Of a stretch of 64,000 nt of DNA, positions 1 through 64,000 are shown one piece after another (position 1 is the first letter of the stretch; each line of letters starts with the position of its first letter). Below the pieces are notes generated by a model. It saw only the letters and a program-made list of their open reading frames with translations, had not been told where the DNA came from and made no database searches. Source of the DNA: Woeseia oceani (GTDB taxonomy: Bacteria > Pseudomonadota > Gammaproteobacteria > Steroidobacterales > Woeseiaceae); NCBI RefSeq assembly GCF_001677435.1, contig NZ_CP016268.1:496001-560000 (forward strand), written 5' to 3'. The position numbers and the translations under genes are program-made.

Positions 1-342
1 CAACACCTGGTCGTTGCGTGAGCGACCGAGGTGCAGGCGGCCACCGGCATCACCTATGTTTTTAGTGAGGCGGGTTTCCAGTGCTGTGTGCACGTCCTCG
101 TCGGCCAGCTCGATTTGCCAATCGCCGGCTGCATGTTGCTGGCCAAGTTCAACAAGGCCCGTACAGATCGCCTTGCAATCGTCATCGCTCAACAGGCCTT
201 GCTGATTAAGCATCTCTGCATGCGCAATCGACCCTTGTACGTCGTAGTCGACCAGCCTGGCGTCGAGTACGTGATCCTCACCGGCCGTGTAGCGCAGCAC
301 CCGCTCATCAAGCGGCAGGCCTTTTTCCCACAGCCGGCTCAT
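1..342 (-). CDS. argH: Argininosuccinate lyase, N-terminal part (cut by window edge)
   Basis: This is the first 114 codons of argininosuccinate lyase, which splits argininosuccinate into arginine and fumarate in the last step of arginine synthesis. The translation starts MSRLWEKGLPLDERV and runs to a GRSRNDQV segment at the window edge, the conserved lyase motif, so the C-terminal three quarters lie outside. The start codon at 342 overlaps the argB stop in an ATGA junction, which indicates translational coupling as the last visible gene of the arg operon. Any deacylase gene for acylcitrulline could lie beyond the edge. Confidence 0.93.
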   Translation of the reverse strand, partial: MSRLWEKGLPLDERVLRYTAGEDHVLDARLVDYDVQGSIAHAEMLNQQGLLSDDDCKAICTGLVELGQQHAAGDWQIELADEDVHTALETRLTKNIGDAGGRLHLGRSRNDQVL

Positions 343-1277
343 GACTGTTCCTCGGCCGCGCTTTGTTCTGCCGGCGTCAATGCACCTATGTCATCGACGA
401 CCAGCGTGCCGGTGCCTTCGTTGGTGAACACTTCCAGCAACAAGCTGTCCGGCATCTTGTAGGAAATGATGTGCACGCGGCTGACGCCATTCGCTATCGC
501 TGCATCGATGGCGGCCGCTTTCGGCAACATGCCGTCTGCAAGGTGGCCGTCATCGCCAAGCTTGCGCAAACCCGCGCGGTCTATATAAGAGATGAGGGAT
601 TGCGGGTCGTTGCGGTCCTTGAGGATGCCTGGCGCGCCGGTGGCGAGTATCAGCTTCTCGGCTTTGAGCTCGGCTGCAATGGCGGCGGCGACCGTGTCCG
701 CATTGATGTTCAGAACGGTGCCGGCGGAATCGCAGGACAGCGGGCTGACCACCGGCATCAGGCCGTTGTCCAGTTGCTTGCGCAACACGTCCGCATCGAC
801 AGTGTCGATGTCACCGACGAATCCGTAATCAACGTCAGCCTGACCGGCTTTCTGCACGGGCGGCCTGCGATGAGCGCGGATCAGGCCGGCATCCACGCCG
901 CTGATGCCGACGGCAGGAATTTCGAGATCGCGACACACAGCCAGTACGCGGGTGTTGATCTGGCCGTTCAAAACCATGGTGGCGACATCGAGTGACGGAC
1001 CGTCGGTTACCCGTCGCCCATCAATAAACTTGGTGTCCAGACCCAGCGCTTTCGCAAGCTCGGTGGATTGCGGGCCGCCACCGTGCACCAGGACGACCTT
1101 GATGCCTACCTGGTAGAGGATGCCGACCTGTTCCATGATCGTACGCGTCGTCGCCGCATCCGCGAAAATTTCCCCGCCGACTTTCAGGACAAACACCTTG
1201 CCCTTGAACAAACGGATATACGGTGCGGCGTGTTTCAGTGCCGAGACGACGACGGCGCGGTCGCGATTCAGGGTCAT
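339..1277 (-). CDS. argB: N-acetylglutamate (or N-acylglutamate) kinase
   Basis: A 312-residue amino acid kinase that phosphorylates N-acylglutamate in the second step of arginine synthesis. The fold is recognised from the KVGGE phosphate-binding loop near residue 32, the VHGGGPQ loop near 64 and the LNINADTVAAAIA segment in the second half. There is no fused GNAT domain, unlike the NAGS/K of Xanthomonas, so this protein does not supply the missing acyltransferase. It overlaps argF' upstream and argH downstream by four bases each. If the adjacent transcarbamylase uses succinylated intermediates, this kinase may also; the sequence alone does not decide that. Confidence 0.92.
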   Translation of the reverse strand: MTLNRDRAVVVSALKHAAPYIRLFKGKVFVLKVGGEIFADAATTRTIMEQVGILYQVGIKVVLVHGGGPQSTELAKALGLDTKFIDGRRVTDGPSLDVATMVLNGQINTRVLAVCRDLEIPAVGISGVDAGLIRAHRRPPVQKAGQADVDYGFVGDIDTVDADVLRKQLDNGLMPVVSPLSCDSAGTVLNINADTVAAAIAAELKAEKLILATGAPGILKDRNDPQSLISYIDRAGLRKLGDDGHLADGMLPKAAAIDAAIANGVSRVHIISYKMPDSLLLEVFTNEGTGTLVVDDIGALTPAEQSAAEEQS

Positions 1278-2281
1278 TTCGAGCCTCCGAGCATTTGGTG
1301 CAACACAGCCATCTGCGCCAGCATGCGGTTACGTGCTTCGTGTATGACAACGCTGCGCGGTCCATCGAGCACCGCCTCGCTGACCACGACGCCGCGACGC
1401 ACGGGCAGGCAATGCATGAAACGGCAGTCATCGCGCGCGGCTTCGAACCAGGGCTCGTCGACGCACCAGTTGTCGAGGCCACGGCGTAAAGCCTCGTCAC
1501 CGGCACGGTCGCCGTAGTGTTTCGTTGATGACCATGATTTTGCGTAGATGACGTGGGCGTCCTGCATAGCGGCTTGCCGGTCGTCGGTCTCGGTGACGGA
1601 GCCACCGGATGCCGCCGCCGCGGATCGCGCCTTGTCCATAATGCTGTCCGGCAGTTCGAAGCCCTCCGGGCGCAGGACAGTGACGTCCATGCCACGCATG
1701 GCAGCCATGTGCACGGTGGCCGATGGCACAGCGAGCGGCAGCGCCTTCGGGTGATAGGCCCAGCTCAGTACGAATTTTCCACCGCTCGCCGGAATGCCCA
1801 GATCGTCCATTGTTTTCCAGTCCGCGAGGCTCTGGCACGGGTGGTTCATGGCCGATTCCATATTGATGTAGGGCTTGTTGGCCAGCTTCGTCAGCGCCGA
1901 GAATTCTGTTTCGGCCAGGTCGGCCTCCAGGCTGCGGCGTTCGGCGAACGCGCGTATGCCGATGGCATCGCCGTAAGAGGCGATCACCGGTACAGCTTCA
2001 CGTATGTGTTCGGCAGCAGTGCCGTCCATGACGATACCGGGCCGGGTTTCCAGGCCGTGGATGGACATGTCCGGTGAAATGACAAACGAACCGCCGCCGA
2101 GGCGGACCATGGCTGCCTGAAACGAGGCCAGTGTGCGCAGCGACGGGCTCAGAAACAGCAACGACAAGACCTTGCCGCGCAGCGCCTCGGGTTCCGGCGA
2201 ATGGTCGAGGCGGGTAGCCAGCTCTATCAGGCTGGCGATGTCTTCCCGGGCAAAGTCGGCGAGGTCGTTAAACGCTTTCAT
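1274..2281 (-). CDS. argF': N-acetylornithine / N-succinylornithine carbamoyltransferase
   Basis: A 335-residue transcarbamylase that transfers a carbamoyl group to an N-acylated ornithine. The carbamoyl-phosphate loop is SPSLRT at residues 45-50, with HPCQ at 147-150 and HCLPVRR at 290-296. The segment LETRPGIVMDG (78-87) and the HCLPxRR region resemble the acylornithine transcarbamylases of Xanthomonas and Bacteroides rather than ordinary OTCases. At the position known to choose between acetylornithine (Glu92 in X. campestris) and succinylornithine (Pro90 in B. fragilis), this protein has Ala90. The carboxylated Lys302 of the Xanthomonas enzyme is replaced by Val299. Substrate is therefore uncertain; membership of the acylornithine group is secure. 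Confidence 0.9.
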   Translation of the reverse strand: MKAFNDLADFAREDIASLIELATRLDHSPEPEALRGKVLSLLFLSPSLRTLASFQAAMVRLGGGSFVISPDMSIHGLETRPGIVMDGTAAEHIREAVPVIASYGDAIGIRAFAERRSLEADLAETEFSALTKLANKPYINMESAMNHPCQSLADWKTMDDLGIPASGGKFVLSWAYHPKALPLAVPSATVHMAAMRGMDVTVLRPEGFELPDSIMDKARSAAAASGGSVTETDDRQAAMQDAHVIYAKSWSSTKHYGDRAGDEALRRGLDNWCVDEPWFEAARDDCRFMHCLPVRRGVVVSEAVLDGPRSVVIHEARNRMLAQMAVLHQMLGGSK

Positions 2282-2296
2282 GGTTAGTCCTTACGA

Positions 2297-3463
2297 TCAG
2301 GTATTCGGAACGATGGTTGCGAGCGCTTCTGCCAGCCGGTTTACGTGATCGGCTTGCAGCACCAGCGGCGGCAACAGTCGTACAACAGTGGGGTCGGCAC
2401 TTGTGCCGGTGAGGATGTCGTGCTCGAGCAATGCTGCGTGGACTTCTTTGGCCGGTCGGTCGCAGACCAGGCCCAGCAGGAGTCCCATGCCCTGTATGCG
2501 TTGTACCGGACCGGTAACACACAGCTCTCGAATCTGTGCTTCGCGTTCGCGAACGTTTTGCAGCAGGTTCTCATCGCGAATGGTGTCGATGACCGCCAGT
2601 ATCGAAGCCGCGGCTACCGGGCCACCGCCAAACGTGGAGCCCAGATCGCCGCTGTGCATACCGGCACTGAGTTGTTCCGAGCACAACAGGGCCGCACACG
2701 GAAAACCGCCGCCGAGGGATTTGGCGCTGGTCAGCAGGTCCGGTTCAACGCCGTATACCTGGGAGGCAAAGAACTGCCCGGAGCGACCCATGCCGGACTG
2801 CACTTCATCGGCGATCAGCAATGCACCGCTCTTGTCGCAGGCGGCCCGCAAAGCGGCAACGAATTCGAAATCGAGATCGTAGGCACCGGCGACGCCCTGC
2901 ACCGGTTCAAAAATAACGGCGGCGACGCTCTTGTCGATACAGCGTTTCGCTGCTTCGATGTCATTGCGTTGCAGAAACTCGACATCAAATGGCAGACGCG
3001 GGAAGCCGTACCAGCTTTGCGCCGCATTCCAGGTGACGGCCGCCGCCGCTGCCGTCCGGCCGTGGAAGCCCTGCGTCAAAGCGACGATCTTGCCGCGCCC
3101 AGTCGCCTTGCAAGCTATGCGCAATGCATTTTCGTTGGCTTCCGCGCCGCTGTTGACAAAGAACGCACGGGTGAGTGTTTCCGGGGCGATTGCGACCAAT
3201 GCTTCAGCGGCGGCGGCCCGGATATCAAGTGCCACCGCGTTGCTTTGAAAGAGCAGGCGACGCGCTTGCTCGTCAATGGCTCCGAACAGTCGCGGATGCG
3301 AATAGCCGAGTGCGGCTACCGCATGACCGCCGTACAGATCGAGAATCTGCCGGCCGTCGCGCGTGAAAATGTCGCAACCCGCGGCGCGCACCGGGTCGAT
3401 GTCCAGCTGAGGATAAACCGGTACTGTTGCCGCCGCTTCGCGTTGTTTGGCGTTGGATTGCAT
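2297..3463 (-). CDS. argD: Acetylornithine/succinylornithine aminotransferase
   Basis: A class III PLP aminotransferase of 388 residues that converts N-acylglutamate semialdehyde to N-acylornithine. Visible family features are the FFVNSGAEANENALR segment, the GFHGRT motif, the LIADEVQSGMGR Asp-containing strand and the SAKSLGGGFP lysine loop. I chose the ATG at 3463 because GAGGTGA lies just upstream; a longer frame to 3505 would overlap argC and lacks family similarity. It lies seven bases after argC and 15 before argF', within the operon. Confidence 0.92.
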   Translation of the reverse strand: MQSNAKQREAAATVPVYPQLDIDPVRAAGCDIFTRDGRQILDLYGGHAVAALGYSHPRLFGAIDEQARRLLFQSNAVALDIRAAAAEALVAIAPETLTRAFFVNSGAEANENALRIACKATGRGKIVALTQGFHGRTAAAAAVTWNAAQSWYGFPRLPFDVEFLQRNDIEAAKRCIDKSVAAVIFEPVQGVAGAYDLDFEFVAALRAACDKSGALLIADEVQSGMGRSGQFFASQVYGVEPDLLTSAKSLGGGFPCAALLCSEQLSAGMHSGDLGSTFGGGPVAAASILAVIDTIRDENLLQNVREREAQIRELCVTGPVQRIQGMGLLLGLVCDRPAKEVHAALLEHDILTGTSADPTVVRLLPPLVLQADHVNRLAEALATIVPNT

Positions 3464-3470
3464 GGTCACC

Positions 3471-4532
3471 TCAGGTCCAGGCGGGTGCTGTCGCCAGCAA
3501 GCCATGGGTTTCGGGGAGCGACCACAGACGGTTCATCCATTGCATCGCACCACCGGCCGCGCCTTTGACGAGATTGTCGATCGCGCTCATGACAACGACG
3601 TTATTGCCCTCGGCCGCGACGCCTATATGGCAATAGTTGCTGGTTACAACGTCCTTGATGCGCGGCGTGCCATCAACGATCCGAACAAAACTCGCGTTGG
3701 CGTAGTAGTCGCGATAGTGCTGGCGCAGGTCGTCGACGCTGACCGCGTTGGGAAGTTCGGCCTGCAGGGTTACGTGTATACCGCGCGCAAACGGACCGGA
3801 ATGCGGCACGAAATTCACTCTAACGTCGCCGCCTCCGGCAGTGGCGATGTACGCCGCAATTTCCGGCGCATGCCGGTGTGCCAGCGGTTTGTAAGCGTAC
3901 AGATTGCTGTGTCGTTCCGGATGGTGCGTGCCGGGCAACGGGCTGCGACCCGAGCCTGTACTGCCGGTGATACCGTTAATGAACAGGCTGCTAGGGGCGA
4001 ACGAAGAGGCGCACAAGGGTACGGCCGCCAGCAATGCCGCTGTTGCGAAACAACCGGGGTGACCGACATGTTGTTTGCTGGTTGCCGCTACGTGTTCCGG
4101 CACACCCTGCTCGAAGTCGGCGAGCAACTCGCTGGCGCCATGCGTACTTGCGTAAACGGCTTCGTAGTCCGCGGCCGTCCGGTAGCGAAAGTCGGCAGAG
4201 GAATCGACAACGTGCAGTTCGACACCGTGGCTGTGTGCCGCCGCGACGAATTGCGCGACCATTGCCGCCGATGCGCCGTGCGGTGCCGCAGAGAACAGTG
4301 CCAGCCGGTCAACGTCCGCGAGCATGGCGAGACTGTCTTCCGGTGTGCTGAAGGTGAGGTTGGGCCACGCCGGCGCGAGCGCGGAAAAAGTCGCCGCGAT
4401 CGGCTGTCCGGCTTGCGAGGTTGAAACAGCGGCAAGCAACTTGAACTCCGGGTGCACGGCGAGCAGGCGCAGCAGCTCTCCGCCGACATAACCGGTAGCG
4501 CCCAGTACCATTGCAGGAATCTTGTTGCTCAC
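3471..4532 (-). CDS. argC: N-acetyl-gamma-glutamyl-phosphate reductase
   Basis: A 353-residue reductase for the third arginine step, NADPH-dependent reduction of the acylglutamyl phosphate. The Rossmann motif GATGYVGGEL is at residues 11-20 and the catalytic cysteine is Cys161 in VGHPGCFATA. The segment with GSGRSPLPGTHHPER fits the substrate region of the family. The start overlaps the stop of the upstream P-loop gene by four bases (ATGA), so the two are translationally coupled. Confidence 0.95.
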   Translation of the reverse strand: MSNKIPAMVLGATGYVGGELLRLLAVHPEFKLLAAVSTSQAGQPIAATFSALAPAWPNLTFSTPEDSLAMLADVDRLALFSAAPHGASAAMVAQFVAAAHSHGVELHVVDSSADFRYRTAADYEAVYASTHGASELLADFEQGVPEHVAATSKQHVGHPGCFATAALLAAVPLCASSFAPSSLFINGITGSTGSGRSPLPGTHHPERHSNLYAYKPLAHRHAPEIAAYIATAGGGDVRVNFVPHSGPFARGIHVTLQAELPNAVSVDDLRQHYRDYYANASFVRIVDGTPRIKDVVTSNYCHIGVAAEGNNVVVMSAIDNLVKGAAGGAMQWMNRLWSLPETHGLLATAPAWT

Positions 4533-5596
4533 GTGGCTGCTCCCGCAGTTGCCGGCGCGACGATATCAGCCACGAGATTGCCGAGGGCGGCGCCATCCGT
4601 TAGTGCATTGATGGCGGGCAATGACAGCCGTAGCCGGATCTGGTCAATGCCAACGGCATTGTCCGTAGCCGGGCCGGTCACGATGGCCGGTTCAATGCCG
4701 AATTGTTCGCGCAGAATTCGCGCACCGCCCCACGCACCAACCGGGTCGTTCGCGCACAGTACGACGGCCGTGAATGCGTCCCGTATGAGCGGGTCGGAGA
4801 GTATGGCTTCGACACCGTATTCACCAATCAGGCCGTCGCCCAGTTCAACAACGATGACATCGACTTCCCGCGTTGCCAGATTGCGCAGGAGGTTACGGGT
4901 AAGTATGGGGCCGTTTGCAGCCGTGGTTGTGACGATACCGAGATCGGAAAAGATCATGGCTTCACTGGCGCCCGCGTCTTCCATCGCCAGAATATCCCGC
5001 CGCAGTGAGACTCCGGTTGCCTTGCAGGCAGCGACGCGCAAACCGCGGTGGCGTAAACCGGCGACGACTGCACAGGCAGCGACTGTCTTGCCGGAATCCA
5101 TGCAGGTACCGGCCAGAGCGACGACCGGTATGCCGAGTGTGCCGAGGTCCGCGTCGGCGTTAAGAACGGTCGAGCCGACCCGGGCAGGCACACCGATACG
5201 CTCACCGAGGTAGGGGAAATGCAGCACGGTGCCAAGCACTTCGCATTCGAACGGCGGCCCTACATCCGGGTTTGCTGAATCGCAGATACCAACGACGCCG
5301 CCGATATTCAGAATCTGTACCGTATCACCAACGTTCAGTTTTTCCGGCAGATGCCCCGAGTAACCGCGCAGGGCTTTGCGATGGCCCAGCGCACCGACCA
5401 CGATGTCGCCCTGTTTGACGGTGGCCATACGCCCACTGACAAGTTCGAGCGTGTTGTAACGCGACTTGTTGTTCAGTACCCGAACAGCGATAAGGACGCC
5501 TTCTTCGCAGGGGATGTCATCCGCCAGTCGCAATTCCTGACTGAGGTTGCTGTGTTGGGCGACCGACGCGATTTTGTCAACGAGGATGCTGCGCAT
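4529..5596 (-). CDS. Uncharacterised P-loop protein inside the arginine operon
   Basis: A 355-residue protein whose function I cannot assign. Residues 1-150 look beta-rich, with repeated glycines (VKQGDIVVGALGHR near 60-73, NIGGVVG near 97-103). The second half carries a P-loop GTCMDSGKT at 163-171, with the spacing seen in dethiobiotin synthetase (GTDTEVGKT) and in DUF1611 proteins, followed later by VVELGDGLIGEYG, a possible acidic metal-binding strand. Start chosen at 5596, where AGGAAAGGA precedes ATG; a longer frame to 5683 runs into argG. It begins two bases after the argG stop and overlaps argC by four bases, so it is surely co-expressed with the arginine genes. It occupies the place where an acyltransferase would be expected, since no argA or argJ is seen. 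A role in N-acylation or its control is speculation. Confidence 0.85.
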   Translation of the reverse strand: MRSILVDKIASVAQHSNLSQELRLADDIPCEEGVLIAVRVLNNKSRYNTLELVSGRMATVKQGDIVVGALGHRKALRGYSGHLPEKLNVGDTVQILNIGGVVGICDSANPDVGPPFECEVLGTVLHFPYLGERIGVPARVGSTVLNADADLGTLGIPVVALAGTCMDSGKTVAACAVVAGLRHRGLRVAACKATGVSLRRDILAMEDAGASEAMIFSDLGIVTTTAANGPILTRNLLRNLATREVDVIVVELGDGLIGEYGVEAILSDPLIRDAFTAVVLCANDPVGAWGGARILREQFGIEPAIVTGPATDNAVGIDQIRLRLSLPAINALTDGAALGNLVADIVAPATAGAAT

Positions 5597-5598
5597 GT

Positions 5599-6810
5599 TC
5601 AATCCTTTCCTGCGGCGCGGGTTTGCAACATGCCGGGCAGCGACAGAACCCGTGAATAGCCCAGTGCATCCGACGCACTCCATTCACCCGCAGCTTCGCC
5701 GTAGACGCCGCGGGTGGCGGCGAGCAAAGAGTGCGGCGAGGTGACGCCATTAATGAACAGGCTGCCGGGTTGCAACGTGAAGTGCACGTCACCCGTAACG
5801 CGCTGCTGCGACGAGGCCAGTAATGCCTCGATATCACGGGCAGCCAGATCGAGTTGCCGGCCTTCGTGAATCATGTCGCCATAAGTTGCTGCGACGCTGT
5901 CTTTGATGCGCGACTGATGTGCACTGAGGACCAGTTTTTCCAGTTCCCGGTGAGCCGTTATTAAAGTGACAGCAGCGGGTGCTTCGAACGCTACCCGCCC
6001 TTTGGTACCGAGTACTGTGTCGCCGAGGTGTATGCCGCGGCCTATTCCGTAAGCACCGGCGAGCTGTTCCAGTTTCTCGATCAGTTCAACGGCTTGCAGT
6101 GGCTGTTGGTCGAGCGCGACCGGGATGCCCGCCTTGAACGAGAGGCTGTGTTTGCTGGGTGGCAGTGGTTGAGAGTAGGCGCCCGCGGACAATACCCAGG
6201 CATCTTCCGGAATGGAGTTCTCGGACGTCAGGGTTTCGCGACCACCAATGGTGATGCCCCACAAGCCGCGATTAACTGAGTAGGCGGACCCTTGCGGTGG
6301 CAGCGGCAACTCACGTTCCTGCAGGTATGCCAGTTGCTCGTCACGAACCCAGTTGTTGTCGCGTACGGGTGCCAGCACTTCAAGTCCGGGGTTGAGCGTC
6401 CGCAAGGCCACTTCGAAACGTACCTGGTCGTTGCCGGCCGCCGTGCAGCCATGTGCGACCGTTGTTGCCTGACGTTCGATTGCGAGTTGTGCGAGTGCCG
6501 CCGCCTGCACACCGCGTTCGGCGCCAACGCACAGTGGGTAGGCGTGTCCGCGATAGACATTGCCGGCGATGAGGTAGCGAATGACCCGCTCAAAAAAGAC
6601 CTGCTTGCAGTCCAGCAGCAGGTGCTCAATGGCACCGAGTGCCAGGGCACGCTCGCGCAGGTTGCTGGCGGCAGCCGCATCGAGGCCGCCCGTGTCGACG
6701 CAGGCCGTAATGACTTCACGGCCGTAGGTTTGCTTCAGCCATGGGACGCAAAACGACGTATCCAGCCCTCCGGAGAACGCAAGAATAATGGGTGAGGTAT
6801 CGCTGGACAC
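5599..6810 (-). CDS. argG: Argininosuccinate synthase
   Basis: A 403-residue ATP-dependent ligase joining citrulline and aspartate. The ATP pyrophosphatase loop SGGLDTSFC is at residues 14-22, followed by a VDTGG strand; AHGCTAAGNDQVRFE is the citrulline/aspartate region. The VDTGG version of the N-terminus is more like the Bacteroidetes-type enzyme than the E. coli form. The start is GTG at 6810 with GGAG seven bases upstream. It is the first biosynthetic gene after argR, 20 bases downstream. Confidence 0.94.
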   Translation of the reverse strand: MSSDTSPIILAFSGGLDTSFCVPWLKQTYGREVITACVDTGGLDAAAASNLRERALALGAIEHLLLDCKQVFFERVIRYLIAGNVYRGHAYPLCVGAERGVQAAALAQLAIERQATTVAHGCTAAGNDQVRFEVALRTLNPGLEVLAPVRDNNWVRDEQLAYLQERELPLPPQGSAYSVNRGLWGITIGGRETLTSENSIPEDAWVLSAGAYSQPLPPSKHSLSFKAGIPVALDQQPLQAVELIEKLEQLAGAYGIGRGIHLGDTVLGTKGRVAFEAPAAVTLITAHRELEKLVLSAHQSRIKDSVAATYGDMIHEGRQLDLAARDIEALLASSQQRVTGDVHFTLQPGSLFINGVTSPHSLLAATRGVYGEAAGEWSASDALGYSRVLSLPGMLQTRAAGKD

Positions 6811-6830
6811 AGAAGACTCCGTTTGTTGGT

Positions 6831-7286
6831 TTAGCTGCGGTTTGCGCAGTGTTCAATGCGGGTGATGACAGCGCGCTGGTCGCTGGCACTCGCGGTTGCA
6901 GTAAAGACAGTGTCGTCGCCGCCGACATTGCCGATGATTTCCGGCCAGCCGCAGCGATCAAGCGCCAGCGCTACCCGCTGGGCGCCACCGATGGCGGTAT
7001 GTATGACCAGCAGGTTGGGGCCGGCCGGACGCACATTGCGCAGGAGGCTGGCAACGGCAGTGACCTCGTCGTCCCCACTCGTGTCGGGTTGTGGCAGGAC
7101 ATAGCCCGCTGGCGTCTTGATGGCCGTCAATTCGCGCAGATCGCGGCTGACGCTGGACTGGGTTGCCACAAAACCCTGGGCTGTCAAAGCCTCTACCAAC
7201 GACTGCTGGGTCGCGGCAGGGCCGGCGGCCAGCAATGCTTTGATGGCATTACGTCGGTCGTTTGGTGTGTGGGAATTGTCTGGCAT
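6831..7286 (-). CDS. argR: Arginine repressor
   Basis: A 151-residue arginine-responsive repressor. The N-terminal winged helix carries the family signature QSSVSRDLREL near residues 43-53. The C-terminal oligomerisation and arginine-binding domain has HTAIGGAQRVALALDR and the GNVGGDDTVF segment, which contains the arginine-binding acidic pair. It opens the arg operon on the minus strand, with an ARG-box-like sequence ten bases upstream of its start, so autoregulation together with the biosynthetic genes is likely. Confidence 0.93.
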   Translation of the reverse strand: MPDNSHTPNDRRNAIKALLAAGPAATQQSLVEALTAQGFVATQSSVSRDLRELTAIKTPAGYVLPQPDTSGDDEVTAVASLLRNVRPAGPNLLVIHTAIGGAQRVALALDRCGWPEIIGNVGGDDTVFTATASASDQRAVITRIEHCANRS

Positions 7287-7295
7287 CGGACTTGC

Positions 7296-7313
7296 TGTGA
7301 ATAATTATGCGCA
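7296..7313 (-). promoter_or_regulatory. ARG-box-like operator of the argR-arg operon
   Basis: On the plus strand the site reads TGTGAATAATTATGCGCA, which matches the ArgR consensus wnTGAATwwwwATTCAnw at all but two positions. A second, weaker GCATATTC half-site lies at 7331-7338. On the minus strand TTGACC followed 16 bases later by GATAGT could be the promoter, placing the box near the transcription start. Arginine-dependent autorepression is inferred from the match and position. Confidence 0.6.
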
Positions 7314-7457
7314 TAAAACTATCAGTGCTTGCATATTCGGGTCAAGCCCTGATTTCGGTCCGGCGCCATGGGCCGTGCTGCGTGCGCGGCGGCAAGCCGC
7401 CTTATCAGTGCCGGAAGGAGGTCACGCTGGTAGGATGCGGCGGTCGAATATCAACAT

Positions 7458-8156
7458 ATGCAGGAGCAATGGGTGTCTTTATTGGAAACAGTGGAAGCGG
7501 GGAGTCAGGGCGAGGTGGACGGCAGTGTGATCTGGCTCCACGGGCTGGGTGCTGACGGGCATGATTTCGAGCCGATCGTTCCGGAGCTGCGGCTCGACGG
7601 GCTGCTCAACTTGCGCTTCGTGTTTCCGCACGCGCCGATACGGGAAGTTACACTTAATAACGGCATCGCCATGCGTGCCTGGTACGACATAATCAGCCTG
7701 GACCGGGACGGGCCTCAGGACGAAGAGAGCATACGCGCCAGCTCTGAACAGTTGTTGCGGTTAGTGCAGCGCGAACAGGAACGCGGCGTTCCCGCCGACA
7801 AGATTGTGCTGGCAGGGTTTTCCCAGGGGGGAGCCATCGCCTTGCACACGGCACTCCGTTACCCGGATCGACTCGCCGGATTGATGGCGCTTTCAACGTG
7901 GCTGCCGATGACCCACGTTTTTCAGTCGGAGGTCACTGCAGCGCCGACGTCTCAGCCGCGGGATCTTCCGGTGTTTATCGCCCACGGTACTTTCGATCCG
8001 ATCCTGCCGATTACGCTCGGTGAGTTGTCGCGGAATACCTTGCAGGCCGCGGGATTCGAGCCGGAGTGGCACGCTTACCCGATGGCGCATGCGGTTTGCG
8101 GTGAAGAAATCGTTGCGATTCGGGACTGGTTGTTGCGCGTGTACGGCGTCGACTGA
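7458..8156 (+). CDS. Alpha/beta hydrolase, phospholipase/carboxylesterase family
   Basis: A 232-residue cytosolic esterase of the carboxylesterase type 2 family (acyl-protein thioesterase fold). The oxyanion segment WLHGLGADG is at 26-34 and the nucleophile is Ser122 in GFSQGG; the catalytic Asp is likely in HGTFDPILP and the His in PMAHAVCGEE. No signal peptide. The ATG at 7458 has no ribosome site, whereas GTG at 7473 has AGGAG six bases upstream, so the protein may start five residues later. It is convergent with the next gene, with adjacent stop codons. Substrate unknown. Confidence 0.88.
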   Translation: MQEQWVSLLETVEAGSQGEVDGSVIWLHGLGADGHDFEPIVPELRLDGLLNLRFVFPHAPIREVTLNNGIAMRAWYDIISLDRDGPQDEESIRASSEQLLRLVQREQERGVPADKIVLAGFSQGGAIALHTALRYPDRLAGLMALSTWLPMTHVFQSEVTAAPTSQPRDLPVFIAHGTFDPILPITLGELSRNTLQAAGFEPEWHAYPMAHAVCGEEIVAIRDWLLRVYGVD

Positions 8157-8921
8157 TCAGGTTGCGGTCAGGGTGTCGAAGTCGAACTGATCTTCGCCGC
8201 TTGGCTGGCCGCTTGCGTCGAAGCGCCGCTCCTGCACCTGTACGTGACCGTCGTAATCAGCCAGCACTACCGTCGTACAGCGGGTTCCGTAGTCCGGCGT
8301 ACGGATAAACGGCGCTGATACGGCGCGCGCCATCGCGAAGGGCAGGTGCTCGTCCATGTCCTTGACGGGTGCGGGCGTAGTGTCGGCCATCATGCGCATC
8401 AATGCGGCCGGGTTCACTGCATCACGCTGGAGCAACTCGTGCAGGCCGTTGCGGCAACGCACCAGCTTTGGCCATGGCGTATCGAGCGCAGCATTACTCA
8501 GGCCGTAAACACCGGCGTCGAGTGCCCGGGCAGGCGCATCGCGATTGGAAACGCAGACCAGCGAATCCGCATTGGCAACCAGCAAGCTGAACCCGGCGTA
8601 CCGTTCACCCTTGAGATTGCCGGCGTAGTCCAGTGGTCGCCGGGAATCATCGATGTAGTCCGCGACCAGTTCGCCACGCGAGTGCTTGTGATAACGCGGT
8701 CGCTGCGGTTCGCGATAGTTGGTGAGGGTTGCGAAGTGCCCGCTTCTGCCGACGCCAAGCCAGGTTCCACCCGCCTGCAGGTCGCGGCCGGCGAGGATGT
8801 CAGGCCGGTCGCGCCACCACTGCATGGCAGTGGCCGGGCGTGCGAAGAACTCGTCACGGTTCGCGGCGACGATCAGGCGGTAACGCGGATGGCTGCGCCA
8901 TGCAAGGACAACGAGGCACAT
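8157..8921 (-). CDS. NRDE family protein (TANGO2-like)
   Basis: A 254-residue protein of the NRDE family. It begins MCLVVLAW with Cys at position 2, as in N-terminal nucleophile-like members, and has the name-giving AANRDEFFARP motif near residue 19, followed by WLGVGRSGHFATLTNYR. The biochemical role of bacterial members is not established. It lies eight bases downstream of nudC and is probably co-transcribed with it. Confidence 0.88.
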   Translation of the reverse strand: MCLVVLAWRSHPRYRLIVAANRDEFFARPATAMQWWRDRPDILAGRDLQAGGTWLGVGRSGHFATLTNYREPQRPRYHKHSRGELVADYIDDSRRPLDYAGNLKGERYAGFSLLVANADSLVCVSNRDAPARALDAGVYGLSNAALDTPWPKLVRCRNGLHELLQRDAVNPAALMRMMADTTPAPVKDMDEHLPFAMARAVSAPFIRTPDYGTRCTTVVLADYDGHVQVQERRFDASGQPSGEDQFDFDTLTAT

Positions 8922-8928
8922 GCCGGTA

Positions 8929-9813
8929 TCAACAGGTCTCGTCGAGCCAGTCTTCTACCAGCCGTCTTGCGATTGACAGCCGCGGCGGCAACTTGGGAAA
9001 GCCGGAACGCAATTCTTTGCGACTGAACCATTGTGCGTCTTCCAGCTCGCCATCATTGAGCTTGATGGCCACGCTGGTCGCGCGGGCGTGGAAGCCAAGC
9101 ATTAATGACGCAGGAAACGGCCAGGGTTGTGAGCTGTGGTAATGCACGTCTTCGACCTCGACGTCGGTTTCTTCAAGTACCTCACGGGCAACCGCATCTT
9201 CGAGACTTTCGCCGGGCTCCACAAAACCGGCTACCGTCGAATAGCGACCTTCCGGCCAGCTACTTTGCCGGCCCAGCAGGCATTCGTCATCGCGCGTGAC
9301 CAATACAATTATTGCCGGGTCAACGCGCGGAAAAACCTGTGTTGCACAGGTTTCACGTTCGCACAATCGTACGTTGCCGCCGGCACTGGGCAGCGTCGCT
9401 GCGCCACAGCGACCGCAGAATTTCTGCGCCTGATGCCAGAGGACCAGTGCCCGGGCATGGGCAACGAGGTTGGCCTCGTCAGCCGGGAGTACGCTGCCGA
9501 GGTAGCGTAGATCATGAAAATCGCCGTGATCCGTAAACGGTGTGTTTTCTGCCCGGTCGATACCGACGGCAAATGCGGGCTGATCCCGGTATACACCCAG
9601 AAAAATCGGCATGGCGCCCGAGAATGCGGCGAGATCGTCGCGAGCCAGCAGCACCGTGCGGTGCGGTTCGGCCGTGGCCAGACAACGATCGCCCCATACG
9701 GGCACAAAGACCGCATCGTCGCGTGCCAGCGCTGCATCCAGCCAGGCTTTGTCTTTGCGCCGGTGCCCCGAGCGGTCAACAAACGCGCCCGCGAATATAT
9801 TGTGGCCGATCAT
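8929..9813 (-). CDS. nudC: NADH pyrophosphatase / NAD-capped RNA decapping hydrolase
   Basis: A 294-residue Nudix hydrolase that cleaves NAD(H) and NAD-capped RNA. It has a zinc ribbon (CGRCG and CERETC), a Nudix box GFVEPGESLEDAVAREVLEE and the NudC signature SQPWPFPASLM. In the Nudix box the usual glycine after EE-x is aspartate (EETDV). The start at 9813 is chosen because AGGGA precedes it and the protein then begins MIGHNIFAG, close to family length; the frame extends to 9924 without support. Confidence 0.93.
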   Translation of the reverse strand: MIGHNIFAGAFVDRSGHRRKDKAWLDAALARDDAVFVPVWGDRCLATAEPHRTVLLARDDLAAFSGAMPIFLGVYRDQPAFAVGIDRAENTPFTDHGDFHDLRYLGSVLPADEANLVAHARALVLWHQAQKFCGRCGAATLPSAGGNVRLCERETCATQVFPRVDPAIIVLVTRDDECLLGRQSSWPEGRYSTVAGFVEPGESLEDAVAREVLEETDVEVEDVHYHSSQPWPFPASLMLGFHARATSVAIKLNDGELEDAQWFSRKELRSGFPKLPPRLSIARRLVEDWLDETC

Positions 9814-10278
9814 TGCGGATTCCCTGAAGGTTATCCCGTTGGTGGACAAGGCGCGCCCCATCGGGCCTGCGCCGGACAGCCAGTTTACCGGAAGCCGGCA
9901 CGCAGTGTCCGGGTGCAATTTCAAGCTTCAGTGGCCGCTGCAGGCAACTTCTGCAATAGCCATAAGCTGCGCGCCGAACGCCAGGGCGGGACCCATGAAC
10001 GGGCAGATGCGCATTGCCAATGCACTGCTTTTTGCTGGCTCTGTGCATTTCTGCACGCGGTCGCTCGTCTCTCGACGGCGCCAAAATGCTGCGCGTTGCG
10101 CCATCTAAAATGCTGCGCTGTGGGGTACCAGCCACAGCTTGGCACCAACTCTGAAATTTGTGTGGTGCTACCCGCACTATCGCTTTGTTGTTAGCTTGCC
10201 TCAATCGGCGATTCCCGGTTGGCAGTATTGGCAATCGGGTTCGATGCAGGACTCAGCAAAATTTTGGGGGACAGTCTA
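9814..10278. other. Non-coding region upstream of the TonB-dependent receptor gene
   Basis: A 465-base gap between the divergent nudC and receptor genes. The frames here have no protein-like composition. It contains a 12-base direct repeat AAAATGCTGCGC at 10083 and 10107, the motif TTGGCACCA at 10139-10147, a GGTACCA at 10124-10130 and a reversed TGGTGCTACC at 10162-10171. The last three sit where an activator or repressor of the receptor gene could bind. Confidence 0.5.
10139..10147 (+). promoter_or_regulatory. Candidate taurine-regulon operator, copy 1 (TonB receptor)
   Basis: TTGGCACCA, followed by A, so the site is nearly palindromic (TTGG-CA-CCAA). It lies 131 bases upstream of the receptor gene start. 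The same nonamer recurs upstream of pta/tpa and of xsc. The link to the MocR-type regulator encoded at 24144-25607 is inferred. Confidence 0.45.
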
Positions 10279-13200
10279 ATGGTTGGTTTGGAAAATCTTC
10301 TTCGTCGCATTGCAGTGGGCACACTGACATTGTTTTGTGCGATGCAGGTGAATGCGCAAGGAGCAGCTGCTCAGGGCGGCGAAGATGATCAGGAGCTGGA
10401 AGAGATCGTCGTAACGGGGTCGCATATCAGGGGCGTGCAGATCGACGGAATTCTGCCGGTTTCCGTTATATCGTCCGACGACGTCGATGCGATTGCACCG
10501 AACTCCGGTGCAGAGATGCTGACGACAATGTCGCAGGCTGACGTTTCGTTGTTTGAAGATATCGGCTCGGTAGATCGTGCTTCCATTCAAAGCGCACGTG
10601 GTGACGTGGCGGCACTCAACCTGCGCGGCATGGGCTCTTCGAACACGCTGGTCCTGCTCAACGGGCGCCGGATTATCCAGCACCCGGGAACGCAGTTCGA
10701 AGGCAATGTAATCGCGACTACCGTTAACACCAACACTGTCCCTTCTCGCGGAGTACAGCGTGTTGAAGTGTTGTCTGACGGCGCGTCTGCGCTGTACGGC
10801 ACGGACGCTACAGCCGGTGTGGTCAATACCGTACTGATGAAGGACTTCGAAGGCCTGACGTTAAGCGGTCGTTACGGCGGCGCAGAAGGCATCGACTACA
10901 CCCACCGAACCCTTTCTGCTTACTGGGGCAAGGACTTCAATCAGGGACGGACCAACGTTTCCGTATCGCTGAATCACTTCAGTCAGGACGGCTATCTGGC
11001 GACAGAGCACGATTTCTCGCGTTCTGAAGATCTGCGCCCATTGTTTGAAGGCACGCCATGGGAGGGGGACCTGCAGCTCGATAACCGTGCGACTTATACA
11101 GCGTGGGGTACCTTCCGCACTATCGGCAATGTGCCGGTTAGCAACGCCGACAACCGTATAACCACGGCGACGGGGCAATTCCACATTCAGCCCAATACCC
11201 TGCCCGGTTGCCGGGCGGACTTGCCGGGCGATATCTGCATGGACGATTTCGGAATCAGTCGCGACCAGCGACTGGACAGCAATCCGCAACGTTCGATGCG
11301 CCCCGATCTGGAACGCATCAACGCGTTTACGTTCATCAACCACGACCTGGGCAATGGCCTGGAGTTTTTCGGTGAAGCAGGTACTTACCGGGGTGTTCTG
11401 GAACGCCAGATCGAACCCGGCTGGTTCGCACCGTCGACCACCTTTACGGTAGGCAGAAACGCTTACTGGAACCCGTTTGGCCGCGAATTTCTCGACGACG
11501 GTTCGCCGAACCCGAATCGCCTGCCCGGGATCGATGCACCGGCCGAAGGGCTTGATATCGAGCTTTCCGCCTACCGCACCATGGATTTCGGACCGCGCAT
11601 CTACAAGGTCACCAACAACAGTCATCGACTGCTCGGCGGCTTGCGTGGCGAATGGGGTAACTGGGGTTGGGAAAGCGCTGTGCTCTGGTCACGTGCCGAT
11701 ACCGAAGATCGGACCAATGGCATCAGTAACGTTGCGTTCTTTGAGGCTTTGAATCGAACGGATGCGACGGCCTACAACCCGTTCAACGGCTTTTGTAATG
11801 ACGACATCAATGGTGTTAACGCTGTCGACTGTACACCCAGCCCCGCGGCGACGATCGATGACATAACCATCAGTGCATACCGCAAGAACAACACGGAGAT
11901 GGCGCTAGCGGACTTCAAAATGTCGAACGGCGAACTGTGGCTAATTCCGGGCGGTTACGTCGGTATGGCACTCGGTGCGGAAGTCCGGCGCGAGAGCTTT
12001 GAGGAAGACCGCGATCCGCGTATGGATGGCACAATCACCTATACCGATACGATTACGGGCCTGTTCTCCGACAGCGATCTGCTCGGCATGAGTTCAACGC
12101 CCGACTTTAGCGGTTCTCGAAACATCTTCTCCGCGTACTCGGAGTTGTTGATTCCGATCGTTAGCGAAGGTATGGACATTCCGGGTATCGAATCACTCGA
12201 TATGCAGCTCGCAGCACGTTATGAGCACTACAGCGATTTCGGTAGTGTATTGAAGCCGAAAATTGCCATCGGTTGGCACATCATTGAAAGCCTGCAAATC
12301 AGGGGCTCGTACACCGAGGGCTTCTCTGCACCGGCGCTGGAAGTCGTCAATGCGCCACGCATCGTGCGTTCGTCCAATGGCATCGAGGATAACTATCGTT
12401 GCCAGGCAGGCATAAACAATGGACTGTATGCGGACATGGGTGATTGCGACCTCAGCTACGGCGTTATTACGCCGTACATAGGCAATACCAACATTGGACC
12501 TGAAGAAACCACCAGCTATGCCTTTGGCATGACCTACCAGCCGCCGTTTATTGAAGGCATGACACTGACGCTGAACCGTTGGGCAATCGAGCAGGAAGGT
12601 ATCTTTGGTGGCATCGGCGTTCAGGATACGGCTGAGCTTGACTGGGCTACACGGCTGTCAACCGGTGAAGCGTACGCGGACGTAGAGCGTGCCCCGGTAA
12701 CGCAGGAAGACATCGACTATTACGCCGGATCCGGGCTTGAGCCTGCCGGCGAAATGCTGACTATTAATCGACGTTTTCTGAACCTTGAGTCGCGAACAAC
12801 CAAGGGTGTGGATTTTGGTATCGACTACCGATTGAACAATTTGAGAATTGGCGATACCAAACTCGGCGGTATGCGCATCAAGTTGAGTGCGGCCTACCTG
12901 GAAACGGCCTACCAGAATTTCACGCCGTTGCTGCAGTTGATTAAGGACGTCAGCGAGGCGAATGATTCTGGCATCCTGGTTACCGCTGCTGGCGAATTGC
13001 GTGGTCGGGATCGTCGTCCCGCCTGGCGGGGCACGGCAACGATTACGTGGTGGAGGGAAAACTGGGGAGCAGGCTTGTTTGCCCGCTACGCAGGTACCGT
13101 GATGGACACTTCGTTGGAGTTGGACGGTCCTGAACTTGAATACCGCCACTTCATGCCGGGAACCACAGTCAACGCGCACGTTGACTACCGTTTCCGTGGT

Positions 13201-13350
13201 GGTTCGTTCGATGGTCTGACAGCACGTATCGGCGCACGCAACCTGCTGGACCGTGATCCGCCGCTGGCGGACGCGACCTTCGGCTATCCCGCGTGGATGG
13301 CATCGCCAGAAGGCCGCTACCTGTACGGCCAGTTAACTTACCGATTCTGA
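10279..13350 (+). CDS. TonB-dependent outer membrane receptor
   Basis: A 1023-residue TonB-dependent receptor for active uptake across the outer membrane. A signal peptide (about residues 1-27, ending near VNAQG) is followed by the plug domain with EEIVVTGSHIRG, NLRGMGSSNTLVLLNGRR and VEVLSDGASALYGTDATAGVVN, and then a long beta-barrel ending in aromatic YGQLTYRF. ATG at 10279 is preceded by GGGGG eight bases upstream. The IVVTGSxIRG form is typical of the large IrpA/OmpS-like receptors for organic nutrients. It is 64 bases before an amidohydrolase and a symporter in the same direction, which suggests an organic amide or peptide-like substrate. Its ligand is not readable from sequence. Confidence 0.93.
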   Translation: MVGLENLLRRIAVGTLTLFCAMQVNAQGAAAQGGEDDQELEEIVVTGSHIRGVQIDGILPVSVISSDDVDAIAPNSGAEMLTTMSQADVSLFEDIGSVDRASIQSARGDVAALNLRGMGSSNTLVLLNGRRIIQHPGTQFEGNVIATTVNTNTVPSRGVQRVEVLSDGASALYGTDATAGVVNTVLMKDFEGLTLSGRYGGAEGIDYTHRTLSAYWGKDFNQGRTNVSVSLNHFSQDGYLATEHDFSRSEDLRPLFEGTPWEGDLQLDNRATYTAWGTFRTIGNVPVSNADNRITTATGQFHIQPNTLPGCRADLPGDICMDDFGISRDQRLDSNPQRSMRPDLERINAFTFINHDLGNGLEFFGEAGTYRGVLERQIEPGWFAPSTTFTVGRNAYWNPFGREFLDDGSPNPNRLPGIDAPAEGLDIELSAYRTMDFGPRIYKVTNNSHRLLGGLRGEWGNWGWESAVLWSRADTEDRTNGISNVAFFEALNRTDATAYNPFNGFCNDDINGVNAVDCTPSPAATIDDITISAYRKNNTEMALADFKMSNGELWLIPGGYVGMALGAEVRRESFEEDRDPRMDGTITYTDTITGLFSDSDLLGMSSTPDFSGSRNIFSAYSELLIPIVSEGMDIPGIESLDMQLAARYEHYSDFGSVLKPKIAIGWHIIESLQIRGSYTEGFSAPALEVVNAPRIVRSSNGIEDNYRCQAGINNGLYADMGDCDLSYGVITPYIGNTNIGPEETTSYAFGMTYQPPFIEGMTLTLNRWAIEQEGIFGGIGVQDTAELDWATRLSTGEAYADVERAPVTQEDIDYYAGSGLEPAGEMLTINRRFLNLESRTTKGVDFGIDYRLNNLRIGDTKLGGMRIKLSAAYLETAYQNFTPLLQLIKDVSEANDSGILVTAAGELRGRDRRPAWRGTATITWWRENWGAGLFARYAGTVMDTSLELDGPELEYRHFMPGTTVNAHVDYRFRGGSFDGLTARIGARNLLDRDPPLADATFGYPAWMASPEGRYLYGQLTYRF

Positions 13351-13363
13351 ATAAATCACGACC

Positions 13364-13399
13364 AGGCCCATCGTGGGGGAGACTCCCCGCGATGGGCTT
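13364..13399 (+). terminator. Strong stem-loop between receptor and amidohydrolase genes
   Basis: CCCATCGTGGGG (13367-13378) pairs with CCCCGCGATGGG (13385-13396), with one G-T wobble, and the stem extends by a few more pairs on each side. No run of T follows, so it is more likely an attenuator or mRNA-stabilising hairpin that lowers expression of the downstream genes than a full terminator. Confidence 0.5.
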
Positions 13400-13414
13400 G
13401 TGAGGAGCTGTGGA

Positions 13415-15169
13415 ATGCCGACTACCCTGATCCGGTCGCTCGTTGTAGTGCTGTTTGCCAGTGCGACTGCCTTCGCTGCCGATAAGGCCGACTTCGATGT
13501 ATTGATTACCGGCGGCACTGTCATCGATGGCAGCGGCGCTGCTGGCTACAAAGCCGATGTCGGCATTGTCGATGACGAAATTGTTGCGATTGGCCCGGGT
13601 CTGGGGAAAACCCGTTCAGCGGCACGCACGATCGACGCAACCGGGCAGGTGGTTGCGCCTGGCTATATCGATGTCCATACGCACGCCGACAAAGCGGTGC
13701 TTGGTGACGAAAAGAGCCGGCGGGCGGCGCTCAATTTGCTTTATCAGGGCATAACCACCATCAACATCGGTGCCGATGGCCGGCATTCCAGAAAATACGC
13801 AAATCGGGTCAGGGGACAGATCGCGAAACAGTACAAGTTTCTCGAATCGCAGCCGGCGGGCATGAACATTTTCGTTCTGCTGGGCCATGACAACATCCGT
13901 AAAGAAGTAATGGGTGCGGACGACTACAAGCGCTTCAGCACGGACAAGGAAATGTCCAGAATGGCTGATCTGGTTCGTCGTTACATGAAAGAAGGCGCGC
14001 TCGGCATGTCGCTGGGCCTGGAGTATGCCAGCGGCCGCTATTCCGACGAGGAAGAGCTGGTTTATCTGGCGAAGGCAGTGGCCGATTACGATCGTCGCGG
14101 GATCATCATCGCGCACGAGCGCGCAACCGGCCCGCAGCACCGTTACTACCTGCCCAGTGGCCACAATGCCGATGGCCTGTACGAAGACCGTTTCAGAAAA
14201 TACCCCGATGGCTGGGACGTAATTGACTACGTAAAAGAGGGTATTCGTATTGCGGAGCAGTCAGGCGTTGTTTTCGATTTCACCCATTTTAAGATCACCC
14301 ATCAGTCTTACTGGGGCAAGGCGCGCGAGATCATCGACCTGATCGAAGAGGCGCGCGGACGCGGCGCGAAAATTTACGCCGAGCAGATCGCGTTCACGAA
14401 TTCAGGCAACAGCCCAATGAACCTCAGTCTGATCCCCACCAAATACTATCGGGGTAAGGACTACTCGCTTGATGAATTGCTGCAGACGCTGGAAAACCCG
14501 AAAAAGAATATGGAATTGCGCGCCGATATTGCCTGGCAAATCGACAAACACGGTGGTCCCGAGTCCGTCGAGTTGATTGCAAGCAAGCGCCAGCCACAGT
14601 GGGTGGGCCAGACATTGCTGGAAATTGGCCAGGAACTGGGCATGAGTGATCCCGTCGATGTCGTGCTGGAAGTGAAGAAGCGTGGCGATGCGACTCTACC
14701 CAATGGGGGCCGTTACCGTTCAATTCAGACCTTGAGTGCCGAAGATATCGACGAGTTCGTAAAACAAGACTGGTTTGGTACAGTCACGGACGCAGGTATC
14801 TACGACCTCGATGGTGGTTTTGCGCAGCCGCGGGTATTCGCGTCTTTTACCAACAAGATCACTGAATTCGTATTCGAGCGCAAAGCGATAACGTTAGAGC
14901 ATGCGATCCGGGCAGGCACTGGATTGCCAGCGGAAATGTTGTCATTGTCAGGTCGTGGCTTGCTCAAGGAAGGTTACAAAGCCGACGTGCAGGTATTCGA
15001 CCCGGATGCACTCGCGGTCAATGCGCGTTGGACGTTACGTAACTCGAGAGCGTATTCGAGTGGCATGTCTTACGTACTGGTGAACGGGGAGTTTGCGCTG
15101 GACAATGGCAAACCGACTTTTGAAATGGCCGGGCAAGTCATTCGCAACAAGGACGCTTGGAAACACTAG
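13415..15169 (+). CDS. Exported amidohydrolase of the N-acyl-D-amino-acid deacylase family
   Basis: A 584-residue metal-dependent amidohydrolase (M38-like/D-aminoacylase group). Residues 1-21 are a signal peptide ending near TAFAADK, so it acts in the periplasm or outside. The metal site begins with PGYIDVHTHADK; QGITTINIGADG, IIIAHERATG and DFTHFKITHQSYWGKA follow the family order. The C-terminal composite beta domain has FDPDALAVNAR. Start ATG 13415 follows GAGGAG. Family members hydrolyse N-acyl amino acid amide bonds, so cleavage of an N-acyl amine brought in by the adjacent receptor is plausible. The true substrate is unknown; N-acyl taurine is my suggestion from context. Confidence 0.88.
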   Translation: MPTTLIRSLVVVLFASATAFAADKADFDVLITGGTVIDGSGAAGYKADVGIVDDEIVAIGPGLGKTRSAARTIDATGQVVAPGYIDVHTHADKAVLGDEKSRRAALNLLYQGITTINIGADGRHSRKYANRVRGQIAKQYKFLESQPAGMNIFVLLGHDNIRKEVMGADDYKRFSTDKEMSRMADLVRRYMKEGALGMSLGLEYASGRYSDEEELVYLAKAVADYDRRGIIIAHERATGPQHRYYLPSGHNADGLYEDRFRKYPDGWDVIDYVKEGIRIAEQSGVVFDFTHFKITHQSYWGKAREIIDLIEEARGRGAKIYAEQIAFTNSGNSPMNLSLIPTKYYRGKDYSLDELLQTLENPKKNMELRADIAWQIDKHGGPESVELIASKRQPQWVGQTLLEIGQELGMSDPVDVVLEVKKRGDATLPNGGRYRSIQTLSAEDIDEFVKQDWFGTVTDAGIYDLDGGFAQPRVFASFTNKITEFVFERKAITLEHAIRAGTGLPAEMLSLSGRGLLKEGYKADVQVFDPDALAVNARWTLRNSRAYSSGMSYVLVNGEFALDNGKPTFEMAGQVIRNKDAWKH

Positions 15170-15183
15170 CGTTGAAGTAAAAA

Positions 15184-16824
15184 ATGCGGGCTCCAGGGGT
15201 GGGGTCGGTCAATGGGGAGAGGACACTGCACGCGCAAGACTCAGGAGTTCATCGCATACGATGGAGAGATAACGCCAGGTCCGGATTTGCCACTTTTGCC
15301 GTCACTATTTTGGCGCTGTTGCCGTCGATTTCTGCGGCACAGGGCCTGGATATCGACCAGCTGATCGACGATACAGTCGCGCCACTCGCTGAGTTTGTCA
15401 GTAGTGTGATTTTCTACAGTGTTCCGGTTCTCGGCGCAGACGTCCCTTTGATTGTTGTCTGGTTGATTGCCGGCGCATTGTATTTCACGCTGAGTTTCGG
15501 CTTCATCAATGTACGCGGCTTTCCGCATGCATTGAAGGTAGTGCGCGGTGACTACGCGAAAGCCAGTCACCCGGGCGAAGTCACTCACTTCCAGGCTCTG
15601 GCCACAGCCGTATCCGGTACTGTGGGCATCGGCAATATCGGTGGTGTGGCGGTAGCTATCGCTGCCGGCGGACCGGGTGCGGTGTTCTGGATGATCGTGG
15701 CTGGCATGCTCGGCATGTCCACCAAATTCGTCGAATGTGCCCTAGGTACTATGTACCGGCGCACGCACGCTGATGGCACTGTATCCGGTGGTCCGATGTA
15801 CTACCTGGAGCGCGGTCTCGCGGAGTGCAACCTGCCACGCCTCGGCAATGCGATGGCGAAGTTCTACGCGATTGGACTTGTAATCGGCTGCCTCGGCATC
15901 GGCAATATGTTCCAGTCGAATCAGGCTTACATTCAGTTCGTCAGCGTCACCGGCGGGCAGGACGCGAGTTGGTTCAGTGACAAAGGCTGGTTGTTCGGGA
16001 TTTTGATCGCCGCCATAGTTGCGCTGGTCATTGTCGGTGGCATCAAAAGCATCGGCCGGGTTACCGAGAAAATGGTGCCGTTCATGGCGGTGCTGTATTG
16101 CATCGGTGCGGTGACAATAATCACCTTTAATTATGAAGCTCTGCCTTACGCCGTTTCAGCAATATTCACCCAGGCATTCAACCCGGAAAGCCTGAGCGGT
16201 GGTGCTATCGGTGTGATGATTATCGGCTTCCAGCGCGCCGTGTTTTCCAACGAGGCCGGTATCGGTTCGGCAGCGGTTGCGCATTCGGCGGCGCAAACGA
16301 AAGAGCCCATTGCAGAAGGTTATGTTGCTCTGCTTGAGCCGTTCATAGATACCATTGTGATTTGTACGCTGACTGCATTGGTGATTATTACCGCGTCTTA
16401 CTACGACCCCGGCATTACCCAGATTCCCGACGGTATCGCCATGACGTCCGGCGCGTTCGAACGCAGTGTCTCGTGGTCACCGTACGCCGTGGCTTTCGCT
16501 GGATTCCTGTTCGCCATTACCACCGCTATTTCCTGGTCGTACTACGGCTTGAAAGGCTGGACTTACCTGGTCGGCAAGAGCACGTGGGCGGACTATAGTT
16601 TCAAGACGGTATTTTGCTTGTTCCTGATTGTTGGCTGTTCCATCCAGCTGGAGTCCGTGCTGAGTTTCTCCGATGCGCTGGTGTTTGTTATCTGCGTACC
16701 GAATATTCTTGGCTTGTTGATACTGACGCCGACGCTGAAACGCCGCTTGGCCGGTTACGATCAACGCGTGACTGACGGCAAAATTGTGGATCAAAGTCTG
16801 GCGACCGAGAGCCGTACGTCCTGA
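15184..16824 (+). CDS. Sodium:alanine/glycine symporter family (AGCS) transporter
   Basis: A 546-residue inner membrane transporter of the AGCS family, with about ten or eleven hydrophobic segments from residue 90 on and the family motifs GTVGIGNIGGVAVAI, GGPMYYLERGL and FSNEAGIGSAAVAHSAA. The N-terminus contains a cleavable-looking hydrophobic stretch ending SISAAQG before the first transporter helix, and the precise start is uncertain. It follows the amidohydrolase by 14 bases in the same operon. AGCS proteins carry small amino acids with sodium; import of taurine or another released amine is inferred from the neighbours only. Confidence 0.88.
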   Translation: MRAPGVGSVNGERTLHAQDSGVHRIRWRDNARSGFATFAVTILALLPSISAAQGLDIDQLIDDTVAPLAEFVSSVIFYSVPVLGADVPLIVVWLIAGALYFTLSFGFINVRGFPHALKVVRGDYAKASHPGEVTHFQALATAVSGTVGIGNIGGVAVAIAAGGPGAVFWMIVAGMLGMSTKFVECALGTMYRRTHADGTVSGGPMYYLERGLAECNLPRLGNAMAKFYAIGLVIGCLGIGNMFQSNQAYIQFVSVTGGQDASWFSDKGWLFGILIAAIVALVIVGGIKSIGRVTEKMVPFMAVLYCIGAVTIITFNYEALPYAVSAIFTQAFNPESLSGGAIGVMIIGFQRAVFSNEAGIGSAAVAHSAAQTKEPIAEGYVALLEPFIDTIVICTLTALVIITASYYDPGITQIPDGIAMTSGAFERSVSWSPYAVAFAGFLFAITTAISWSYYGLKGWTYLVGKSTWADYSFKTVFCLFLIVGCSIQLESVLSFSDALVFVICVPNILGLLILTPTLKRRLAGYDQRVTDGKIVDQSLATESRTS

Positions 16825-16869
16825 TTCTGGCTACAGCAAAGTCATTGCCCTGATCCACTCGGCCAGTGC

Positions 16870-17799
16870 TTAGTGAGTGGCGTTAGCGGCGCAATAAATG
16901 GATGCCAGCGCAGCGCTGGCGACTCTGGCTTCGGGTGGGTCTGAGCGCGAGGTCAGCATGATGGGTGCGGTTGCCCCCAGCACCAGGCCGGCAGCGGTGG
17001 CACCGAGATAATGCACCATTGCCTTGAACAGTATGTTGCCCGCTTCGACACTGGGGACCAGCAGCACGTCCGCCTGACCAGAAACATCGCTCTTGTAACC
17101 TTTGAGCGCTGCTGCATTCGCTGACACGGCAATGTCCATCGCGACCGGGCCGTCAAGCAGCGCGCCTTCAATTTCACCCTGTGCGGCAAGCTTTGCCAGT
17201 TGTTCTGCTTCGATGCTTGAGGGCATTGAAGTGTTCGCCTTTTCAGTGCCGGACAGGACCGCGACACGCGGCATCGCTATCTCGAGTGCGTGCAGCAGTG
17301 ACACAGCGTTCCTGGCGATGGCCAGTTTTTCGGCAAGCCCCGGCAATACATTGATAACGGCGTCTGTTACGCAGACCGCACTGGCTTGCTCCGGCACGCT
17401 GAGGTGAAACACGTGACTCAGTCGCGAGCCGCACAGTATGCCGTTGTGCTTGTCGATGACGGCACGCAACAGTACGTCGGTCGCAATGTCGCCTTTCATC
17501 AATCCGGCTACTTCCGAGGACCTGGCCAGGCTGACCGCTATTCGCGCCGCGGCTGAATCCGAGTCGCTGGGCACCTGGCGAATAGCCGAAATGTCCCATG
17601 CCAGCGTTTTCGCGTGACGTTCGATACTGCATTTGTCGCCAATCAGGACCGGCTCCAGCAAGCCCTGTTGGCAGGCAAGATAGGCGCTGTTCATCGTCTG
17701 CAGACTGCTGCAGTTCACGATCGCCGTGCGGATAGCGTTGTGCCTCCCTGCGATGGACAGCAGGTCAGACGGGCAGCGTGAGGTGATGTGTCCGTGCAT
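16870..17799 (-). CDS. pta: Phosphate acetyl/butyryltransferase
   Basis: A 309-residue enzyme of the phosphotransacetylase family (Pta/Ptb domain), converting acetyl phosphate and CoA to acetyl-CoA. Family features include GLMKGDIATDVLLRAV, GSRLSHVF, EGALLDGPVAMD, ADVLLVPSVEAGNI and LGATAPIMLTSRSD. It is divergent from tpa across a 312-base control region. Acetyl phosphate is the product of Xsc in taurine breakdown, and pta commonly stands beside tpa and xsc, so that role is favoured over butyrate metabolism. The start at 17799 is the first ATG and could be a little further in. Confidence 0.85.
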   Translation of the reverse strand: MHGHITSRCPSDLLSIAGRHNAIRTAIVNCSSLQTMNSAYLACQQGLLEPVLIGDKCSIERHAKTLAWDISAIRQVPSDSDSAAARIAVSLARSSEVAGLMKGDIATDVLLRAVIDKHNGILCGSRLSHVFHLSVPEQASAVCVTDAVINVLPGLAEKLAIARNAVSLLHALEIAMPRVAVLSGTEKANTSMPSSIEAEQLAKLAAQGEIEGALLDGPVAMDIAVSANAAALKGYKSDVSGQADVLLVPSVEAGNILFKAMVHYLGATAAGLVLGATAPIMLTSRSDPPEARVASAALASIYCAANATH

Positions 17800-18111
17800 A
17801 GGTTTCGGTGTTCCAGCGCTTCCCGCCTTGCCCGGTTGTTCGAGGTCTGATGGCGGGTCGCCGGTGCTTTGTAATCAGTCGAAGAAGGCAAAATAGCGAA
17901 GCCCGCCTTGTCCCGGTAGAGCCATAGCGAACCCTTTTTTGGCACCAGGCCATGCGCTATTCGGGTTCGACTAATGCCCGCGTTGCCAGTGCCGGCTGGC
18001 AGACTCTGGCAGGCGCTCTGGTACAAAAAGTTACCGCGCTTTGGTTCTTTTCCGCTCCTCGCAGGGGGCTTATCGTCTGCTCATTGTTTACTGTTGCGCT
18101 GGAGCCGGGAA
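17800..18111. promoter_or_regulatory. Divergent control region between pta and tpa
   Basis: A 312-base non-coding interval. It holds the shared motif TTGGCACCA at 17939-17947 near its middle, flanked by an inverted repeat CGAACCC (17928-17934) and GGGTTCG (17963-17969). Another interrupted palindrome, GGTA-CAAAAAGT-TACC, lies at 18020-18035. GGAG before 18112 is the tpa ribosome site. Divergent promoters are expected but I do not see clear -35/-10 pairs. Confidence 0.5.
17939..17947 (+). promoter_or_regulatory. Candidate taurine-regulon operator, copy 2 (pta/tpa)
   Basis: TTGGCACCA preceded by a run of T and followed by GG. It lies 139 bases upstream of the pta start and 164 bases upstream of the tpa start, so one site could serve both genes. 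Confidence 0.45.
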
Positions 18112-19500
18112 ATGCAGGCGATCGAGAAGAATCAGAGTTACGACGACATCAAACGGATGGATCGCGACGGTGTCTGGCATCACCTGACGCAGCACAGTGT
18201 TTTCGAGCACAAGTACCCGACGATCATGGCGCGTGCCGCTGGCATGAACATCTGGGATATCGACGGCAACCAGTATCTCGATGCCGTATCCGGTGGACTG
18301 TGGACCGTCAATGTTGGCTACGGACGCGAAAGAATCGCCAATGCTGTGCGTGATCAACTGGTTGAGATGTGCTATTTCGCCGGAGTTTCCGGAACGATCC
18401 CCGGCGCGTTGTTTGCCGATAAATTGCTGAGCAAGATGCCCGGTCTGTCGCGGGTCTATCTGTCGAGTTCCGGATCGGAAGCCAATGAGAAAGCTTTCAA
18501 GATCGTTCGCCAGATTGCGCATCTGCGGCACAACGGACAAAAGCACAAGATCATCTACCGCGAACGTGATTACCACGGCACGACAATCTCGACGCTCAGC
18601 GCATCGGGCCAGGAAGAACGGCGCGGGCAGTACGGTCCGTTCACGCCGGGGTTCGTCGAGATGCCTCACTGCTCCCGCTATCGAAGTCAGTATGGCGATG
18701 TGCACGACTACGGTGAGCGGGCCGCCCGTGAGTTGGAAGCTGTAATCCAGCGCGAGGGGCCGGACAGTGTCGGCGCAGTGATTCTCGAGCCGATTACCGC
18801 GGGTGGCGGGGTCATCACTCCGCCAGAGGGCTACTGGAAAATCATTCAGGAGATCTGCCGGCAGTACCAGCTGCTGCTGATTCTGGACGAGGTGGTGTGT
18901 GGTGTCGGGCGGACCGGCAAGTGGTTTGGCTATCAGCACTACGACGTACAACCCGATATCGTCACGATGGCCAAAGGTGTTGCATCGGGCTACGCGCCGA
19001 TTTCCTGCACCGTCACTACCGAGGATGTGTTCCAGCAGTTCGTCGCCGACCCGGCAGACCGAATGGCCTACTTCCGCGATGTGTCAACGTTCGGTGGTTG
19101 TGCCTCGGGACCGGCCGCTGCGCTGGAAAACCTGCGCATCATCGAGGACGAAAGCCTGCTTGATAACGTCGTCGATATGGGTGCTTACCTGATGGATCGC
19201 CTTCTCGAGCTGAAACAACGGCATGCCATGGTCGGTGACGTGCGTGGCAAAGGGCTTTTTGCAGGTCTGGAGCTGGTCAGCGACCGGCATACCAAAGAAC
19301 CGGTTGCCGAAGCCGTTGTTGCCGGCATAGCCGCCGACTGTATGGCGCATGGCGTGATCATCGGCCGCACTAACCGGAGCTTCCAGAAGTTCAACAACAC
19401 ATTGGCCCTGAGCCCGGCGTTCATTGCCAATCAACGGGACATCGATGCCATTGTGGATGCGTTGGATGCCGCCCTTGGGCGGGCAACAGGACCCGTTTGA
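18112..19500 (+). CDS. tpa: Taurine-pyruvate aminotransferase (class III)
   Basis: A 462-residue PLP aminotransferase that would convert taurine and pyruvate to sulfoacetaldehyde and alanine. Residues GSEANEKAF (121-129) bind the cofactor phosphate, LILDEVVCG places Asp259, and Lys288 in TMAKGVASGYAP is the Schiff-base lysine. The N-terminus DRDGVWHHLTQH and the overall form fit the Tpa/omega-aminotransferase group. I chose ATG 18112 over the longer frame from 17974 because GGAG precedes it and the family starts here. The taurine assignment rests mainly on the xsc, pta and MocR neighbours; beta-alanine or another omega-amine is the alternative. Confidence 0.85.
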   Translation: MQAIEKNQSYDDIKRMDRDGVWHHLTQHSVFEHKYPTIMARAAGMNIWDIDGNQYLDAVSGGLWTVNVGYGRERIANAVRDQLVEMCYFAGVSGTIPGALFADKLLSKMPGLSRVYLSSSGSEANEKAFKIVRQIAHLRHNGQKHKIIYRERDYHGTTISTLSASGQEERRGQYGPFTPGFVEMPHCSRYRSQYGDVHDYGERAARELEAVIQREGPDSVGAVILEPITAGGGVITPPEGYWKIIQEICRQYQLLLILDEVVCGVGRTGKWFGYQHYDVQPDIVTMAKGVASGYAPISCTVTTEDVFQQFVADPADRMAYFRDVSTFGGCASGPAAALENLRIIEDESLLDNVVDMGAYLMDRLLELKQRHAMVGDVRGKGLFAGLELVSDRHTKEPVAEAVVAGIAADCMAHGVIIGRTNRSFQKFNNTLALSPAFIANQRDIDAIVDALDAALGRATGPV

Positions 19501-19511
19501 GGATACGCGTC

Positions 19512-20813
19512 TTACGGCTTGCGGTAGGCCGGCGGTCGGGCATCGTCAGTTGCGAGGTAGCGGTCCCGCAATAAGGTTTGCCGGGACACTCTCGGTACGA
19601 TTTCCCCGTCAATGATGACCTCTGCAGGGAAACTGCTCAGCTCAAAAGGGTCGTCGCGCCAAACAACAATGTTGGCGCGCTTGCCTGGCTCGATACTGCC
19701 GACTTCGTCATCAACGCCGTAGACCTTGGCGGGTGCAAGCGTTACTGCACGGAGCGCAGTGTCCCAGTTGAGACCGTTTGCGACGGCGATGCCAGCTGCC
19801 TGAGTAATGTTGCGCGCATTGTGATTGTGGCGGCTGCTGTTCGCATCGAGCACTACCTCCACACCCGCCGCAGCCAGCAACGCGGCATTGTCGAGGCGCG
19901 CATTGAAATGGTCAAAGCCGGTAGGCAGATTCGCGCTCGCATCGACGATGACCACCGTGCCGGTCGCGGCCAGTTTGTCGGCCAGGAGCCAGCCTTCGGC
20001 ACCGCCGACGATGACAAGCCGGATGCCGAATTGAGCGGCGAGGTCTACGATGCCGGCCATGTCGCTGGCGCGGTTAACGTAAACAAGCAAGGGCGTATCG
20101 CCTGCGAGCACGGGTTGCAGTGCGATGAGATCCGCCTCGCTTAGTGAATACTCGCTGGTATCCGGCTGTGTGATTCTCCACGCGGAGTAGTCCTTTGCAT
20201 CGGCAAGCGCTGTTCGCAGTTTTTGCAGTGCCATTGCCCGGGACGAGCCGGCGCGTGTCGCGCCACTGACACCGAGGTAGGCAACCATCATCGCCCGTTG
20301 TTTGATGACGGCCGGCGCGTGCGGTCCAAGGTGAACGATGGCGCCGGTGCCGGAGAATACCGAGGCGCTGCCGTCCGCGTCCGTGCTGTCGTTGGCCGTC
20401 GGCGTCACCGCAGCCTGTGTGATGCCCGCGATTCTGGCGACCGGGATCAGCGTGGAGTTCGGATTGAAGGCCGTGGCAACATCGAACGAGGCGGAAAACT
20501 GAAAGCCACGACGAACGGAATCAACAGACGATCCAACGGATTTGACTTCGATCAGACCCAGTTGCCCGAGCGGCGTGAACAGTCCTGGCGTCACCATGCG
20601 ACCTTGCGCGTCGATGACGATGGCGTCATCACGGCCAGTCGGAAGCGGCTCGCCCACGTGCGTAATACGACCATCGTCGATGACGATGCTGGCGTTTTTC
20701 AGCACGCCCTGCGGGCCGACCGTGTGCACAGTCGCGTTTCTGATGACCAGTGTTTCTGCCAGCAATGCGCCCGGCAACAGGGCGAGCGAGAGGGCGATGT
20801 GGCGAATTTTCAT
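19512..20813 (-). CDS. Exported amidohydrolase-like protein lacking the HxH metal motif
   Basis: A 433-residue protein of the amidohydrolase (imidazolonepropionase-like) superfamily with a signal peptide (residues 1-19, ALLAE). The usual PGxIDxHxH strand reads PGLFTPLGQLGL at 77-88, so both metal-binding histidines are missing. The C-terminal part TLAPAKVYGVDDEVGSIEPGKRANIVVW is well conserved. It overlaps the upstream, metal-competent paralogue by four bases (ATGA). Such pairs suggest a hetero-oligomer in which this subunit is structural or regulatory; that is inference. It is convergent with tpa, 11 bases apart. Confidence 0.85.
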   Translation of the reverse strand: MKIRHIALSLALLPGALLAETLVIRNATVHTVGPQGVLKNASIVIDDGRITHVGEPLPTGRDDAIVIDAQGRMVTPGLFTPLGQLGLIEVKSVGSSVDSVRRGFQFSASFDVATAFNPNSTLIPVARIAGITQAAVTPTANDSTDADGSASVFSGTGAIVHLGPHAPAVIKQRAMMVAYLGVSGATRAGSSRAMALQKLRTALADAKDYSAWRITQPDTSEYSLSEADLIALQPVLAGDTPLLVYVNRASDMAGIVDLAAQFGIRLVIVGGAEGWLLADKLAATGTVVIVDASANLPTGFDHFNARLDNAALLAAAGVEVVLDANSSRHNHNARNITQAAGIAVANGLNWDTALRAVTLAPAKVYGVDDEVGSIEPGKRANIVVWRDDPFELSSFPAEVIIDGEIVPRVSRQTLLRDRYLATDDARPPAYRKP

Positions 20814-22195
20814 GGTTGTGCCTCGTGCAGGCTGGTCGTCCCGAGGCTGAAATCAGAGACCGGGTTCGCACTTTGGTCGTCAAGGTCAAATGCGACGGCG
20901 CCATCGATGTACACCCGCACAGGCCGGGCGTAAACGCTGAACGGATTGTGACTCCAGAGCACCAGGTCAGCCATTTTGCCCGGTTCGACGGTGCCGGTTT
21001 GCTCGAGTATTCCCAGTGCTTCGGCGGCGTTCTTCGAGATCCACTGAATGGCGTGTTCGGGAGCTATCTCGATATCGACTTCGGCCGCGGCACGCATGAT
21101 TTTTGCGGCTTCCTGATTCAATCGCTGGATGCCGACCTTGCTGTCGGAATGCACTACGACGCAGGCGTCGGCCTGATCCAGAATTACCCCGTTCGCCGGT
21201 ATGCCGTCGAAGGCCTCCATTTTTGCGCCCCACCAATCCGCCCAGATCGCGGAGCAGATGCCGTTGTCTCTTAACTTGTCGGCAATTTTGTAGGCTTCGA
21301 CCGCATGGTGGAACGCGGTGATCTGGTAGCCAAACTCGTGGGCGACGTCGATCATCAGCGACATCTCGTCGGCACGGTAGCAATGGTTGTGAACGAGAAT
21401 CTCGCCATTCAATGCGCCGGCGAGTGTCTCCAGCTCGAGGTCGCGTTTGGGCTTTTTGCCGTGGCCCTCGGCATGGGCCTGCAGCTTGTCGCGGTATTCG
21501 GTGGCATCGATCCAGGCCTCGCGCACAACGGCAATATTGCCCATGCGCGTAGCTGGCGAACGTCGGCGACTCTTGTACAGCCGTTTCGGGTTTTCGCCAC
21601 ACGCCATTTTCATGCCGTACGGCGCGTCCGGGAATTTCATGTCCATGACGGACACACCGGGCACTGCCTTCAAGGTTACGCCGCGGCCGCCAAACAGGTT
21701 GGCGGAACCGGGCAGTATTTGCAGCGTGGTGATACCGCCGGCCAAAGCTGTAATGAAGGCCGGGTCCTGCGGCCAGACACTGTGTTCCGCCCAGACTTCT
21801 GCCGTGTTGGGCGCAACGGATTCGTTGCCGTCCGAGTGGCCTTCGACACCGGGATTGGAGTAAACCCCAATGTGCGAATGCACGTCGATGATGCCGGGAG
21901 TCAGCCACAGGCCACTCGCGTCGTATTCGCTGGCGGCCCCTGCAGCAAGGTCGCTGCCCACCTGGCGGATTCGGCCGTCTGCAATCAGTACATCGCCATG
22001 CTCCAGCCGCTGACCGGTGCCGGTCAGAATCGTCGCATTCTTCAATAGTACGGCTTGTGCCGGCAGTGGTTGGTAACTGCTGGCAAACGGAACCCTGTCC
22101 GTCGCGGGCCCGGTTTCGGACTCAGCGCCAAAGGCGATGAGCGGCAATGCCACGGCGGCCAGACCGAGGCAGCGACGAACAGCTGAGCGCACCAT
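20810..22195 (-). CDS. Exported metal-dependent amidohydrolase
   Basis: A 461-residue amidohydrolase with an N-terminal export signal (about residues 1-24, IAFGAES). The metal pair is His106 and His108 in PGIIDVHSHIG; later ligands are likely in EILVHNHCYRADE, ITAFHHAVEAY and CVVVHSDSKVG. It lies only three bases after the xsc stop codon and overlaps the next amidohydrolase by four bases, so xsc and both hydrolases form one operon. This genetic coupling suggests hydrolysis of an amide or related bond that releases the substrate for the taurine route. The reaction is not known. Confidence 0.88.
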   Translation of the reverse strand: MVRSAVRRCLGLAAVALPLIAFGAESETGPATDRVPFASSYQPLPAQAVLLKNATILTGTGQRLEHGDVLIADGRIRQVGSDLAAGAASEYDASGLWLTPGIIDVHSHIGVYSNPGVEGHSDGNESVAPNTAEVWAEHSVWPQDPAFITALAGGITTLQILPGSANLFGGRGVTLKAVPGVSVMDMKFPDAPYGMKMACGENPKRLYKSRRRSPATRMGNIAVVREAWIDATEYRDKLQAHAEGHGKKPKRDLELETLAGALNGEILVHNHCYRADEMSLMIDVAHEFGYQITAFHHAVEAYKIADKLRDNGICSAIWADWWGAKMEAFDGIPANGVILDQADACVVVHSDSKVGIQRLNQEAAKIMRAAAEVDIEIAPEHAIQWISKNAAEALGILEQTGTVEPGKMADLVLWSHNPFSVYARPVRVYIDGAVAFDLDDQSANPVSDFSLGTTSLHEAQP

Positions 22196-22198
22196 TGT

Positions 22199-23953
22199 TC
22201 AGACGTACTGCTGGTATTTTTCGAGGTAGCGCACGGGCTTCGACAGGGCATCCCGACGGAACGGGTCGCCCAGTTCCTGGGTGCACATCACTTCGACTAT
22301 CGTCGTGGCACCGTCTTTCTGTTGAGCTTGCAAGGCGTCATCGAGTGCCGGACCGACATCGGCTACATCGCTGACCGTTATGCCGTTGGCGCCCATCGCG
22401 CGAGCAATTCCAGCGAAGCTCTGATTCTCCAGTTCGCCGCCAACGAAGCGGCGGTTGTAGAAGTCCACCTGGTTTTTCTTCTCGGCACCCCACTGGCCGT
22501 TGTTGAATACAACGGCAGTCACCGGAATGTTCTCACGCACGCAGGTCATGGTTTCCATCAGGCTCATACCCCAGGCGCCGTCGCCGACGTAGGCGACCGC
22601 TGGTCGCTCGGGAGCCGCAACCTTGGCACCGATGATCGTCGGGAACGCGTAACCGCAATTGCCGAAACTCATGGCGGCGAAGAAGCTGCGAGGCTGCTTG
22701 AAGCGCAGGTAGCTGTTCGCGACCGAATTGATATTGCCAATGTCGGTGGAGACCATGGCATCGGTCGGCAAGGCTTTTTCCAGTGCTCGCAAAGCCTGGC
22801 GCGGGTGCATGTAACGTCCATCCGCGGCTTTGATGGCCTCGAGGCTGAACTCGTCCTTTTCGTGTATCCAGTCGTTCAGTTCCTGCTCCCAGGCGCTCTT
22901 TTCATTCTTGATCTGGCTGGCACGTTCGTCCCTGGTGGCATCACAGGCGAGTGTCTCGCTGCTGATGCGGCTCAGGATTGCGTCGGCCGCAGCGCCAGCA
23001 TCACCACAAACACCGACGGCGATCTCTTTGACCAGACCAAGCATCTTGTGGTCCGCGTCGACCTGAATAACGCTGGCATCCTTGGGCCAGTATTCAAGGC
23101 CGTACTGCGGCAAGGTGCCGAAGGGTCCCAGGCGTGTGCCGAGCGCGAGCACGACATCCGCCCTGGAGAGCAAGTTCATGCTGGCTTTCGAACCCTGATA
23201 GCCCAGCGGACCACACCAGAGTGGGTGATCGGCGGGGAAGGAATCGTTGTGCAAATAGCTGTTAACGACCGGTGCGCCGAGTCGCTCGGCGAGCGCCTGG
23301 CATTCGGCAACGGCGTTGGCATTGATGACACCGCCACCGGAAATGATGACGGGAAATTTGGCCCTGGCGAGCAATGCGGCCGCCTGGTCCAGCGCATTTT
23401 TGCCGCCGGCGCCTCGTTCAATACGAATGGGCTCCGGAATCTCAACATTTAGGTCGCCGTAGAAGTAGTCGCGCGGGATATTGAGTTGGGTCGGCCCCAG
23501 GTCCGTGAGCGCGCGATCGAAACAGCGGGCGGTGAACTCAGCCATGCGATTCGGGTTGTTTACATGGCCCTGGTATTTCGTGAATTCCTGGAACACCGGC
23601 AACTGGTTGGCTTCCTGGAAGCCGCCCAGTCCCATGCCCATGGTGCCGGTTTCCGGTGTAACGATGACGACCGGAGAATGGGCCCAGTACGCCGCGGCAA
23701 TGCCGGTAACGCAATTGGTGATGCCGGGACCGTTCTGGCCGATACAGACACCGTGCCGTCCACTTACCCGTGAGAAACCATCGGCCATGTGTGCAGCGCC
23801 TTGTTCATGCACAACCGGGATGAAGCGAATGCCGGCGGGTTCGAAGATATCCATGGCATCCATGAAGGCGGACCCCATGATGCCGAAGATATCGGTAACG
23901 CCTTGTGCCACCATCGTTTCGACAAAGGCTTCGCTGGGGGTCATGCGGGTCAT
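22199..23953 (-). CDS. xsc: Sulfoacetaldehyde acetyltransferase
   Basis: A 584-residue thiamine diphosphate enzyme that turns sulfoacetaldehyde and phosphate into acetyl phosphate and sulfite, the desulfonation step of taurine degradation. The start MTRMTPSEAFVETMVAQ, the DIFGIMGSAFMDAMDIF segment and the catalytic Glu50 in VVHEQGAAHMADG are characteristic of Xsc rather than acetolactate synthase. The ThDP motif runs from GDGAWGMS to FNNGQWG. ATG 23953 is preceded by AGGAG. It heads an operon with two amidohydrolases and follows the TauR-like regulator gene. No sulfite exporter or sulfite dehydrogenase is seen nearby, so sulfite disposal must be encoded elsewhere. Confidence 0.93.
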   Translation of the reverse strand: MTRMTPSEAFVETMVAQGVTDIFGIMGSAFMDAMDIFEPAGIRFIPVVHEQGAAHMADGFSRVSGRHGVCIGQNGPGITNCVTGIAAAYWAHSPVVIVTPETGTMGMGLGGFQEANQLPVFQEFTKYQGHVNNPNRMAEFTARCFDRALTDLGPTQLNIPRDYFYGDLNVEIPEPIRIERGAGGKNALDQAAALLARAKFPVIISGGGVINANAVAECQALAERLGAPVVNSYLHNDSFPADHPLWCGPLGYQGSKASMNLLSRADVVLALGTRLGPFGTLPQYGLEYWPKDASVIQVDADHKMLGLVKEIAVGVCGDAGAAADAILSRISSETLACDATRDERASQIKNEKSAWEQELNDWIHEKDEFSLEAIKAADGRYMHPRQALRALEKALPTDAMVSTDIGNINSVANSYLRFKQPRSFFAAMSFGNCGYAFPTIIGAKVAAPERPAVAYVGDGAWGMSLMETMTCVRENIPVTAVVFNNGQWGAEKKNQVDFYNRRFVGGELENQSFAGIARAMGANGITVSDVADVGPALDDALQAQQKDGATTIVEVMCTQELGDPFRRDALSKPVRYLEKYQQYV

Positions 23954-24133
23954 AGTGTTCTCCTGGCTGGGTCACGCGCGCTCCGCTTTCGGGGTTGGCG
24001 TGCCGACGTTTTCAATTCGTGAGTTTGGAATGCGTCGGTGACAGCTGGTGATAGTTTTCTGACCACGCAAACGCTTGCGCTTCATGATAGGCAAAACGGC
24101 TTGGCGGCAGTTAGAACCAGAGCTGCACAGGAT

Positions 24134-24142
24134 TTGGCACCA
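24134..24142 (+). promoter_or_regulatory. Candidate taurine-regulon operator, copy 3 (xsc operon)
   Basis: TTGGCACCA, 180 bases upstream of the xsc start and one base beyond the stop codon of the MocR-type regulator gene. It lies in the 190-base gap (23954-24143) that should carry the xsc promoter. Confidence 0.45.
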
Positions 24143-24143
24143 G

Positions 24144-25607
24144 CTAGGCGGCGGAATCGTTCATCAATTGGTCGGCGATGCGTCCGAGTTCGCGAATGCC
24201 CGGTTCGATTTTTTCCAGCGGAATCGACGAAAAGCCGAGTCTGAAATAGTTGCGTGGAGGTTCGGCGCCCAGGAAATGGATATCGCCGGCTTCAATGAGA
24301 ATACCCGCGGCGGCGGCGCGCTTGCGCAGCAGTCCGGCATTGAGACCGGCGGGGCCCTGAACCCAGACACACGAACCGCCAACCGATTCCGACAATGTCG
24401 CGCTGGGCATGTAGCTGTTGAGCGCTTGTTTGAGTACAGCGTAGCGCTCCCGGTAGGCGCCGACCAGCGCACGCGTCAATGCATCGTGGTAGCCACGGGC
24501 AAGAAACAGCGCCACTGACCGTTGATTGTTGGCGGCCGGGTGCCTGATCATCAGACGGCGAAGCTGGCGCAACTCTGCAATGAAGCGGGTAGAGCCGACC
24601 ACGTAGCCCATGCGCAGGCCAGGGGCCAGTGTTTTTGACAGGCTGCCGACGTAAATGACCCGCTCGTTGCAATCGAGACTCTTGAGGGCGGGCGTCGGGT
24701 TGTCCGAGAACGCAATTTCACTCTCATAGTCATCTTCGATAATGACGAAACTCGAACTGACTGCCCGTTCGAGCAGTTCGTAACGCCGCTGCAGCGACAT
24801 CGTTATTGTCGTCGGCGACTGGTGACTGGGAGTGGCGTACAGGTAATCGCATTCGTCGATGTCCGGCGAGAGGATCAGGCCGTTTTCATCGATAGGCAGG
24901 CCGCGGATCCGGGCGCCACTCAACGAGGCAATGTTTCGAAAATCGACGTAGCCGGGATCTTCGATACCCACCGTGACATCCGCTGACAGCAGCAAGCGCG
25001 CCAGCATGTACAGTGCATGCTGTGCGCCCACGGTGATCAGTATCTGATCGGGTTCCGCCCAGATTCCGCGCCGCGGCAGTATCTGCTTGTGTATCTGATC
25101 GATCAGTACTGAGTCATCGTTGTCCACGTGATCGTTGGCCCAGTCACGTATCGCGCCAACGCTGACTGCATCGCGACAACATTCCCGCCAGTGATTGGTC
25201 GGAAACAGGCTGTGATCGACTTGCCCGTAGATGAACGGGTATTTGTAGTGCTGCCAGTCCTGCGGCTTTCTGATGTTGCGCTGCTCGGAAAGGCTGATTT
25301 TCAGGCGACTGTCCCAGTCCGGCGTCTGCGCGTTTTCGACCGGCTCCGGGACCGGGCGGCTGACTGGGATTTGATTCAGGAACTCGGGATTGACGAAATA
25401 GCCACTGCGTTCGCGCGACAACAGGTAGCCGTCTTCTTTCAGGCGCTGGTAGGCCAGCGTAACCGTGTTGCGGGCAACGCCTAGCTGGCTGGCCAGAATG
25501 CGACTGGGTGGTAGCGGCGTTTCGGCTGTGATGTGACCCTGCGCGATAGCGGCGACGATCTGTTCAACAATCTGCTTCTGCAGGCTGGCACCGCTCTTGG
25601 CCTTCAA
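24144..25607 (-). CDS. tauR: MocR/GntR-family regulator, TauR-like
   Basis: A 487-residue regulator with an N-terminal GntR winged helix (PLPPSRILASQLGVARNTVTLAYQRL, about residues 31-56, is the recognition region) and a C-terminal aminotransferase-like domain. The PLP-binding lysine lies in VGSLSKTLAPGLRMGYV and the DYLYATPSHQSPT segment is present. The frame opens with TTG at 25607; an in-frame stop lies upstream with no ATG between, so TTG or a rarer start must be used. Its position beside xsc fits TauR, which controls taurine genes in Rhodobacter. It could instead sense another amine. Confidence 0.82.
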   Translation of the reverse strand: MKAKSGASLQKQIVEQIVAAIAQGHITAETPLPPSRILASQLGVARNTVTLAYQRLKEDGYLLSRERSGYFVNPEFLNQIPVSRPVPEPVENAQTPDWDSRLKISLSEQRNIRKPQDWQHYKYPFIYGQVDHSLFPTNHWRECCRDAVSVGAIRDWANDHVDNDDSVLIDQIHKQILPRRGIWAEPDQILITVGAQHALYMLARLLLSADVTVGIEDPGYVDFRNIASLSGARIRGLPIDENGLILSPDIDECDYLYATPSHQSPTTITMSLQRRYELLERAVSSSFVIIEDDYESEIAFSDNPTPALKSLDCNERVIYVGSLSKTLAPGLRMGYVVGSTRFIAELRQLRRLMIRHPAANNQRSVALFLARGYHDALTRALVGAYRERYAVLKQALNSYMPSATLSESVGGSCVWVQGPAGLNAGLLRKRAAAAGILIEAGDIHFLGAEPPRNYFRLGFSSIPLEKIEPGIRELGRIADQLMNDSAA

Positions 25608-25663
25608 ATGAAAAAGTTGATAAATGCGTACAACTCCACAGCGTGTTGATCAGGTTGAGCGCA

Positions 25664-25675
25664 TTGTAACTACAA
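25664..25675 (+). promoter_or_regulatory. Palindrome upstream of the MocR-type gene
   Basis: TTGTAACTACAA is a perfect inverted repeat of TTGTA with a two-base centre, 57 bases upstream of the regulator start; a further TACAA lies at 25629-25633. It may be an autoregulatory site. The rest of the 260-base gap 25608-25867 shows nothing else recognisable. Confidence 0.35.
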
Positions 25676-25867
25676 GTCGAGGCGCAACTGCAATGCTGCC
25701 ACCTGCCGATGCCGGTCGGCGTGATGGACTGTTCGTCGCTTGCGAATGATCACCACAAGTATCAGCGTGCATTCGTATTTCAGTTTGTCTGCCGCGAACA
25801 GCAGCGGGTACCGCCGGCACCGCGGTAAACAAATTCTGCCCGGCGGCCGGGCATCCGATTTTCAGAA

Positions 25868-26458
25868 TTACGCAGGAATTGCCGTCGCACGTTTGCCGCA
25901 ACGACGTTGCCGGGCGATTTCGCAGCCGGGACAGGTGTGGTGATCCAGCGCATACGCATCCTGTACGTAGCGGGTGTTGCAGTCAGTACAGATAGACAAC
26001 ACCAGCTCGTCATTCCGCGAGATGTTTTGCAGCAGATTCCAGGCCCATTCAAAGTTCAGTTGTGGCCGGCGGTGCAACAGTTGGTAGGTCTCGAACGCGC
26101 GACACAAGCGGTGGCCATACTCGACATCAGGGCGGGGCCAGCAAGGGTGTATCGCGTTTTCATGGTCAATGCGCAGCAGCAGATTGGCGCAGAACAGTGC
26201 CACCAGGGTGCTTGCTTCCAATTGATAGAACGGGTTCTTGACGAACAGAGTGACCTGTTGCGGTGACTTGCCGCGTCGGCGGCGGATCTGCGGGCCGCGC
26301 TGATCGCGGAAATAGGTCGCGTACACTTTGCGAATCCGGTCGTCACTCAGGCCGGTGCAGTCACGGATGGTACGGGTGCGGGCCTCGTGACGAATCATGC
26401 GCAGCGCCAGCTCGAAGCGGCAACGCTCAGAGGCGTAACGGTCATCGGTCAGTCGCAT
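25868..26458 (-). CDS. FlhC-like transcriptional regulator
   Basis: A 196-residue protein resembling FlhC, the zinc-binding half of the flagellar master activator FlhDC. A helical N-terminus with RIRKVYATYFRD (residues 41-52) is followed by the middle helix bundle, and the C-terminal zinc site is Cys157, Cys160, Cys176 and Cys179 (CTDC and CPGC), like the two CxxC pairs of FlhC. AGGGGA precedes the ATG at 26458. No flagellar gene is visible around it, so its targets may not be flagellar. It is divergent from the next gene. Confidence 0.7.
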   Translation of the reverse strand: MRLTDDRYASERCRFELALRMIRHEARTRTIRDCTGLSDDRIRKVYATYFRDQRGPQIRRRRGKSPQQVTLFVKNPFYQLEASTLVALFCANLLLRIDHENAIHPCWPRPDVEYGHRLCRAFETYQLLHRRPQLNFEWAWNLLQNISRNDELVLSICTDCNTRYVQDAYALDHHTCPGCEIARQRRCGKRATAIPA

Positions 26459-26477
26459 TTCTTTCCCCTTATGCTAG

Positions 26478-26502
26478 TTATAGCCCATATACAGTGCTAT
26501 AA
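26478..26502. promoter_or_regulatory. Inverted repeat in the AT-rich divergent promoter region
   Basis: TTATAGC (26478-26484) and GCTATAA (26496-26502) are perfect arms separated by 11 bases, in an AT-rich stretch between the FlhC-like gene and its divergent neighbour. It could be an operator for either direction; no protein can be assigned. Confidence 0.4.
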
Positions 26503-26677
26503 AACCCTATACGATCCATACATGGTCGTGCAAGACAAAATAGAGTAACTACAAAAAATGACCGCAAAGGCTCGCCGGGATTACTGAGGGTTTGTTGCCA
26601 GCCGTCGCAGAACGGTGTCGGGCGAACCTGGAGGCGGGGCGCAATTGGGTACACCGCCTGGCATGAGGGAGTTGGGG

Positions 26678-27340
26678 ATGGACTATCTGGGACCGCAGCA
26701 TGCGGATTACACCAATGTCAGGGCCCTCAATCGGGCCTTTCTGGGACTGTTCGCGGATGCGGCACGAGCGGAAGGACTCTGCCGTGGGTTGAACGCCGAC
26801 CTGTTCGAGCGCCTGCAAGCACAGCGCAGCCTGCAGCGGGAACGGCTGGCGAGTGCGCCGTTTCTGCTATTTTCGTTGCGGGAGGCGGACGGGGATTTCT
26901 GGGACGGTTTGTTTGCAACCTGCGGTGAGCGGGATATGTTTGCCAGCGCGCTGTCGGATCAGGCTGTCAGTTGCCTGATTACGGCCAGCGTCGCCTACCT
27001 GTGGCAACTCGCCCGGCAAAACGCGTATGCCGCGCGAGTGATTTGTGGCGCCAGCCTGCATTGGTGCGAGCAAGTGGCCGAGCAACCGTTGATGGATATT
27101 GTGCAGGCCGCTGCGCGGGTGGATGTGTTGCGCTTGCGTTCGCCCGCAGACAGCGCGTTGTGGCACAAACTGCTGGATGACGCGACCAGCGCTGAGCGAG
27201 CCGTTCGCGATGCGGCCTGTATCACGGCGCTGCAAAGGGTGCTGACCGATGGTGCCGGGCAGCGAATTCAGCGGCCCGCACTGGCCGCTCGTGCATTTCA
27301 TGCCCCGCCATTCAAGGTTGCCGACGACAGTGACCGCTGA
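26678..27340 (+). CDS. Protein of unknown function beside the FlhC-like gene
   Basis: A 220-residue, mostly helical protein without signal peptide or clear membrane segment. Residues 8-65 (VRALNRAFLGLF ... RERLASAPFLLFSLRE) resemble the layout of FlhD: a helix with LN-x-x-FL, then a glycine-leucine helix, then Q-x-x-x-LA-x-x-x-x-LLF-x-x-R. The rest (from about residue 85) is a separate helical part with no recognised motif. Start chosen at ATG 26678, where GAGGGA lies upstream. A FlhD-like partner role for the divergent FlhC-like protein is a hypothesis only. Confidence 0.65.
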   Translation: MDYLGPQHADYTNVRALNRAFLGLFADAARAEGLCRGLNADLFERLQAQRSLQRERLASAPFLLFSLREADGDFWDGLFATCGERDMFASALSDQAVSCLITASVAYLWQLARQNAYAARVICGASLHWCEQVAEQPLMDIVQAAARVDVLRLRSPADSALWHKLLDDATSAERAVRDAACITALQRVLTDGAGQRIQRPALAARAFHAPPFKVADDSDR

Positions 27341-27375
27341 CCGCAAGGAGCAGGACGTATACAATACGCGGCGCC

Positions 27376-28314
27376 ATGCATGCACTATCCATCAAGAACC
27401 TCCAAAAAACCTACCCCAACGGCAATCAGGCGCTTAAAGGCATCGATTTCAATGTGGAATCGGGTGACTTCTACGCGCTGCTGGGACCCAACGGCGCCGG
27501 CAAGACGACGGCTATCGGCATTATCTGTTCGCTGGTGCAAAAGTCAGGCGGCAGCGTCGAGATCTTTGGTCACAACATTGACCGGGACCTCGAAGCGGCG
27601 AAAGCCTGTCTCGGTCTGGTGCCACAGGAAGTGAACCTCAATCTGTTCGACACGGTGCAAAACATTGTCTTGAATCAGGCCGGCTATTACGGGTTGAAGC
27701 GCAAAATTGCCCACGAGCGAGCCGAGAAGTACCTGACGGAACTGCGGCTCTGGGATCGTCGGAACGACGCTGCGCGCAGCCTGTCTGGCGGCATGAAACG
27801 CCGCTTGATGATTGCGCGGGCTTTGATTCACGAACCAAAGTTGCTGATCCTTGACGAGCCGACCGCCGGTGTCGATATCGAAATACGTCGCTCGATGTGG
27901 GAGTTTCTGCGCAAGATCAATGAAGCCGGAACAACGATAATTCTCACGACCCACTACCTTGAAGAAGCCGAAAGCTTGTGCCGGCATGTTGCCATTATCG
28001 ACGGCGGACAGATCATCGAGAACGCCCGAATGAGCACTATTCTGCGCAAATTGCAGCGCGAAGTGTTCATCCTGAGCCTGCGCGATCCGCTGAGCGCGGC
28101 ACCGCAACTGGGCGGCTTCGAGGTAGCGCGCCTGGACGATACCGAGATCGAAGTTGCCATAGAAGCGGGCAGGGATCTGAACGAGTTGTTTGCGGCGCTA
28201 AGTGCCCGGGGTATGTCCGTGCAAAGTCTGCGCAACAAGGCGAATCGGCTGGAAGAGCTGTTTCTTGGCCTGGTCGACAACAAGAAGCAGGCGGGCGGAG
28301 ACACAGCAGCATGA
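27376..28314 (+). CDS. ABC transporter ATP-binding protein (YadG-like)
   Basis: A 312-residue ATPase of an ABC-2 exporter. Walker A GPNGAGKTT is near residue 38, the signature LSGGMKRRLMIARALIHEP near 136, and Walker B LLILDEPTAGVDIE follows, with TTHYLEEAE for the H-loop. It overlaps the permease gene by four bases (ATGA). The pair resembles E. coli YadG/YadH, whose substrate is unknown. Confidence 0.92.
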   Translation: MHALSIKNLQKTYPNGNQALKGIDFNVESGDFYALLGPNGAGKTTAIGIICSLVQKSGGSVEIFGHNIDRDLEAAKACLGLVPQEVNLNLFDTVQNIVLNQAGYYGLKRKIAHERAEKYLTELRLWDRRNDAARSLSGGMKRRLMIARALIHEPKLLILDEPTAGVDIEIRRSMWEFLRKINEAGTTIILTTHYLEEAESLCRHVAIIDGGQIIENARMSTILRKLQREVFILSLRDPLSAAPQLGGFEVARLDDTEIEVAIEAGRDLNELFAALSARGMSVQSLRNKANRLEELFLGLVDNKKQAGGDTAA

Positions 28315-29084
28315 ATATCGCCCTGAACTGGATCGGTCTCAAAACCATCGTTACCAAGGAAGTGATCCGGGTATTGCGTATCTGGATTCAGACCATCGTT
28401 CCGCCCGCCATTATGATGACGCTGTATTTCGTGATCTTTGGCAATTTGATCGGTAGCCGGATCGGCCTGATTGAAGGCGCTCCTTACATGCAGTACATCG
28501 CGCCCGGACTGATCATGATGGCGGTCATTACCAATTCCTATGGCAATGTAGTGTCGTCGTTTTTCGGTGCGAAATTCGGCCGGCATGTCGAGGAAATGCT
28601 GGTCTCGCCGATGTCGAATGCCACAATTATTCTCGGTCATGTCGCAGGTGGTGTGATTCGCGGCTTGCTGGTTGGCGGGCTTGTGACCCTGATCGCGTTG
28701 GGTTTCACGCGACTGCATGTCGAGCACCCGTTCATAACCTTGTCCATGGTGGTTTTGTCGTCAACGGTGTTTGCACTGGCCGGCTTCATCAATGCGATGT
28801 TTGCCCGCAAATTTGATGACATTGCCATAGTGCCGACGTTTGTCCTGACGCCACTAACCTACCTCGGTGGTGTTTTCTATTCGATCTCGATGTTGCCGGA
28901 GTTCTGGCAATCCGTGTCGAAGCTGAATCCGATTCTGTACATGGTCAATGCATTCAGATACGGCATACTTGGCACCTCGGATATTGGCATCGTCTATGCG
29001 TACGCAATCGTTTGTACCTTCGTCGTCGTATTGTTCAGCGTCTGCCTGGTATTGATGAACCGCGGCGTTGGAATTCGCGAGTAG
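28311..29084 (+). CDS. ABC-2 type transporter permease (YadH-like)
   Basis: A 257-residue inner membrane permease with six predicted helices, for example IQTIVPPAIMMTLYFVIFG near the N-terminus and FVVVLFSVCLVLMN at the end. The conserved FGAKFGRHVEEMLVSPMSN loop and LTYLGGVFYSISMLP are family hallmarks. Its ATG overlaps the stop codon of the ATPase gene. Longer upstream readings of this frame overlap the ATPase and are not real. Confidence 0.92.
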   Translation: MNIALNWIGLKTIVTKEVIRVLRIWIQTIVPPAIMMTLYFVIFGNLIGSRIGLIEGAPYMQYIAPGLIMMAVITNSYGNVVSSFFGAKFGRHVEEMLVSPMSNATIILGHVAGGVIRGLLVGGLVTLIALGFTRLHVEHPFITLSMVVLSSTVFALAGFINAMFARKFDDIAIVPTFVLTPLTYLGGVFYSISMLPEFWQSVSKLNPILYMVNAFRYGILGTSDIGIVYAYAIVCTFVVVLFSVCLVLMNRGVGIRE

Positions 29085-29087
29085 ACC

Positions 29088-29762
29088 GTGTGCGGGCGCT
29101 TCGCCTTTTATTCACCAAGTGAAGCTACCGCGGCGCTGTTCGGCGTCAACGACGCGCTGCCGGTAGAGGCGCGCTACAACATCGCGCCAACCCAATACGT
29201 GGCAGCGATCCGCGAAGACAAAGACAATGGCCGGCAACTGCTCATGTTGCGTTGGGGCCTGGTCCCGTTCTGGGCCAAAGACCCGTCGATCGGCAATCGT
29301 ATGATCAATGCGCGTGCTGAGACGGTAGCGGAGAAGCCTTCGTTCCGCGCAGCCTACAAGCAGCGCCGCAGCCTCATTCTCGCCGACGGCTTTTACGAAT
29401 GGCGCAAGGAAGGCGACGGCAAGACGCCTTATTTCATTTCGAAAGCCAGTGGAGAACCGCTGGCCTTTGCTGGCTTGTGGGAAACCTGGCAGAACAAGGA
29501 CAGCGGTGAAACGCTGCAATCGACGACCATCGTCACGACGGCTGCCAATGATTTCATGCAGCAATTGCATTTACGCATGCCGGTGGTGGTCGAACCGGAA
29601 CTTGCGGATGCCTGGTTGCAGTGTGCTGAGCAAGCTCTGCCCGCTGCGATCGCCGCGATGCCCCGGATGCAGGCCTGGCCGGTTTCGAAAGCGGTGAACA
29701 ACGCACGCAATGAAGGTAAGCAACTGCTCACTCAGGCGGGGGCGTCGCTACGCCAGGAGTAA
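29088..29762 (+). CDS. SRAP domain protein (HMCES/YedK family)
   Basis: A 224-residue SOS-response-associated peptidase family protein that forms a protective covalent link with abasic sites in single-stranded DNA. The catalytic Cys2 follows the start (MCGRFAFYS), with YNIAPTQ, RWGLVPFWAKD, NARAETV, GFYEWR and the histidine in LHLRMPVV all present. The start is GTG at 29088, three bases after the permease stop. Its last 35 bases overlap the convergent DAK/DegV gene. Confidence 0.93.
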   Translation: MCGRFAFYSPSEATAALFGVNDALPVEARYNIAPTQYVAAIREDKDNGRQLLMLRWGLVPFWAKDPSIGNRMINARAETVAEKPSFRAAYKQRRSLILADGFYEWRKEGDGKTPYFISKASGEPLAFAGLWETWQNKDSGETLQSTTIVTTAANDFMQQLHLRMPVVVEPELADAWLQCAEQALPAAIAAMPRMQAWPVSKAVNNARNEGKQLLTQAGASLRQE

Positions 29763-31602
29763 GCTCGTGATCGGCAAACTCAGCCGGTTGCCGATGTTGC
29801 TGCACAGCGATAACAATCGCGCCCGGGCCGCCGTGTGCGCCTAGCGCGGAACCGAGATCGGTAATGCTGCAACCACTGACCTCGGGTAGCTGCGCGCGCA
29901 CGTATTGTTCAAGATCCCGGGCTTCCTGCAGGCACATCGCATGCCCTATTGCGACGCGCCAGCGTGCTTTGCGGTCTATGCGTTTTGCGATAAAACGCGC
30001 GAACTTCGGCAGCAGATCCACGCGTCCAAGCAACAGTCCGCTCGCGGATATTCTGCCGTCCGGCTCGGAGCGCAGAACCGGAGTGATGTGCAGCAAATCG
30101 GCCAGCAGTTTGCGCGAAGCGGGCACCCGACCGCCGCGGACTGCGTAGCGCAGATCCTTCACCAGCGCGAACGTAAAGGTCTCGTTGATCGCCTGGTCGA
30201 CAGCCCGTAAGGCGGCGTCGATGCGGAGCCCGGCTGCGGCGCACTCCGCCGCAAAGACTGTAATGAGGCCCTGGCCAAGCGAAGCATTTAGTGAATTAAC
30301 GACGTGCACCCGGCCGCTCGCACTGGTGCGTTCGGCCGCAGCCTGCGCGGCTTGCAAAGTACCGCTCACGCGACCGGTCAGATTGATGGAAAGGACATCG
30401 CGGAAATGGCTCGCAAGAAACTGAAACTGGCGCCGAAAGTCGCCCGGCGACGGCTGCGAGGTAGTTGGATGAATCGGATTCGACTGCAGCTCGCGATAAA
30501 ATTCTTCCGCCGAAATGCTCACCTTGTCGAGATAGCCTCGTTTGCCAAACTGCACACGCAACGGCACCGTGTGAATGTCGAGTCGTTCCAGGTCCTTGTC
30601 GTCTATGTCGGCGGCCGAGTCCGTTATGACGGCAAAGGGGGCTTTGTGATCGTGCGAGCTCTTTTTCTGTCGGTGCATGTCATCCGCTTTCTCGCCGCTC
30701 AGCGCGCCGTAGGTGCGGGCGAGTCCGAACACTTTTTCCGGTTCGTTGACGTGAATATGGATTTTCGCTTTACGTTTGGTGCCGGCAAGAACCAGCGAGT
30801 CACCGAGCGCCGAAAGTGCTTCGCGCAAACGACGACGGTCGATACCGGCACCAGTGATGATGCACTCGGTGCAATAGCGCTGTGTTGGCACGTCGACCGA
30901 GAGTTGCGGCAGTTCGGCAGCCAGACGCTCGACATTGGCGTGTTCCGGTAACGGCGTCGGCTTGCCATGGGCAATGTGGTCGCACATGCCTTCAATCAAT
31001 GCGACGAAACCCTTGGCACCGGCGTCGACCACGCCTGCCCTTTTTAACTCGTCCAGTTGCGATTGGGTGCGAACCAGTGCTTTTCGGCAATCCGGCAGCG
31101 CGTTACTCAGCAAGGTCGCGAAGTCCTGCGCGGCTTCCGTTGCCGTTTGGCGTTGCAGGTTCGACGTAAGTGCAGCAATGACAGAAAGTATGGTGCCTTC
31201 CAGTGGGTTGGACAATGCGTCGCGGGCGTACTCATTGCCGCGTTCAACGGCCTTGGCAAATGTATAGGTTGTGAAACGTGTCAGTTGCTCGGCGGTATCG
31301 CTGACGCCCTGAAAAAACTGCGCAACGATTGCACCGGAGTTGCCTCGCGCACTGTCCAGAAGGACGTCGGCGATGGCGGCAAGCAGGGTGCTGATGTGCT
31401 TGCCGGGCGGTTTTTGCAGGGTATGCAGCACCGCACCCAGTGACAGGCTGAGATTGGTTCCGGTGTCACCATCGGCCACCGGAAAGACATTGATTGCGTT
31501 GAGACTGTCTTGTTCCGAGATTACCCGGTGGATGCCCGAGCGCAGAGCCTGGGCAAAACGATCCGCGCTCAGGTACTGGCTGCTGGATGTGCCCTTGCTC
31601 AC
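29728..31602 (-). CDS. DAK phosphatase-like/DegV fusion (FakA-FakB-like)
   Basis: A 624-residue fusion. The N-terminal DhaL/FakA-type kinase domain has NVFPVADGDTGTN at 38-50 and SARGNSGAIVAQFF near 89. A middle domain with a cysteine (YCTECIITG) resembles the central part of FakA. From about residue 318 comes a DegV domain (FAVITDSAADID; HPTTSQPSPGDF; SINLTGRVSGT; AVRGGRV) that binds a fatty acid. In Firmicutes these are separate FakA and FakB subunits that phosphorylate exogenous fatty acids. A fused fatty acid kinase is the simplest reading. Start is GTG 31602. Confidence 0.85.
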   Translation of the reverse strand: MSKGTSSSQYLSADRFAQALRSGIHRVISEQDSLNAINVFPVADGDTGTNLSLSLGAVLHTLQKPPGKHISTLLAAIADVLLDSARGNSGAIVAQFFQGVSDTAEQLTRFTTYTFAKAVERGNEYARDALSNPLEGTILSVIAALTSNLQRQTATEAAQDFATLLSNALPDCRKALVRTQSQLDELKRAGVVDAGAKGFVALIEGMCDHIAHGKPTPLPEHANVERLAAELPQLSVDVPTQRYCTECIITGAGIDRRRLREALSALGDSLVLAGTKRKAKIHIHVNEPEKVFGLARTYGALSGEKADDMHRQKKSSHDHKAPFAVITDSAADIDDKDLERLDIHTVPLRVQFGKRGYLDKVSISAEEFYRELQSNPIHPTTSQPSPGDFRRQFQFLASHFRDVLSINLTGRVSGTLQAAQAAAERTSASGRVHVVNSLNASLGQGLITVFAAECAAAGLRIDAALRAVDQAINETFTFALVKDLRYAVRGGRVPASRKLLADLLHITPVLRSEPDGRISASGLLLGRVDLLPKFARFIAKRIDRKARWRVAIGHAMCLQEARDLEQYVRAQLPEVSGCSITDLGSALGAHGGPGAIVIAVQQHRQPAEFADHELTPGVATPPPE

Positions 31603-31628
31603 TGCGACAGGCCGGCAGGCATAGTGAA

Positions 31629-32294
31629 CTACTCCCGGGGTAACAAGAACTCGCGACCGCGATGTTCAAGTACGACGCCATCGGCACGGATTTCTTTGAC
31701 CAGCGGGCCTTCCGCCAATCTCGCCTGTTCGCGGTACTTGCTCATATTGACGAACACAAAACGTTCGTCAGCAGCCTGGCTGTAAACGTGGATATCGAGG
31801 TGCAGCTCGGGTAATTGGAGTTCACCGTTAAGTTGCAACTCGGTCATTGTAGGTATTGATTGCGTTGCCGTCGTTGCACTGTTGCTGACCGCGGCTGCAC
31901 GGGTTGGTGTTCTTTGTGCGGCCGGTCGGTCATTCGTAATGGTGGTTGCCGCCGGCGGAGCGCTGCTGGTGGCGGCAGAACGCGGAGGAGGTGCGGCCGT
32001 CTCAGGCGCTACCTGCTCGCGTGCTTCGTTGACCAGGTCGCGAAATGCGGGTTGTTCTTCACTGGCGACGGCCGGAACCTGAAGCTCAAGTTGCCGCATA
32101 CCCGAGCTGGGTTCGCGGTCCACCAGCAAGAATGCCAGCACGGCGACGTTTACCAGCAGCAATGCCACGAGCAGCCATATCCATACCGGTGTTGATCGGC
32201 TTTGCGCGGCGCGCGGAATATCGGCGAATCCGGGCAAATGTTGCTGCTGTCGCTCGGATTCGGATTTCTTTAATGCATCGAGGATGTACGACAT
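31629..32294 (-). CDS. gspB: Type II secretion assembly protein GspB
   Basis: A 221-residue GspB/T2SSB protein. The N-terminus MSYILDALKKSESER is the family hallmark, a single membrane helix lies at about residues 36-57 (VWIWLLVALLLVNVAVLAFLL), then a long Ala/Pro/Thr-rich periplasmic linker leads to a small C-terminal domain (DIHVYSQAADERFVFVNMSKYREQ). With GspA it helps assemble the secretin. ATG 32294 is preferred; the frame extends to 32345 into gspA. It lies 34 bases after gspA. Confidence 0.9.
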   Translation of the reverse strand: MSYILDALKKSESERQQQHLPGFADIPRAAQSRSTPVWIWLLVALLLVNVAVLAFLLVDREPSSGMRQLELQVPAVASEEQPAFRDLVNEAREQVAPETAAPPPRSAATSSAPPAATTITNDRPAAQRTPTRAAAVSNSATTATQSIPTMTELQLNGELQLPELHLDIHVYSQAADERFVFVNMSKYREQARLAEGPLVKEIRADGVVLEHRGREFLLPRE

Positions 32295-32328
32295 CAGTGG
32301 TCCCACCCGTTGCTCGTGCCACAGATTA

Positions 32329-33996
32329 TCATTGTCGGCGGCCACTTAGCTTCGGGGTATTCTCGCCGGCAAGCAGAGAATTGATCAGAATCTGGGTCTG
32401 CTGCCCGGCAAGTCCATCGACCTTCAGTCGGTTCCGGCGCTGGAATTCCATCAACGCCTGCTCAAGGCTGGCATCGAAGACATTTGCCGGTGTACCGCTG
32501 GTAATCAGGTCATCGTCGATCGCCGCGAGACTCTCGCGTAGCCACAATACATTCGCGCCACTGGAGCCGGGCCGCAGTGCAACTGTCTCGCCATTGGGTG
32601 GGCGCCACAGCAGCATGAACTCGCCGAACCAGTACTCGCTGAGTTCAGCGACCGGCACCCGTACGCGATCCTGGCCCAGGGCCAGCTCGGCAACATCGCC
32701 GTCGATGGCGGTCAGTACCGGTTGATGGCTGGTGCCCCGGGTGTCGGTGAGGGTCAGCATGGCCGGGCGGTCGAGTTGCTGCACCACGTTCCATGAGCCT
32801 CGTTGAAAAAGGCAACTCAGCCCGTGTGCTTCGGCCTGCGCGCAGCCCGTGCCGGCGCCCGTGGTGAAGTTCAGTCCCCACAGAGCAAACAGTGTGTGCA
32901 TCGCGGTGTCGACGCTGCCGGAATAATTGCGCAGCAATTCATCGAGTACCGGTGCGGGTGCTGCCGCCACAGCCGCTGGCTGTTCGATGTCACCTGTGGC
33001 TTGCTGCATCAGCGGTTCAGGTGCGGCGACAGTCTCAGCAGGCGTCATGGTCACAGATTGCCGGGTAACGACGGTTTCGGCGTTGCTGTTGTCCGAGCGT
33101 GAAAGGAGTGGAGGGACCATGATAGCTGCCACCACTAGCGCGGCGACTGCGGAGGCCGGCAGCAGCCAACGCCAGAGGCCTGCGGGGGTCACGCCGGATA
33201 CTTCTGTCGCCGCCCGTTTGACGATCGCGCGATTCACCGTACGTGTTTCAGCGCTGTAAGCACCCAGCAGCGCGCGGTCGCAAATCACGTTCATGATGCG
33301 CGGTATGCCGCCTGACAGCCGGTACACCGCCTTCTTGGCGCTGGCATCGAACACTGCGCTGAGTGCGCCGGCAACTTTCAGGCGATGATCGATGTACTGA
33401 CTGGCTTCCTGCTGCGACAGCGGTTCCAGGTGGTAACGACCGGTCACGCGCTGCGCGAGCTGGCGGAGGCTGTTCTTCGCGAGTAATTCCCGTAGCTCCG
33501 GTTGACCGATCAATATGATTTGCAGCAGCTTCTGTTTGGCCGTTTCCAGGTTGGTCAGCAAACGCACCTGTTCAAGCACGTCTTCGGCAAGATTCTGCGC
33601 TTCGTCGACCAGCAAGATAGTGCGTCGGCCGCGCGCATGGGCCTGCAACAGGTGGCGATTCAAGGCATCCACCAGTGCCTTGGTGCTGTCTTTGTTGGCC
33701 GGCAGTTCCACGCCAAGTTCTTCGCAGATCGACAGCAGGAATTCCAGCGCTGTCACTTGTGGATTCAATATCAGGGCGAGGTCGACTTCCGTAGGCAACT
33801 GGCCCAGCAGGCTGCGCACCAGGGTGGTCTTGCCGGTACCGACTTCGCCGGTCAGCTGGATGAATCCACCGCCTTCGGTTACCCCGTAAATCAGGTGCGC
33901 GAGCCCTTCGCCATGCCGTTCGCTCATGAACAGGTAGCGAGGGTCCGGCGTAATCGCGAACGGCTTTTCGTTAAGTCCGAAGAATCTGGTGTACAT
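32329..33996 (-). CDS. gspA: GspA/ExeA family ATPase for type II secretion
   Basis: A 555-residue AAA ATPase with N-terminal MYTRFFGLNEKPFAITPDPRY typical of ExeA, Walker A GEVGTGKTT at 50-58 and Walker B ILLVDEAQNL. One membrane helix is at about 273-293. The periplasmic part ends in a peptidoglycan-binding domain (LEQALMEFQRRNRLKVDGLAGQ). It works with GspB to place the type II secretin in the cell wall. The rest of the secretion genes are not in this window. Confidence 0.92.
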   Translation of the reverse strand: MYTRFFGLNEKPFAITPDPRYLFMSERHGEGLAHLIYGVTEGGGFIQLTGEVGTGKTTLVRSLLGQLPTEVDLALILNPQVTALEFLLSICEELGVELPANKDSTKALVDALNRHLLQAHARGRRTILLVDEAQNLAEDVLEQVRLLTNLETAKQKLLQIILIGQPELRELLAKNSLRQLAQRVTGRYHLEPLSQQEASQYIDHRLKVAGALSAVFDASAKKAVYRLSGGIPRIMNVICDRALLGAYSAETRTVNRAIVKRAATEVSGVTPAGLWRWLLPASAVAALVVAAIMVPPLLSRSDNSNAETVVTRQSVTMTPAETVAAPEPLMQQATGDIEQPAAVAAAPAPVLDELLRNYSGSVDTAMHTLFALWGLNFTTGAGTGCAQAEAHGLSCLFQRGSWNVVQQLDRPAMLTLTDTRGTSHQPVLTAIDGDVAELALGQDRVRVPVAELSEYWFGEFMLLWRPPNGETVALRPGSSGANVLWLRESLAAIDDDLITSGTPANVFDASLEQALMEFQRRNRLKVDGLAGQQTQILINSLLAGENTPKLSGRRQ

Positions 33997-34037
33997 GGTT
34001 CAGGGGCGAATCCGGTACAGGCGCGAGATCGTCGATT

Positions 34038-35219
34038 CTACCCGATTTGGTCATTGTTAAAGGTGCGGGCTTTGCCGAGCGGTACGGAATCGAATTTTTG
34101 CCGGATTTCGTCAACGGTTCGATCCAGCGCCGATGCGTTCGCCGCCGGCTGTGCGTCGAACAGGTCACCTTGCGCCGCCCGTGCCAGCTCACTGCCGCCG
34201 ACGCCGAGTAACCGGATATGCGCGCCAGGGTGTTCCCGCAGCCATATCTGCAGCAATTTCAATGCCGCCTCGTAGAGGGCGGCCGTGCCATTGCTCGGTG
34301 GGTGCAAGCCGTGTTGGCGGCTGAAGGTGGTGAAATCGGCCTGGCGAATTTTGATCTGCAAGGTACCCGCCAGCACGTCCTTGGCGCGCAAGCGGCCGGC
34401 GGTGCGTTCGCACAGGCGCAACAATTCACGCTGCATTTCGGCGAGAGTTCGCAGATCCTTGTCAAAGGTCTCCTCCGCGCTGATGGACTTTTCCGCGCGC
34501 GAACTCACCACCGGTCGGTCATCAATACCACTGGCGCGATCGCGCGTGCGCGCCGCAAAGCGACCGAACAGCGCCTCGAGTTCGCGGGTCGGCGCGCAGC
34601 GCAGATCCCTGATGGTCCTGATGTGCGCCGCATGCAGGCGTGTCAGCATCTGTCGGCCGATGCCCGGAATCACGCCAACCGGCAATGGGTCGAGTATGCC
34701 GCGCATGTTGTGATCTGTGACAATAACCAGGCCATCCGGCTTGTCGAGGTCGGATGCGATCTTCGCGACCAGCTTGTTTGGCGCTACGCCAACCGATGCC
34801 GTCAATTCTGTGCGTGCGAAAATCCGCCGTTTGATTTCTGCCGCAATTTTTTCAGCGCTGCCGAACAATGTCAGGCTGTCGGTGACATCGAGAAAGGCTT
34901 CGTCGAGCGACAGTCCCTCGACCAGCGGCGTGAATTCCTGGAACACCTCGAAAATCTGCGTGGATACTGTCTTGTAAAGGGCCATGCGCGGCGCGACCCT
35001 CAACAGCTCCGGGCAGCGCCGCATGGCTTCCCGGACCGGCATGGCAGAGCGCACACCGAAAGTGCGGGCCTCGTAGCTTGCTGCTGCGACGACACCGCGG
35101 TTGCTGCCGCCGCCGACTATCAGCGGTTTGCCACGCAGTGCCGGGTTGTCACGTTGTTCAACGGACGCATAGAACGCGTCCATATCAACATGCAATACCT
35201 GGCGCGCGGCCGGATTCAT
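34038..35219 (-). CDS. dinB: DNA polymerase IV (Y family)
   Basis: A 393-residue translesion polymerase. Catalytic residues lie in HVDMDAFYASVE and in LSLDEAFLDVT; SYEARTFGVRSAMP, ASVGVAPNKLVAKIASD and PVGVIPGIGRQM follow the family order. The C-terminus lacks an obvious QL[SL]LF beta-clamp motif; the nearest is QGDLFD. ATG 35219 overlaps the ispA stop by four bases; an upstream extension to 35282 is inside ispA. Confidence 0.93.
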   Translation of the reverse strand: MNPAARQVLHVDMDAFYASVEQRDNPALRGKPLIVGGGSNRGVVAAASYEARTFGVRSAMPVREAMRRCPELLRVAPRMALYKTVSTQIFEVFQEFTPLVEGLSLDEAFLDVTDSLTLFGSAEKIAAEIKRRIFARTELTASVGVAPNKLVAKIASDLDKPDGLVIVTDHNMRGILDPLPVGVIPGIGRQMLTRLHAAHIRTIRDLRCAPTRELEALFGRFAARTRDRASGIDDRPVVSSRAEKSISAEETFDKDLRTLAEMQRELLRLCERTAGRLRAKDVLAGTLQIKIRQADFTTFSRQHGLHPPSNGTAALYEAALKLLQIWLREHPGAHIRLLGVGGSELARAAQGDLFDAQPAANASALDRTVDEIRQKFDSVPLGKARTFNNDQIG

Positions 35220-36106
35220 TGTTCCCTGTCGACGATATAGTGCGCCAGCCAACGCAACGGTTCGGCGCGTTCGCCGAAGCACTCCAGCCCGTTGATGCTG
35301 TGTTGCAGTAATTCATCGCAGCGTTCACGGGCGGGCTCGAGTCCGAACAACCCGGGCCAGGTCGCCTTGTCCTGACGAATATCCGAGCCTGCCGGCTTGC
35401 CGATGATCAGGGTCTCGCCCTCGATATCGAGTATGTCGTCACGGATCTGAAACGCGATACCGATGGAATCCGCGTACTGCTGCAGTCCGCGTCGATCCGT
35501 GCCGGTGAGCTCGTCGGCAACGCAGGCGGCACTCATTATTGACGCGTGTATCAGTGCGCCGGTCTTCAATGCATACATTTGCTCCAATTCTGCCGCGCTG
35601 AGCGTCTTGCCCTCGGATGAGAGGTCGATGGACTGACCGCCCGTCATGCCGCGCGAGCCGCACGCATGCGCGATCAGACGAATCAGGCAGGCGGACTGTT
35701 CCGGGGTCGTTGCCGTGCACTCGGCGACCGCGGAAAATGCTAAAGGTTGCAGCGCGTCGGCCGCCAGAATTGCCGTCGCCTCGTCAAATTTGCGGTGCAC
35801 GGTTGGCTTGCCACGGCGCAAGTCGTCGTCGTCCATTGCCGGCAGGTCATCGTGTACCAGCGAAAAGGCGTGAATCAGTTCAATCGCTGTGGCGGCACTG
35901 TCGATGCGTTGCGGGTCTATGTTCAGGCATTCGGCGCTGGCGTAGGCGAGCAACGGGCGGATGCGCTTGCCACCATTGAGCACCGAATAGCGCATGGCGG
36001 CATGCAATCTTGCGGGCAGCACGTCCTCTGCGGGCAGTATGCGTTCCAGACAATCACTGATGCGTGCGGTGTATTCCTGTAATCGAGCGGCGAACGGTGT
36101 GGGCAA
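35216..36106 (-). CDS. ispA: Farnesyl diphosphate synthase
   Basis: A 296-residue trans-polyprenyl synthase that condenses IPP with DMAPP and GPP. The first aspartate-rich motif is HDDLPAMDDDDLRRG and the second FQIRDDILDIEG; GGKRIRPLLAY lies near residue 45. The start is TTG at 36106 with GGGAG eight bases upstream. It is divergent from the mevalonate cluster, so the IPP and DMAPP made there can be used at once. No dxs gene is nearby. Confidence 0.92.
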   Translation of the reverse strand: MPTPFAARLQEYTARISDCLERILPAEDVLPARLHAAMRYSVLNGGKRIRPLLAYASAECLNIDPQRIDSAATAIELIHAFSLVHDDLPAMDDDDLRRGKPTVHRKFDEATAILAADALQPLAFSAVAECTATTPEQSACLIRLIAHACGSRGMTGGQSIDLSSEGKTLSAAELEQMYALKTGALIHASIMSAACVADELTGTDRRGLQQYADSIGIAFQIRDDILDIEGETLIIGKPAGSDIRQDKATWPGLFGLEPARERCDELLQHSINGLECFGERAEPLRWLAHYIVDREQ

Positions 36107-36265
36107 AATCGGGCTCCCGGGCTGGGTTTGGCTGGAACTGGGCGCTAAAGACTACACGTAATTTTGCGTCAATGCGCCGGGGGGTGGTACGGGGAATCTG
36201 TGCGCTGCTGGGCTATAATCGCCGGCCCCCATCCGGTAGCAAACCAGCCATTTCGGACCACCATC

Positions 36266-37219
36266 ATGCGGGCAATCAGCCAGGCGCAGCCAAACATCGC
36301 CCTCGTAAAGTACTGGGGCAAACGGGATGTCGAGAACAATCTGCCGGCTACCGGCTCGTTGTCGGTCACGCTCGATGCCTTGTGGACCAGAATGAGCGTG
36401 GAATTCGACGACCAACCTGGCCCCGATACGCTGCTGGTGAATGGCGCGGAGCAGCCGACCATGCTGCCGCGGGTGCGGCGTTGCCTCGATGACATTGCAG
36501 GTGCGGAACGCCCGGCGGCGCGTATAGAAAGTGAATGCAATTTCCCGATTGCTGCCGGTCTGGCGTCGTCGGCGTCGGCATTCGCGGCACTCGCGACGGC
36601 GGCGAGCAAAGCCAATGGTCGTCGCAGTGACCGTCTCAGTCTGGCACGCGCTGCCGGTCGGGCCTCGGGGTCCGCGGCACGCTCCCTGTACCCTGGCTTT
36701 GTCGAGCTGGAAGTGGGGCCGGACAACATAAACCTCAGCACTCTCGCGACACCCGAGCAGTGGCCGTTGACGGTTACCGTCGCCGTGACCGAGGCCGGTT
36801 CGAAGCCCGTCAGTTCAAGCGCGGCCATGATCATCAGTCGCCAGACATCGCCTTTCTACGAGGCCTGGGTCGAACGCCAGCCTGAAGACCTGAGCGCAGC
36901 GCGTGAAGCCGTAGCGGCGCGCGATTTCGCCGCGCTGGCAGCGGTCGCCGAGCACAATTGTTTGAAAATGCATTCGGTGATGTGGTCGTCGCGGCCATCG
37001 GTGGTCTACTGGAACAGCGCGACATTGGCCGCGCTGGAGTCGGTACGGCGCATGCAGGATCGTGGCGACGCGGTGTTCTTCACGATCGATGCGGGTCCCC
37101 AGGTAAAAGTGGTTTCGCTGCCGGAGATGGCGACGGAGGTTGCTGACCAACTACGCAAGACCGCAGGCGTTATTGATGTTTTGCAAAGCGGGCTCGGCGA
37201 TGGTGCCCGGATATTGTAA
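36266..37219 (+). CDS. mvaD: Diphosphomevalonate decarboxylase
   Basis: A 317-residue GHMP-superfamily enzyme making IPP from mevalonate diphosphate. NIALVKYWGKRD is at 10-21, the phosphate loop PIAAGLASSASAFAALA at 94-110, and GSAARSLYPGFVELE carries the conserved arginine; TIDAGPQVKV supplies the family aspartate near the C-terminus. ATG 36266 fits the family N-terminus; the longer frame from 36164 does not. It is the first gene of the mevalonate operon and shares one base with the next start codon. Confidence 0.93.
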   Translation: MRAISQAQPNIALVKYWGKRDVENNLPATGSLSVTLDALWTRMSVEFDDQPGPDTLLVNGAEQPTMLPRVRRCLDDIAGAERPAARIESECNFPIAAGLASSASAFAALATAASKANGRRSDRLSLARAAGRASGSAARSLYPGFVELEVGPDNINLSTLATPEQWPLTVTVAVTEAGSKPVSSSAAMIISRQTSPFYEAWVERQPEDLSAAREAVAARDFAALAAVAEHNCLKMHSVMWSSRPSVVYWNSATLAALESVRRMQDRGDAVFFTIDAGPQVKVVSLPEMATEVADQLRKTAGVIDVLQSGLGDGARIL

Positions 37220-38238
37220 TGCGGCCGGACAGCTACGTGGCAACAGCGCCCGGCAAAGTGGTCTTGGGCGGTGAGTATGCGGTCTTGCACGGTGCGCCCG
37301 CGATCGCAGCAAGTGTTAACAGCCGTGCCCGGGTGAGTGCTGAGAGCATCGCCGGTGATTACAACGAACTCTGTATGCCCGGTTTTATTGACGGGGTGTG
37401 GCGATTTACCGCCAAGTCCGACGGCACGCTGGTCTGGCTGGATTCGCCGCCTGACGCCGGTGCATTCGCCTTGTTTGAAAGTGTTCTGCAGTCCGTTGGC
37501 GGGATGGCCGATGCCGGTATTCGACTGACTTTGGACACGCGTGCATTCATCGACAATGCCAGCGGCTGCAAGCTCGGACTGGGTTCCAGTGCCGCGTTGT
37601 CCGTCGCGTTGACGGCATTTCTGACCCGCCAGCGTGGCCCGGCACTGTTACCGGCGGCTTTGGCGGCGCACAAGGCTTTTCAGGGCGGCGCAGGCAGCGG
37701 CGTTGATATTGCTTGCGCGGTCACCGGCGGCACTATCGCCTACCTGTGCGACAAGGCAGCGGTGGAGATGCTTGATTGGCCGGAAGGCTTGCAAGTGGCA
37801 TTGCTGTGGAGCGGCAAGCCGGCTGGTACCACGGCAAAGATCAATCAATTGAACGCGGGATTGCGCAATTCGGCCAAACGCGCAAGCCTCGCGACGCTGT
37901 GCGCTGAAGCGCGCGCGCTGCTGGCTTGTTGGCGCACCGGCAACGCGGCGGAATTGCTGGTGCAATTCGATGTTTATAGCAGGGCTTTGTACGATTTTGA
38001 TCGCGATCAGGCGCTGGGCATTTTCTCGGCCGGCCATGCCGACGTCTACGCGGCGGCGAGAGAATGTGGTCTCGTCTACAAGCCGTGCGGTGCGGGTGGT
38101 GGCGATATTGGTGCCGTGATGTCGATGGACAGTACGGCGCTCAAGGTCTTTGCAGAAAGAGTACGGCAGCACGGCTATATCGCGCTGGACACAACGCTCG
38201 GAGAACCGGGCGTGCAACTCGATGGATTAACACATTGA
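37219..38238 (+). CDS. Phosphomevalonate kinase (GHMP family)
   Basis: A 339-residue GHMP kinase. APGKVVLGGEYAVLHGAPAIA at the N-terminus, the phosphate loop KLGLGSSAALSVALTAF, the AHKAFQGGAGSGVDIACAVTGG motif typical of phosphomevalonate kinases and a C-terminal KPCGAGGGDIGAV loop support the call. Mevalonate kinase is present in the next gene and the decarboxylase in the previous one, so this fills the remaining step. Confidence 0.85.
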   Translation: MRPDSYVATAPGKVVLGGEYAVLHGAPAIAASVNSRARVSAESIAGDYNELCMPGFIDGVWRFTAKSDGTLVWLDSPPDAGAFALFESVLQSVGGMADAGIRLTLDTRAFIDNASGCKLGLGSSAALSVALTAFLTRQRGPALLPAALAAHKAFQGGAGSGVDIACAVTGGTIAYLCDKAAVEMLDWPEGLQVALLWSGKPAGTTAKINQLNAGLRNSAKRASLATLCAEARALLACWRTGNAAELLVQFDVYSRALYDFDRDQALGIFSAGHADVYAAARECGLVYKPCGAGGGDIGAVMSMDSTALKVFAERVRQHGYIALDTTLGEPGVQLDGLTH

Positions 38239-40481
38239 AAACTGATTCGGCAATTGCAGGGTTCTACCGGCTCACTGTCACGCAGCGAATTGACCGGCTG
38301 GTCGAGCAGGGCGTACTCGGAGATGAGGATGCCGATCGCCTGCGGCGTGGCGAATTTGTCCTGAGCGGTAACACCGCGGACAGGATGATCGAAAACGTGG
38401 TCGGCGTATTCGGCATGCCGTTGGCGATTGCGCCGAATTTCCGGATCAACGGTCGGGATTGCCTGATACCCATGGTGGTTGAGGAGCCGTCGATTGTCGC
38501 CGGGCTGAGCGGTGCGGCGAAACTGGCCCGGCCGGCCGGTGGTTTCGAGGTACAGATTCCTGAGTCATTGCTGATTGGTCAGATGCAGCTGATCGACGTG
38601 GACGATCCGGATCAGGCTATTCTTGCCCTGCATCAACGCAAAGCAGAGCTAATGCGCATGGCCAACGTCATGCAGCCCAACCTGCTTGCCCGCGGCGGTG
38701 GCGTCCGCGATATCGAGTATTTTAAGTACCGTTTGCCGGATGGACGCTGGACGGTTGTGCTGCACTTGTTGGTGGATACCTGCGATGCCATGGGCGCCAA
38801 CCTCGTCAATACGATCTGTGAAGGCATTGCGCCACGCGTTGAAGTACTGACGGGCGCGCAGGTGGCGATGAAAATTCTCTCCAACCTCGCGGACCGGTCG
38901 ATCGCAATTGCGCGTGTGCGCTTTCCGCTGGCCAGTCTGGGCGACGGGACATTTCCGGCAGAATTCGTGCGCGACCGAATTATTCTCGCTACGGCGTTTG
39001 CGAACACGGATCCCTACCGTGCGACAACGCACAACAAGGGCATCATGAATGGCGTCGACGCGGTTGCGATTGCGACCGGCAACGACTGGCGCGCGATAGA
39101 AGCGGGCGCACACGCTTATGCTGTGCGTAACGGCAAGTACCGTTCACTCAGCGAGTGGCAACTTGCTGAAAATGGCGATTTGCTCGGTGAGCTCAAAATT
39201 CCGCTGAAGGTCGGTGTTGTTGGCGGTGCGTTGCAGACCAATCCGGCGGTAGGTTTGGCGCTGAAAATTGCCTGCGTGGAACGTGCCTCGGATTTGGCTG
39301 GAATGATGGCCGCGGTGGGCCTTGCGCAGAATTTTGCCGCGCTACGGGCACTCGTCACTCACGGCATCCAGAAAGGGCACATGAGTTTGCACGCTCGCAG
39401 CGTTGCGGCCGGCGCGGGCGCGGACACCGGCATTTTCGAACAAGTTGTCGAGGGCCTGATTGCCAGCGGTGAAATCAAGTCCTGGAAGGCGGACCAACTG
39501 ATCGCGGAAATTCATGCGGTGGCAGGGCGTACAACCGGGACCAAGGCGGAGAATCAGGATGAACCGGCAGGCCGGGCCTGCGGCAAAGTCATCTTGCTGG
39601 GTGAACATGCAGCTGTGTATGACAAGCATGTATTGGCCGTGCCCCTGCCGGAAGCGATTGAGGCAAGGGTTCGCCCGGCAGACGGTCGCAGCAGGCTGCG
39701 CATACCCGCCTGGGGCGTGGACGAGCCGGTTGTTCCAGGACGTCGTGGCAGCAGTGCAGCGGTGGCAACCGTCGCGCTGATCATGCGTGAGTTGCACGTT
39801 GCTGAACGGCATTACGATATCGAAGTTGATGCGCGCATACCGGCGGCAATGGGACTAGGCGCGTCTGCTGCGATTGCTGTCGCAATCATTCGTGCGTTTG
39901 ATTTGCAGCTTGGTTTCCGGCTCGACAATCGCACCATCGATACGCTCGCTTTCGAATGCGAAAAGCTCGCGCATGGGACACCGTCCGGAATCGACAACAA
40001 TCTGGCCACTTATGGCGAGCCGGTGCTGTATACACGGTCTACCGCGTCGCGAACCAAGCCGATCCAGCTGAGTGAAGTGCCGCCGCTGGTCGTTGCGTCC
40101 AGTGGCAAACGTGGCGTAACCAAAGACATGGTCGCCGGTGTAGCGAAACGCTACGCGTCCAATCAAACCTTGTACGACACAATTTTTAGTGAGATTGATG
40201 AGTTGAGTGTTGCCGGTTCAGTTGCGTTGCGCGATGCGGACTACGAGTCTCTGGGGTCTATGATGAACGTCTGTCACGGATTCCTGAATGCCATTGAGGT
40301 GTCCACGCCGGAACTTGAAAAAATGGTGCACATTGCGCGGCTGAACGGCGCGCTCGGGGCGAAACTGACCGGCGCGGGTGGGGGCGGTTCGATAGTGGCA
40401 TTGTGCCCCGGTCGCAGTCACGATGTTGCTGCGGCACTCAAGAAAGCGGGTTATGCAATAATTCGTTTCAGCGATTCATAA
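38235..40481 (+). CDS. mvaA-mvk: HMG-CoA reductase - mevalonate kinase fusion protein
   Basis: A 748-residue bifunctional enzyme for two successive steps, HMG-CoA to mevalonate and mevalonate to phosphomevalonate. Residues 1 to about 430 are a class II HMG-CoA reductase with Glu83, Lys268, Asp284 and His382 matching the catalytic set of the Pseudomonas mevalonii enzyme (Glu83, Lys267, Asp283, His381). After a polar linker (about 431-447) a GHMP kinase follows: CGKVILLGEHAAVYDKH (449-465), PAAMGLGASAAIAVAI (536-551), HGTPSGIDNN (580-589) and LTGAGGGGSIV (711-721). I place the start at TTG 38235, which overlaps the upstream stop as TTGA; the next in-frame Met is inside the reductase. Confidence 0.92.
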   Translation: MKTDSAIAGFYRLTVTQRIDRLVEQGVLGDEDADRLRRGEFVLSGNTADRMIENVVGVFGMPLAIAPNFRINGRDCLIPMVVEEPSIVAGLSGAAKLARPAGGFEVQIPESLLIGQMQLIDVDDPDQAILALHQRKAELMRMANVMQPNLLARGGGVRDIEYFKYRLPDGRWTVVLHLLVDTCDAMGANLVNTICEGIAPRVEVLTGAQVAMKILSNLADRSIAIARVRFPLASLGDGTFPAEFVRDRIILATAFANTDPYRATTHNKGIMNGVDAVAIATGNDWRAIEAGAHAYAVRNGKYRSLSEWQLAENGDLLGELKIPLKVGVVGGALQTNPAVGLALKIACVERASDLAGMMAAVGLAQNFAALRALVTHGIQKGHMSLHARSVAAGAGADTGIFEQVVEGLIASGEIKSWKADQLIAEIHAVAGRTTGTKAENQDEPAGRACGKVILLGEHAAVYDKHVLAVPLPEAIEARVRPADGRSRLRIPAWGVDEPVVPGRRGSSAAVATVALIMRELHVAERHYDIEVDARIPAAMGLGASAAIAVAIIRAFDLQLGFRLDNRTIDTLAFECEKLAHGTPSGIDNNLATYGEPVLYTRSTASRTKPIQLSEVPPLVVASSGKRGVTKDMVAGVAKRYASNQTLYDTIFSEIDELSVAGSVALRDADYESLGSMMNVCHGFLNAIEVSTPELEKMVHIARLNGALGAKLTGAGGGGSIVALCPGRSHDVAAALKKAGYAIIRFSDS

Positions 40482-40505
40482 GACCACAGAGTACCCGGAG
40501 CAGTA

Positions 40506-41087
40506 ATGTCATCGGCCAATGCACATGCAATCGTATCCTCGGACAGTGAAGAGCTGATCCTGGTAAATGAGCACGACGAGGAGACGGGCAGTCTCAGCAA
40601 ACTGGCTTGTCACGACGGTGACGGCTTGTTGCACCGGGCATTTTCTGTGTTCCTGTTCAATCAGAAAGGCGAACTGCTCGTGCAGCAACGTGCGGCCGGC
40701 AAGCGACTTTGGCCCGGCTTCTGGGCCAACAGCTGTTGCAGTCATCCGCGCAAAGGCGAAAGCATGGAAATCGCTACGCAGCGCAGATTGCAGCAGGAGC
40801 TGGGGGTTAGCGCGCAGGTCGAGTACGTCTACAAGTTCAGGTACCAGGCGGTCTACCGGGATCTGGGTGCGGAACACGAATTATGCTGGGTGTATCTGGG
40901 CCGTTGTGCTGGTCCGCCACAGCCGAATAGCACCGAAATTGCCGCTGTGCGTTACTTGAGTCCGGCGGCGATTGACGCGGAACTGGCGAACAATGCGGAC
41001 AGCCTGACGCCGTGGTTCAAGCTTGAGTGGGAGCGCCTGAGCACCGAGTTTGCGGCGCAACTCGCGCGTTACACGAGTGCCTTATAG
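40506..41087 (+). CDS. idi: Isopentenyl-diphosphate delta-isomerase, type I
   Basis: A 193-residue Nudix-fold isomerase that interconverts IPP and DMAPP. LILVNEHDEETGSLSKLACH starts the domain; the catalytic Cys is in ANSCCSHPRKGE, metal ligands are His residues around LLHRAFSVFLF, and the catalytic Glu is in EHELCWVYLG. It is 24 bases after the fusion gene and ends the plus-strand mevalonate operon. Confidence 0.93.
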   Translation: MSSANAHAIVSSDSEELILVNEHDEETGSLSKLACHDGDGLLHRAFSVFLFNQKGELLVQQRAAGKRLWPGFWANSCCSHPRKGESMEIATQRRLQQELGVSAQVEYVYKFRYQAVYRDLGAEHELCWVYLGRCAGPPQPNSTEIAAVRYLSPAAIDAELANNADSLTPWFKLEWERLSTEFAAQLARYTSAL

Positions 41088-41101
41088 GCAGGACTGCCGG
41101 C

Positions 41102-42574
41102 TTAGCTGACGTAACGGTAATACTCGATACCGAGATCCTGGAATTGCCGTTCCTCTGAACGACCCACTTTCTCGATAACGAATTCTTCCCGTGGCAGGAA
41201 GTCCAGTCCCGGAGCCTTGTGCCCGGCATGCAAGGCAGCGTATTGATCCGCATTGATGTCGATGGCGTGGTCCATGGCGCCCGCAAAGCCGATCTTGCTG
41301 CTGGCTGCGCGCCAGTCCGGGGCCATGAAAAACGGAATGACTTCCGCGGCGTCGCCACTGCCATAGCCGAGCGTGAGGATTTCCTCACCGACCTCGAAGC
41401 GATCTTCATCCAGTGCCTGTTCGAACCCTGCGGCCATCCATGCCGGCAAAGCGGCGGTGTATAAATTGCCAAGGTCCAGCATGGTGTCACTGCCAAGCGC
41501 CATCTTGTCGAGTATTTCCCGGCGATAATGGCGCGACGCTCTAAATATTCTGAATACCGCCATCGCCAGCGGATACGCTTCGTAATGCAGTCGTTCCGGC
41601 GACGCCAGTTCGGCAACTTTCGGTTTGCTGCTCATTTCGTCGAGTAGCGCATTCGGTTCAATGCCGGCTTCATAGCAGTAGGCTGCCAGTTCCGCCCGGT
41701 CGGCGGCATCGCCGCTGCTCAGCGCGAACAGATACGCCAGCGCCCAGCCAGTCTCCGGCATGCGTCGATACGGGCGGTGCATGAATACCGTCTTCAACGA
41801 GTGCATGTATTCGATAGGGTTGAGACTGCGCTTTTCGTACATGTCACTCAGTGCATGCAGGGTTTCATCGATGTAACAGGTGGTCGAGTACTTGCCATTG
41901 AAGACCGGAAAATCCTGTACCTGATGAGTCTCGTTACGGTCCTGGCCACAGAAGCGCAGCATCGGCTTGCGAAAATCCATGACCCGGTAGTCGGACGCAG
42001 CGCCTGCGCGAATCAGGTCAACCTCGGCCAGCTTGGGGTCTTCCTCGAGCAGCATGGCAATGGCGCCCGCACCTTGCGTCGGTTCGCCGCTGCTGCCGCG
42101 GGCGTATTCGGCAATGTCCGCACAGACGACGATTGCCTGCCCGCCCGCGCCGTCGAGCGCCAGATGGCGAATAGCTCCTTTCATTCCGTATACGCCGCCC
42201 AGGCAGGCGTGTTTGAACTCCGGGACTTCGCAGCTGCGCGCGATGGGTGGTTTACCGGCCGCAATCAGCGCCCGGTCGACCATGCCTTTGACAATGATCG
42301 CGCCGGCGGAATTGTCCGTGCTGGATTCTGTGCCCAACCCCAGAAACTTAACTCTGGAGGGATCGATGTCGTACTGCGTGATGAGCCTCATGACTGCCGT
42401 TGCCGCCATGGTGTAGACGCTTTGATTCGGTCCGCGCACCCGGAAACTGCGCCCGATGACCTCGCGAGTTTTTGGCCATTGGTTGCCAGTCCAGTTGCAC
42501 CAGTCCTCAAGCCAGACCCGATACGGGGGCAGATAAGCGGCTAAGCCACTAATTCCTATGCTCTTTTTCTTCAT
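41102..42574 (-). CDS. mvaS: Hydroxymethylglutaryl-CoA synthase
   Basis: A 490-residue thiolase-fold enzyme condensing acetyl-CoA with acetoacetyl-CoA. The general base is Glu83 in GTESSTDNSAG and the nucleophile Cys124 in PEFKHACLGGVYGMKGA; FMHRPYRRM supplies the histidine. At 490 residues it is about 100 longer than the usual bacterial MvaS. It is convergent with idi, separated by 14 bases, and so forms its own transcription unit. Confidence 0.92.
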   Translation of the reverse strand: MKKKSIGISGLAAYLPPYRVWLEDWCNWTGNQWPKTREVIGRSFRVRGPNQSVYTMAATAVMRLITQYDIDPSRVKFLGLGTESSTDNSAGAIIVKGMVDRALIAAGKPPIARSCEVPEFKHACLGGVYGMKGAIRHLALDGAGGQAIVVCADIAEYARGSSGEPTQGAGAIAMLLEEDPKLAEVDLIRAGAASDYRVMDFRKPMLRFCGQDRNETHQVQDFPVFNGKYSTTCYIDETLHALSDMYEKRSLNPIEYMHSLKTVFMHRPYRRMPETGWALAYLFALSSGDAADRAELAAYCYEAGIEPNALLDEMSSKPKVAELASPERLHYEAYPLAMAVFRIFRASRHYRREILDKMALGSDTMLDLGNLYTAALPAWMAAGFEQALDEDRFEVGEEILTLGYGSGDAAEVIPFFMAPDWRAASSKIGFAGAMDHAIDINADQYAALHAGHKAPGLDFLPREEFVIEKVGRSEERQFQDLGIEYYRYVS

Positions 42575-42662
42575 CGGTAACGATTACCACGGTGTCGGAC
42601 GGTGACTGCCAAAGCGTGCAGCCCGGAAATTCTAGTTGTCCGGGCTACGCGGCTCAAGCGGC

Positions 42663-43148
42663 TCATTCCACCGTGATGGTGATGACTTCCGATGACACCG
42701 GTGGCTGATGCGGAATATGCAGGTGATCCCCGAGCAAAAGCTGCAAGGTATGTTCGCCAGGGGCGAGCGGCAAATCGGTTACGGTCCGGCCGTCACCAAA
42801 ATGCACGTGGTGTTCGTCGGCCGGAATCGGCTGGTCGAACGCTGGCAGTTCGGCATCGATGATGACGTGGTGATGGCCGCTCATCGGCGCTTCGGTTCCG
42901 GCCGGTACGACATCCATGCCATCCAGTCCGAACTCGATACGAACCGGACTCGTGACGGTAGCGCCGTCAGTCGGTTCGATAAAATAAAGTCGTGCTGCTT
43001 GCGGTGCTGTGGAGCGTGGCAACGCGGTAGGCGCCGTGCTGCTTGCAGCTGGTGCCGCCTCCTGGGTTTGACCTTTGTCATTGTTACCGCAGGCGCCAAG
43101 GGCCGTCAGCAAGCACAACGCCGTGGCAAGTTTAGCTGTAGAACGCAC
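42663..43148 (-). CDS. DUF4399 lipoprotein
   Basis: A 161-residue predicted lipoprotein. The signal LATALCLLTALGAC ends in a lipobox cysteine, a linker rich in Ala/Thr/Pro follows, and the DUF4399 domain has FIEPTDGATVTSPVRIEFG, GHHHVIIDAELP and the HHVHFGDGRT histidine-rich motif, which suggests metal binding. I chose the GTG at 43148 because AAGGAG lies six bases upstream; the frame to 43211 has no such site. Function unknown. Confidence 0.85.
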   Translation of the reverse strand: MRSTAKLATALCLLTALGACGNNDKGQTQEAAPAASSTAPTALPRSTAPQAARLYFIEPTDGATVTSPVRIEFGLDGMDVVPAGTEAPMSGHHHVIIDAELPAFDQPIPADEHHVHFGDGRTVTDLPLAPGEHTLQLLLGDHLHIPHQPPVSSEVITITVE

Positions 43149-43300
43149 TTCGCTCTCCTTATCGAGTGAATGTGTGCCAATGGTACGGCGACACGCCACA
43201 GATTGCTGCACATTTGCGTGCCTCAGGTAAGTTTCTGGTCACACGCGCTGTCGTGTCGCCTTCAGTTTCGGCAAATTCGCGGTCATTGTTGCCGTCGCGA

Positions 43301-45832
43301 TCAGTCCGCTTGCTTTTTGCTGGCTGTTTTCTTTCTTGCCGGCGATTTCTTGCGCGCTGCCGCTTTCTTGGCGGGTTGCGCCAATGACTTGCTGGCCGCG
43401 GGGTGTCTGAATAATTCCTCGGGTTTGAAGTCGTCGACTCCCATCAGGTGTTCTACCTTCTCGTGGAAGTTGCGCATGGCATCGGCTTCTTCGGCGGTAA
43501 TGATTTCCGCTCTGGCCGCTTCCTCGATCTGGTAGCCGACGTATTCGGAGTTGATGAGCCCTTCCTTGAAGGCCTGCCGCAGCTTTTTCTGCAGAGGCGC
43601 CAGTTGTTCCGACAGCAAGAGCGCTTCCTGCAGTTGGCCCAGCGGATTGCCGGCTTCCAGGGTTGTGTATGCCTGCGCGCACAGTCGATCGCGCGATTCA
43701 CCGCTCTGCGTGATCAACTCCACGACTTTCATGCTCAGTTCGTCAGAGGGCGCGGAGTAGGTACGTCCGCGAGGGAAAATGAAGCAACGCAAAAAGAACG
43801 CAACCGCTCGATTCGGGAAATTGCGCAAGAAACTGTGCAGTTGTTCCTGCGCCTCGTACATGAGGGTACGCACCGACCATTCAACCAGTGGCAAGTCTGC
43901 GGAGCGTCGGCCCTGATTCTCGAAGTGTTTCAGGACTGTTGAAGCGAGGTACATGGAGCTCAGAACATCGCCAAGCCGTGCGGACAGCAGTTCCTTGATC
44001 TTGAGTTTGCCGCCCAGCGTCAGCATGGCAAAGTCAGAGGCGAGAGCAAAAGCCGCACTGTAGCGATTGATGTTCTGGTAGTAGCGCGAGGTCGGTGTAT
44101 TCAGTGGCACTTTGCTGAACTTTGCGTGAGTCAGCGCCAGGAAAAACGAACGGGCAAGATTGCTGATCGCGTAACCGATGTGTGAGAACAGCGCTTGGTC
44201 GAACTCGAAGAGTCCGCGTTGTTCATCGTCGTTTTGTGCGGCCTGCAGCTCCCGCAGAACGAACGGATGACAACGAATAGCGCCCTGGCCGAATATGATC
44301 AGGCTGCGAGTCAAAATGTTGGCGCCTTCGACCGTAATCGCAATAGGCGTAGCCATGTAGCCGCGACCAAGGTAATTGCGCGGCCCCATCATGATGGCTT
44401 TACCGCCGTGTACATCCATGGCGTCATTGCCGACTTTGCGGCCGAGTTCGGTGCAGTGATACTTCAGAATGGCGGACGGTACGGCGGGCTTTTCACCCTG
44501 ATCAATCGCCCCGGAAGTTACGGATACGGCGGCATTCATGACGTAGGAGTAACCGGCCACGCGACTCAGCGCCTCGCCAACGCCATCGAACTTGGCAATG
44601 GGCAAGCCGAACTGCTTGCGCAGTTGCGCATAAGCGCCCGTTGCCCAGGCGGCAGCCTGGCCACCGCCCGCCGCGCTGGAGGGTAATGTGATGGCGCGGC
44701 CCACGGACAGCAATTCAACCAGCATCTTCCAGCCCTTGCCGGCCATTTCCTTGCCGCCAATGATGTAGTCAAGCGGGACGAACACGTCTTTGCCAGAGGT
44801 CGGGCCGTTCTGAAACGGGACGGTCAGCGGGTAGTGCCGACGGCCAATTTCGATACCGGGCATGTCCGTAGGGATCAGTGCTGCGGTAATGCCGTATTCG
44901 TCTTCGTCACCGATCAGGTGGTCAGGATCGTAAAGTTTGAAAGCCAGACCGAGCACAGTCGCGATCGGCGCCAGCGTAATGTAGCGCTTGTTCCAGTTCA
45001 GTCGTATGCCAACGATCTCTTCGCCATTGAAGGTGCCGCGGCAAACGACGCCGTTGTCGATCAACGCCGCGGCGTCGGAACCCGCTTGCGGTGAAGTCAG
45101 GGCGAAACACGGTACTTCGTCACCGGACGCCAGACCCGGCAGCCAGCGTTGCTTTTGTTCCTCGGTACCGTAATGCAGCAGCAACTCCGCCGGCCCCAAG
45201 GAGTTGGGTACGCCGACCGTTGATGACACGGTCGCGCTGCGGCTGGCCAGTCGTGAGATGACCATTGCATTCGCGTAAGCAGAAAACTCCAGACCGCCGT
45301 ACTGCTTGGGAATGATCATCGCGAAAAACTTGTGCTTCTTGATGAACGCCCAGACTTCCTCTGGCATGTCGGCGCGGTTGTGGGCGATATCCCAGTCGTC
45401 GATCATGCGGCACAGTTCTTCGCAAGGGCCGTCCATGAAGGCCTGTTCTTCATCCGACAGGACCGGGGCAGGGAAAGACATGAGTCGCTCCCAGTCAGGC
45501 ATTCCCGAAAACAATTCCCCGTCCCACCAGACGTTGCCGGCTTCAAGAGCTTCGCGTTCGGTGTCGGACATCGAAGGGAGCATCGTTCGATAGATGGCCA
45601 AAGCGGGTTTGGTCAGTTTCTCGCGGCGGAACTCTTCAAAGTTAAGTGCGATCATCACTGCGACCGGCAGCCACAGGAAGATGACCCACAACGGATGGCC
45701 GGAGCCGAATAACGTATAGGCAAATACGGCTGCAGCGACAGCAACGGTCGAACTGAACAGATTTACCCGGTTATAGGCGAGGTAAATGCCACCACCGAAG
45801 AACAATAGGAACCAAAACAGGCCGACTAACAT
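43301..45832 (-). CDS. fadE: Acyl-CoA dehydrogenase FadE
   Basis: An 843-residue membrane-linked acyl-CoA dehydrogenase for the first step of fatty acid beta-oxidation. Two or three hydrophobic segments open the protein (residues 1-60). The dehydrogenase core has PKQYGGLEFSAYANAMV, FALTSPQAGSDAAAL, GPTSGKDVFVPLDYIIGG and DVHGGKAIMMGPRNYLGRGY, as in E. coli FadE. The last about 35 residues are rich in Lys, Ala, Arg and Ser (KKAAARKKSPARKKTASKK), an unusual basic tail. ATG 45832 is preferred, with AAGG upstream. Confidence 0.92.
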   Translation of the reverse strand: MLVGLFWFLLFFGGGIYLAYNRVNLFSSTVAVAAAVFAYTLFGSGHPLWVIFLWLPVAVMIALNFEEFRREKLTKPALAIYRTMLPSMSDTEREALEAGNVWWDGELFSGMPDWERLMSFPAPVLSDEEQAFMDGPCEELCRMIDDWDIAHNRADMPEEVWAFIKKHKFFAMIIPKQYGGLEFSAYANAMVISRLASRSATVSSTVGVPNSLGPAELLLHYGTEEQKQRWLPGLASGDEVPCFALTSPQAGSDAAALIDNGVVCRGTFNGEEIVGIRLNWNKRYITLAPIATVLGLAFKLYDPDHLIGDEDEYGITAALIPTDMPGIEIGRRHYPLTVPFQNGPTSGKDVFVPLDYIIGGKEMAGKGWKMLVELLSVGRAITLPSSAAGGGQAAAWATGAYAQLRKQFGLPIAKFDGVGEALSRVAGYSYVMNAAVSVTSGAIDQGEKPAVPSAILKYHCTELGRKVGNDAMDVHGGKAIMMGPRNYLGRGYMATPIAITVEGANILTRSLIIFGQGAIRCHPFVLRELQAAQNDDEQRGLFEFDQALFSHIGYAISNLARSFFLALTHAKFSKVPLNTPTSRYYQNINRYSAAFALASDFAMLTLGGKLKIKELLSARLGDVLSSMYLASTVLKHFENQGRRSADLPLVEWSVRTLMYEAQEQLHSFLRNFPNRAVAFFLRCFIFPRGRTYSAPSDELSMKVVELITQSGESRDRLCAQAYTTLEAGNPLGQLQEALLLSEQLAPLQKKLRQAFKEGLINSEYVGYQIEEAARAEIITAEEADAMRNFHEKVEHLMGVDDFKPEELFRHPAASKSLAQPAKKAAARKKSPARKKTASKKQAD

Positions 45833-45959
45833 ACTTGACACCTTGTCTTCCTCTATCAAGAAGGCTTCGCAATTTCAGCGTCCGTTCCCATGGGGTTCAG
45901 CGCGCTGTTCCAATACAGGACGGATGCGAAGTCTCGCAGGCGACGGTCGCCGCTAATTC

Positions 45960-45979
45960 GGGCCTGCCGTAGCAGGCCC
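45960..45979. terminator. Perfect stem-loop downstream of mdh, element 1
   Basis: GGGCCTGC and GCAGGCCC are perfect 8-base arms with a CGTA loop, in the 257-base gap between fadE and mdh. No T tract follows in either direction, so it may be a processing or stability element rather than a terminator. Confidence 0.45.
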
Positions 45980-46016
45980 GGCTCAATTCGGACGTGCCCC
46001 CGGCGACACATCGCGT

Positions 46017-46045
46017 AAGTGTGCCGGCGTCCAGCCGGCACACTT
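46017..46045. terminator. Perfect stem-loop downstream of mdh, element 2
   Basis: AAGTGTGCCGGC pairs perfectly over 12 bases with GCCGGCACACTT around a five-base loop, 45 bases after the mdh stop on the minus strand. It is likely the end of the mdh transcript, though it lacks a strong T tract. Confidence 0.55.
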
Positions 46046-46089
46046 GATTACCCTAGCACCCGCCAAACGGGCGCGCCACTGGCATTTGT

Positions 46090-47070
46090 TCAGGCGAGCA
46101 GCTCTTCGATAGCGGCTCTTTCTTCCCGTAATTCCTGCTCGGTGGCCTGCATGCGTTCGCGGCTGAAGTCATTGACCTCCAGGTCCTGCACGATTTCGTA
46201 GTCGCCGTTTTTGCAGCGGACCGGGTACGAGTAGACGATCCCGGCCTCGATGCCGTAACTGCCGTCAGCCGGTATGCCCATGCTGACCCAGTCGCCATCA
46301 GCGGTGCCCAGTGCCCAGTCGTGCATGTGGTCAATTGCCGCCGAGGCAGCTGATGCTGCCGACGATGCGCCGCGGGCCTTGATGATCGCTGCACCGCGCT
46401 GTTGCACGGTGGGTATGAAGTCGTCGCTCAGCCAGCTTTGATCTACGAGGTCTGTGGCAGCCTTGCCTTTCACGGTTGCGTGATGAACATCCGGGTACTG
46501 CGTCGCGGAATGGTTGCCCCAGATCGTCAGTTGACGGATGTCGGTAACGTGACTGCCCGTTTTGGCAGCCAGCTGGGCCGCGGCACGATTGTGGTCCAGT
46601 CGCGTCATCGCCGTGAAATTGCGCGGATCAATGTCAGGGGCATTGCTGCTAGCGATCAAAGCATTGGTGTTCGCCGGGTTACCGACGACCAGCACCTTGA
46701 TGTCCCGACTGGCGTGGTCGTTCATTGCCTTGCCCTGTACCGAGAATATCTGCGCATTCGCCTGCAGCAGGTCTTTGCGCTCCATGCCGGGTCCGCGCGG
46801 ACGCGCGCCGACCAGCAACGCGTAATCACTGTCACGGAATGCTTCGTTCACGTCGTCGGTGGCGACAACGCCGGCCAGACCGGGGAATGCGCAGTCGTCC
46901 AGCTCCATCACTACGCCCTTCAGCGCATCCAGTGCCTGCGGAATTTCAAGAAGTTGCAGAATGATCGGCTGGTCGGAGCCAAGCATCTGGCCGGAGGCGA
47001 TACGAAAGGCGAGTTGATAGCCAATCTGTCCGGCGGCACCCGTGATAGTTACGCGAACTGGTTTTTTCAT
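46090..47070 (-). CDS. mdh: Malate dehydrogenase
   Basis: A 326-residue NAD-dependent malate dehydrogenase of the citric acid cycle (the cytosolic-type subfamily of about 325 residues). The Rossmann motif [16 protein letters not shown] begins near residue 9, [18 protein letters not shown] is the mobile loop with substrate arginines, [11 protein letters not shown] follows, MTRLDHNRA carries the Asp and [12 protein letters not shown] the catalytic His. ATG 47070 fits the family; the frame up to 47160 has no support. Preceded by a 149-base gap to the next gene. Confidence 0.94.
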
Positions 47071-47219
47071 GTTAGTCCCTGATTTTAATACGAAATAGAC
47101 TTTTGACAGACAGGCGGCCGAGCCAACGGCGCCTGGCGAAGGGTTACCACGTGACCGCAAGGAGTGTGGCGGGCGGCGATTCTAGCATTGCCGTGCCGTC
47201 ACGGCACATCGTGGGCGGA

Positions 47220-47975
47220 TTACTCCGGGGCGTTAAAGTCGGGGTGGCGCCTGTTTAACAAAAGCCGTTCCTTGTCCGCGACCTCGTCAGCGCCGGACTC
47301 TTGCAGGTCGACGATGCATTGCCACCATTCGTCGGCGCCGTTCGCCTCGGCCTCCTGGCACTGACGCCAGTTGTCACGGCTGTCGTTGTAAGTCATGTCA
47401 GCCTGTGCTGCCGCGACGGCAGCTGCGGTTGAGTCGGGGGTGGTCCGGGACTCTGCCGGTACCTGGGTTGCTTCATTCAACGCTTGCCCCGCCTTCTCAT
47501 TCGATGGTCGTGTTGCACGGCGGCTGTTGCCGAATTTGTTGAGCTGCGGTAACTGGCGGTTCGTAAGATCTGAACGTTGTTCCGGAGACGGTGCGGCCTG
47601 ACGCGGTTCGGAAGTTGAGAGTTTTTCCTCCCGCATCTGCCGTATGGCACGGTTCGCCGGCGTATCGTCATCGTTGGCAACACCGCTGCCGGTTGACAAG
47701 GATGGGGCCGATTCGCTGCTGGCTTCATCGGCAGGCAGCGGGGCGAGATTCTGCATGTCATAGACCAGCGCAATTCCAAGTACGAGGGTTGCGGCGAACG
47801 CGAGCGGCCTGCCCCAGGCGGACAGGATTTGACCGATGCCGGGTTTGGCCGTGGCTGCGGCCGCCGCGCTTTCCAGGACCGCTCGATTCAGCTTGTCAGG
47901 TGCACGGACGTCCTGGCTGGAGTGGTACGTTTCCCGCAAGCGTTGTTCAGCGTCATTGTGGTCTTCAGTGTTCAC
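47220..47975 (-). CDS. Putative anti-sigma factor, single membrane span
   Basis: A 251-residue protein starting with GTG at 47975, 24 bases downstream of an ECF sigma gene. The N-terminus LNRAVLESAAAAA is followed by one membrane helix (about residues 55-70, LAFAATLVLGIALVYD) and a long, low-complexity periplasmic part rich in Ser, Ala, Gln and Pro, ending in an acidic domain with two cysteines (WRQCQEAEANGADEWWQCIVDL). Position and topology suggest an anti-sigma factor; no zinc-binding HxxxCxxC motif is seen, so this is not certain. Confidence 0.65.
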   Translation of the reverse strand: MNTEDHNDAEQRLRETYHSSQDVRAPDKLNRAVLESAAAAATAKPGIGQILSAWGRPLAFAATLVLGIALVYDMQNLAPLPADEASSESAPSLSTGSGVANDDDTPANRAIRQMREEKLSTSEPRQAAPSPEQRSDLTNRQLPQLNKFGNSRRATRPSNEKAGQALNEATQVPAESRTTPDSTAAAVAAAQADMTYNDSRDNWRQCQEAEANGADEWWQCIVDLQESGADEVADKERLLLNRRHPDFNAPE

Positions 47976-47999
47976 TGTGTGCTGCTCATTCCCTTCGCC

Positions 48000-48569
48000 T
48001 CATTCGGCCAACGCGTTCGATTCATTGGGTTCGGCGAATAATGTAGTCAACTTGCTCGTGGCATAGCGAAGCCTGCTTTTCGCGGTTTCGTGGGCAACCC
48101 CCGTAACGTGGGCAATTTCGTCTACGCTCAGACCAGCTTCCTCGCGCAATAGAAAAGCATCGCGCTGTTCCAGCGGTAGTTGCTCGAGTGCGGCAAGCAA
48201 TCGCTGCCGCGCCAGGTTTTTTTCAGCGAGCAGCTCCGGGCTGTCCGTATCCGCCGCGAATTGGTCAGGGTCGTGGTTGGGCCCGGCGCCGTAGCGCTTG
48301 TTGCGCCGCACGAAATCGATAAAAGAGTTGTGCGCCACCCGGTACATCCAGGTAGTGAATTTTGCGGTCGGGCGATAGGTGCTGCGTGCTTTGATGATCT
48401 TGCCCCAAACCTCCTGGAAAACATCGGCGGCAGCATCCGGATTGCCGGACAGCCGCAGCAAGTACCGATAAAGAGCATCGTTGTGCCGCGAGTACAGCAG
48501 TTCGAATGCCGACACGTCACCGTCGCGGTAGCGCAGCATCAGCGCTGAATCATCTGGCAAGACACTCAT
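48000..48569 (-). CDS. ECF-family RNA polymerase sigma factor
   Basis: A 189-residue sigma-70 family factor. Region 2 runs through LMLRYRDGDVSAFELLYSRHNDALYRYLL-type sequence to DVFQEVWGKIIKAR and WMYRVAHNSFIDFVRR; region 4 has LPLEQRDAFLLREEAGLSVDEIA with the helix-turn-helix TGVAHETAKSRLRYA. ATG 48569 fits family length; the frame extends to 48647. It forms an operon with the downstream membrane protein. Confidence 0.9.
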   Translation of the reverse strand: MSVLPDDSALMLRYRDGDVSAFELLYSRHNDALYRYLLRLSGNPDAAADVFQEVWGKIIKARSTYRPTAKFTTWMYRVAHNSFIDFVRRNKRYGAGPNHDPDQFAADTDSPELLAEKNLARQRLLAALEQLPLEQRDAFLLREEAGLSVDEIAHVTGVAHETAKSRLRYATSKLTTLFAEPNESNALAE

Positions 48570-48875
48570 TGGTCGAGCATAGGCCACCGGCGGTGGCGAC
48601 GAAAGCGCTTGCCTGCCTATCGTTGTTACATGGCTGGGGCAGTTCACGGGCGGCGGCAGTCATTGGTCGGGGGCCGCGGGCGTTGTGGTACCTGAGTGTT
48701 CAAGCGTGGCCTCGGCTGTGCATTGTGACGGTATTACTAGTAACGCGGGCCGGGCAGCGACGGGGTTAAACGGTTGCAGGCTTGCAATCCGATAGCTAGG
48801 TGTTATAGTTGACTATAACACTAGTTCACCGATCGGCAAGATCGGACCAGACACAGGAATTACGAGGAACAGGCG
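48570..48875. other. Divergent control region between the sigma gene and an exported-protein gene
   Basis: A 306-base non-coding region. Its right part contains the palindrome at 48801-48820 overlapping a likely promoter (TTGCAA at 48782-48787, then TATAGT at 48804-48809, spacing 16). The left part, next to the sigma gene, shows no clear promoter or repeat. Confidence 0.5.
48801..48820. promoter_or_regulatory. Perfect palindromic operator, probably for the YtrA-type GntR regulator
   Basis: TGTTATAGTTGACTATAACA has 8-base perfect arms with a TTGA centre. It covers the -10 element TATAGT of the plus-strand promoter for the small exported protein, the GntR gene and the ABC exporter. Binding by the regulator at 49259-49669 is inferred from position and from the habit of YtrA-family proteins of repressing their own operon. 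Confidence 0.6.
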
Positions 48876-49124
48876 ATGAATCGTCAGGCGAGCAGGGGAT
48901 TACCGAAACAGATTACGTTGGCCGTATTCATGTTGTTGCTGATTGCCGTTATAGCGGCCCAGGCCGGGCCTGCAGGTACCAGGCAGGCATCGTTTGTTGC
49001 GACCACAGATACGGTTCGGGATGGTGGCGGGCTGTTGACAGCCCGGCTGGCGAGGCTTGCCTTTAGGCAGTCTGAGTCGGCGGTGGGCCCGGATCCTCAA
49101 ACACCGATGCTGAGGCGTCATTAG
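48876..49124 (+). CDS. Small exported or membrane protein of unknown function
   Basis: An 82-residue protein with a strong N-terminal hydrophobic helix (residues 13-28, ITLAVFMLLLIAVIAA) that could be a signal peptide, followed by a short polar tail without cysteines. GAGGAAC stands eight bases before the ATG. It is the first gene after the palindromic operator, which supports it being real. No family recognised. Confidence 0.55.
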   Translation: MNRQASRGLPKQITLAVFMLLLIAVIAAQAGPAGTRQASFVATTDTVRDGGGLLTARLARLAFRQSESAVGPDPQTPMLRRH

Positions 49125-49258
49125 CGGCCGCTCCATTCAGAGTGTGGCGCTAACGATGCAACGACGGATGCTGCCTTTGTACTGTTCTGTCCTGATACCA
49201 TCGGGGCATCCAAAGCAACACACGTAATGAGCCCGGCCGGCACCATGGTGGGCTAAAA

Positions 49259-49669
49259 ATGACAATGGCTGGAGTGTCAATGGATCCAAAATGGAATGAC
49301 GATCTGCCGATCTACCGTCAGCTACGGGATCGGGTGGTCGCGATGATCCTTGAGGGCGTGCTGGCCGATGGTGACGCGTTGCCTTCTGTCCGCAACGTCG
49401 CTGCCGAGTACCGGCTGAATCCGCTCACCGTATTGAAGGGCTACCAGGAACTGGTTGACGAGGGCTTGGTGGAAAAGAAGCGGGGGCGAGGCATGTTTGT
49501 CACCGACGGAGCCAACAAACAGCTATTGAAAGATGAGCGCCGCCGCTTTCTTGAAAAAGAGTGGCCGGCCGTCATCGCTACGATCGAACGCCTCGGCCTG
49601 GACCGGGCGGACCTGCTGGCAGACAGGCCGACAACGAATAATAAGAACGATGGAGCCGGGAATGACTAG
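49259..49669 (+). CDS. GntR-family regulator, YtrA type
   Basis: A 136-residue one-domain regulator. IYRQLRDRVVAMILEGVLADGDALPSVRN and YRLNPLTVLKGYQELVDEGLVEKKRGRGMFV form the winged helix; only a short helical tail follows, as in the YtrA subfamily that controls ABC exporters. It may start at 49259 or at ATG 49280. Its end overlaps the ATPase gene by eight bases. It probably represses the operon through the palindrome at 48801. Confidence 0.9.
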   Translation: MTMAGVSMDPKWNDDLPIYRQLRDRVVAMILEGVLADGDALPSVRNVAAEYRLNPLTVLKGYQELVDEGLVEKKRGRGMFVTDGANKQLLKDERRRFLEKEWPAVIATIERLGLDRADLLADRPTTNNKNDGAGND

Positions 49670-50519
49670 TCTGGTGGATGCAAAGAGCGTGTCGAAGTCT
49701 TACGGTAGTTTGCGAGCCGTTGACGATGTCAGCTTCACAATAGAAAAGGGCCGCATTACCGGTTTGATCGGTCCGAATGGCGCCGGCAAGACTACTCTGC
49801 TGAAAGCTATTTTGGGCCTGACAGACTGCCAGGGCAGCCTTTCTGTGCTTGGGCTAGACCCGTTCCGACAGCGCCGCGAACTGATGCAGAACATTTGTTT
49901 TATCGCTGATGTTGCGGTCCTGCCGCGCTGGATACGCGTATCGCAGCTACTGGACTTCACGGAGCAGGTGCATCCCAAATTTTCCCGCAAGCGAGCAAAC
50001 GAGTTGCTGGCGGCCACGCGCATCAAGCTTTCGTCAAAAGTCCGTGAGCTTTCGAAAGGCATGATCACGCAGCTGCACCTGTCCATCATATCGGCGGTTG
50101 ATGCGCGTCTGTTGGTGCTTGATGAGCCTACCCTGGGTCTCGATATCATTTTCCGCAAGGACTTCTACGGAAATCTGCTGGACGGGTATTTCGACGATGA
50201 ACGTACCATTCTGATCACGACCCATCAGGTGGAAGAAATCGAAAACCTCTTGACGCATGTAATGTTCATCAATGACGGTCGCCTGGTGCTTGACTCGGCG
50301 ATGGACGATCTGCCGCAGAAATTTGTTGAGTTGCAAACGTCGGGCAGCAAAGCGGAAGCTGCGCGAGCGTTTAGTCCACTGTACGAGCGCGAAAGTTTTG
50401 GCAAAAAGGTCATGATGTTCGAGAACGTCGCGCGCGAGAAGCTCAACGAATTCGGTGAGACGCGAACGCCTGCAATAGCAGATTTGTTCGTTGCGAAGGT
50501 GAAGGGAGCTGCCGCATGA
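49662..50519 (+). CDS. ABC transporter ATP-binding protein
   Basis: A 285-residue ATPase. Walker A GPNGAGKTT lies near residue 38, and Walker B LLVLDEPTLGLD and the H-loop TTHQVEEIENL follow. The ABC signature is weak, reading LSKGMITQLHLS instead of LSGGQ, as in the YtrB/bacitracin-exporter group. ATG 49662 has GGAG six bases upstream; the longer frame from 49533 is a shadow of the GntR gene. It overlaps the permease gene. Confidence 0.92.
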   Translation: MTSLVDAKSVSKSYGSLRAVDDVSFTIEKGRITGLIGPNGAGKTTLLKAILGLTDCQGSLSVLGLDPFRQRRELMQNICFIADVAVLPRWIRVSQLLDFTEQVHPKFSRKRANELLAATRIKLSSKVRELSKGMITQLHLSIISAVDARLLVLDEPTLGLDIIFRKDFYGNLLDGYFDDERTILITTHQVEEIENLLTHVMFINDGRLVLDSAMDDLPQKFVELQTSGSKAEAARAFSPLYERESFGKKVMMFENVAREKLNEFGETRTPAIADLFVAKVKGAAA

Positions 50520-51439
50520 TTCAAACTCAATTGGCACTGCTGCAACGCGAGCTGTGGGAGCACCGGTCGATCTATGTTGCGCCGCTGGTGGTAGCGCTGC
50601 TGATTGCCCTCATGTCGATCACCGGTCAGGTTGCAGTCTCCGCCTTCGATACGCAGGTTGATCTGTCGATTCTCGGCGCCAGCAACCTGGGTGAAACGGA
50701 GCGGGCGGCGGCAGTTACCGTCTTGACGTCAGCGATTTCGGCGATGCTGATGATGACCATGGCGATACTCGGCGTGTTCTATTTGCTGGATGCCCTGTAC
50801 ACGGAGCGGCGGGACAAAAGTATCCTTTTCTGGCGTTCACTGCCGATTACCGATGCGGAAACGGTCATATCGAAGCTGCTGACCGCGGTTGTTGTCATAC
50901 CGCTGGTGACGTTCGCTATCGTGGTTGTTACACAAATTTTTGTGGTGGCGATTTCTTCCATGTGGGTAAGTGGCCGTGGCGGCGATGGTTGGAGCCTGAT
51001 TTGGGGTGCGACGCCGTTTCTGGATACCTGGTTCGCGACCTTGTTGTTCTTTCTTGCCATACCGCTCTGGTACATGCCGTTCGCCGGTTGGTTCCTGTTT
51101 GTCTCGGCATGGACGCGTCGGTCGCCGTTCCTGGTGGCCATACTGCCGCTGTTCGTGGTGCCTATGCTTGAGCGCATTCTGGTTGGCACCTCGTTCTTCC
51201 GGGAGGCAATATTCGGGCGTTTCTCAGCGATGCCGCTGTTCGGCGGATTCGACAGCGCCGGTATATTGATTGTTGAGGACGGCCCACCAACGTTTGACGC
51301 GGATGCGAAAGCCAGTTTGCTGGCCTTGATCGATTTGCCGGCCTACCTGAGTGACCCCGCGCTGTGGACCGGGATAGTGGTCGGCGGTTTGTTTACGGCG
51401 GCGGCAATCTACGTGCGACGTTATCGGGACGACAGCTGA
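50516..51439 (+). CDS. ABC-2 family transporter permease
   Basis: A 307-residue membrane protein with about six hydrophobic helices (for example IYVAPLVVALLIALMSI, AMLMMTMAILGVFYLLDALY, VVVIPLVTFAIVVVTQIFVV). The DALYTERRDKSILFWRSLPITD loop is typical of ABC-2 permeases paired with YtrA-type regulators. Its ATG overlaps the ATPase stop. Substrate unknown; membrane-active peptides or lipids are possible by analogy. Confidence 0.88.
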   Translation: MIQTQLALLQRELWEHRSIYVAPLVVALLIALMSITGQVAVSAFDTQVDLSILGASNLGETERAAAVTVLTSAISAMLMMTMAILGVFYLLDALYTERRDKSILFWRSLPITDAETVISKLLTAVVVIPLVTFAIVVVTQIFVVAISSMWVSGRGGDGWSLIWGATPFLDTWFATLLFFLAIPLWYMPFAGWFLFVSAWTRRSPFLVAILPLFVVPMLERILVGTSFFREAIFGRFSAMPLFGGFDSAGILIVEDGPPTFDADAKASLLALIDLPAYLSDPALWTGIVVGGLFTAAAIYVRRYRDDS

Positions 51440-51451
51440 GGTTTGGCAAGG

Positions 51452-52477
51452 TTAATCCGCATGCAGTTGCAATTGATGCTTGCGGATCCTTCCCCGAAAC
51501 TGATCATAACTGAGCTCCAGCAGCTCTGCCGCCACCTTCTGATTGAAGCGCGCTTTCCGCAGAGCTTCCTGCAAGAGCTTCTTTTCCGTATCCGCAAGTG
51601 TCGCTTTTAAATTGGCCGGTAGTAGCGGCCGCCGGTTCTCTTGTGTCTGAGGTGAGGCCACAACTCCCGTACGCACGGGTTCTTTACGCAGTCTGAACGG
51701 TGAGTCAAACGGGTCGAACGCGATTTCTGTAATGGGCTGGTCGGGCTCGCCTGCGCGGTATACCGAGCGTTCGACAGCATTCTTCAGCTCGCGCACGTTG
51801 CCCGACCAATTGTGCCGCAACAACGACGACGACGCTTTGGAGCTGAAACCGGGGAAATAGGCCAGCTTCAGTTCGCTGACCATATTGACAGCGAACGCGT
51901 ACGCCAAGGGCAGTATGTCTTCAAGCCTTTCGCGCAACGGCGGTAAGGTAATAACGTCGAATGCGAGGCGGTCCAGCAAATCGTCCCGAAACAGGCCGCT
52001 CCTGACTCGCTCCTGCAAGTCCGCATTGGTTGAGCCGACGATTCTGACATTGACCCGCAACGTGTCGGAACCGCCAACCCGTTGCAGTTCTCCGTATTCA
52101 ATAACGCGCAGTATTTTTTCCTGCATGCGCAGGGAGATTGTCGCCAGTTCGTCGAGAACCAGCGTGCCCCCGTTCGCTCGTTCGAAGTGACCGATGTGGC
52201 CTTTCACGGCCCCGGTAAACGCGCCAGCCTCGTGACCGAACAATTCGGACTCCAGTATGGATTCGGTCAATGCGGCGCAATTGACCTTGATCAGCGGCTG
52301 CTCCCAGCGCTGCGACAGGAAATGCAGGCGAGCGGCTATCAGTTCCTTGCCGGTTCCTCTTTCGCCAACCACCAGGACGGGCTTGTCGAGCGGCGCGGCG
52401 CGCGACACATGCTCGAGCATGGCTAGAAACGCAGGCGCTTCGCCAATGATGGGTTGAACACGGCCGTCGGCAGACAT
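51452..52477 (-). CDS. pspF: Phage shock protein transcriptional activator PspF
   Basis: A 341-residue sigma-54 activator without a receiver domain. Walker A is GERGTGKE at 38-45, the sigma-54-contacting GAFTGA at 85-90, and a C-terminal Fis-type helix-turn-helix (FNQKVAAELLELSYDQFRGRIRKH) ends the protein. It is divergent from pspA, whose upstream region has a sigma-54 promoter. PspA normally inhibits it until membrane stress. Confidence 0.93.
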   Translation of the reverse strand: MSADGRVQPIIGEAPAFLAMLEHVSRAAPLDKPVLVVGERGTGKELIAARLHFLSQRWEQPLIKVNCAALTESILESELFGHEAGAFTGAVKGHIGHFERANGGTLVLDELATISLRMQEKILRVIEYGELQRVGGSDTLRVNVRIVGSTNADLQERVRSGLFRDDLLDRLAFDVITLPPLRERLEDILPLAYAFAVNMVSELKLAYFPGFSSKASSSLLRHNWSGNVRELKNAVERSVYRAGEPDQPITEIAFDPFDSPFRLRKEPVRTGVVASPQTQENRRPLLPANLKATLADTEKKLLQEALRKARFNQKVAAELLELSYDQFRGRIRKHQLQLHAD

Positions 52478-52580
52478 TGGTGAAAAATACTATAAGGCTG
52501 TCAAAAAGACCAATAGATAGTGAGTTTCACCAAGTCCGGGTTTGCGGCAAATTTTGGGTGCCCTCCCGAATAGTTCGAAA

Positions 52581-52593
52581 TTTCAATGAGTTA
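52581..52593 (+). promoter_or_regulatory. Candidate IHF site upstream of pspA
   Basis: TTTCAATGAGTTA matches the IHF consensus WATCAANNNNTTR at 12 of 13 positions. It lies about 18 bases upstream of the sigma-54 promoter, where DNA bending would bring PspF to the polymerase, as in E. coli. Confidence 0.5.
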
Positions 52594-52610
52594 TGCGCGT
52601 CCGGTTGCTT

Positions 52611-52626
52611 TGGCACGGAAGCTGCA
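52611..52626 (+). promoter_or_regulatory. Sigma-54 promoter of the psp operon
   Basis: TGGCACGGAAGCTGCA fits the -24/-12 consensus TGGCAC-N5-TTGCW with one mismatch (C for the first T). It ends 38 bases before the pspA start codon and is divergent from pspF, the expected activator. Confidence 0.8.
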
Positions 52627-52664
52627 ACACACAGCATGACCACGAACTTTAAGAGGGTGAAATC

Positions 52665-53345
52665 ATGGGCATATTCACGAGATTCAGTGACATCGTGAAC
52701 TCGAATATCAACGCCATTCTGGATAAAGCAGAAGACCCGGAAAAAATCGTCCGGCTGATGATTCAGGAAATGGAGGATACGTTGGTTGAGGTTCGGTCCG
52801 CAGCGGCCCGATCCATTGCGGACAAGAAAGACCTGAACCGCAAGCTGGAAACGCTCGAACGCGACTTGGCTGAATGGGATAACAAAGCCGAACTGGCGTT
52901 GCGCAAAGGGCGTGAAGACTTGGCGAAGGCCGCGTTGATCGAGAAATCCAAGGTTGCCGCTGCCACGGATTCAATACGTGCCGACTACGCCGCGGTTGAC
53001 GACGGACTTGCCAAACTCAATGACGACATTGCCCGGCTTGAAGGGAAACTGAATGATGCCAAGACCCGGCAGAAATCCCTGCTGGCAAGACACAAGACAG
53101 CGAACAGTCGTCTCCAGGCCCGTAAGAAAATTCACGACTATCAAATTGACGACGCGCTCGTGCGGTTCGAGCAGTACACCCGACGCATAGATGACGTTGA
53201 AGGGCGCATCGAGGCCTACGACCTGGGCTTGCCAAAAGATCTTAACCACGAATTCGCCAGCCTGGAGGCGGAGGAGTCGGTTGCACAAGAGCTCGCCGAC
53301 CTGAAGCGACGGGTTTCCGGGAATGTAGCTGAAGAGGCGAAATAG
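52665..53345 (+). CDS. pspA: Phage shock protein A
   Basis: A 226-residue, almost wholly helical coiled-coil protein of the PspA/IM30 (ESCRT-III-like) family that binds stressed inner membrane and inhibits PspF. MGIFTRFSDIVNSNINAILDKAEDPEKIVRLMI-type opening, including the amphipathic first helix, is characteristic. First gene after the sigma-54 promoter. Confidence 0.95.
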   Translation: MGIFTRFSDIVNSNINAILDKAEDPEKIVRLMIQEMEDTLVEVRSAAARSIADKKDLNRKLETLERDLAEWDNKAELALRKGREDLAKAALIEKSKVAAATDSIRADYAAVDDGLAKLNDDIARLEGKLNDAKTRQKSLLARHKTANSRLQARKKIHDYQIDDALVRFEQYTRRIDDVEGRIEAYDLGLPKDLNHEFASLEAEESVAQELADLKRRVSGNVAEEAK

Positions 53346-53584
53346 TGGGCGGAGGAGTAGGTGAGCTGGTCGCCATCGCGATTATTGTATTTGTCGCGAT
53401 TCCGGCACCGCTGTTCATTGTTTTGCATTTCATTACGAAGTGGAAACAGTCGCGGGAGCTGTCGGGCGGCGACGAAAAAATGATGGAGGATCTCTGGTTG
53501 TTGTCAGAAAAACTGGATGACCGGCTGGAGGCCCTGGAGACGATACTGGACAACGAATTACCGGGCTGGAGGAAAAATCGATGA
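53345..53584 (+). CDS. pspB: Phage shock protein B
   Basis: A 79-residue membrane protein with one N-terminal helix (ELVAIAIIVFVAIPAPLFIVLHF) and a C-terminal coiled coil (DLWLLSEKLDDRLEALETIL). It starts with GTG at 53345, sharing one base with the pspA stop, and overlaps the next gene by four. PspB with PspC senses membrane stress and relieves PspA inhibition. Confidence 0.9.
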   Translation: MGGGVGELVAIAIIVFVAIPAPLFIVLHFITKWKQSRELSGGDEKMMEDLWLLSEKLDDRLEALETILDNELPGWRKNR

Positions 53585-53886
53585 GTACATCGGGCAGATC
53601 GACAGGGGAATGCGGTGGCCCTGCCTTGCGCGGGCTGTACCGGGATCGCGAGAATGGCTGGATCTTCGGCGTTTGTGCCGGATTTGCCGAGTTTGCGAAC
53701 TTCCGTACCACGACCGTCAGAATTATCGCCGTGCTGTGCCTGGTGTTTTTCTTTGTACCGACGGCGCTAACCTATATAGCCGCCACGTTGTTGATACGGC
53801 AGCGCCCGCTCACGTATTCAGGTGTACGTGCAGAGCAGGAGTTTTGGAGGAGTCATCGCTGTAACGATCACTGGAGAGCGTCATGA
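53581..53886 (+). CDS. pspC: PspC-domain protein, first copy
   Basis: A 101-residue PspC-domain protein: LYRDRENGWIFGVCAGFAEFANF followed by a membrane helix (VRIIAVLCLVFFFVPTALTYIAATLLI). The tail after the helix is short and lacks the coiled coil seen in the second copy. It overlaps pspB and the next gene by four bases each. Confidence 0.88.
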   Translation: MSTSGRSTGECGGPALRGLYRDRENGWIFGVCAGFAEFANFRTTTVRIIAVLCLVFFFVPTALTYIAATLLIRQRPLTYSGVRAEQEFWRSHRCNDHWRAS

Positions 53887-54269
53887 GCCCGCGGGACGGC
53901 TTGTCCACTCGCCGGTTTTATCGCGACTCCCGGCGTGGAATGATCGGCGGTGTGTGTGCTGGTATTGCGGACTATTTCGCGTTCAACCTGACCGCGACCC
54001 GAATCCTGACTGTCGTGATGCTGATAAGCTTCATGCCGGTGACGCTGCTTGCCTACTTTGGTTGCGTGATGCTCGTGCCGTCTGACCGTGGTCTGACCCG
54101 GCAGGAGTCTTACGATCCCGGGTTCAGGAAAGCAATGCGTTCGAATCCGGCGAATACGCTTGCCGATGTGAAGCGAAAGTTTCAGAAGCTCGACTCACGC
54201 CTGGCGCGGCTTGAGCGTTACGTGACGTCATCTCGATTCAATCTTGATCAAGAATTCCGAAATCTCTGA
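53883..54269 (+). CDS. pspC: PspC-domain protein, second copy
   Basis: A 128-residue PspC protein: RRFYRDSRRGMIGGVCAGIADYF, then a membrane helix (ILTVVMLISFMPVTLLAYFGCVMLV) and a C-terminal helix likely to form a coiled coil (LADVKRKFQKLDSRLARLERYV). This is the fuller PspC form. Two PspC genes in a row probably arose by duplication with division of labour. Confidence 0.88.
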   Translation: MSPRDGLSTRRFYRDSRRGMIGGVCAGIADYFAFNLTATRILTVVMLISFMPVTLLAYFGCVMLVPSDRGLTRQESYDPGFRKAMRSNPANTLADVKRKFQKLDSRLARLERYVTSSRFNLDQEFRNL

Positions 54270-54312
54270 GATACAAAAAAATATGCAGTCCGAAAAGCGT
54301 AGGGGAGAGTGA

Positions 54313-54534
54313 ATGAACGGAGTATTTACCTTTGTAGTGCTGCTTGCGGCTATTGTCCTGTCCGCAAGGCTCATTGAAACGTGGCTGAAGCAAAGAGCCG
54401 GCAAGGCGGAAGCCGACGAGAGTATCGGCGAGACACTGGAGAAGATCGATCGTCTGGAGGAGCGTATCCGCGTTCTCGAGCGTATCGTTACTGAGAACCG
54501 GGTCGACCTGAAACAGCAAATCGATAATCTGTAG
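54313..54534 (+). CDS. Small membrane coiled-coil protein of the psp operon (PspB-like)
   Basis: A 73-residue protein with one membrane helix (FTFVVLLAAIVLSARLI) and a coiled coil (IDRLEERIRVLERIVTENRV). The plan is that of PspB and the coiled coil has similar spacing, so it may be a second PspB-type partner. AGGGGAGAG stands before the ATG. 43 bases after the second PspC gene. Confidence 0.75.
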   Translation: MNGVFTFVVLLAAIVLSARLIETWLKQRAGKAEADESIGETLEKIDRLEERIRVLERIVTENRVDLKQQIDNL

Positions 54535-54562
54535 ACAATTCGACCGATCGCAGCAGGCAGCC

Positions 54563-55027
54563 ATGTCCTCGCAAATCAAATTCCTCGAAGATCGCCTGAA
54601 CGGGATCTCCAGCAGCAATGACGACTACTCAGCGATTGTCGTCAGTAAAGAACCGCAGTTATTGCGAAATCTGAACTGGCCGGCGAACACGGTTTGGCTG
54701 GACACGATCGACAAGCCCGATTGCCTCGATATATCGGTACGTAGTGATCTGGGCGTGATTTTCAAGCAGTTCGAACATATGCCGAGCGACTTAGTGATGC
54801 CGTTGCTGGCCCGACTGCGTGATTGCCATTGTGATGAACTGCTGGTGCACAGCGGTGGCAAGAGCCTGACCACCCGGGAAATGCTCGCGCTGGGCTTTAC
54901 GCGAGCCACTTCCAGTGAGTCAGGAGGCTGGTTTCATTACCAGCGAGAAGAGTTCTACGAAGAGCGCACCTGGAACTCGCCCGACCAGTGGGCTCATCCG
55001 CAGAACTACAAACGGTTTCGTTGGTAG
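54563..55027 (+). CDS. Conserved protein, DUF6231-like
   Basis: A 154-residue cytosolic protein of unknown function: LVMPLLARLRDCHCDELLVHSG is followed by a LTTREMLALGFTR segment and the C-terminal WFHYQREEFYEERTWNSPDQWAHPQNY, a pattern I associate with the DUF6231 family of gammaproteobacteria. The N-terminal half has a Rossmann-like strand order similar to degenerate methyltransferases. It ends the psp gene string and may be co-transcribed. Confidence 0.75.
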   Translation: MSSQIKFLEDRLNGISSSNDDYSAIVVSKEPQLLRNLNWPANTVWLDTIDKPDCLDISVRSDLGVIFKQFEHMPSDLVMPLLARLRDCHCDELLVHSGGKSLTTREMLALGFTRATSSESGGWFHYQREEFYEERTWNSPDQWAHPQNYKRFRW

Positions 55028-55029
55028 CG

Positions 55030-55386
55030 TTATTCGCCCCGCGCTTTAAATGCCTGAACCTGTTCGTTGAAACGTGCCGCTACCATTTCCATCTCGTCCA
55101 CGGCGGCGTTGTACTTCTTGTTGACCATTTCTTCGCGCTGTTGCTCGTCTTCCGGGCTCAATTCAGCTTCCGCACGAGCCGCTTTTTCTTCTTCCAGCAA
55201 GCAGTCGAGATACGCTTCCATGCTAGCTACGAATGCTTTGACATCGCGCTGACCCGCAATCATTTCTTCCTTGCTGGCGGAGTCGCCATTCGGAATATCA
55301 ACGCGAGTTGGGTAGTCGCAAGCAAAGCTGGTCTGTGCAAGAAACACAAGGGTCGCGGCGCCGACTAATTTGGTTACTCTGTTCAT
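55030..55386 (-). CDS. Small exported protein of unknown function
   Basis: A 118-residue protein with a signal peptide (residues 1-22, ATLVFLAQTSFAC) and a mature part that is mostly charged helix with two cysteines (CDYPTRVDIPNG; YLDCLLEEEKAARAEAEL). The cysteine right after the signal could make it a lipoprotein, but SFAC is a weak lipobox. Convergent with the previous gene. Confidence 0.7.
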   Translation of the reverse strand: MNRVTKLVGAATLVFLAQTSFACDYPTRVDIPNGDSASKEEMIAGQRDVKAFVASMEAYLDCLLEEEKAARAEAELSPEDEQQREEMVNKKYNAAVDEMEMVAARFNEQVQAFKARGE

Positions 55387-55565
55387 CAGGTCGATTTTAT
55401 CCATGCAAGCGGCGGGTGCGCGGCACCGGCGCCGGTTAAAGAAGTGAGTGCCGCGCTATTTAAGCATTTTGCCCGGACTGAGTGAAGTGTGAGTGAAACT
55501 TATTGAATTATAAGTAATTTATAGGATGCCATCAGATGCGGCCATGCGCCAGACGGGTGCGCCGA

Positions 55566-58016
55566 TCAAGCAAAAAGCGCGCGGTATTTGTCCGTTCCAT
55601 CTGCTTGCGCCAGTAACAATTCGAGATAGTTATCCGAACTCATCGGATCGCCGAACAGCAGGCCCTGCACGTAGTTGCAGTCGAGCGTTTGCAGGAATGC
55701 CAGTTGTTCTTCCGTTTCGACGCCCTCGGCAACTACATCCATTTTCAGACTGCGTCCCATGTGCACGATCGTACCCACGATCGTCGCATCATCCGGATTT
55801 ACTGCGATATCGCGCACAAACGACTTGTCGATTTTCAGCGTGCTGATAGGGAACTGCTGGAGCGCACTCAAGGATGAATAGCCAGTGCCGAAATCATCAA
55901 TCGCGAGATGCAGTCCCAGCGCATACAGCTCATCCAGCAACTTGATCGTTCGTGCCGGATTCTCCATCAAGGTTGTTTCAGTGATCTCCAGCTCCAGAGA
56001 GGTTGGCGATACACCGTAGCCCCGCATGATGGCGCTGATTCGATTGATAAAGTTAGCTTGTCTTAGTTGCTTCAATGACAGATTAACTGAAACGCGGCCC
56101 GGAGACGGAACCGATCGCTGCCAGTAACGGAAATCTTCACAAACCCGATCCAGTACCCATTCGCCAATTTCTACAATCAGGTTGGTCTCTTCCGCAATTG
56201 GAATGAAGTCTGACGGAAGAATAATGCCGCGCTCCGGCAGCTCCCAGCGGACCAGTGCTTCGGCACCGATAACTTCGCCAGTGGCCAGGTTGTATTTGGG
56301 TTGATAATGAACCAACAGCTCGTCGCGTTCGAAGGCGCGCTTCAGTTTGCTCTTGGTCATGAGCCGCTCGACGGCCGCTTCGTTCATTTCGGGGCTGTAA
56401 TAGGCAAATACATTGCCGCCTGCTTTCTTGGCGTGGTACAGGGCAGCGTCGGCATTGCGGATCAGGTCAATGACATCAGCCGCATCGGTCGGGTAGCTGG
56501 CAATGCCCATACTCGCGGTCATGAACACTTCGTGACCCTGCACGTAGAAGGGATCGGCCAGGCGGTCAAGAATACTGCGTGCCAGCTTGTCGAGCATGGG
56601 CAGAGTGTCCGGGTCGTCGGCAAGACGGTCGACGATGACGGCAAACTCGTCACCCGCAAGCCGTCCGACCACTGTGCCTTCCGGCAATGCCTCACCCAGT
56701 CGGTTGGCAACGGTCTCCAGAGTGGTATCGCCGGCCAGATGCCCGAACGTGTCGTTGATCTCTTTGAACTGGTCGACGTCAATATATAAGAGGCAGAGTG
56801 ATTTTCGTGACCGTTTGGCGCGCGCAATGGCTCGTTGCAGCAAGTGTTGAAACTGCATTCGATTGGGGACTTTGGTCAACGCATCGATACGGGCGAGGTA
56901 GCGTATTCGTTGTTCCGCTTTGCGGCGTTCGGTGATGTTTTGGGCGGCGTAGATTCGGTCTGCCGTCTCCTCGTCGTCGCCGATGATAGAGCCCGTGTAT
57001 GAAACCGGAACACGTTCGCCGTCTTTGGTCAGAAACATTGCTTCCATCGGGATGCCGGTCGGTGCATCTGTCTTCAACAGTTCGCCGCGCTCATTGTCGA
57101 GTATGCAGCTCAGCGGTTGTCCGACGAGTTCTACGTCACCGTAATTCAACATACGGGCGGTGGCGTGATTGACTTTGGTGATCATGTTGTCGGCGGAGGT
57201 AACGACTATGGCTTCGTTCATGCCGCTCAGGATGTTGTCGACGTAGTCACGAGAGATCGTTGTCCGCTTCAGACGGTCACGCATGTTATTGAAGACGTCG
57301 ACCAGTTCGCCCAGTTCATCGCCTCGCGGCCCGTGCAAATCCTCGCCGAAATTTGATTCGCTTAACTTTTCCGCCTGAGTCTTGATCTCGCGAATACGCT
57401 GATTTTGCGAACGGATTATCAGCCATACAACGGCGCCGCAAAGCAGCAGCATGATCGCCATGGTTACGCCGATCCACAGGAAACTGCTCTGCCGGTGCTG
57501 TTGTTCGGCGGCCAGCATGTTGTTCCTGAACTCCGTGGTGGCTTCTTGCAAACCGATAAGGCCGAAGTTGCCGTACAACGTACCAAGACGTTCGCCGTCC
57601 TGCTCAACCGGGTACTGCAACTGCAGTCTTTGCTCTTCCCAGTGCACTCCCGACTGAGGGATAGACGCTGGGAGTTCACCAGCCTCAAGGACCGTATCGC
57701 CATCGATGGATACGAACCGAAGTCCGATAAAGTCGTCCCGGCCCTCTACCGCGTGCCTGAGCAGTTCCTGGTTCGACATCACCTCCGGCTCACCGTCCGT
57801 AAAGTCCAGGCTATCGGCGATACGGTGCAGGCGGGCCCGGGAGCGACGTTCGAACCCAGCCGCAAGACTGCGCTCGTGCTGGCGCATGCCTGTTTCCACC
57901 AGGGCGCCGGCCATCGACTGGTATTGAGCGTAGAAGTTGCCGAGCAGCAGAATACAGACCACGGCCGCCAGTGCGACGGCGAGTATCAGATATCTGGGTA
58001 GGATTTTGCCGGTCAT
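55566..58016 (-). CDS. Membrane GGDEF/EAL protein with HAMP and PAS domains
   Basis: An 816-residue cyclic di-GMP protein. Two membrane helices (about residues 10-30 and 178-202) flank a periplasmic sensor domain, then HAMP (about 205-255), PAS (about 260-375), GGDEF (about 385-550; the signature reads AGDEF in VVGRLAGDEFAVIV) and EAL (from about 570, with GAEALVRW and the SLELEITETTLM, IDDFGTGYSSL and IDKSF motifs). The EAL catalytic residues look intact, so phosphodiesterase activity is more certain than cyclase activity. Confidence 0.92.
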   Translation of the reverse strand: MTGKILPRYLILAVALAAVVCILLLGNFYAQYQSMAGALVETGMRQHERSLAAGFERRSRARLHRIADSLDFTDGEPEVMSNQELLRHAVEGRDDFIGLRFVSIDGDTVLEAGELPASIPQSGVHWEEQRLQLQYPVEQDGERLGTLYGNFGLIGLQEATTEFRNNMLAAEQQHRQSSFLWIGVTMAIMLLLCGAVVWLIIRSQNQRIREIKTQAEKLSESNFGEDLHGPRGDELGELVDVFNNMRDRLKRTTISRDYVDNILSGMNEAIVVTSADNMITKVNHATARMLNYGDVELVGQPLSCILDNERGELLKTDAPTGIPMEAMFLTKDGERVPVSYTGSIIGDDEETADRIYAAQNITERRKAEQRIRYLARIDALTKVPNRMQFQHLLQRAIARAKRSRKSLCLLYIDVDQFKEINDTFGHLAGDTTLETVANRLGEALPEGTVVGRLAGDEFAVIVDRLADDPDTLPMLDKLARSILDRLADPFYVQGHEVFMTASMGIASYPTDAADVIDLIRNADAALYHAKKAGGNVFAYYSPEMNEAAVERLMTKSKLKRAFERDELLVHYQPKYNLATGEVIGAEALVRWELPERGIILPSDFIPIAEETNLIVEIGEWVLDRVCEDFRYWQRSVPSPGRVSVNLSLKQLRQANFINRISAIMRGYGVSPTSLELEITETTLMENPARTIKLLDELYALGLHLAIDDFGTGYSSLSALQQFPISTLKIDKSFVRDIAVNPDDATIVGTIVHMGRSLKMDVVAEGVETEEQLAFLQTLDCNYVQGLLFGDPMSSDNYLELLLAQADGTDKYRALFA

Positions 58017-58276
58017 TCTGGTTAAGACCTGGGGCGAGGCTCCGTGTTTGCCAGACTGCCTGAAAATTTCAGTAGCTGGTTACATTTCTAGTTATTATCG
58101 GTTTCGGCCCCGAAGTGGAGACATGGCGAGAAAATGCCGCTTCCCGAGCTCCGGTGACGCCCCAGTCTACCATCCGTTACGAGCGGTATAGAAACATAAG
58201 TCCATGCTTGTTATGGAAAGTACGGCTTGCAGACGCGCCAGAGCCCGACGCCGGGGGCGCCAGAAACGGCTCCAGG

Positions 58277-58675
58277 CTAGCCCTGGTTGCGTTTTTCCAC
58301 GAATTCAACCGGCCCCGGGGCCGAGGTGGTCTGCATCGTGCCTTCAACGACAGCCCCCTCCGCCACAGCGATGGCCTCTCCGGTAACGGTGCCGACTATA
58401 CGGGCCGTATTGCTGATTTCTATGCGGCCGTCCGAGACGACATCGCCCTCGACACGGCCAGCAATGATCACTGCTCCGGCCTTGATTCGGCCCTTCCAGA
58501 AACCTTTCTGAGTCAATGTGACCGTGCCCTCGAGGTCGCAATCACCATCAACCTCGCCGCTGATCATGAAATCGCCGCTGCCGGACAAGGCTCCGGAGAT
58601 CTTGCAGCCTTCGCTGATCAGGGAGGCGGGTCCTCTGCTGGCATCGCGCAGCCGTCGCAGTTTCGGGTCGTTCAT
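58277..58675 (-). CDS. Bactofilin (polymer-forming cytoskeletal protein)
   Basis: A 132-residue bactofilin. After a short N-terminus (MNDPKLRRLRD) the repeats of a right-handed beta-helix follow with a step of about 17-18 residues: ISGALSGSGDFMISGEVDGDC, VTLTQKGFWKGRIKAGAVIIAG, VEGDVVSDGRIEISNTARIVG. ATG 58675 is chosen because the beta-helix domain begins soon after; the frame upstream to 58960 is not protein-like. It may act in cell shape. The gap 58017-58276 holds no recognised feature. Confidence 0.88.
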   Translation of the reverse strand: MNDPKLRRLRDASRGPASLISEGCKISGALSGSGDFMISGEVDGDCDLEGTVTLTQKGFWKGRIKAGAVIIAGRVEGDVVSDGRIEISNTARIVGTVTGEAIAVAEGAVVEGTMQTTSAPGPVEFVEKRNQG

Positions 58676-58824
58676 AAGCAGGCTCAAGAATCGGCATTGG
58701 GAATGGCCAATGATAGTACGCTGATCGCTGAGTGCTGTGAAACAGTTAGCATTGCTGTATCCGTCGTTGGCAGTCCCGGAGCCCGTCTGTATAGTCGCTG
58801 CTTCAGCTGCGGGAGACCTGTGCG

Positions 58825-60408
58825 TTGAGCAAATTATTTCAGCAGAGAATAAGCCTGCTGGTGAACAGCAATTCCGCACATAGCATGTGGGGTGGCTACA
58901 AAGGTATTGAGAAAGAGTCATTGCGGGTATCCGCCGATGGCTATCTTGCCCAAACACCACATCCTGTCGGCCTGGGTTCGGCGCTTAGCAATCGGTTCAT
59001 TACCACGGATTTCTCCGAGGCCTTGCTGGAGTTCGTCACGCCCGCCGTGCCCCATACCTGGGAGGCATTGCGCGATCTTTGCGATATCCACCAGTTCAGC
59101 TACCCGCGACTGAACGACGAGTTGCTGTGGGTCGCAAGCATGCCGTGCAAGATTCCGCAGGATCCGGATATTCCGCTGGCACGCTATGGCAGCTCCAATG
59201 TCGGACGCATGAAGACCATATACCGCAATGGCCTGGGCTACCGCTACGGCCGGGCAATGCAGACGATCGCTGGTCTTCACTTCAATTATTCGCTGCCGGA
59301 AAAATTCTGGCCTGTCTGGCAGGAGCTTGAAAAAAGCAGCGCTGATCCGTGTGTATTCCGGTCCTCGGCGTATCTCGGTTTGATTCGGAATTTTCGCCGA
59401 CTGGGGTGGCTGACACTCTACCTGTTCGGTTCGTCGCCAGCGTTGTGCCGGTCGTTTTCTGGCGCAGCTCCGGCGAACATGCCTGAACTTGATGGCATGA
59501 CCCTCTACGAGCCGTTCGCGACATCGTTACGAATGAGTGATCTTGGTTATAGCAATAAGACTCAGGCTCGACTGAACATCTCGCTTAACAGTCTCGATGA
59601 ATACATCACGGATCTGAGCCGCGCTATCCGTACCCCGGACGCCACTTACGAGAAAATCGGTGTGAAAGTGAACGGTGAGTACCGCCAGCTGAATGCCAAT
59701 CAACTGCAAATTGAAAATGAGTACTACAGTCCCATCAGGCCGAAGCGGGTAGCCAACAGCGGCGAGCGACCGACGGCTGCATTGCGACGCGGTGGTATTG
59801 AGTACGTCGAAGTTCGTTCGCTCGATCTGAACGTGTTCGATCCGGTTGGCATCAATCAGAACGTCATGCGCTTCACCGAAGCATTTCTGATTTACTGCCT
59901 GCTGGAAGACAGTCCATTGCTTGATGACGAGGGTTGGGACGAGTTCGCAGCCAATCAAACGGCCACGGCCAAACGCGGCCGAGACCCGGAGCTGCGCTTG
60001 CGTCGCAATGGCAAGGACATAGCGCTGGCCGACTGGGCGAACGAAATTCTGCCGAAGGTGCAGGAAGTCGCCGCACTCCTGGACCAATGCGGTAACAGTG
60101 ATGACTACTCGCAGGCTGTCGCTGCGCAGCAGGCCTTGGTGGACGATCCTGAGCGCACGCCATCTGCGCGGTTGTTGTACGAGCTGACGTCATCGGGCAG
60201 CAGCTTTTTCGAGTTCGCGATGGCTGCGGCGAAAGGGCACCGGGATTATTTCGCCGCGCTGGCGCCGCTGGCTGCGGATCGTGAAAAGTTGTTCGCCACC
60301 GAGGCGGCCGAGTCTCTCGAACGGCTGCGGGAGATTGAAGCCAGCAGCACAGAAAGCCTTGACGAGTACCTCGCTGCCTATTTCGCGCCAGATACCGCCC
60401 AGGCCTGA
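58825..60408 (+). CDS. gshA: Glutamate-cysteine ligase
   Basis: A 527-residue enzyme of the proteobacterial GshA type, making gamma-glutamylcysteine for glutathione. YKGIEKESLRVSADGYLAQTPHP, TTDFSEALLEFVTP, NGLGYRYGRAMQTIAGLHFNYS and KVNGEYRQLNANQLQIENEYY-type segments are diagnostic. It starts with TTG at 58825. It is divergent from the bactofilin gene (149-base gap). Confidence 0.94.
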   Translation: MSKLFQQRISLLVNSNSAHSMWGGYKGIEKESLRVSADGYLAQTPHPVGLGSALSNRFITTDFSEALLEFVTPAVPHTWEALRDLCDIHQFSYPRLNDELLWVASMPCKIPQDPDIPLARYGSSNVGRMKTIYRNGLGYRYGRAMQTIAGLHFNYSLPEKFWPVWQELEKSSADPCVFRSSAYLGLIRNFRRLGWLTLYLFGSSPALCRSFSGAAPANMPELDGMTLYEPFATSLRMSDLGYSNKTQARLNISLNSLDEYITDLSRAIRTPDATYEKIGVKVNGEYRQLNANQLQIENEYYSPIRPKRVANSGERPTAALRRGGIEYVEVRSLDLNVFDPVGINQNVMRFTEAFLIYCLLEDSPLLDDEGWDEFAANQTATAKRGRDPELRLRRNGKDIALADWANEILPKVQEVAALLDQCGNSDDYSQAVAAQQALVDDPERTPSARLLYELTSSGSSFFEFAMAAAKGHRDYFAALAPLAADREKLFATEAAESLERLREIEASSTESLDEYLAAYFAPDTAQA

Positions 60409-60594
60409 ATTCGCAAGCCACGCAAACGGGCTAATAGTGACCCCATCGACGGGGTTTCTTGCTTATCTGTGGACCAGCTCACAGTTCGCGCAAAGCGCAG
60501 GTGAGGCGTTCCGCCGGTTTGACTAAACTGCGGCCTGAACTTTGGTCGGCGTTGGTCTGCAAGGGCCGCGCAGTAATACTCTCGGGGCGACAGC

Positions 60595-61170
60595 TTGTTT
60601 AAGACTTTTATCGTTGGAATTTTCCTCGGCATGGCAGCTGCCGCCGCTGCTTCCTGGGTAATGCCGGTTGCCAACCCGCACCGGGAGCCGTCGCTCATTA
60701 CCGTGCAGCCTAACGGCGGTAACAGTGAGCTTTTCCAGATACACATTCCCGACGATCGCATTGTTGCCGGTGGCAGCAGCGATACCACTCCGACGCCTTC
60801 CTCACTGGTCTGGCCAGACCTGGGTATCCCGGCAGGCCTGGAACTGGAACTGTTCAAGGTTCGCAACAGTGAGGACGTTGTTATTGGCCTTGCGAGTCGC
60901 ATTTCTGTGTCTGGGCAGGTTGAACCTGCGGCGGTTGAATGGGCCTTGCATTTGCCAGCGCGCGGCGCACTTTATTTTCCGATGTCGGCAAATGGCGGTG
61001 AGTTTCGCAGCGGCGAACTGCGGGCAGGCACGCGTGAATTCCTGGATCGCTCGGGTCGGCTTGAAGAGCGCTACGTTCCCGACCCGGTTGTCACAGGTCA
61101 AGGACGCATAGAGCTGCGCTCATCATTGATCGGCAAACCGAGCAATCATCCGGAAGGAGAGCAACCGTGA
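60595..61170 (+). CDS. Exported protein of unknown function
   Basis: A 191-residue protein with an N-terminal membrane helix or signal (FIVGIFLGMAAAAAASWVM) and a beta-rich mature part without cysteines. It starts with TTG at 60595 and overlaps the next gene by four bases (GTGA), so the two are an operon. The FEL/ELF-type and WALHLPARGALYFPM segments suggest a beta-sandwich. No family recognised. Confidence 0.7.
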   Translation: MFKTFIVGIFLGMAAAAAASWVMPVANPHREPSLITVQPNGGNSELFQIHIPDDRIVAGGSSDTTPTPSSLVWPDLGIPAGLELELFKVRNSEDVVIGLASRISVSGQVEPAAVEWALHLPARGALYFPMSANGGEFRSGELRAGTREFLDRSGRLEERYVPDPVVTGQGRIELRSSLIGKPSNHPEGEQP

Positions 61171-61847
61171 AGTACATGCTTGCTCTGTTGGGCGGAATTC
61201 TCGCTGGCGTTGTCTTGTTTGGTCTGCTGTTGTACGTGAATCCTTTTGCGAAGGCGCCTGGCGTGTCACCGTTGGCCGTGTCGCAATCAAGCATGTTTGA
61301 ACTGACTTTCTCAGCGGTGCCTGACGATACCGTCGCCACCATTTACAGCAGCAAGGCACGGCCGGATTCTCACCCGGTCCGGGTAGAGGATCTGTGGGAC
61401 CCCGCGCTTGCCAATACCAAAGTCACCGTCACGGCACTGCGCAGCAGTCGCGGCCAGCCAAGGGCGATAGGCGTCAAGTTTTCTTCTCTGGCCAAAGAAG
61501 CAGGCCTGCTGCAGGCAAAAGTCCCGGTTAACAGTAACTGGCACCTGTGGATGCTGAATGACGGCGGATTATTTATCGACCAAACGGAAAACCAGTGGTT
61601 CTTGTTACGCGACGTGATCGTGCCCGCGTACCTGGGTTCCGAAGGTGCCTGGCGCGGTACGTGGTACGGAATCAAGACGATCGGGCCCGGCGCCCTGGGG
61701 ACCGGGCGCGTAACTGGGGGTAGCGGTAAGCTTAATGGCGTGCAGGGTGAAGCGGTCGAATCGGCAATTGTTCGTGCTTACCAGGCCGATCGAGGGCCGG
61801 TCGCGATGGACGTCAACCTGACGTTGTCGTTGCCGGCGACCGAATAA
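61167..61847 (+). CDS. Exported protein of unknown function, coupled to the previous gene
   Basis: A 226-residue protein starting with GTG at 61167. One N-terminal helix (MLALLGGILAGVVLFGLLLYV) anchors or exports it; the rest is a beta-rich extracytoplasmic domain (SMFELTFSAVPDDTVATIYSS; WFLLRDVIVPAYLGSEGAWRGTWYG). It shares an N-terminal design with its partner, so they may form a complex at the inner membrane. No family recognised. Confidence 0.75.
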   Translation: MKYMLALLGGILAGVVLFGLLLYVNPFAKAPGVSPLAVSQSSMFELTFSAVPDDTVATIYSSKARPDSHPVRVEDLWDPALANTKVTVTALRSSRGQPRAIGVKFSSLAKEAGLLQAKVPVNSNWHLWMLNDGGLFIDQTENQWFLLRDVIVPAYLGSEGAWRGTWYGIKTIGPGALGTGRVTGGSGKLNGVQGEAVESAIVRAYQADRGPVAMDVNLTLSLPATE

Positions 61848-61884
61848 CCGTCGTACTGCGGAAGCGGGTGCCGGGTTAATTTTG

Positions 61885-62664
61885 TCACTGTGCGCTGATG
61901 CCACCGTCAATGCGCAGTTCACTCCCCGTAACAAACCCTGACTCGTCCGAAGCCAGGTACAACACCGCATAGGCAACGTCATCGGTTGTGCCGATTTTTC
62001 CCAGTGGAACCTGCCGGGCGAGTTTGCCGAGTGCCAGCTCCCGGTCCGCGCCTTGCGCCAAACCATCAAGGATCGGAGTATCCACGAACACCGGGTGCAC
62101 GGAGTTGCAGCGAATATTGCTTTGCGTACGCGCGCAATGCAGAGCGACCGATTTGCTAAGGTGACCTACTGCGGCTTTGGCGGAGTTGTACGCAGCAAGA
62201 TTGTGTCCGGCAATGATCCCGGAGATCGACGAAATGTTGATGATGGAGCCGCCGCCGCTGTGACGCATGAGCGGGATGGCGAGCTTGCAACCCAGAAACA
62301 CGCTGTCGAGATCCACCGCGTGTACGTGCCGCCAGTTCTCCAGAGTTTCATCCTCAACGTTCGCCAAAGCGCCGATACCGGCATTATTGACCAGTATGTG
62401 CAAGCCGCCCCAGGTCTTTTCCACCGTCGTCACGGCTCGTTGCCAGTCATCCGCTGAACATACATCGTGTCGGCAGGCGACAGCATGTCCCGGATACTGT
62501 TGATTAATTGCTGCTGCTTGTTGCTCAACACCAGCGGTATTGATATCCGTCAGCAGGACTCTCGCACCTTCGGCGGCGAGTTGCCTGGCACAGGCGGCAC
62601 CAATGCCTTGTGCAGCGCCGGTTACCAGCGCAATCTTGTTCTCGACCCGACCCACAGCTTGCAT
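61885..62664 (-). CDS. Short-chain dehydrogenase/reductase
   Basis: A 259-residue classical SDR. The cofactor motif is GAAQGIGAA near residue 16, NNAG lies in LVNNAGIGALAN, and the catalytic Ser, Tyr and Lys are in NISSISG and AAYNSAKAAV. The C-terminal GSELRIDGGISAQ is the usual family end. Asp near the end of the second strand (LLTDINTAG) favours NAD. The order resembles hydroxysteroid dehydrogenase-like members; substrate unknown. It is divergent from the quinone oxidoreductase. Confidence 0.88.
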   Translation of the reverse strand: MQAVGRVENKIALVTGAAQGIGAACARQLAAEGARVLLTDINTAGVEQQAAAINQQYPGHAVACRHDVCSADDWQRAVTTVEKTWGGLHILVNNAGIGALANVEDETLENWRHVHAVDLDSVFLGCKLAIPLMRHSGGGSIINISSISGIIAGHNLAAYNSAKAAVGHLSKSVALHCARTQSNIRCNSVHPVFVDTPILDGLAQGADRELALGKLARQVPLGKIGTTDDVAYAVLYLASDESGFVTGSELRIDGGISAQ

Positions 62665-62791
62665 CCTGTCCCCGTGACAATCGCTATCATTCTACGTGCG
62701 CCTGCGAATTCCTGACAGCTTGCGGCTGTACTTAATATTTGCTGACCGCTTCGTTATGCTGGGCGCCCTCCCGAGATGAAGGCAGAACAGC

Positions 62792-63766
62792 ATGAAAACG
62801 CACGCTATCAGAATCAATGAGTACGGCGGACCGGATGTCCTGCAGCTTGTCGAGGTCGAGGTTCCGGAGCTGGGTCCGGGTGAGGCTCGCGTCCGGCACA
62901 CGGCGATCGGTCTCAATTTTATCGATACCTATCATCGCAGCGGACTGTACCCGGGCGCGTTGCCAAGCGGATTAGGTAGTGAAGCTGCCGGCATCGTCGA
63001 GGCGGTCGGTGATCATGTGACCGACGTCAAAGTCGGTGATCGAGTGGTCTACACCGGTATGCCGGCCGACAGTTATTCTGAAGTGCGGAATTTTCCGGCA
63101 GCACGTCTTGTGCAAATACCGGAAGGCGTTTCCGATGAGCAAGCGGCGGCAACCTTATTGAAAGGGCTGACTGCGTGGTATTTGCTGCACCACAGTTATC
63201 CCGTGAAGCCCGGCGATAACGTCTTGCTGTACGCGGCTGCCGGTGGCGTTGGTCTGTTGGCTGCGCAGTGGGCCAGGCACCTCGGTGTGCGGGTTATCGG
63301 TGTGGTCAGTACCGAGGAAAAGGCAGCACTTGCGCGTGCCAATGGCTGTGCTGAAATCATTATGGCCAACGATGACGTGCCGGCCTGCGTGCGCGAGATG
63401 ACCGCCGGCGTTGGCGTCGCCGCTGTCTATGATTCTGTCGGGAAAGACACCTTTATGGCGTCGCTCGATTGCTTGCGACCGCACGGCGTGATGGTTACTT
63501 TCGGCAATGCGTCCGGACCGGTGGCGCCGTTTGCGCCAGCTGAGCTCGCCAAGCGTCATTCTCTCTACGTCACCCGCCCGGTACTGTTCGATTTTGTCAC
63601 TACGCGACCACAATTGCTGGAGGCCTGCGGCAAGCTGTTTGAGGTTCTTGGCAACGGCGCGGTCAAGGTGTCGATCAATCAACGTTACTCACTGCGCGAT
63701 GCGGCGACGGCGCATCGGGACCTGGAAGCACGCAAGACCAGCGGTTCCACCATTCTGGTGCCGTGA
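62792..63766 (+). CDS. NADPH:quinone oxidoreductase (QOR family)
   Basis: A 324-residue zinc-free medium-chain reductase. GLNFIDTYHRSGLYP and LPSGLGSEAAGIVEAVG are the QOR N-terminal signatures, and LLYAAAGGVGLLAAQWARHLG is the dinucleotide loop. No zinc-binding cysteine set is present. It reduces quinones or enals in the cytosol and is a single-gene unit. Confidence 0.92.
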   Translation: MKTHAIRINEYGGPDVLQLVEVEVPELGPGEARVRHTAIGLNFIDTYHRSGLYPGALPSGLGSEAAGIVEAVGDHVTDVKVGDRVVYTGMPADSYSEVRNFPAARLVQIPEGVSDEQAAATLLKGLTAWYLLHHSYPVKPGDNVLLYAAAGGVGLLAAQWARHLGVRVIGVVSTEEKAALARANGCAEIIMANDDVPACVREMTAGVGVAAVYDSVGKDTFMASLDCLRPHGVMVTFGNASGPVAPFAPAELAKRHSLYVTRPVLFDFVTTRPQLLEACGKLFEVLGNGAVKVSINQRYSLRDAATAHRDLEARKTSGSTILVP

Positions 63767-63785
63767 GAACCGCAATCGCCGGGCT

Positions 63786-63807
63786 GGGACTGACAGGCCG
63801 TAGTCCC
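63786..63807. terminator. Stem-loop between convergent genes
   Basis: GGGACT (63786-63791) pairs with AGTCCC (63802-63807), and CGCC and GGCG outside can extend the stem with a bulge. It lies between the quinone oxidoreductase stop and the convergent permease stop, so it could end both transcripts. Confidence 0.45.
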
Positions 63808-63817
63808 GGCGTTGGTC

Positions 63818-64000
63818 TCAGAGTGGCTGCAGCGGCCACAGCCACGGCAGCAGGATCATCGTCGCGGCAAAGACGACCAGCGTAAGCGGGATGCCAACCT
63901 TCAGGTAGTCGACAAAGCGGTAGCCGCCCGGACCCATGACCAACGTGTTCGATGGATGGGAGATCGGGCTCATGAAGCTGGCCGCAGCCATCGCTATGGC
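63818..64000 (-). CDS. SLC13-type anion permease, C-terminal end (cut by window edge)
   Basis: The last 60 residues of a membrane transporter. ASFMSPISHPSNTLVMGPGGYRF is the conserved motif before the final helix in SLC13/ArsB-type divalent anion symporters, and the last helix (VGIPLTLVVFAATMILLPWLWPL) ends the protein. Whether it carries sulfate, a dicarboxylate or another anion cannot be told from this part. Confidence 0.8.
   Translation of the reverse strand, partial: AIAMAAASFMSPISHPSNTLVMGPGGYRFVDYLKVGIPLTLVVFAATMILLPWLWPLQPL

Follow-up and report, generated by a model that had tools for sequence, protein, structure and literature searches.

A candidate TauR-controlled locus in Woeseia oceani for taurine and, possibly, for a porin-excluded taurine amide

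The genome of Woeseia oceani, a member of the marine-sediment family Woeseiaceae, carries nine genes that we read, at a probability of about 0.4, as a TauR-controlled locus for taurine and, probably, for a taurine amide too large to pass through porins. All nine are present as open frames in the window (the whole 64 kb stretch of DNA analysed), bearing out the taurine locus described in an earlier, sequence-only reading. The locus is flanked by genes for a NUDIX hydrolase (8929-9924, minus strand) and an FlhC-like protein (25868-26458, minus strand). In the proposed route a TonB-dependent receptor would bring the taurine conjugate across the outer membrane, an exported-looking D-aminoacylase-type enzyme (DAA) would cleave the amide in the periplasm, and an AGCS symporter would import the freed taurine into the cell. 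A further amidohydrolase, AH1, from the xsc operon, may cleave conjugates of another type, and AH2 would be its non-catalytic partner. The taurine would then pass through reactions for which the enzyme families are known: an aminotransferase gives sulfoacetaldehyde, Xsc converts this to acetyl phosphate and sulfite, and a phosphotransacylase forms acetyl-CoA.

The sulfoacetaldehyde acetyltransferase Xsc, a marker of sulfonate breakdown, is identified with certainty at 22199-23953 on the minus strand (TIGR03457, 1011.6 bits against a cut-off of 676.4). A putative aminotransferase, a Ptb-type phosphotransacylase and a TauR-like regulator of the MocR type would complete the Xsc route for taurine. 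The aminotransferase (about 18112-19500, plus strand; PF00202) had been named Tpa, and we likewise propose it as the taurine:pyruvate aminotransferase, on the basis of its class III membership and of a 68% identical homologue divergent from xsc in G093, another genome of the family. No NCBIfam equivalog confirms the name; the best match, PRK07678, reaches 465 bits, under its cut-off of 488, and none of the 25 families listed is above cut-off. The gene earlier called pta (16870-17799, minus strand) does encode a phosphotransacylase of PF01515, and relatives with 41-55% identity lie by xsc in genomes G093, G032, G249 and G329. It is, however, of the Ptb type (PRK08190, 312.7 bits, cut-off 282) and not a canonical Pta (TIGR00651, 54.6 bits, under the cut-off of 311.2); we propose that it acts as Pta. 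The regulator (24144-25607, minus strand; GntR and Aminotran_1_2 domains) takes the NCBIfam name PdxR (340.4 bits, cut-off 320). MocR proteins encoded a few kb away from xsc in Caballeronia and Burkholderia share 52-54% identity with it. Three MocR proteins with tauABC or TRAP genes as neighbours share about 41%, and the regulator is no nearer to these than to one beside a tyramine oxidase (44%).

Predicted TauR-type direct repeats are present before xsc and between the phosphotransacylase and aminotransferase genes (ptb/tpa), with a weaker site before the receptor operon. The published TauR consensus (PMC5320631) is direct repeats of CTGGACYTAA; we scored two CTGGNNCYAA halves 23 apart (positions 5-6 free, position 8 a pyrimidine), to a maximum of 16. 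The xsc-promoter site (24111..24143, minus strand; CTGGTGCCAA-N13-CTGGTTCTAA) scores 16/16, is the sole perfect match in the 4.06 Mb genome and was equalled by 0 of 1500 shuffles. The ptb/tpa site (17916..17948, minus strand; CTGGTGCCAA-N13-ATGGCTCTAC; 14/16) is among four sites with at most two mismatches in the same 4.06 Mb, and 5 of 1500 shuffles equalled it. The receptor site (10139..10171, plus strand; TTGGCACCAA-N13-GTGGTGCTAC; 13/16) is third-best in the 64 kb, tied at 13 with an unrelated place at 7514, and its score was equalled by 17 of 1500 shuffles of its own region. The 9-mer TTGGCACCA is common to the three, and of the spacings from 14 to 33 only 23 yields 13 or more at all of them together. 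When the window was shuffled 100 times, three or more copies of this 9-mer arose in 3 cases; genome sites of at least 13/16 number 63, against 96 for a reversed control pattern, and a scan of 25 other loci (483,178 bases) at 14/16 or better had a single match. Three alphaproteobacterial control regions, lying between divergent MocR and taurine-transporter genes, peak (13/16) at a spacing of 22, and a 13/16 site at spacing 23 occurs in none of the five control loci. Genome matches of the 11-mer YTTGGCACCAR were discarded as support, 12 of the 13 outside the locus lying inside ORFs by a mechanical call that also placed the ptb/tpa site within a short overlapping ORF. A sigma-54 reading of TGGCAC was ruled out by hand on its misfit of orientation and spacing, and a search for repeats inside individual promoters gave nothing useful.

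Does this regulon include the receptor operon? The single spacing and shared 9-mer at three promoters, and the occurrence of an AGCS gene and an exported-looking amidohydrolase within 5 kb of xsc in two of the three other family genomes with xsc, suggest that the receptor, DAA and AGCS carrier probably belong to it, and to that extent they uphold the taurine-amide locus of the sequence-only reading. The operon comprises the receptor (10279-13350, plus strand; Pfam Plug and barrel), whose nearest family relatives are 40-43% identical, DAA (13415-15169, plus strand; PF07969) and the symporter (15184-16824, plus strand; TIGR00835, 378 bits, cut-off 272.65), our proposed taurine carrier. DAA has a signal peptide by eye, and all such calls at this locus are by-eye judgements. 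The G+C of these genes (0.549-0.562) is lower than that of the remaining locus genes (0.583-0.614), so they may have arrived separately. The PDB relatives of DAA are N-acyl-D-glutamate deacylase (3gip) and D-aminoacylase (1m7j). Its aligned residues H102, H104, H248, H305 and D473 match the D-aminoacylase metal ligands, the His-x-His, His, His and Asp that we take to have this role; an Asp replaces the Cys of the NCG motif that presumably bridges the metals in D-aminoacylases, and the same Asp is found in 5 of 8 relatives compared. The closest relative of the carrier (68%) is in G047, a genome without an xsc match. Its plasmid relatives in Thalassospira and Deinococcus were dropped as candidates for a taurine link, as those regions list no taurine genes.

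Within the family xsc is found in four genomes: this one, G006, G032 and G093. The earlier reading had named as a check whether relatives keep xsc together with the amidohydrolase pair and the receptor. This linkage is not conserved: among the four genomes only the window has these genes adjacent, and none of the 15 xsc loci examined beyond the family does. Likewise, the set of receptor, D-aminoacylase, AGCS and xsc occurs only here among the loci examined, being absent from the three other xsc loci of the family and from those 15. The AGCS gene lies 4.3 kb from xsc in G032 and 4.7 kb in G006, in each case adjoining an exported-looking Amidohydro_3 protein of a subfamily differing from DAA. 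Around xsc in G006, G032 and G093 the best TauR-type score is 12/16 or less and the regulator has no match, which gives no grounds for placing the AGCS genes there in a TauR regulon. The YtcJ-like enzymes of G006 and G032 are 38-42% identical to a Novosphingobium enzyme; since 20 plasmid records reach 36-44%, that identity is not special. Nor did YtcJ-like exported enzymes serve as a general taurine-locus marker: across 15 places (E <=1e-150) in 14 of 398 genomes, xsc or a homologue of the window Tpa lay within about 20 kb at none, and one place (L227) is beside a MocR protein of 46% identity.

The AH1/AH2 pair begins three bases after xsc, as first noted, and is thus probably on the xsc transcript. 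The frames of AH1 (20810-22195, minus strand) and AH2 (19512-20813, minus strand; PF01979) overlap by 4 bp, and both have a signal peptide by eye. Of the three exported amidohydrolases originally counted, DAA (bridging Cys apart) and AH1 keep their ligands and look exported, but AH2 does not keep its own. In AH1, H106, H108, K196, H271 and H297 are present in 89 of 89 members and D351 in at least 95%. Where the ligands should be, AH2 has no metal-binding His-x-His, and no His stands in the columns 95%-conserved among 87 aligned members of its family; it is therefore probably not a hydrolase and looks catalytically dead. The pair is present at 80 of 80 loci, the best 80 of at least 588 confirmed homologous loci (spanning 6.7 to 21.8 kb, many ending at contig ends), and xsc is in the flanks of none of these best 80; AH1 is found in 39 of 107 family genomes. 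On that count we rejected descent of the pair as a taurine-conjugate device, and the part of the taurine-amide proposal that made it taurine-specific finds no support. By its branch lengths, the window copy is a fast-changing, diverged second copy of a common unit: the end branch of its AH1 measures 0.68, where the resident copy has 0.12, and all ligands are kept while 6 of 119 conserved positions are altered.

This copy could itself have been recruited for a sulfonate or a taurine peptide, with AH1/AH2 and not DAA freeing the taurine. Its place in the operon (gaps of 3 bp and -4 bp) and its fast change with ligands and most conserved positions intact would fit, but relaxed constraint explains such change too, and with xsc absent from the flanks of the 80 best homologous pairs we consider the idea very improbable. 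Considerably more credible, though still doubtful, is a locus for free taurine with a shared carrier: the AGCS protein would import both taurine and neutral amino acids, and the receptor and D-aminoacylase, serving N-acyl-D-amino acids or D-amino-acid peptides, would share the operon for no other reason than a need for that carrier. At E <=1e-20 the carrier has a single PDB relative, a sodium/alanine symporter (6cse). The W. oceani genome has three D-aminoacylase genes (E <=1e-60, with 12 of 41 loose first-look amidohydrolase candidates scored), each behind a same-strand receptor or receptor-like gene. Such pairs occur without taurine genes at two more places in this genome and at one in G049, where a same-clade receptor, a DAO-family oxidase and a D-aminoacylase stand in line; in G069 a D-aminoacylase gene that has no receptor next to it neighbours an amino-acid permease gene and a D-serine-dehydratase-like gene. 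Pairs of this kind elsewhere point to N-acyl-D-amino acids, and a TonB receptor adjoining a D-aminoacylase gene and named for N-acyl-D-amino acids has been published (PMC3400609). Against a shared carrier stand the TauR-type repeat ahead of the receptor, the lack of any recognised D-amino-acid enzyme at the taurine locus, and the amidohydrolases of another subfamily that hold the corresponding place beside AGCS near xsc in two relatives.

Alternatively, the receptor operon and the duplicated amidohydrolase pair may be unrelated insertions by an ordinary taurine cluster, and the receptor repeat fortuitous. The unconserved linkage, the differing G+C of the two halves of the locus and the abundance of amidohydrolase-like genes in the genome (the 41 loose candidates) all favour this, as do the chance rates for the receptor site, which are not negligible (17/1500; 63 against 96; 3/100 for the 9-mer). 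We nevertheless think it unlikely, given the 9-mer and spacing common to all three promoters, the AGCS and amidohydrolase genes near xsc in two relatives, and the probable co-transcription of AH1/AH2 with xsc.

How does the locus compare with known systems? With the TauR-regulated taurine loci (tauABC or TRAP, tpa or tauXY, xsc, pta) it shares Xsc, an aminotransferase, a phosphotransacylase, a MocR-type regulator and TauR-type direct repeats. It differs in having AGCS in place of an ABC or TRAP transporter (TauA, TIGR01729, has no match in the genome at E 0.001, a result in favour of our reading), a Ptb-type transacylase, a TonB receptor with exported-looking amidohydrolases, and a repeat spacing of 23, not 22. 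Denger et al. (2011) reportedly described N-acetyltaurine utilisation by naa genes, with a cytosolic enzyme. NaaS is an N-acetyltaurine amidohydrolase (PMC4334477, PMC9870897), a precedent for our reading, and the naa system includes an ABC importer and a metallochaperone, NaaT (PMC4334477). The likeness lies in the naming of an amidohydrolase after a taurine amide and in the taurine/Xsc route of its bacterium; in W. oceani the enzyme looks exported, belongs to the D-aminoacylase subfamily and comes with a TonB receptor, and neither ABC-importer nor NaaT domains occur among the nine locus genes. COG1574-family proteins, a further precedent, occur in TauR/TauR2 regulons (PMC5320631), from which, with the naming of NaaS, we infer that NaaS is of the COG1574 kind; DAA is nearest to D-aminoacylases instead. 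The marine gammaproteobacterial receptor/D-aminoacylase pairs (PMC3400609) share the adjoining genes; here AGCS follows, a TauR-type repeat lies ahead and the setting is a taurine locus. A partial parallel, which counts for our reading, lies on plasmid pLA3 of Novosphingobium pentaromativorans US6-1 (L194), with a TauR-like regulator (50%), a receptor preceded by a 13/16 site, an exported-looking Amidohydro_3 protein, an amino-acid permease and a class III aminotransferase. It differs in that no xsc is annotated, TauE and an aldehyde dehydrogenase being there instead, and in its AptA-type aminotransferase, GABA-type permease and amidohydrolase from another subfamily; DAA matches the Novosphingobium YtcJ-like protein over 88 residues, with no match listed to the G006 and G032 enzymes.

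The literature searched gave no bacterial locus joining outer-membrane import, amide cleavage and Xsc for taurine conjugates. The nearest case is Caenibius tardaugens (PMC12882949), for which TonB uptake of taurine-conjugated bile salts and deconjugation by an amidase or amidohydrolase are proposed. There the expression data come from cholate alone, two proposed hydrolases are said to be without predictable secretion signals, and the enzyme given for the released taurine is a taurine dioxygenase rather than Xsc.

Copepodamides and other taurine conjugates occur widely in the sea (PMC10850141). It would be a bold and rather unlikely extension of our reading of a TauR-controlled locus that W. 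oceani takes up taurine-conjugated lipids or other N-acyl taurines, such as these, by a TonB receptor and processes them in the periplasm, with cleavage outside the cytoplasm, Na+-coupled AGCS uptake of taurine and Xsc forming one TauR regulon, and with different bacteria having independently recruited different amidohydrolase subfamilies to this position. If real, the locus would name genes to seek in sediment bacteria, and AGCS carriers would gain a candidate new substrate.

All nine genes that the sequence-only reading had named are present in the window, which lies on the single 4.06 Mb contig of the source genome. Xsc is certain. In the rest of the taurine route, the phosphotransacylase (16870-17799, -) is of the Ptb/PRK08190 type, standing in beside xsc for a canonical Pta, and the aminotransferase (the proposed Tpa) is a class III enzyme that carries no equivalog name. 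Ptb-type transacylases also lie by xsc in four other genomes (G093, G032, G249 and G329). The locus is flanked by a NUDIX hydrolase gene on one side and by genes for an FlhC-like protein, an ABC transporter and an SRAP protein on the other, with no taurine genes among them, and a search covering the TauA family alone gave no match in the source genome. The receptor operon (TonB-dependent receptor, D-aminoacylase-type enzyme and AGCS symporter; 10279-16824, +) has a G+C content of 0.549-0.562, compared with 0.583-0.614 for the remaining genes of the locus, which would be consistent with its separate arrival.

Three promoters share the 9-mer TTGGCACCA: 5' of the receptor gene (10139), between ptb and tpa (17939), and 5' of xsc (24134). 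These are its only copies in 64 kb (chance mean 0.83; as many in 3 of 100 shuffles). Published TauR sites are described as direct repeats of CTGGACYTAA (PMC5320631). Scoring for two CTGGNNCYAA halves at a distance of 23 bases put the xsc (16/16), ptb/tpa (14/16) and receptor (13/16) promoters at the top in the window, the last equalled by an unrelated place at 7514. Genome-wide, 16/16 occurs at xsc alone and four sites have at most two mismatches; at up to three mismatches there are 63 sites, against 96 for a reversed control pattern. For the 354-base receptor region, an equal score arose in 17 of 1500 shuffles and the 9-mer in 10 of 1500. The xsc and ptb/tpa sites are convincing candidates for TauR-type repeats, and the receptor-promoter site, taken alone, is a suggestive one. 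Of spacings from 14 to 33, only 23 gave scores of at least 13 in all three promoters, which is no independent test because 23 was taken from these same sites. A perfect CTGGACCTAA-N13-CTGGTTCTAA repeat, also with a spacing of 23, lies in the gammaproteobacterial xsc locus of G329 (L171 3263-3295, -).

How closely do this motif and its putative regulator resemble known TauR systems? As controls we took, from Cereibacter, Paracoccus and Aminobacter, the region where a MocR gene diverges from genes for a taurine transporter (or, next to xsc, from TRAP genes). The best pair in all three scores 13 at a spacing of 22, and no 13/16 site at spacing 23 was found in these or in the Sinorhizobium and Rhodococcus xsc loci. 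Because the three control regions peak at 22, the window motif is classed as TauR-like with a spacing one base different. The MocR-type regulator (24144-25607) is ∼41% identical to the control MocR proteins, 44% to one adjoining a tyramine oxidase, and 52-54% to those near xsc in Caballeronia and Burkholderia; by this measure it appears as near to the tyramine-oxidase neighbour as to the tauABC-linked proteins. NCBIfam names it PdxR at 340.4 bits, barely above the cut-off of 320, and this name is probably a misnomer. The label TauR-like, for its part, derives from the neighbouring genes and sites and is used here in that sense.

The conserved linkage of xsc with the amidohydrolase pair (AH1 and AH2) and the receptor that the sequence-only reading led us to look for is absent from three other xsc loci in the family and 15 outside it, the exception being a theme of AGCS with an exported-looking amidohydrolase near xsc, found in two of the three. 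Among 107 family genomes, Xsc (E <= 1e-150) occurs in four (the source genome, G006, G032 and G093), as does AGCS (E <= 1e-100; the source genome, G006, G032 and G047). AGCS lies 4.3 kb from xsc in G032 and 4.7 kb in G006, where it is cut by the contig end. In both, its immediate neighbour is an Amidohydro_3 protein whose start resembles that of a lipoprotein; these two neighbours share 64% identity and belong to a different subfamily from the window's D-aminoacylase-type enzyme. These YtcJ-like amidohydrolases are at L138 4759-6588 and L139 4613-6328, and a second, different one occurs in G006 (L139 2760-4583). In G093, tpa and ptb adjoin xsc, and AGCS is absent from the 16 kb xsc contig. The xsc loci of G006, G032 and G093 have no regulator match and no site above 12/16. 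G006 and G093 are draft genomes with a completeness of 82% and 64%, which makes any absence in them weak. Beyond the family, 369 class genomes supplied 10 xsc loci and 398 phylum genomes another 5 (E <= 1e-200; 10.8-19.9 kb fetched, some cut by contig ends). These gave no match to the receptor, D-aminoacylase, AGCS, AH1, AH2 or YtcJ-like proteins; one (L166) carries a fragment of a regulator-like gene (50% identity, 53 bits) at the start of its contig, immediately ahead of xsc. The exact gene set thus appears unique among the genomes and loci compared.

The amidohydrolase pair (AH1, 20810-22195, -; AH2, 19512-20813, -) does sit three bases after xsc, as had been claimed, and is probably on the xsc transcript. 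It is a widespread pair, both members exported-looking and of amidohydrolase fold. AH1 (E <= 1e-60) is found in 39 of the 107 family genomes, and the two genes are adjacent in all of the best 80 public loci (Lysobacteraceae, Colwelliaceae, sphingomonads, Acidobacteriota and others), none of which has xsc within the stretch covered. AH1 keeps all its metal ligands. AH2 lacks them: in its alignment to 3ooq, the structure to which AH1 also aligns, the His-x-His is missing, and among 87 sequences none of the columns conserved at the 95% level is a His (a stray HNH lies elsewhere in the window copy). Its likeliest role is that of a non-catalytic partner. A second, resident pair at 1.93 Mb in the source genome is 65% (AH1) and 54% (AH2) identical to that in the window. 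An AH1 tree of 34 rows, 31 of them different, places the window copy in a 14-row set with the family (support 98/91). Its end branch measures 0.68; that of the resident copy measures 0.12 and joins a 0.14 stem in common with a relative in G106. In window AH1, 6 of 119 near-invariant positions are changed, the joint highest of 89 sequences, with the metal ligands unaffected. Such fast change fits recruitment and relaxed constraint equally. D-aminoacylase-like proteins near AH1/AH2 genes, at L140 13007-14743 (beside the resident copy), L144 6432-8168 (G106) and L145 12207-13904 (G032), have NMLSWA in place of the His-x-His.

What might such a locus do? Our preferred reading, to which we give a probability of roughly 0.4, is that a TauR-like regulator would bind the three promoters and govern taurine breakdown jointly with the import of a taurine amide, which would be cut in the periplasm, the freed taurine entering the cell through an AGCS symporter that would accept it. 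On ecology alone, N-acyl taurines and copepodamides, the taurine-conjugated lipids of copepods (PMC10850141), are plausible substrates. Two facts lower the confidence in it a little and slightly raise that in two rivals, a receptor and acylase for N-acyl-D-amino acids and a chance neighbourhood: TauR-type sites are missing from the loci of the relatives, and the regulator is equally near to the tyramine-oxidase neighbour.

The strongest rival is that the receptor and acylase serve N-acyl-D-amino acids and share the AGCS carrier with the taurine locus. The D-aminoacylase-type enzyme keeps the metal ligands His102, His104, His248, His305 and Asp473; at the position of the bridging Cys of D-aminoacylase it has Asp, as do five of eight relatives compared, the remaining three (one each in G000, the source genome, G106 and G032) having lost the His-x-His. 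Its relatives (E <= 1e-60) are 33-38% identical in the family and 32-33% in plasmids; the receptor's best relatives reach 40-43%. In favour of the rival, two other D-aminoacylase genes in the source genome (E <= 1e-60; 12 of 41 first-look candidates scored) each lie behind a receptor-like gene of the same orientation, and their surroundings gave no match to xsc, Tpa or AGCS; G049 has a window-clade receptor (41%), then a DAO-family oxidase, then a D-aminoacylase. The other seven receptor-relative regions fetched held no D-aminoacylase, AGCS or xsc. The rival is also favoured by a published marine gammaproteobacterial receptor gene that adjoins a D-aminoacylase gene, the enzyme's substrates being given there as N-acyl-D-amino acids (PMC3400609).

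For the taurine-amide reading there is a parallel on plasmid pLA3 of Novosphingobium pentaromativorans, whose regulator (50% identity) is the best alphaproteobacterial relative among the plasmid matches listed. Its locus (L194 4917-15806) encodes this TauR-like regulator, a class III aminotransferase, a GABA-type permease, a TonB receptor preceded by a 13/16 site, an exported-looking Amidohydro_3 protein, an aldehyde dehydrogenase and TauE/SafE. Because xsc is neither annotated nor matched there, the substrate could be taurine, leading to sulfoacetate, or another amine; pLA3 is a parallel and not proof, and it may represent the same idea in a second lineage that lacks xsc.

The COG1574 family includes YtcJ-type hydrolases. 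Taurine regulons with an amidohydrolase are already known, since Suvorova and Rodionov place oligopeptide ABC transporters and proteins of the COG1574 and COG523 families in TauR/TauR2 regulons (PMC5320631). In R. pomeroyi, naaS, naaT and an ABC transporter for N-acetyltaurine are annotated (PMC4334477), from which we infer that the regulon members listed by Suvorova and Rodionov are the N-acetyltaurine genes. In Caenibius, the proposal for taurine-conjugated bile salts combines TonB receptors with hydrolases that lack predictable secretion signals (PMC12882949). What is new in the window is that an exported-looking amidohydrolase stands with both a TonB receptor and Xsc.
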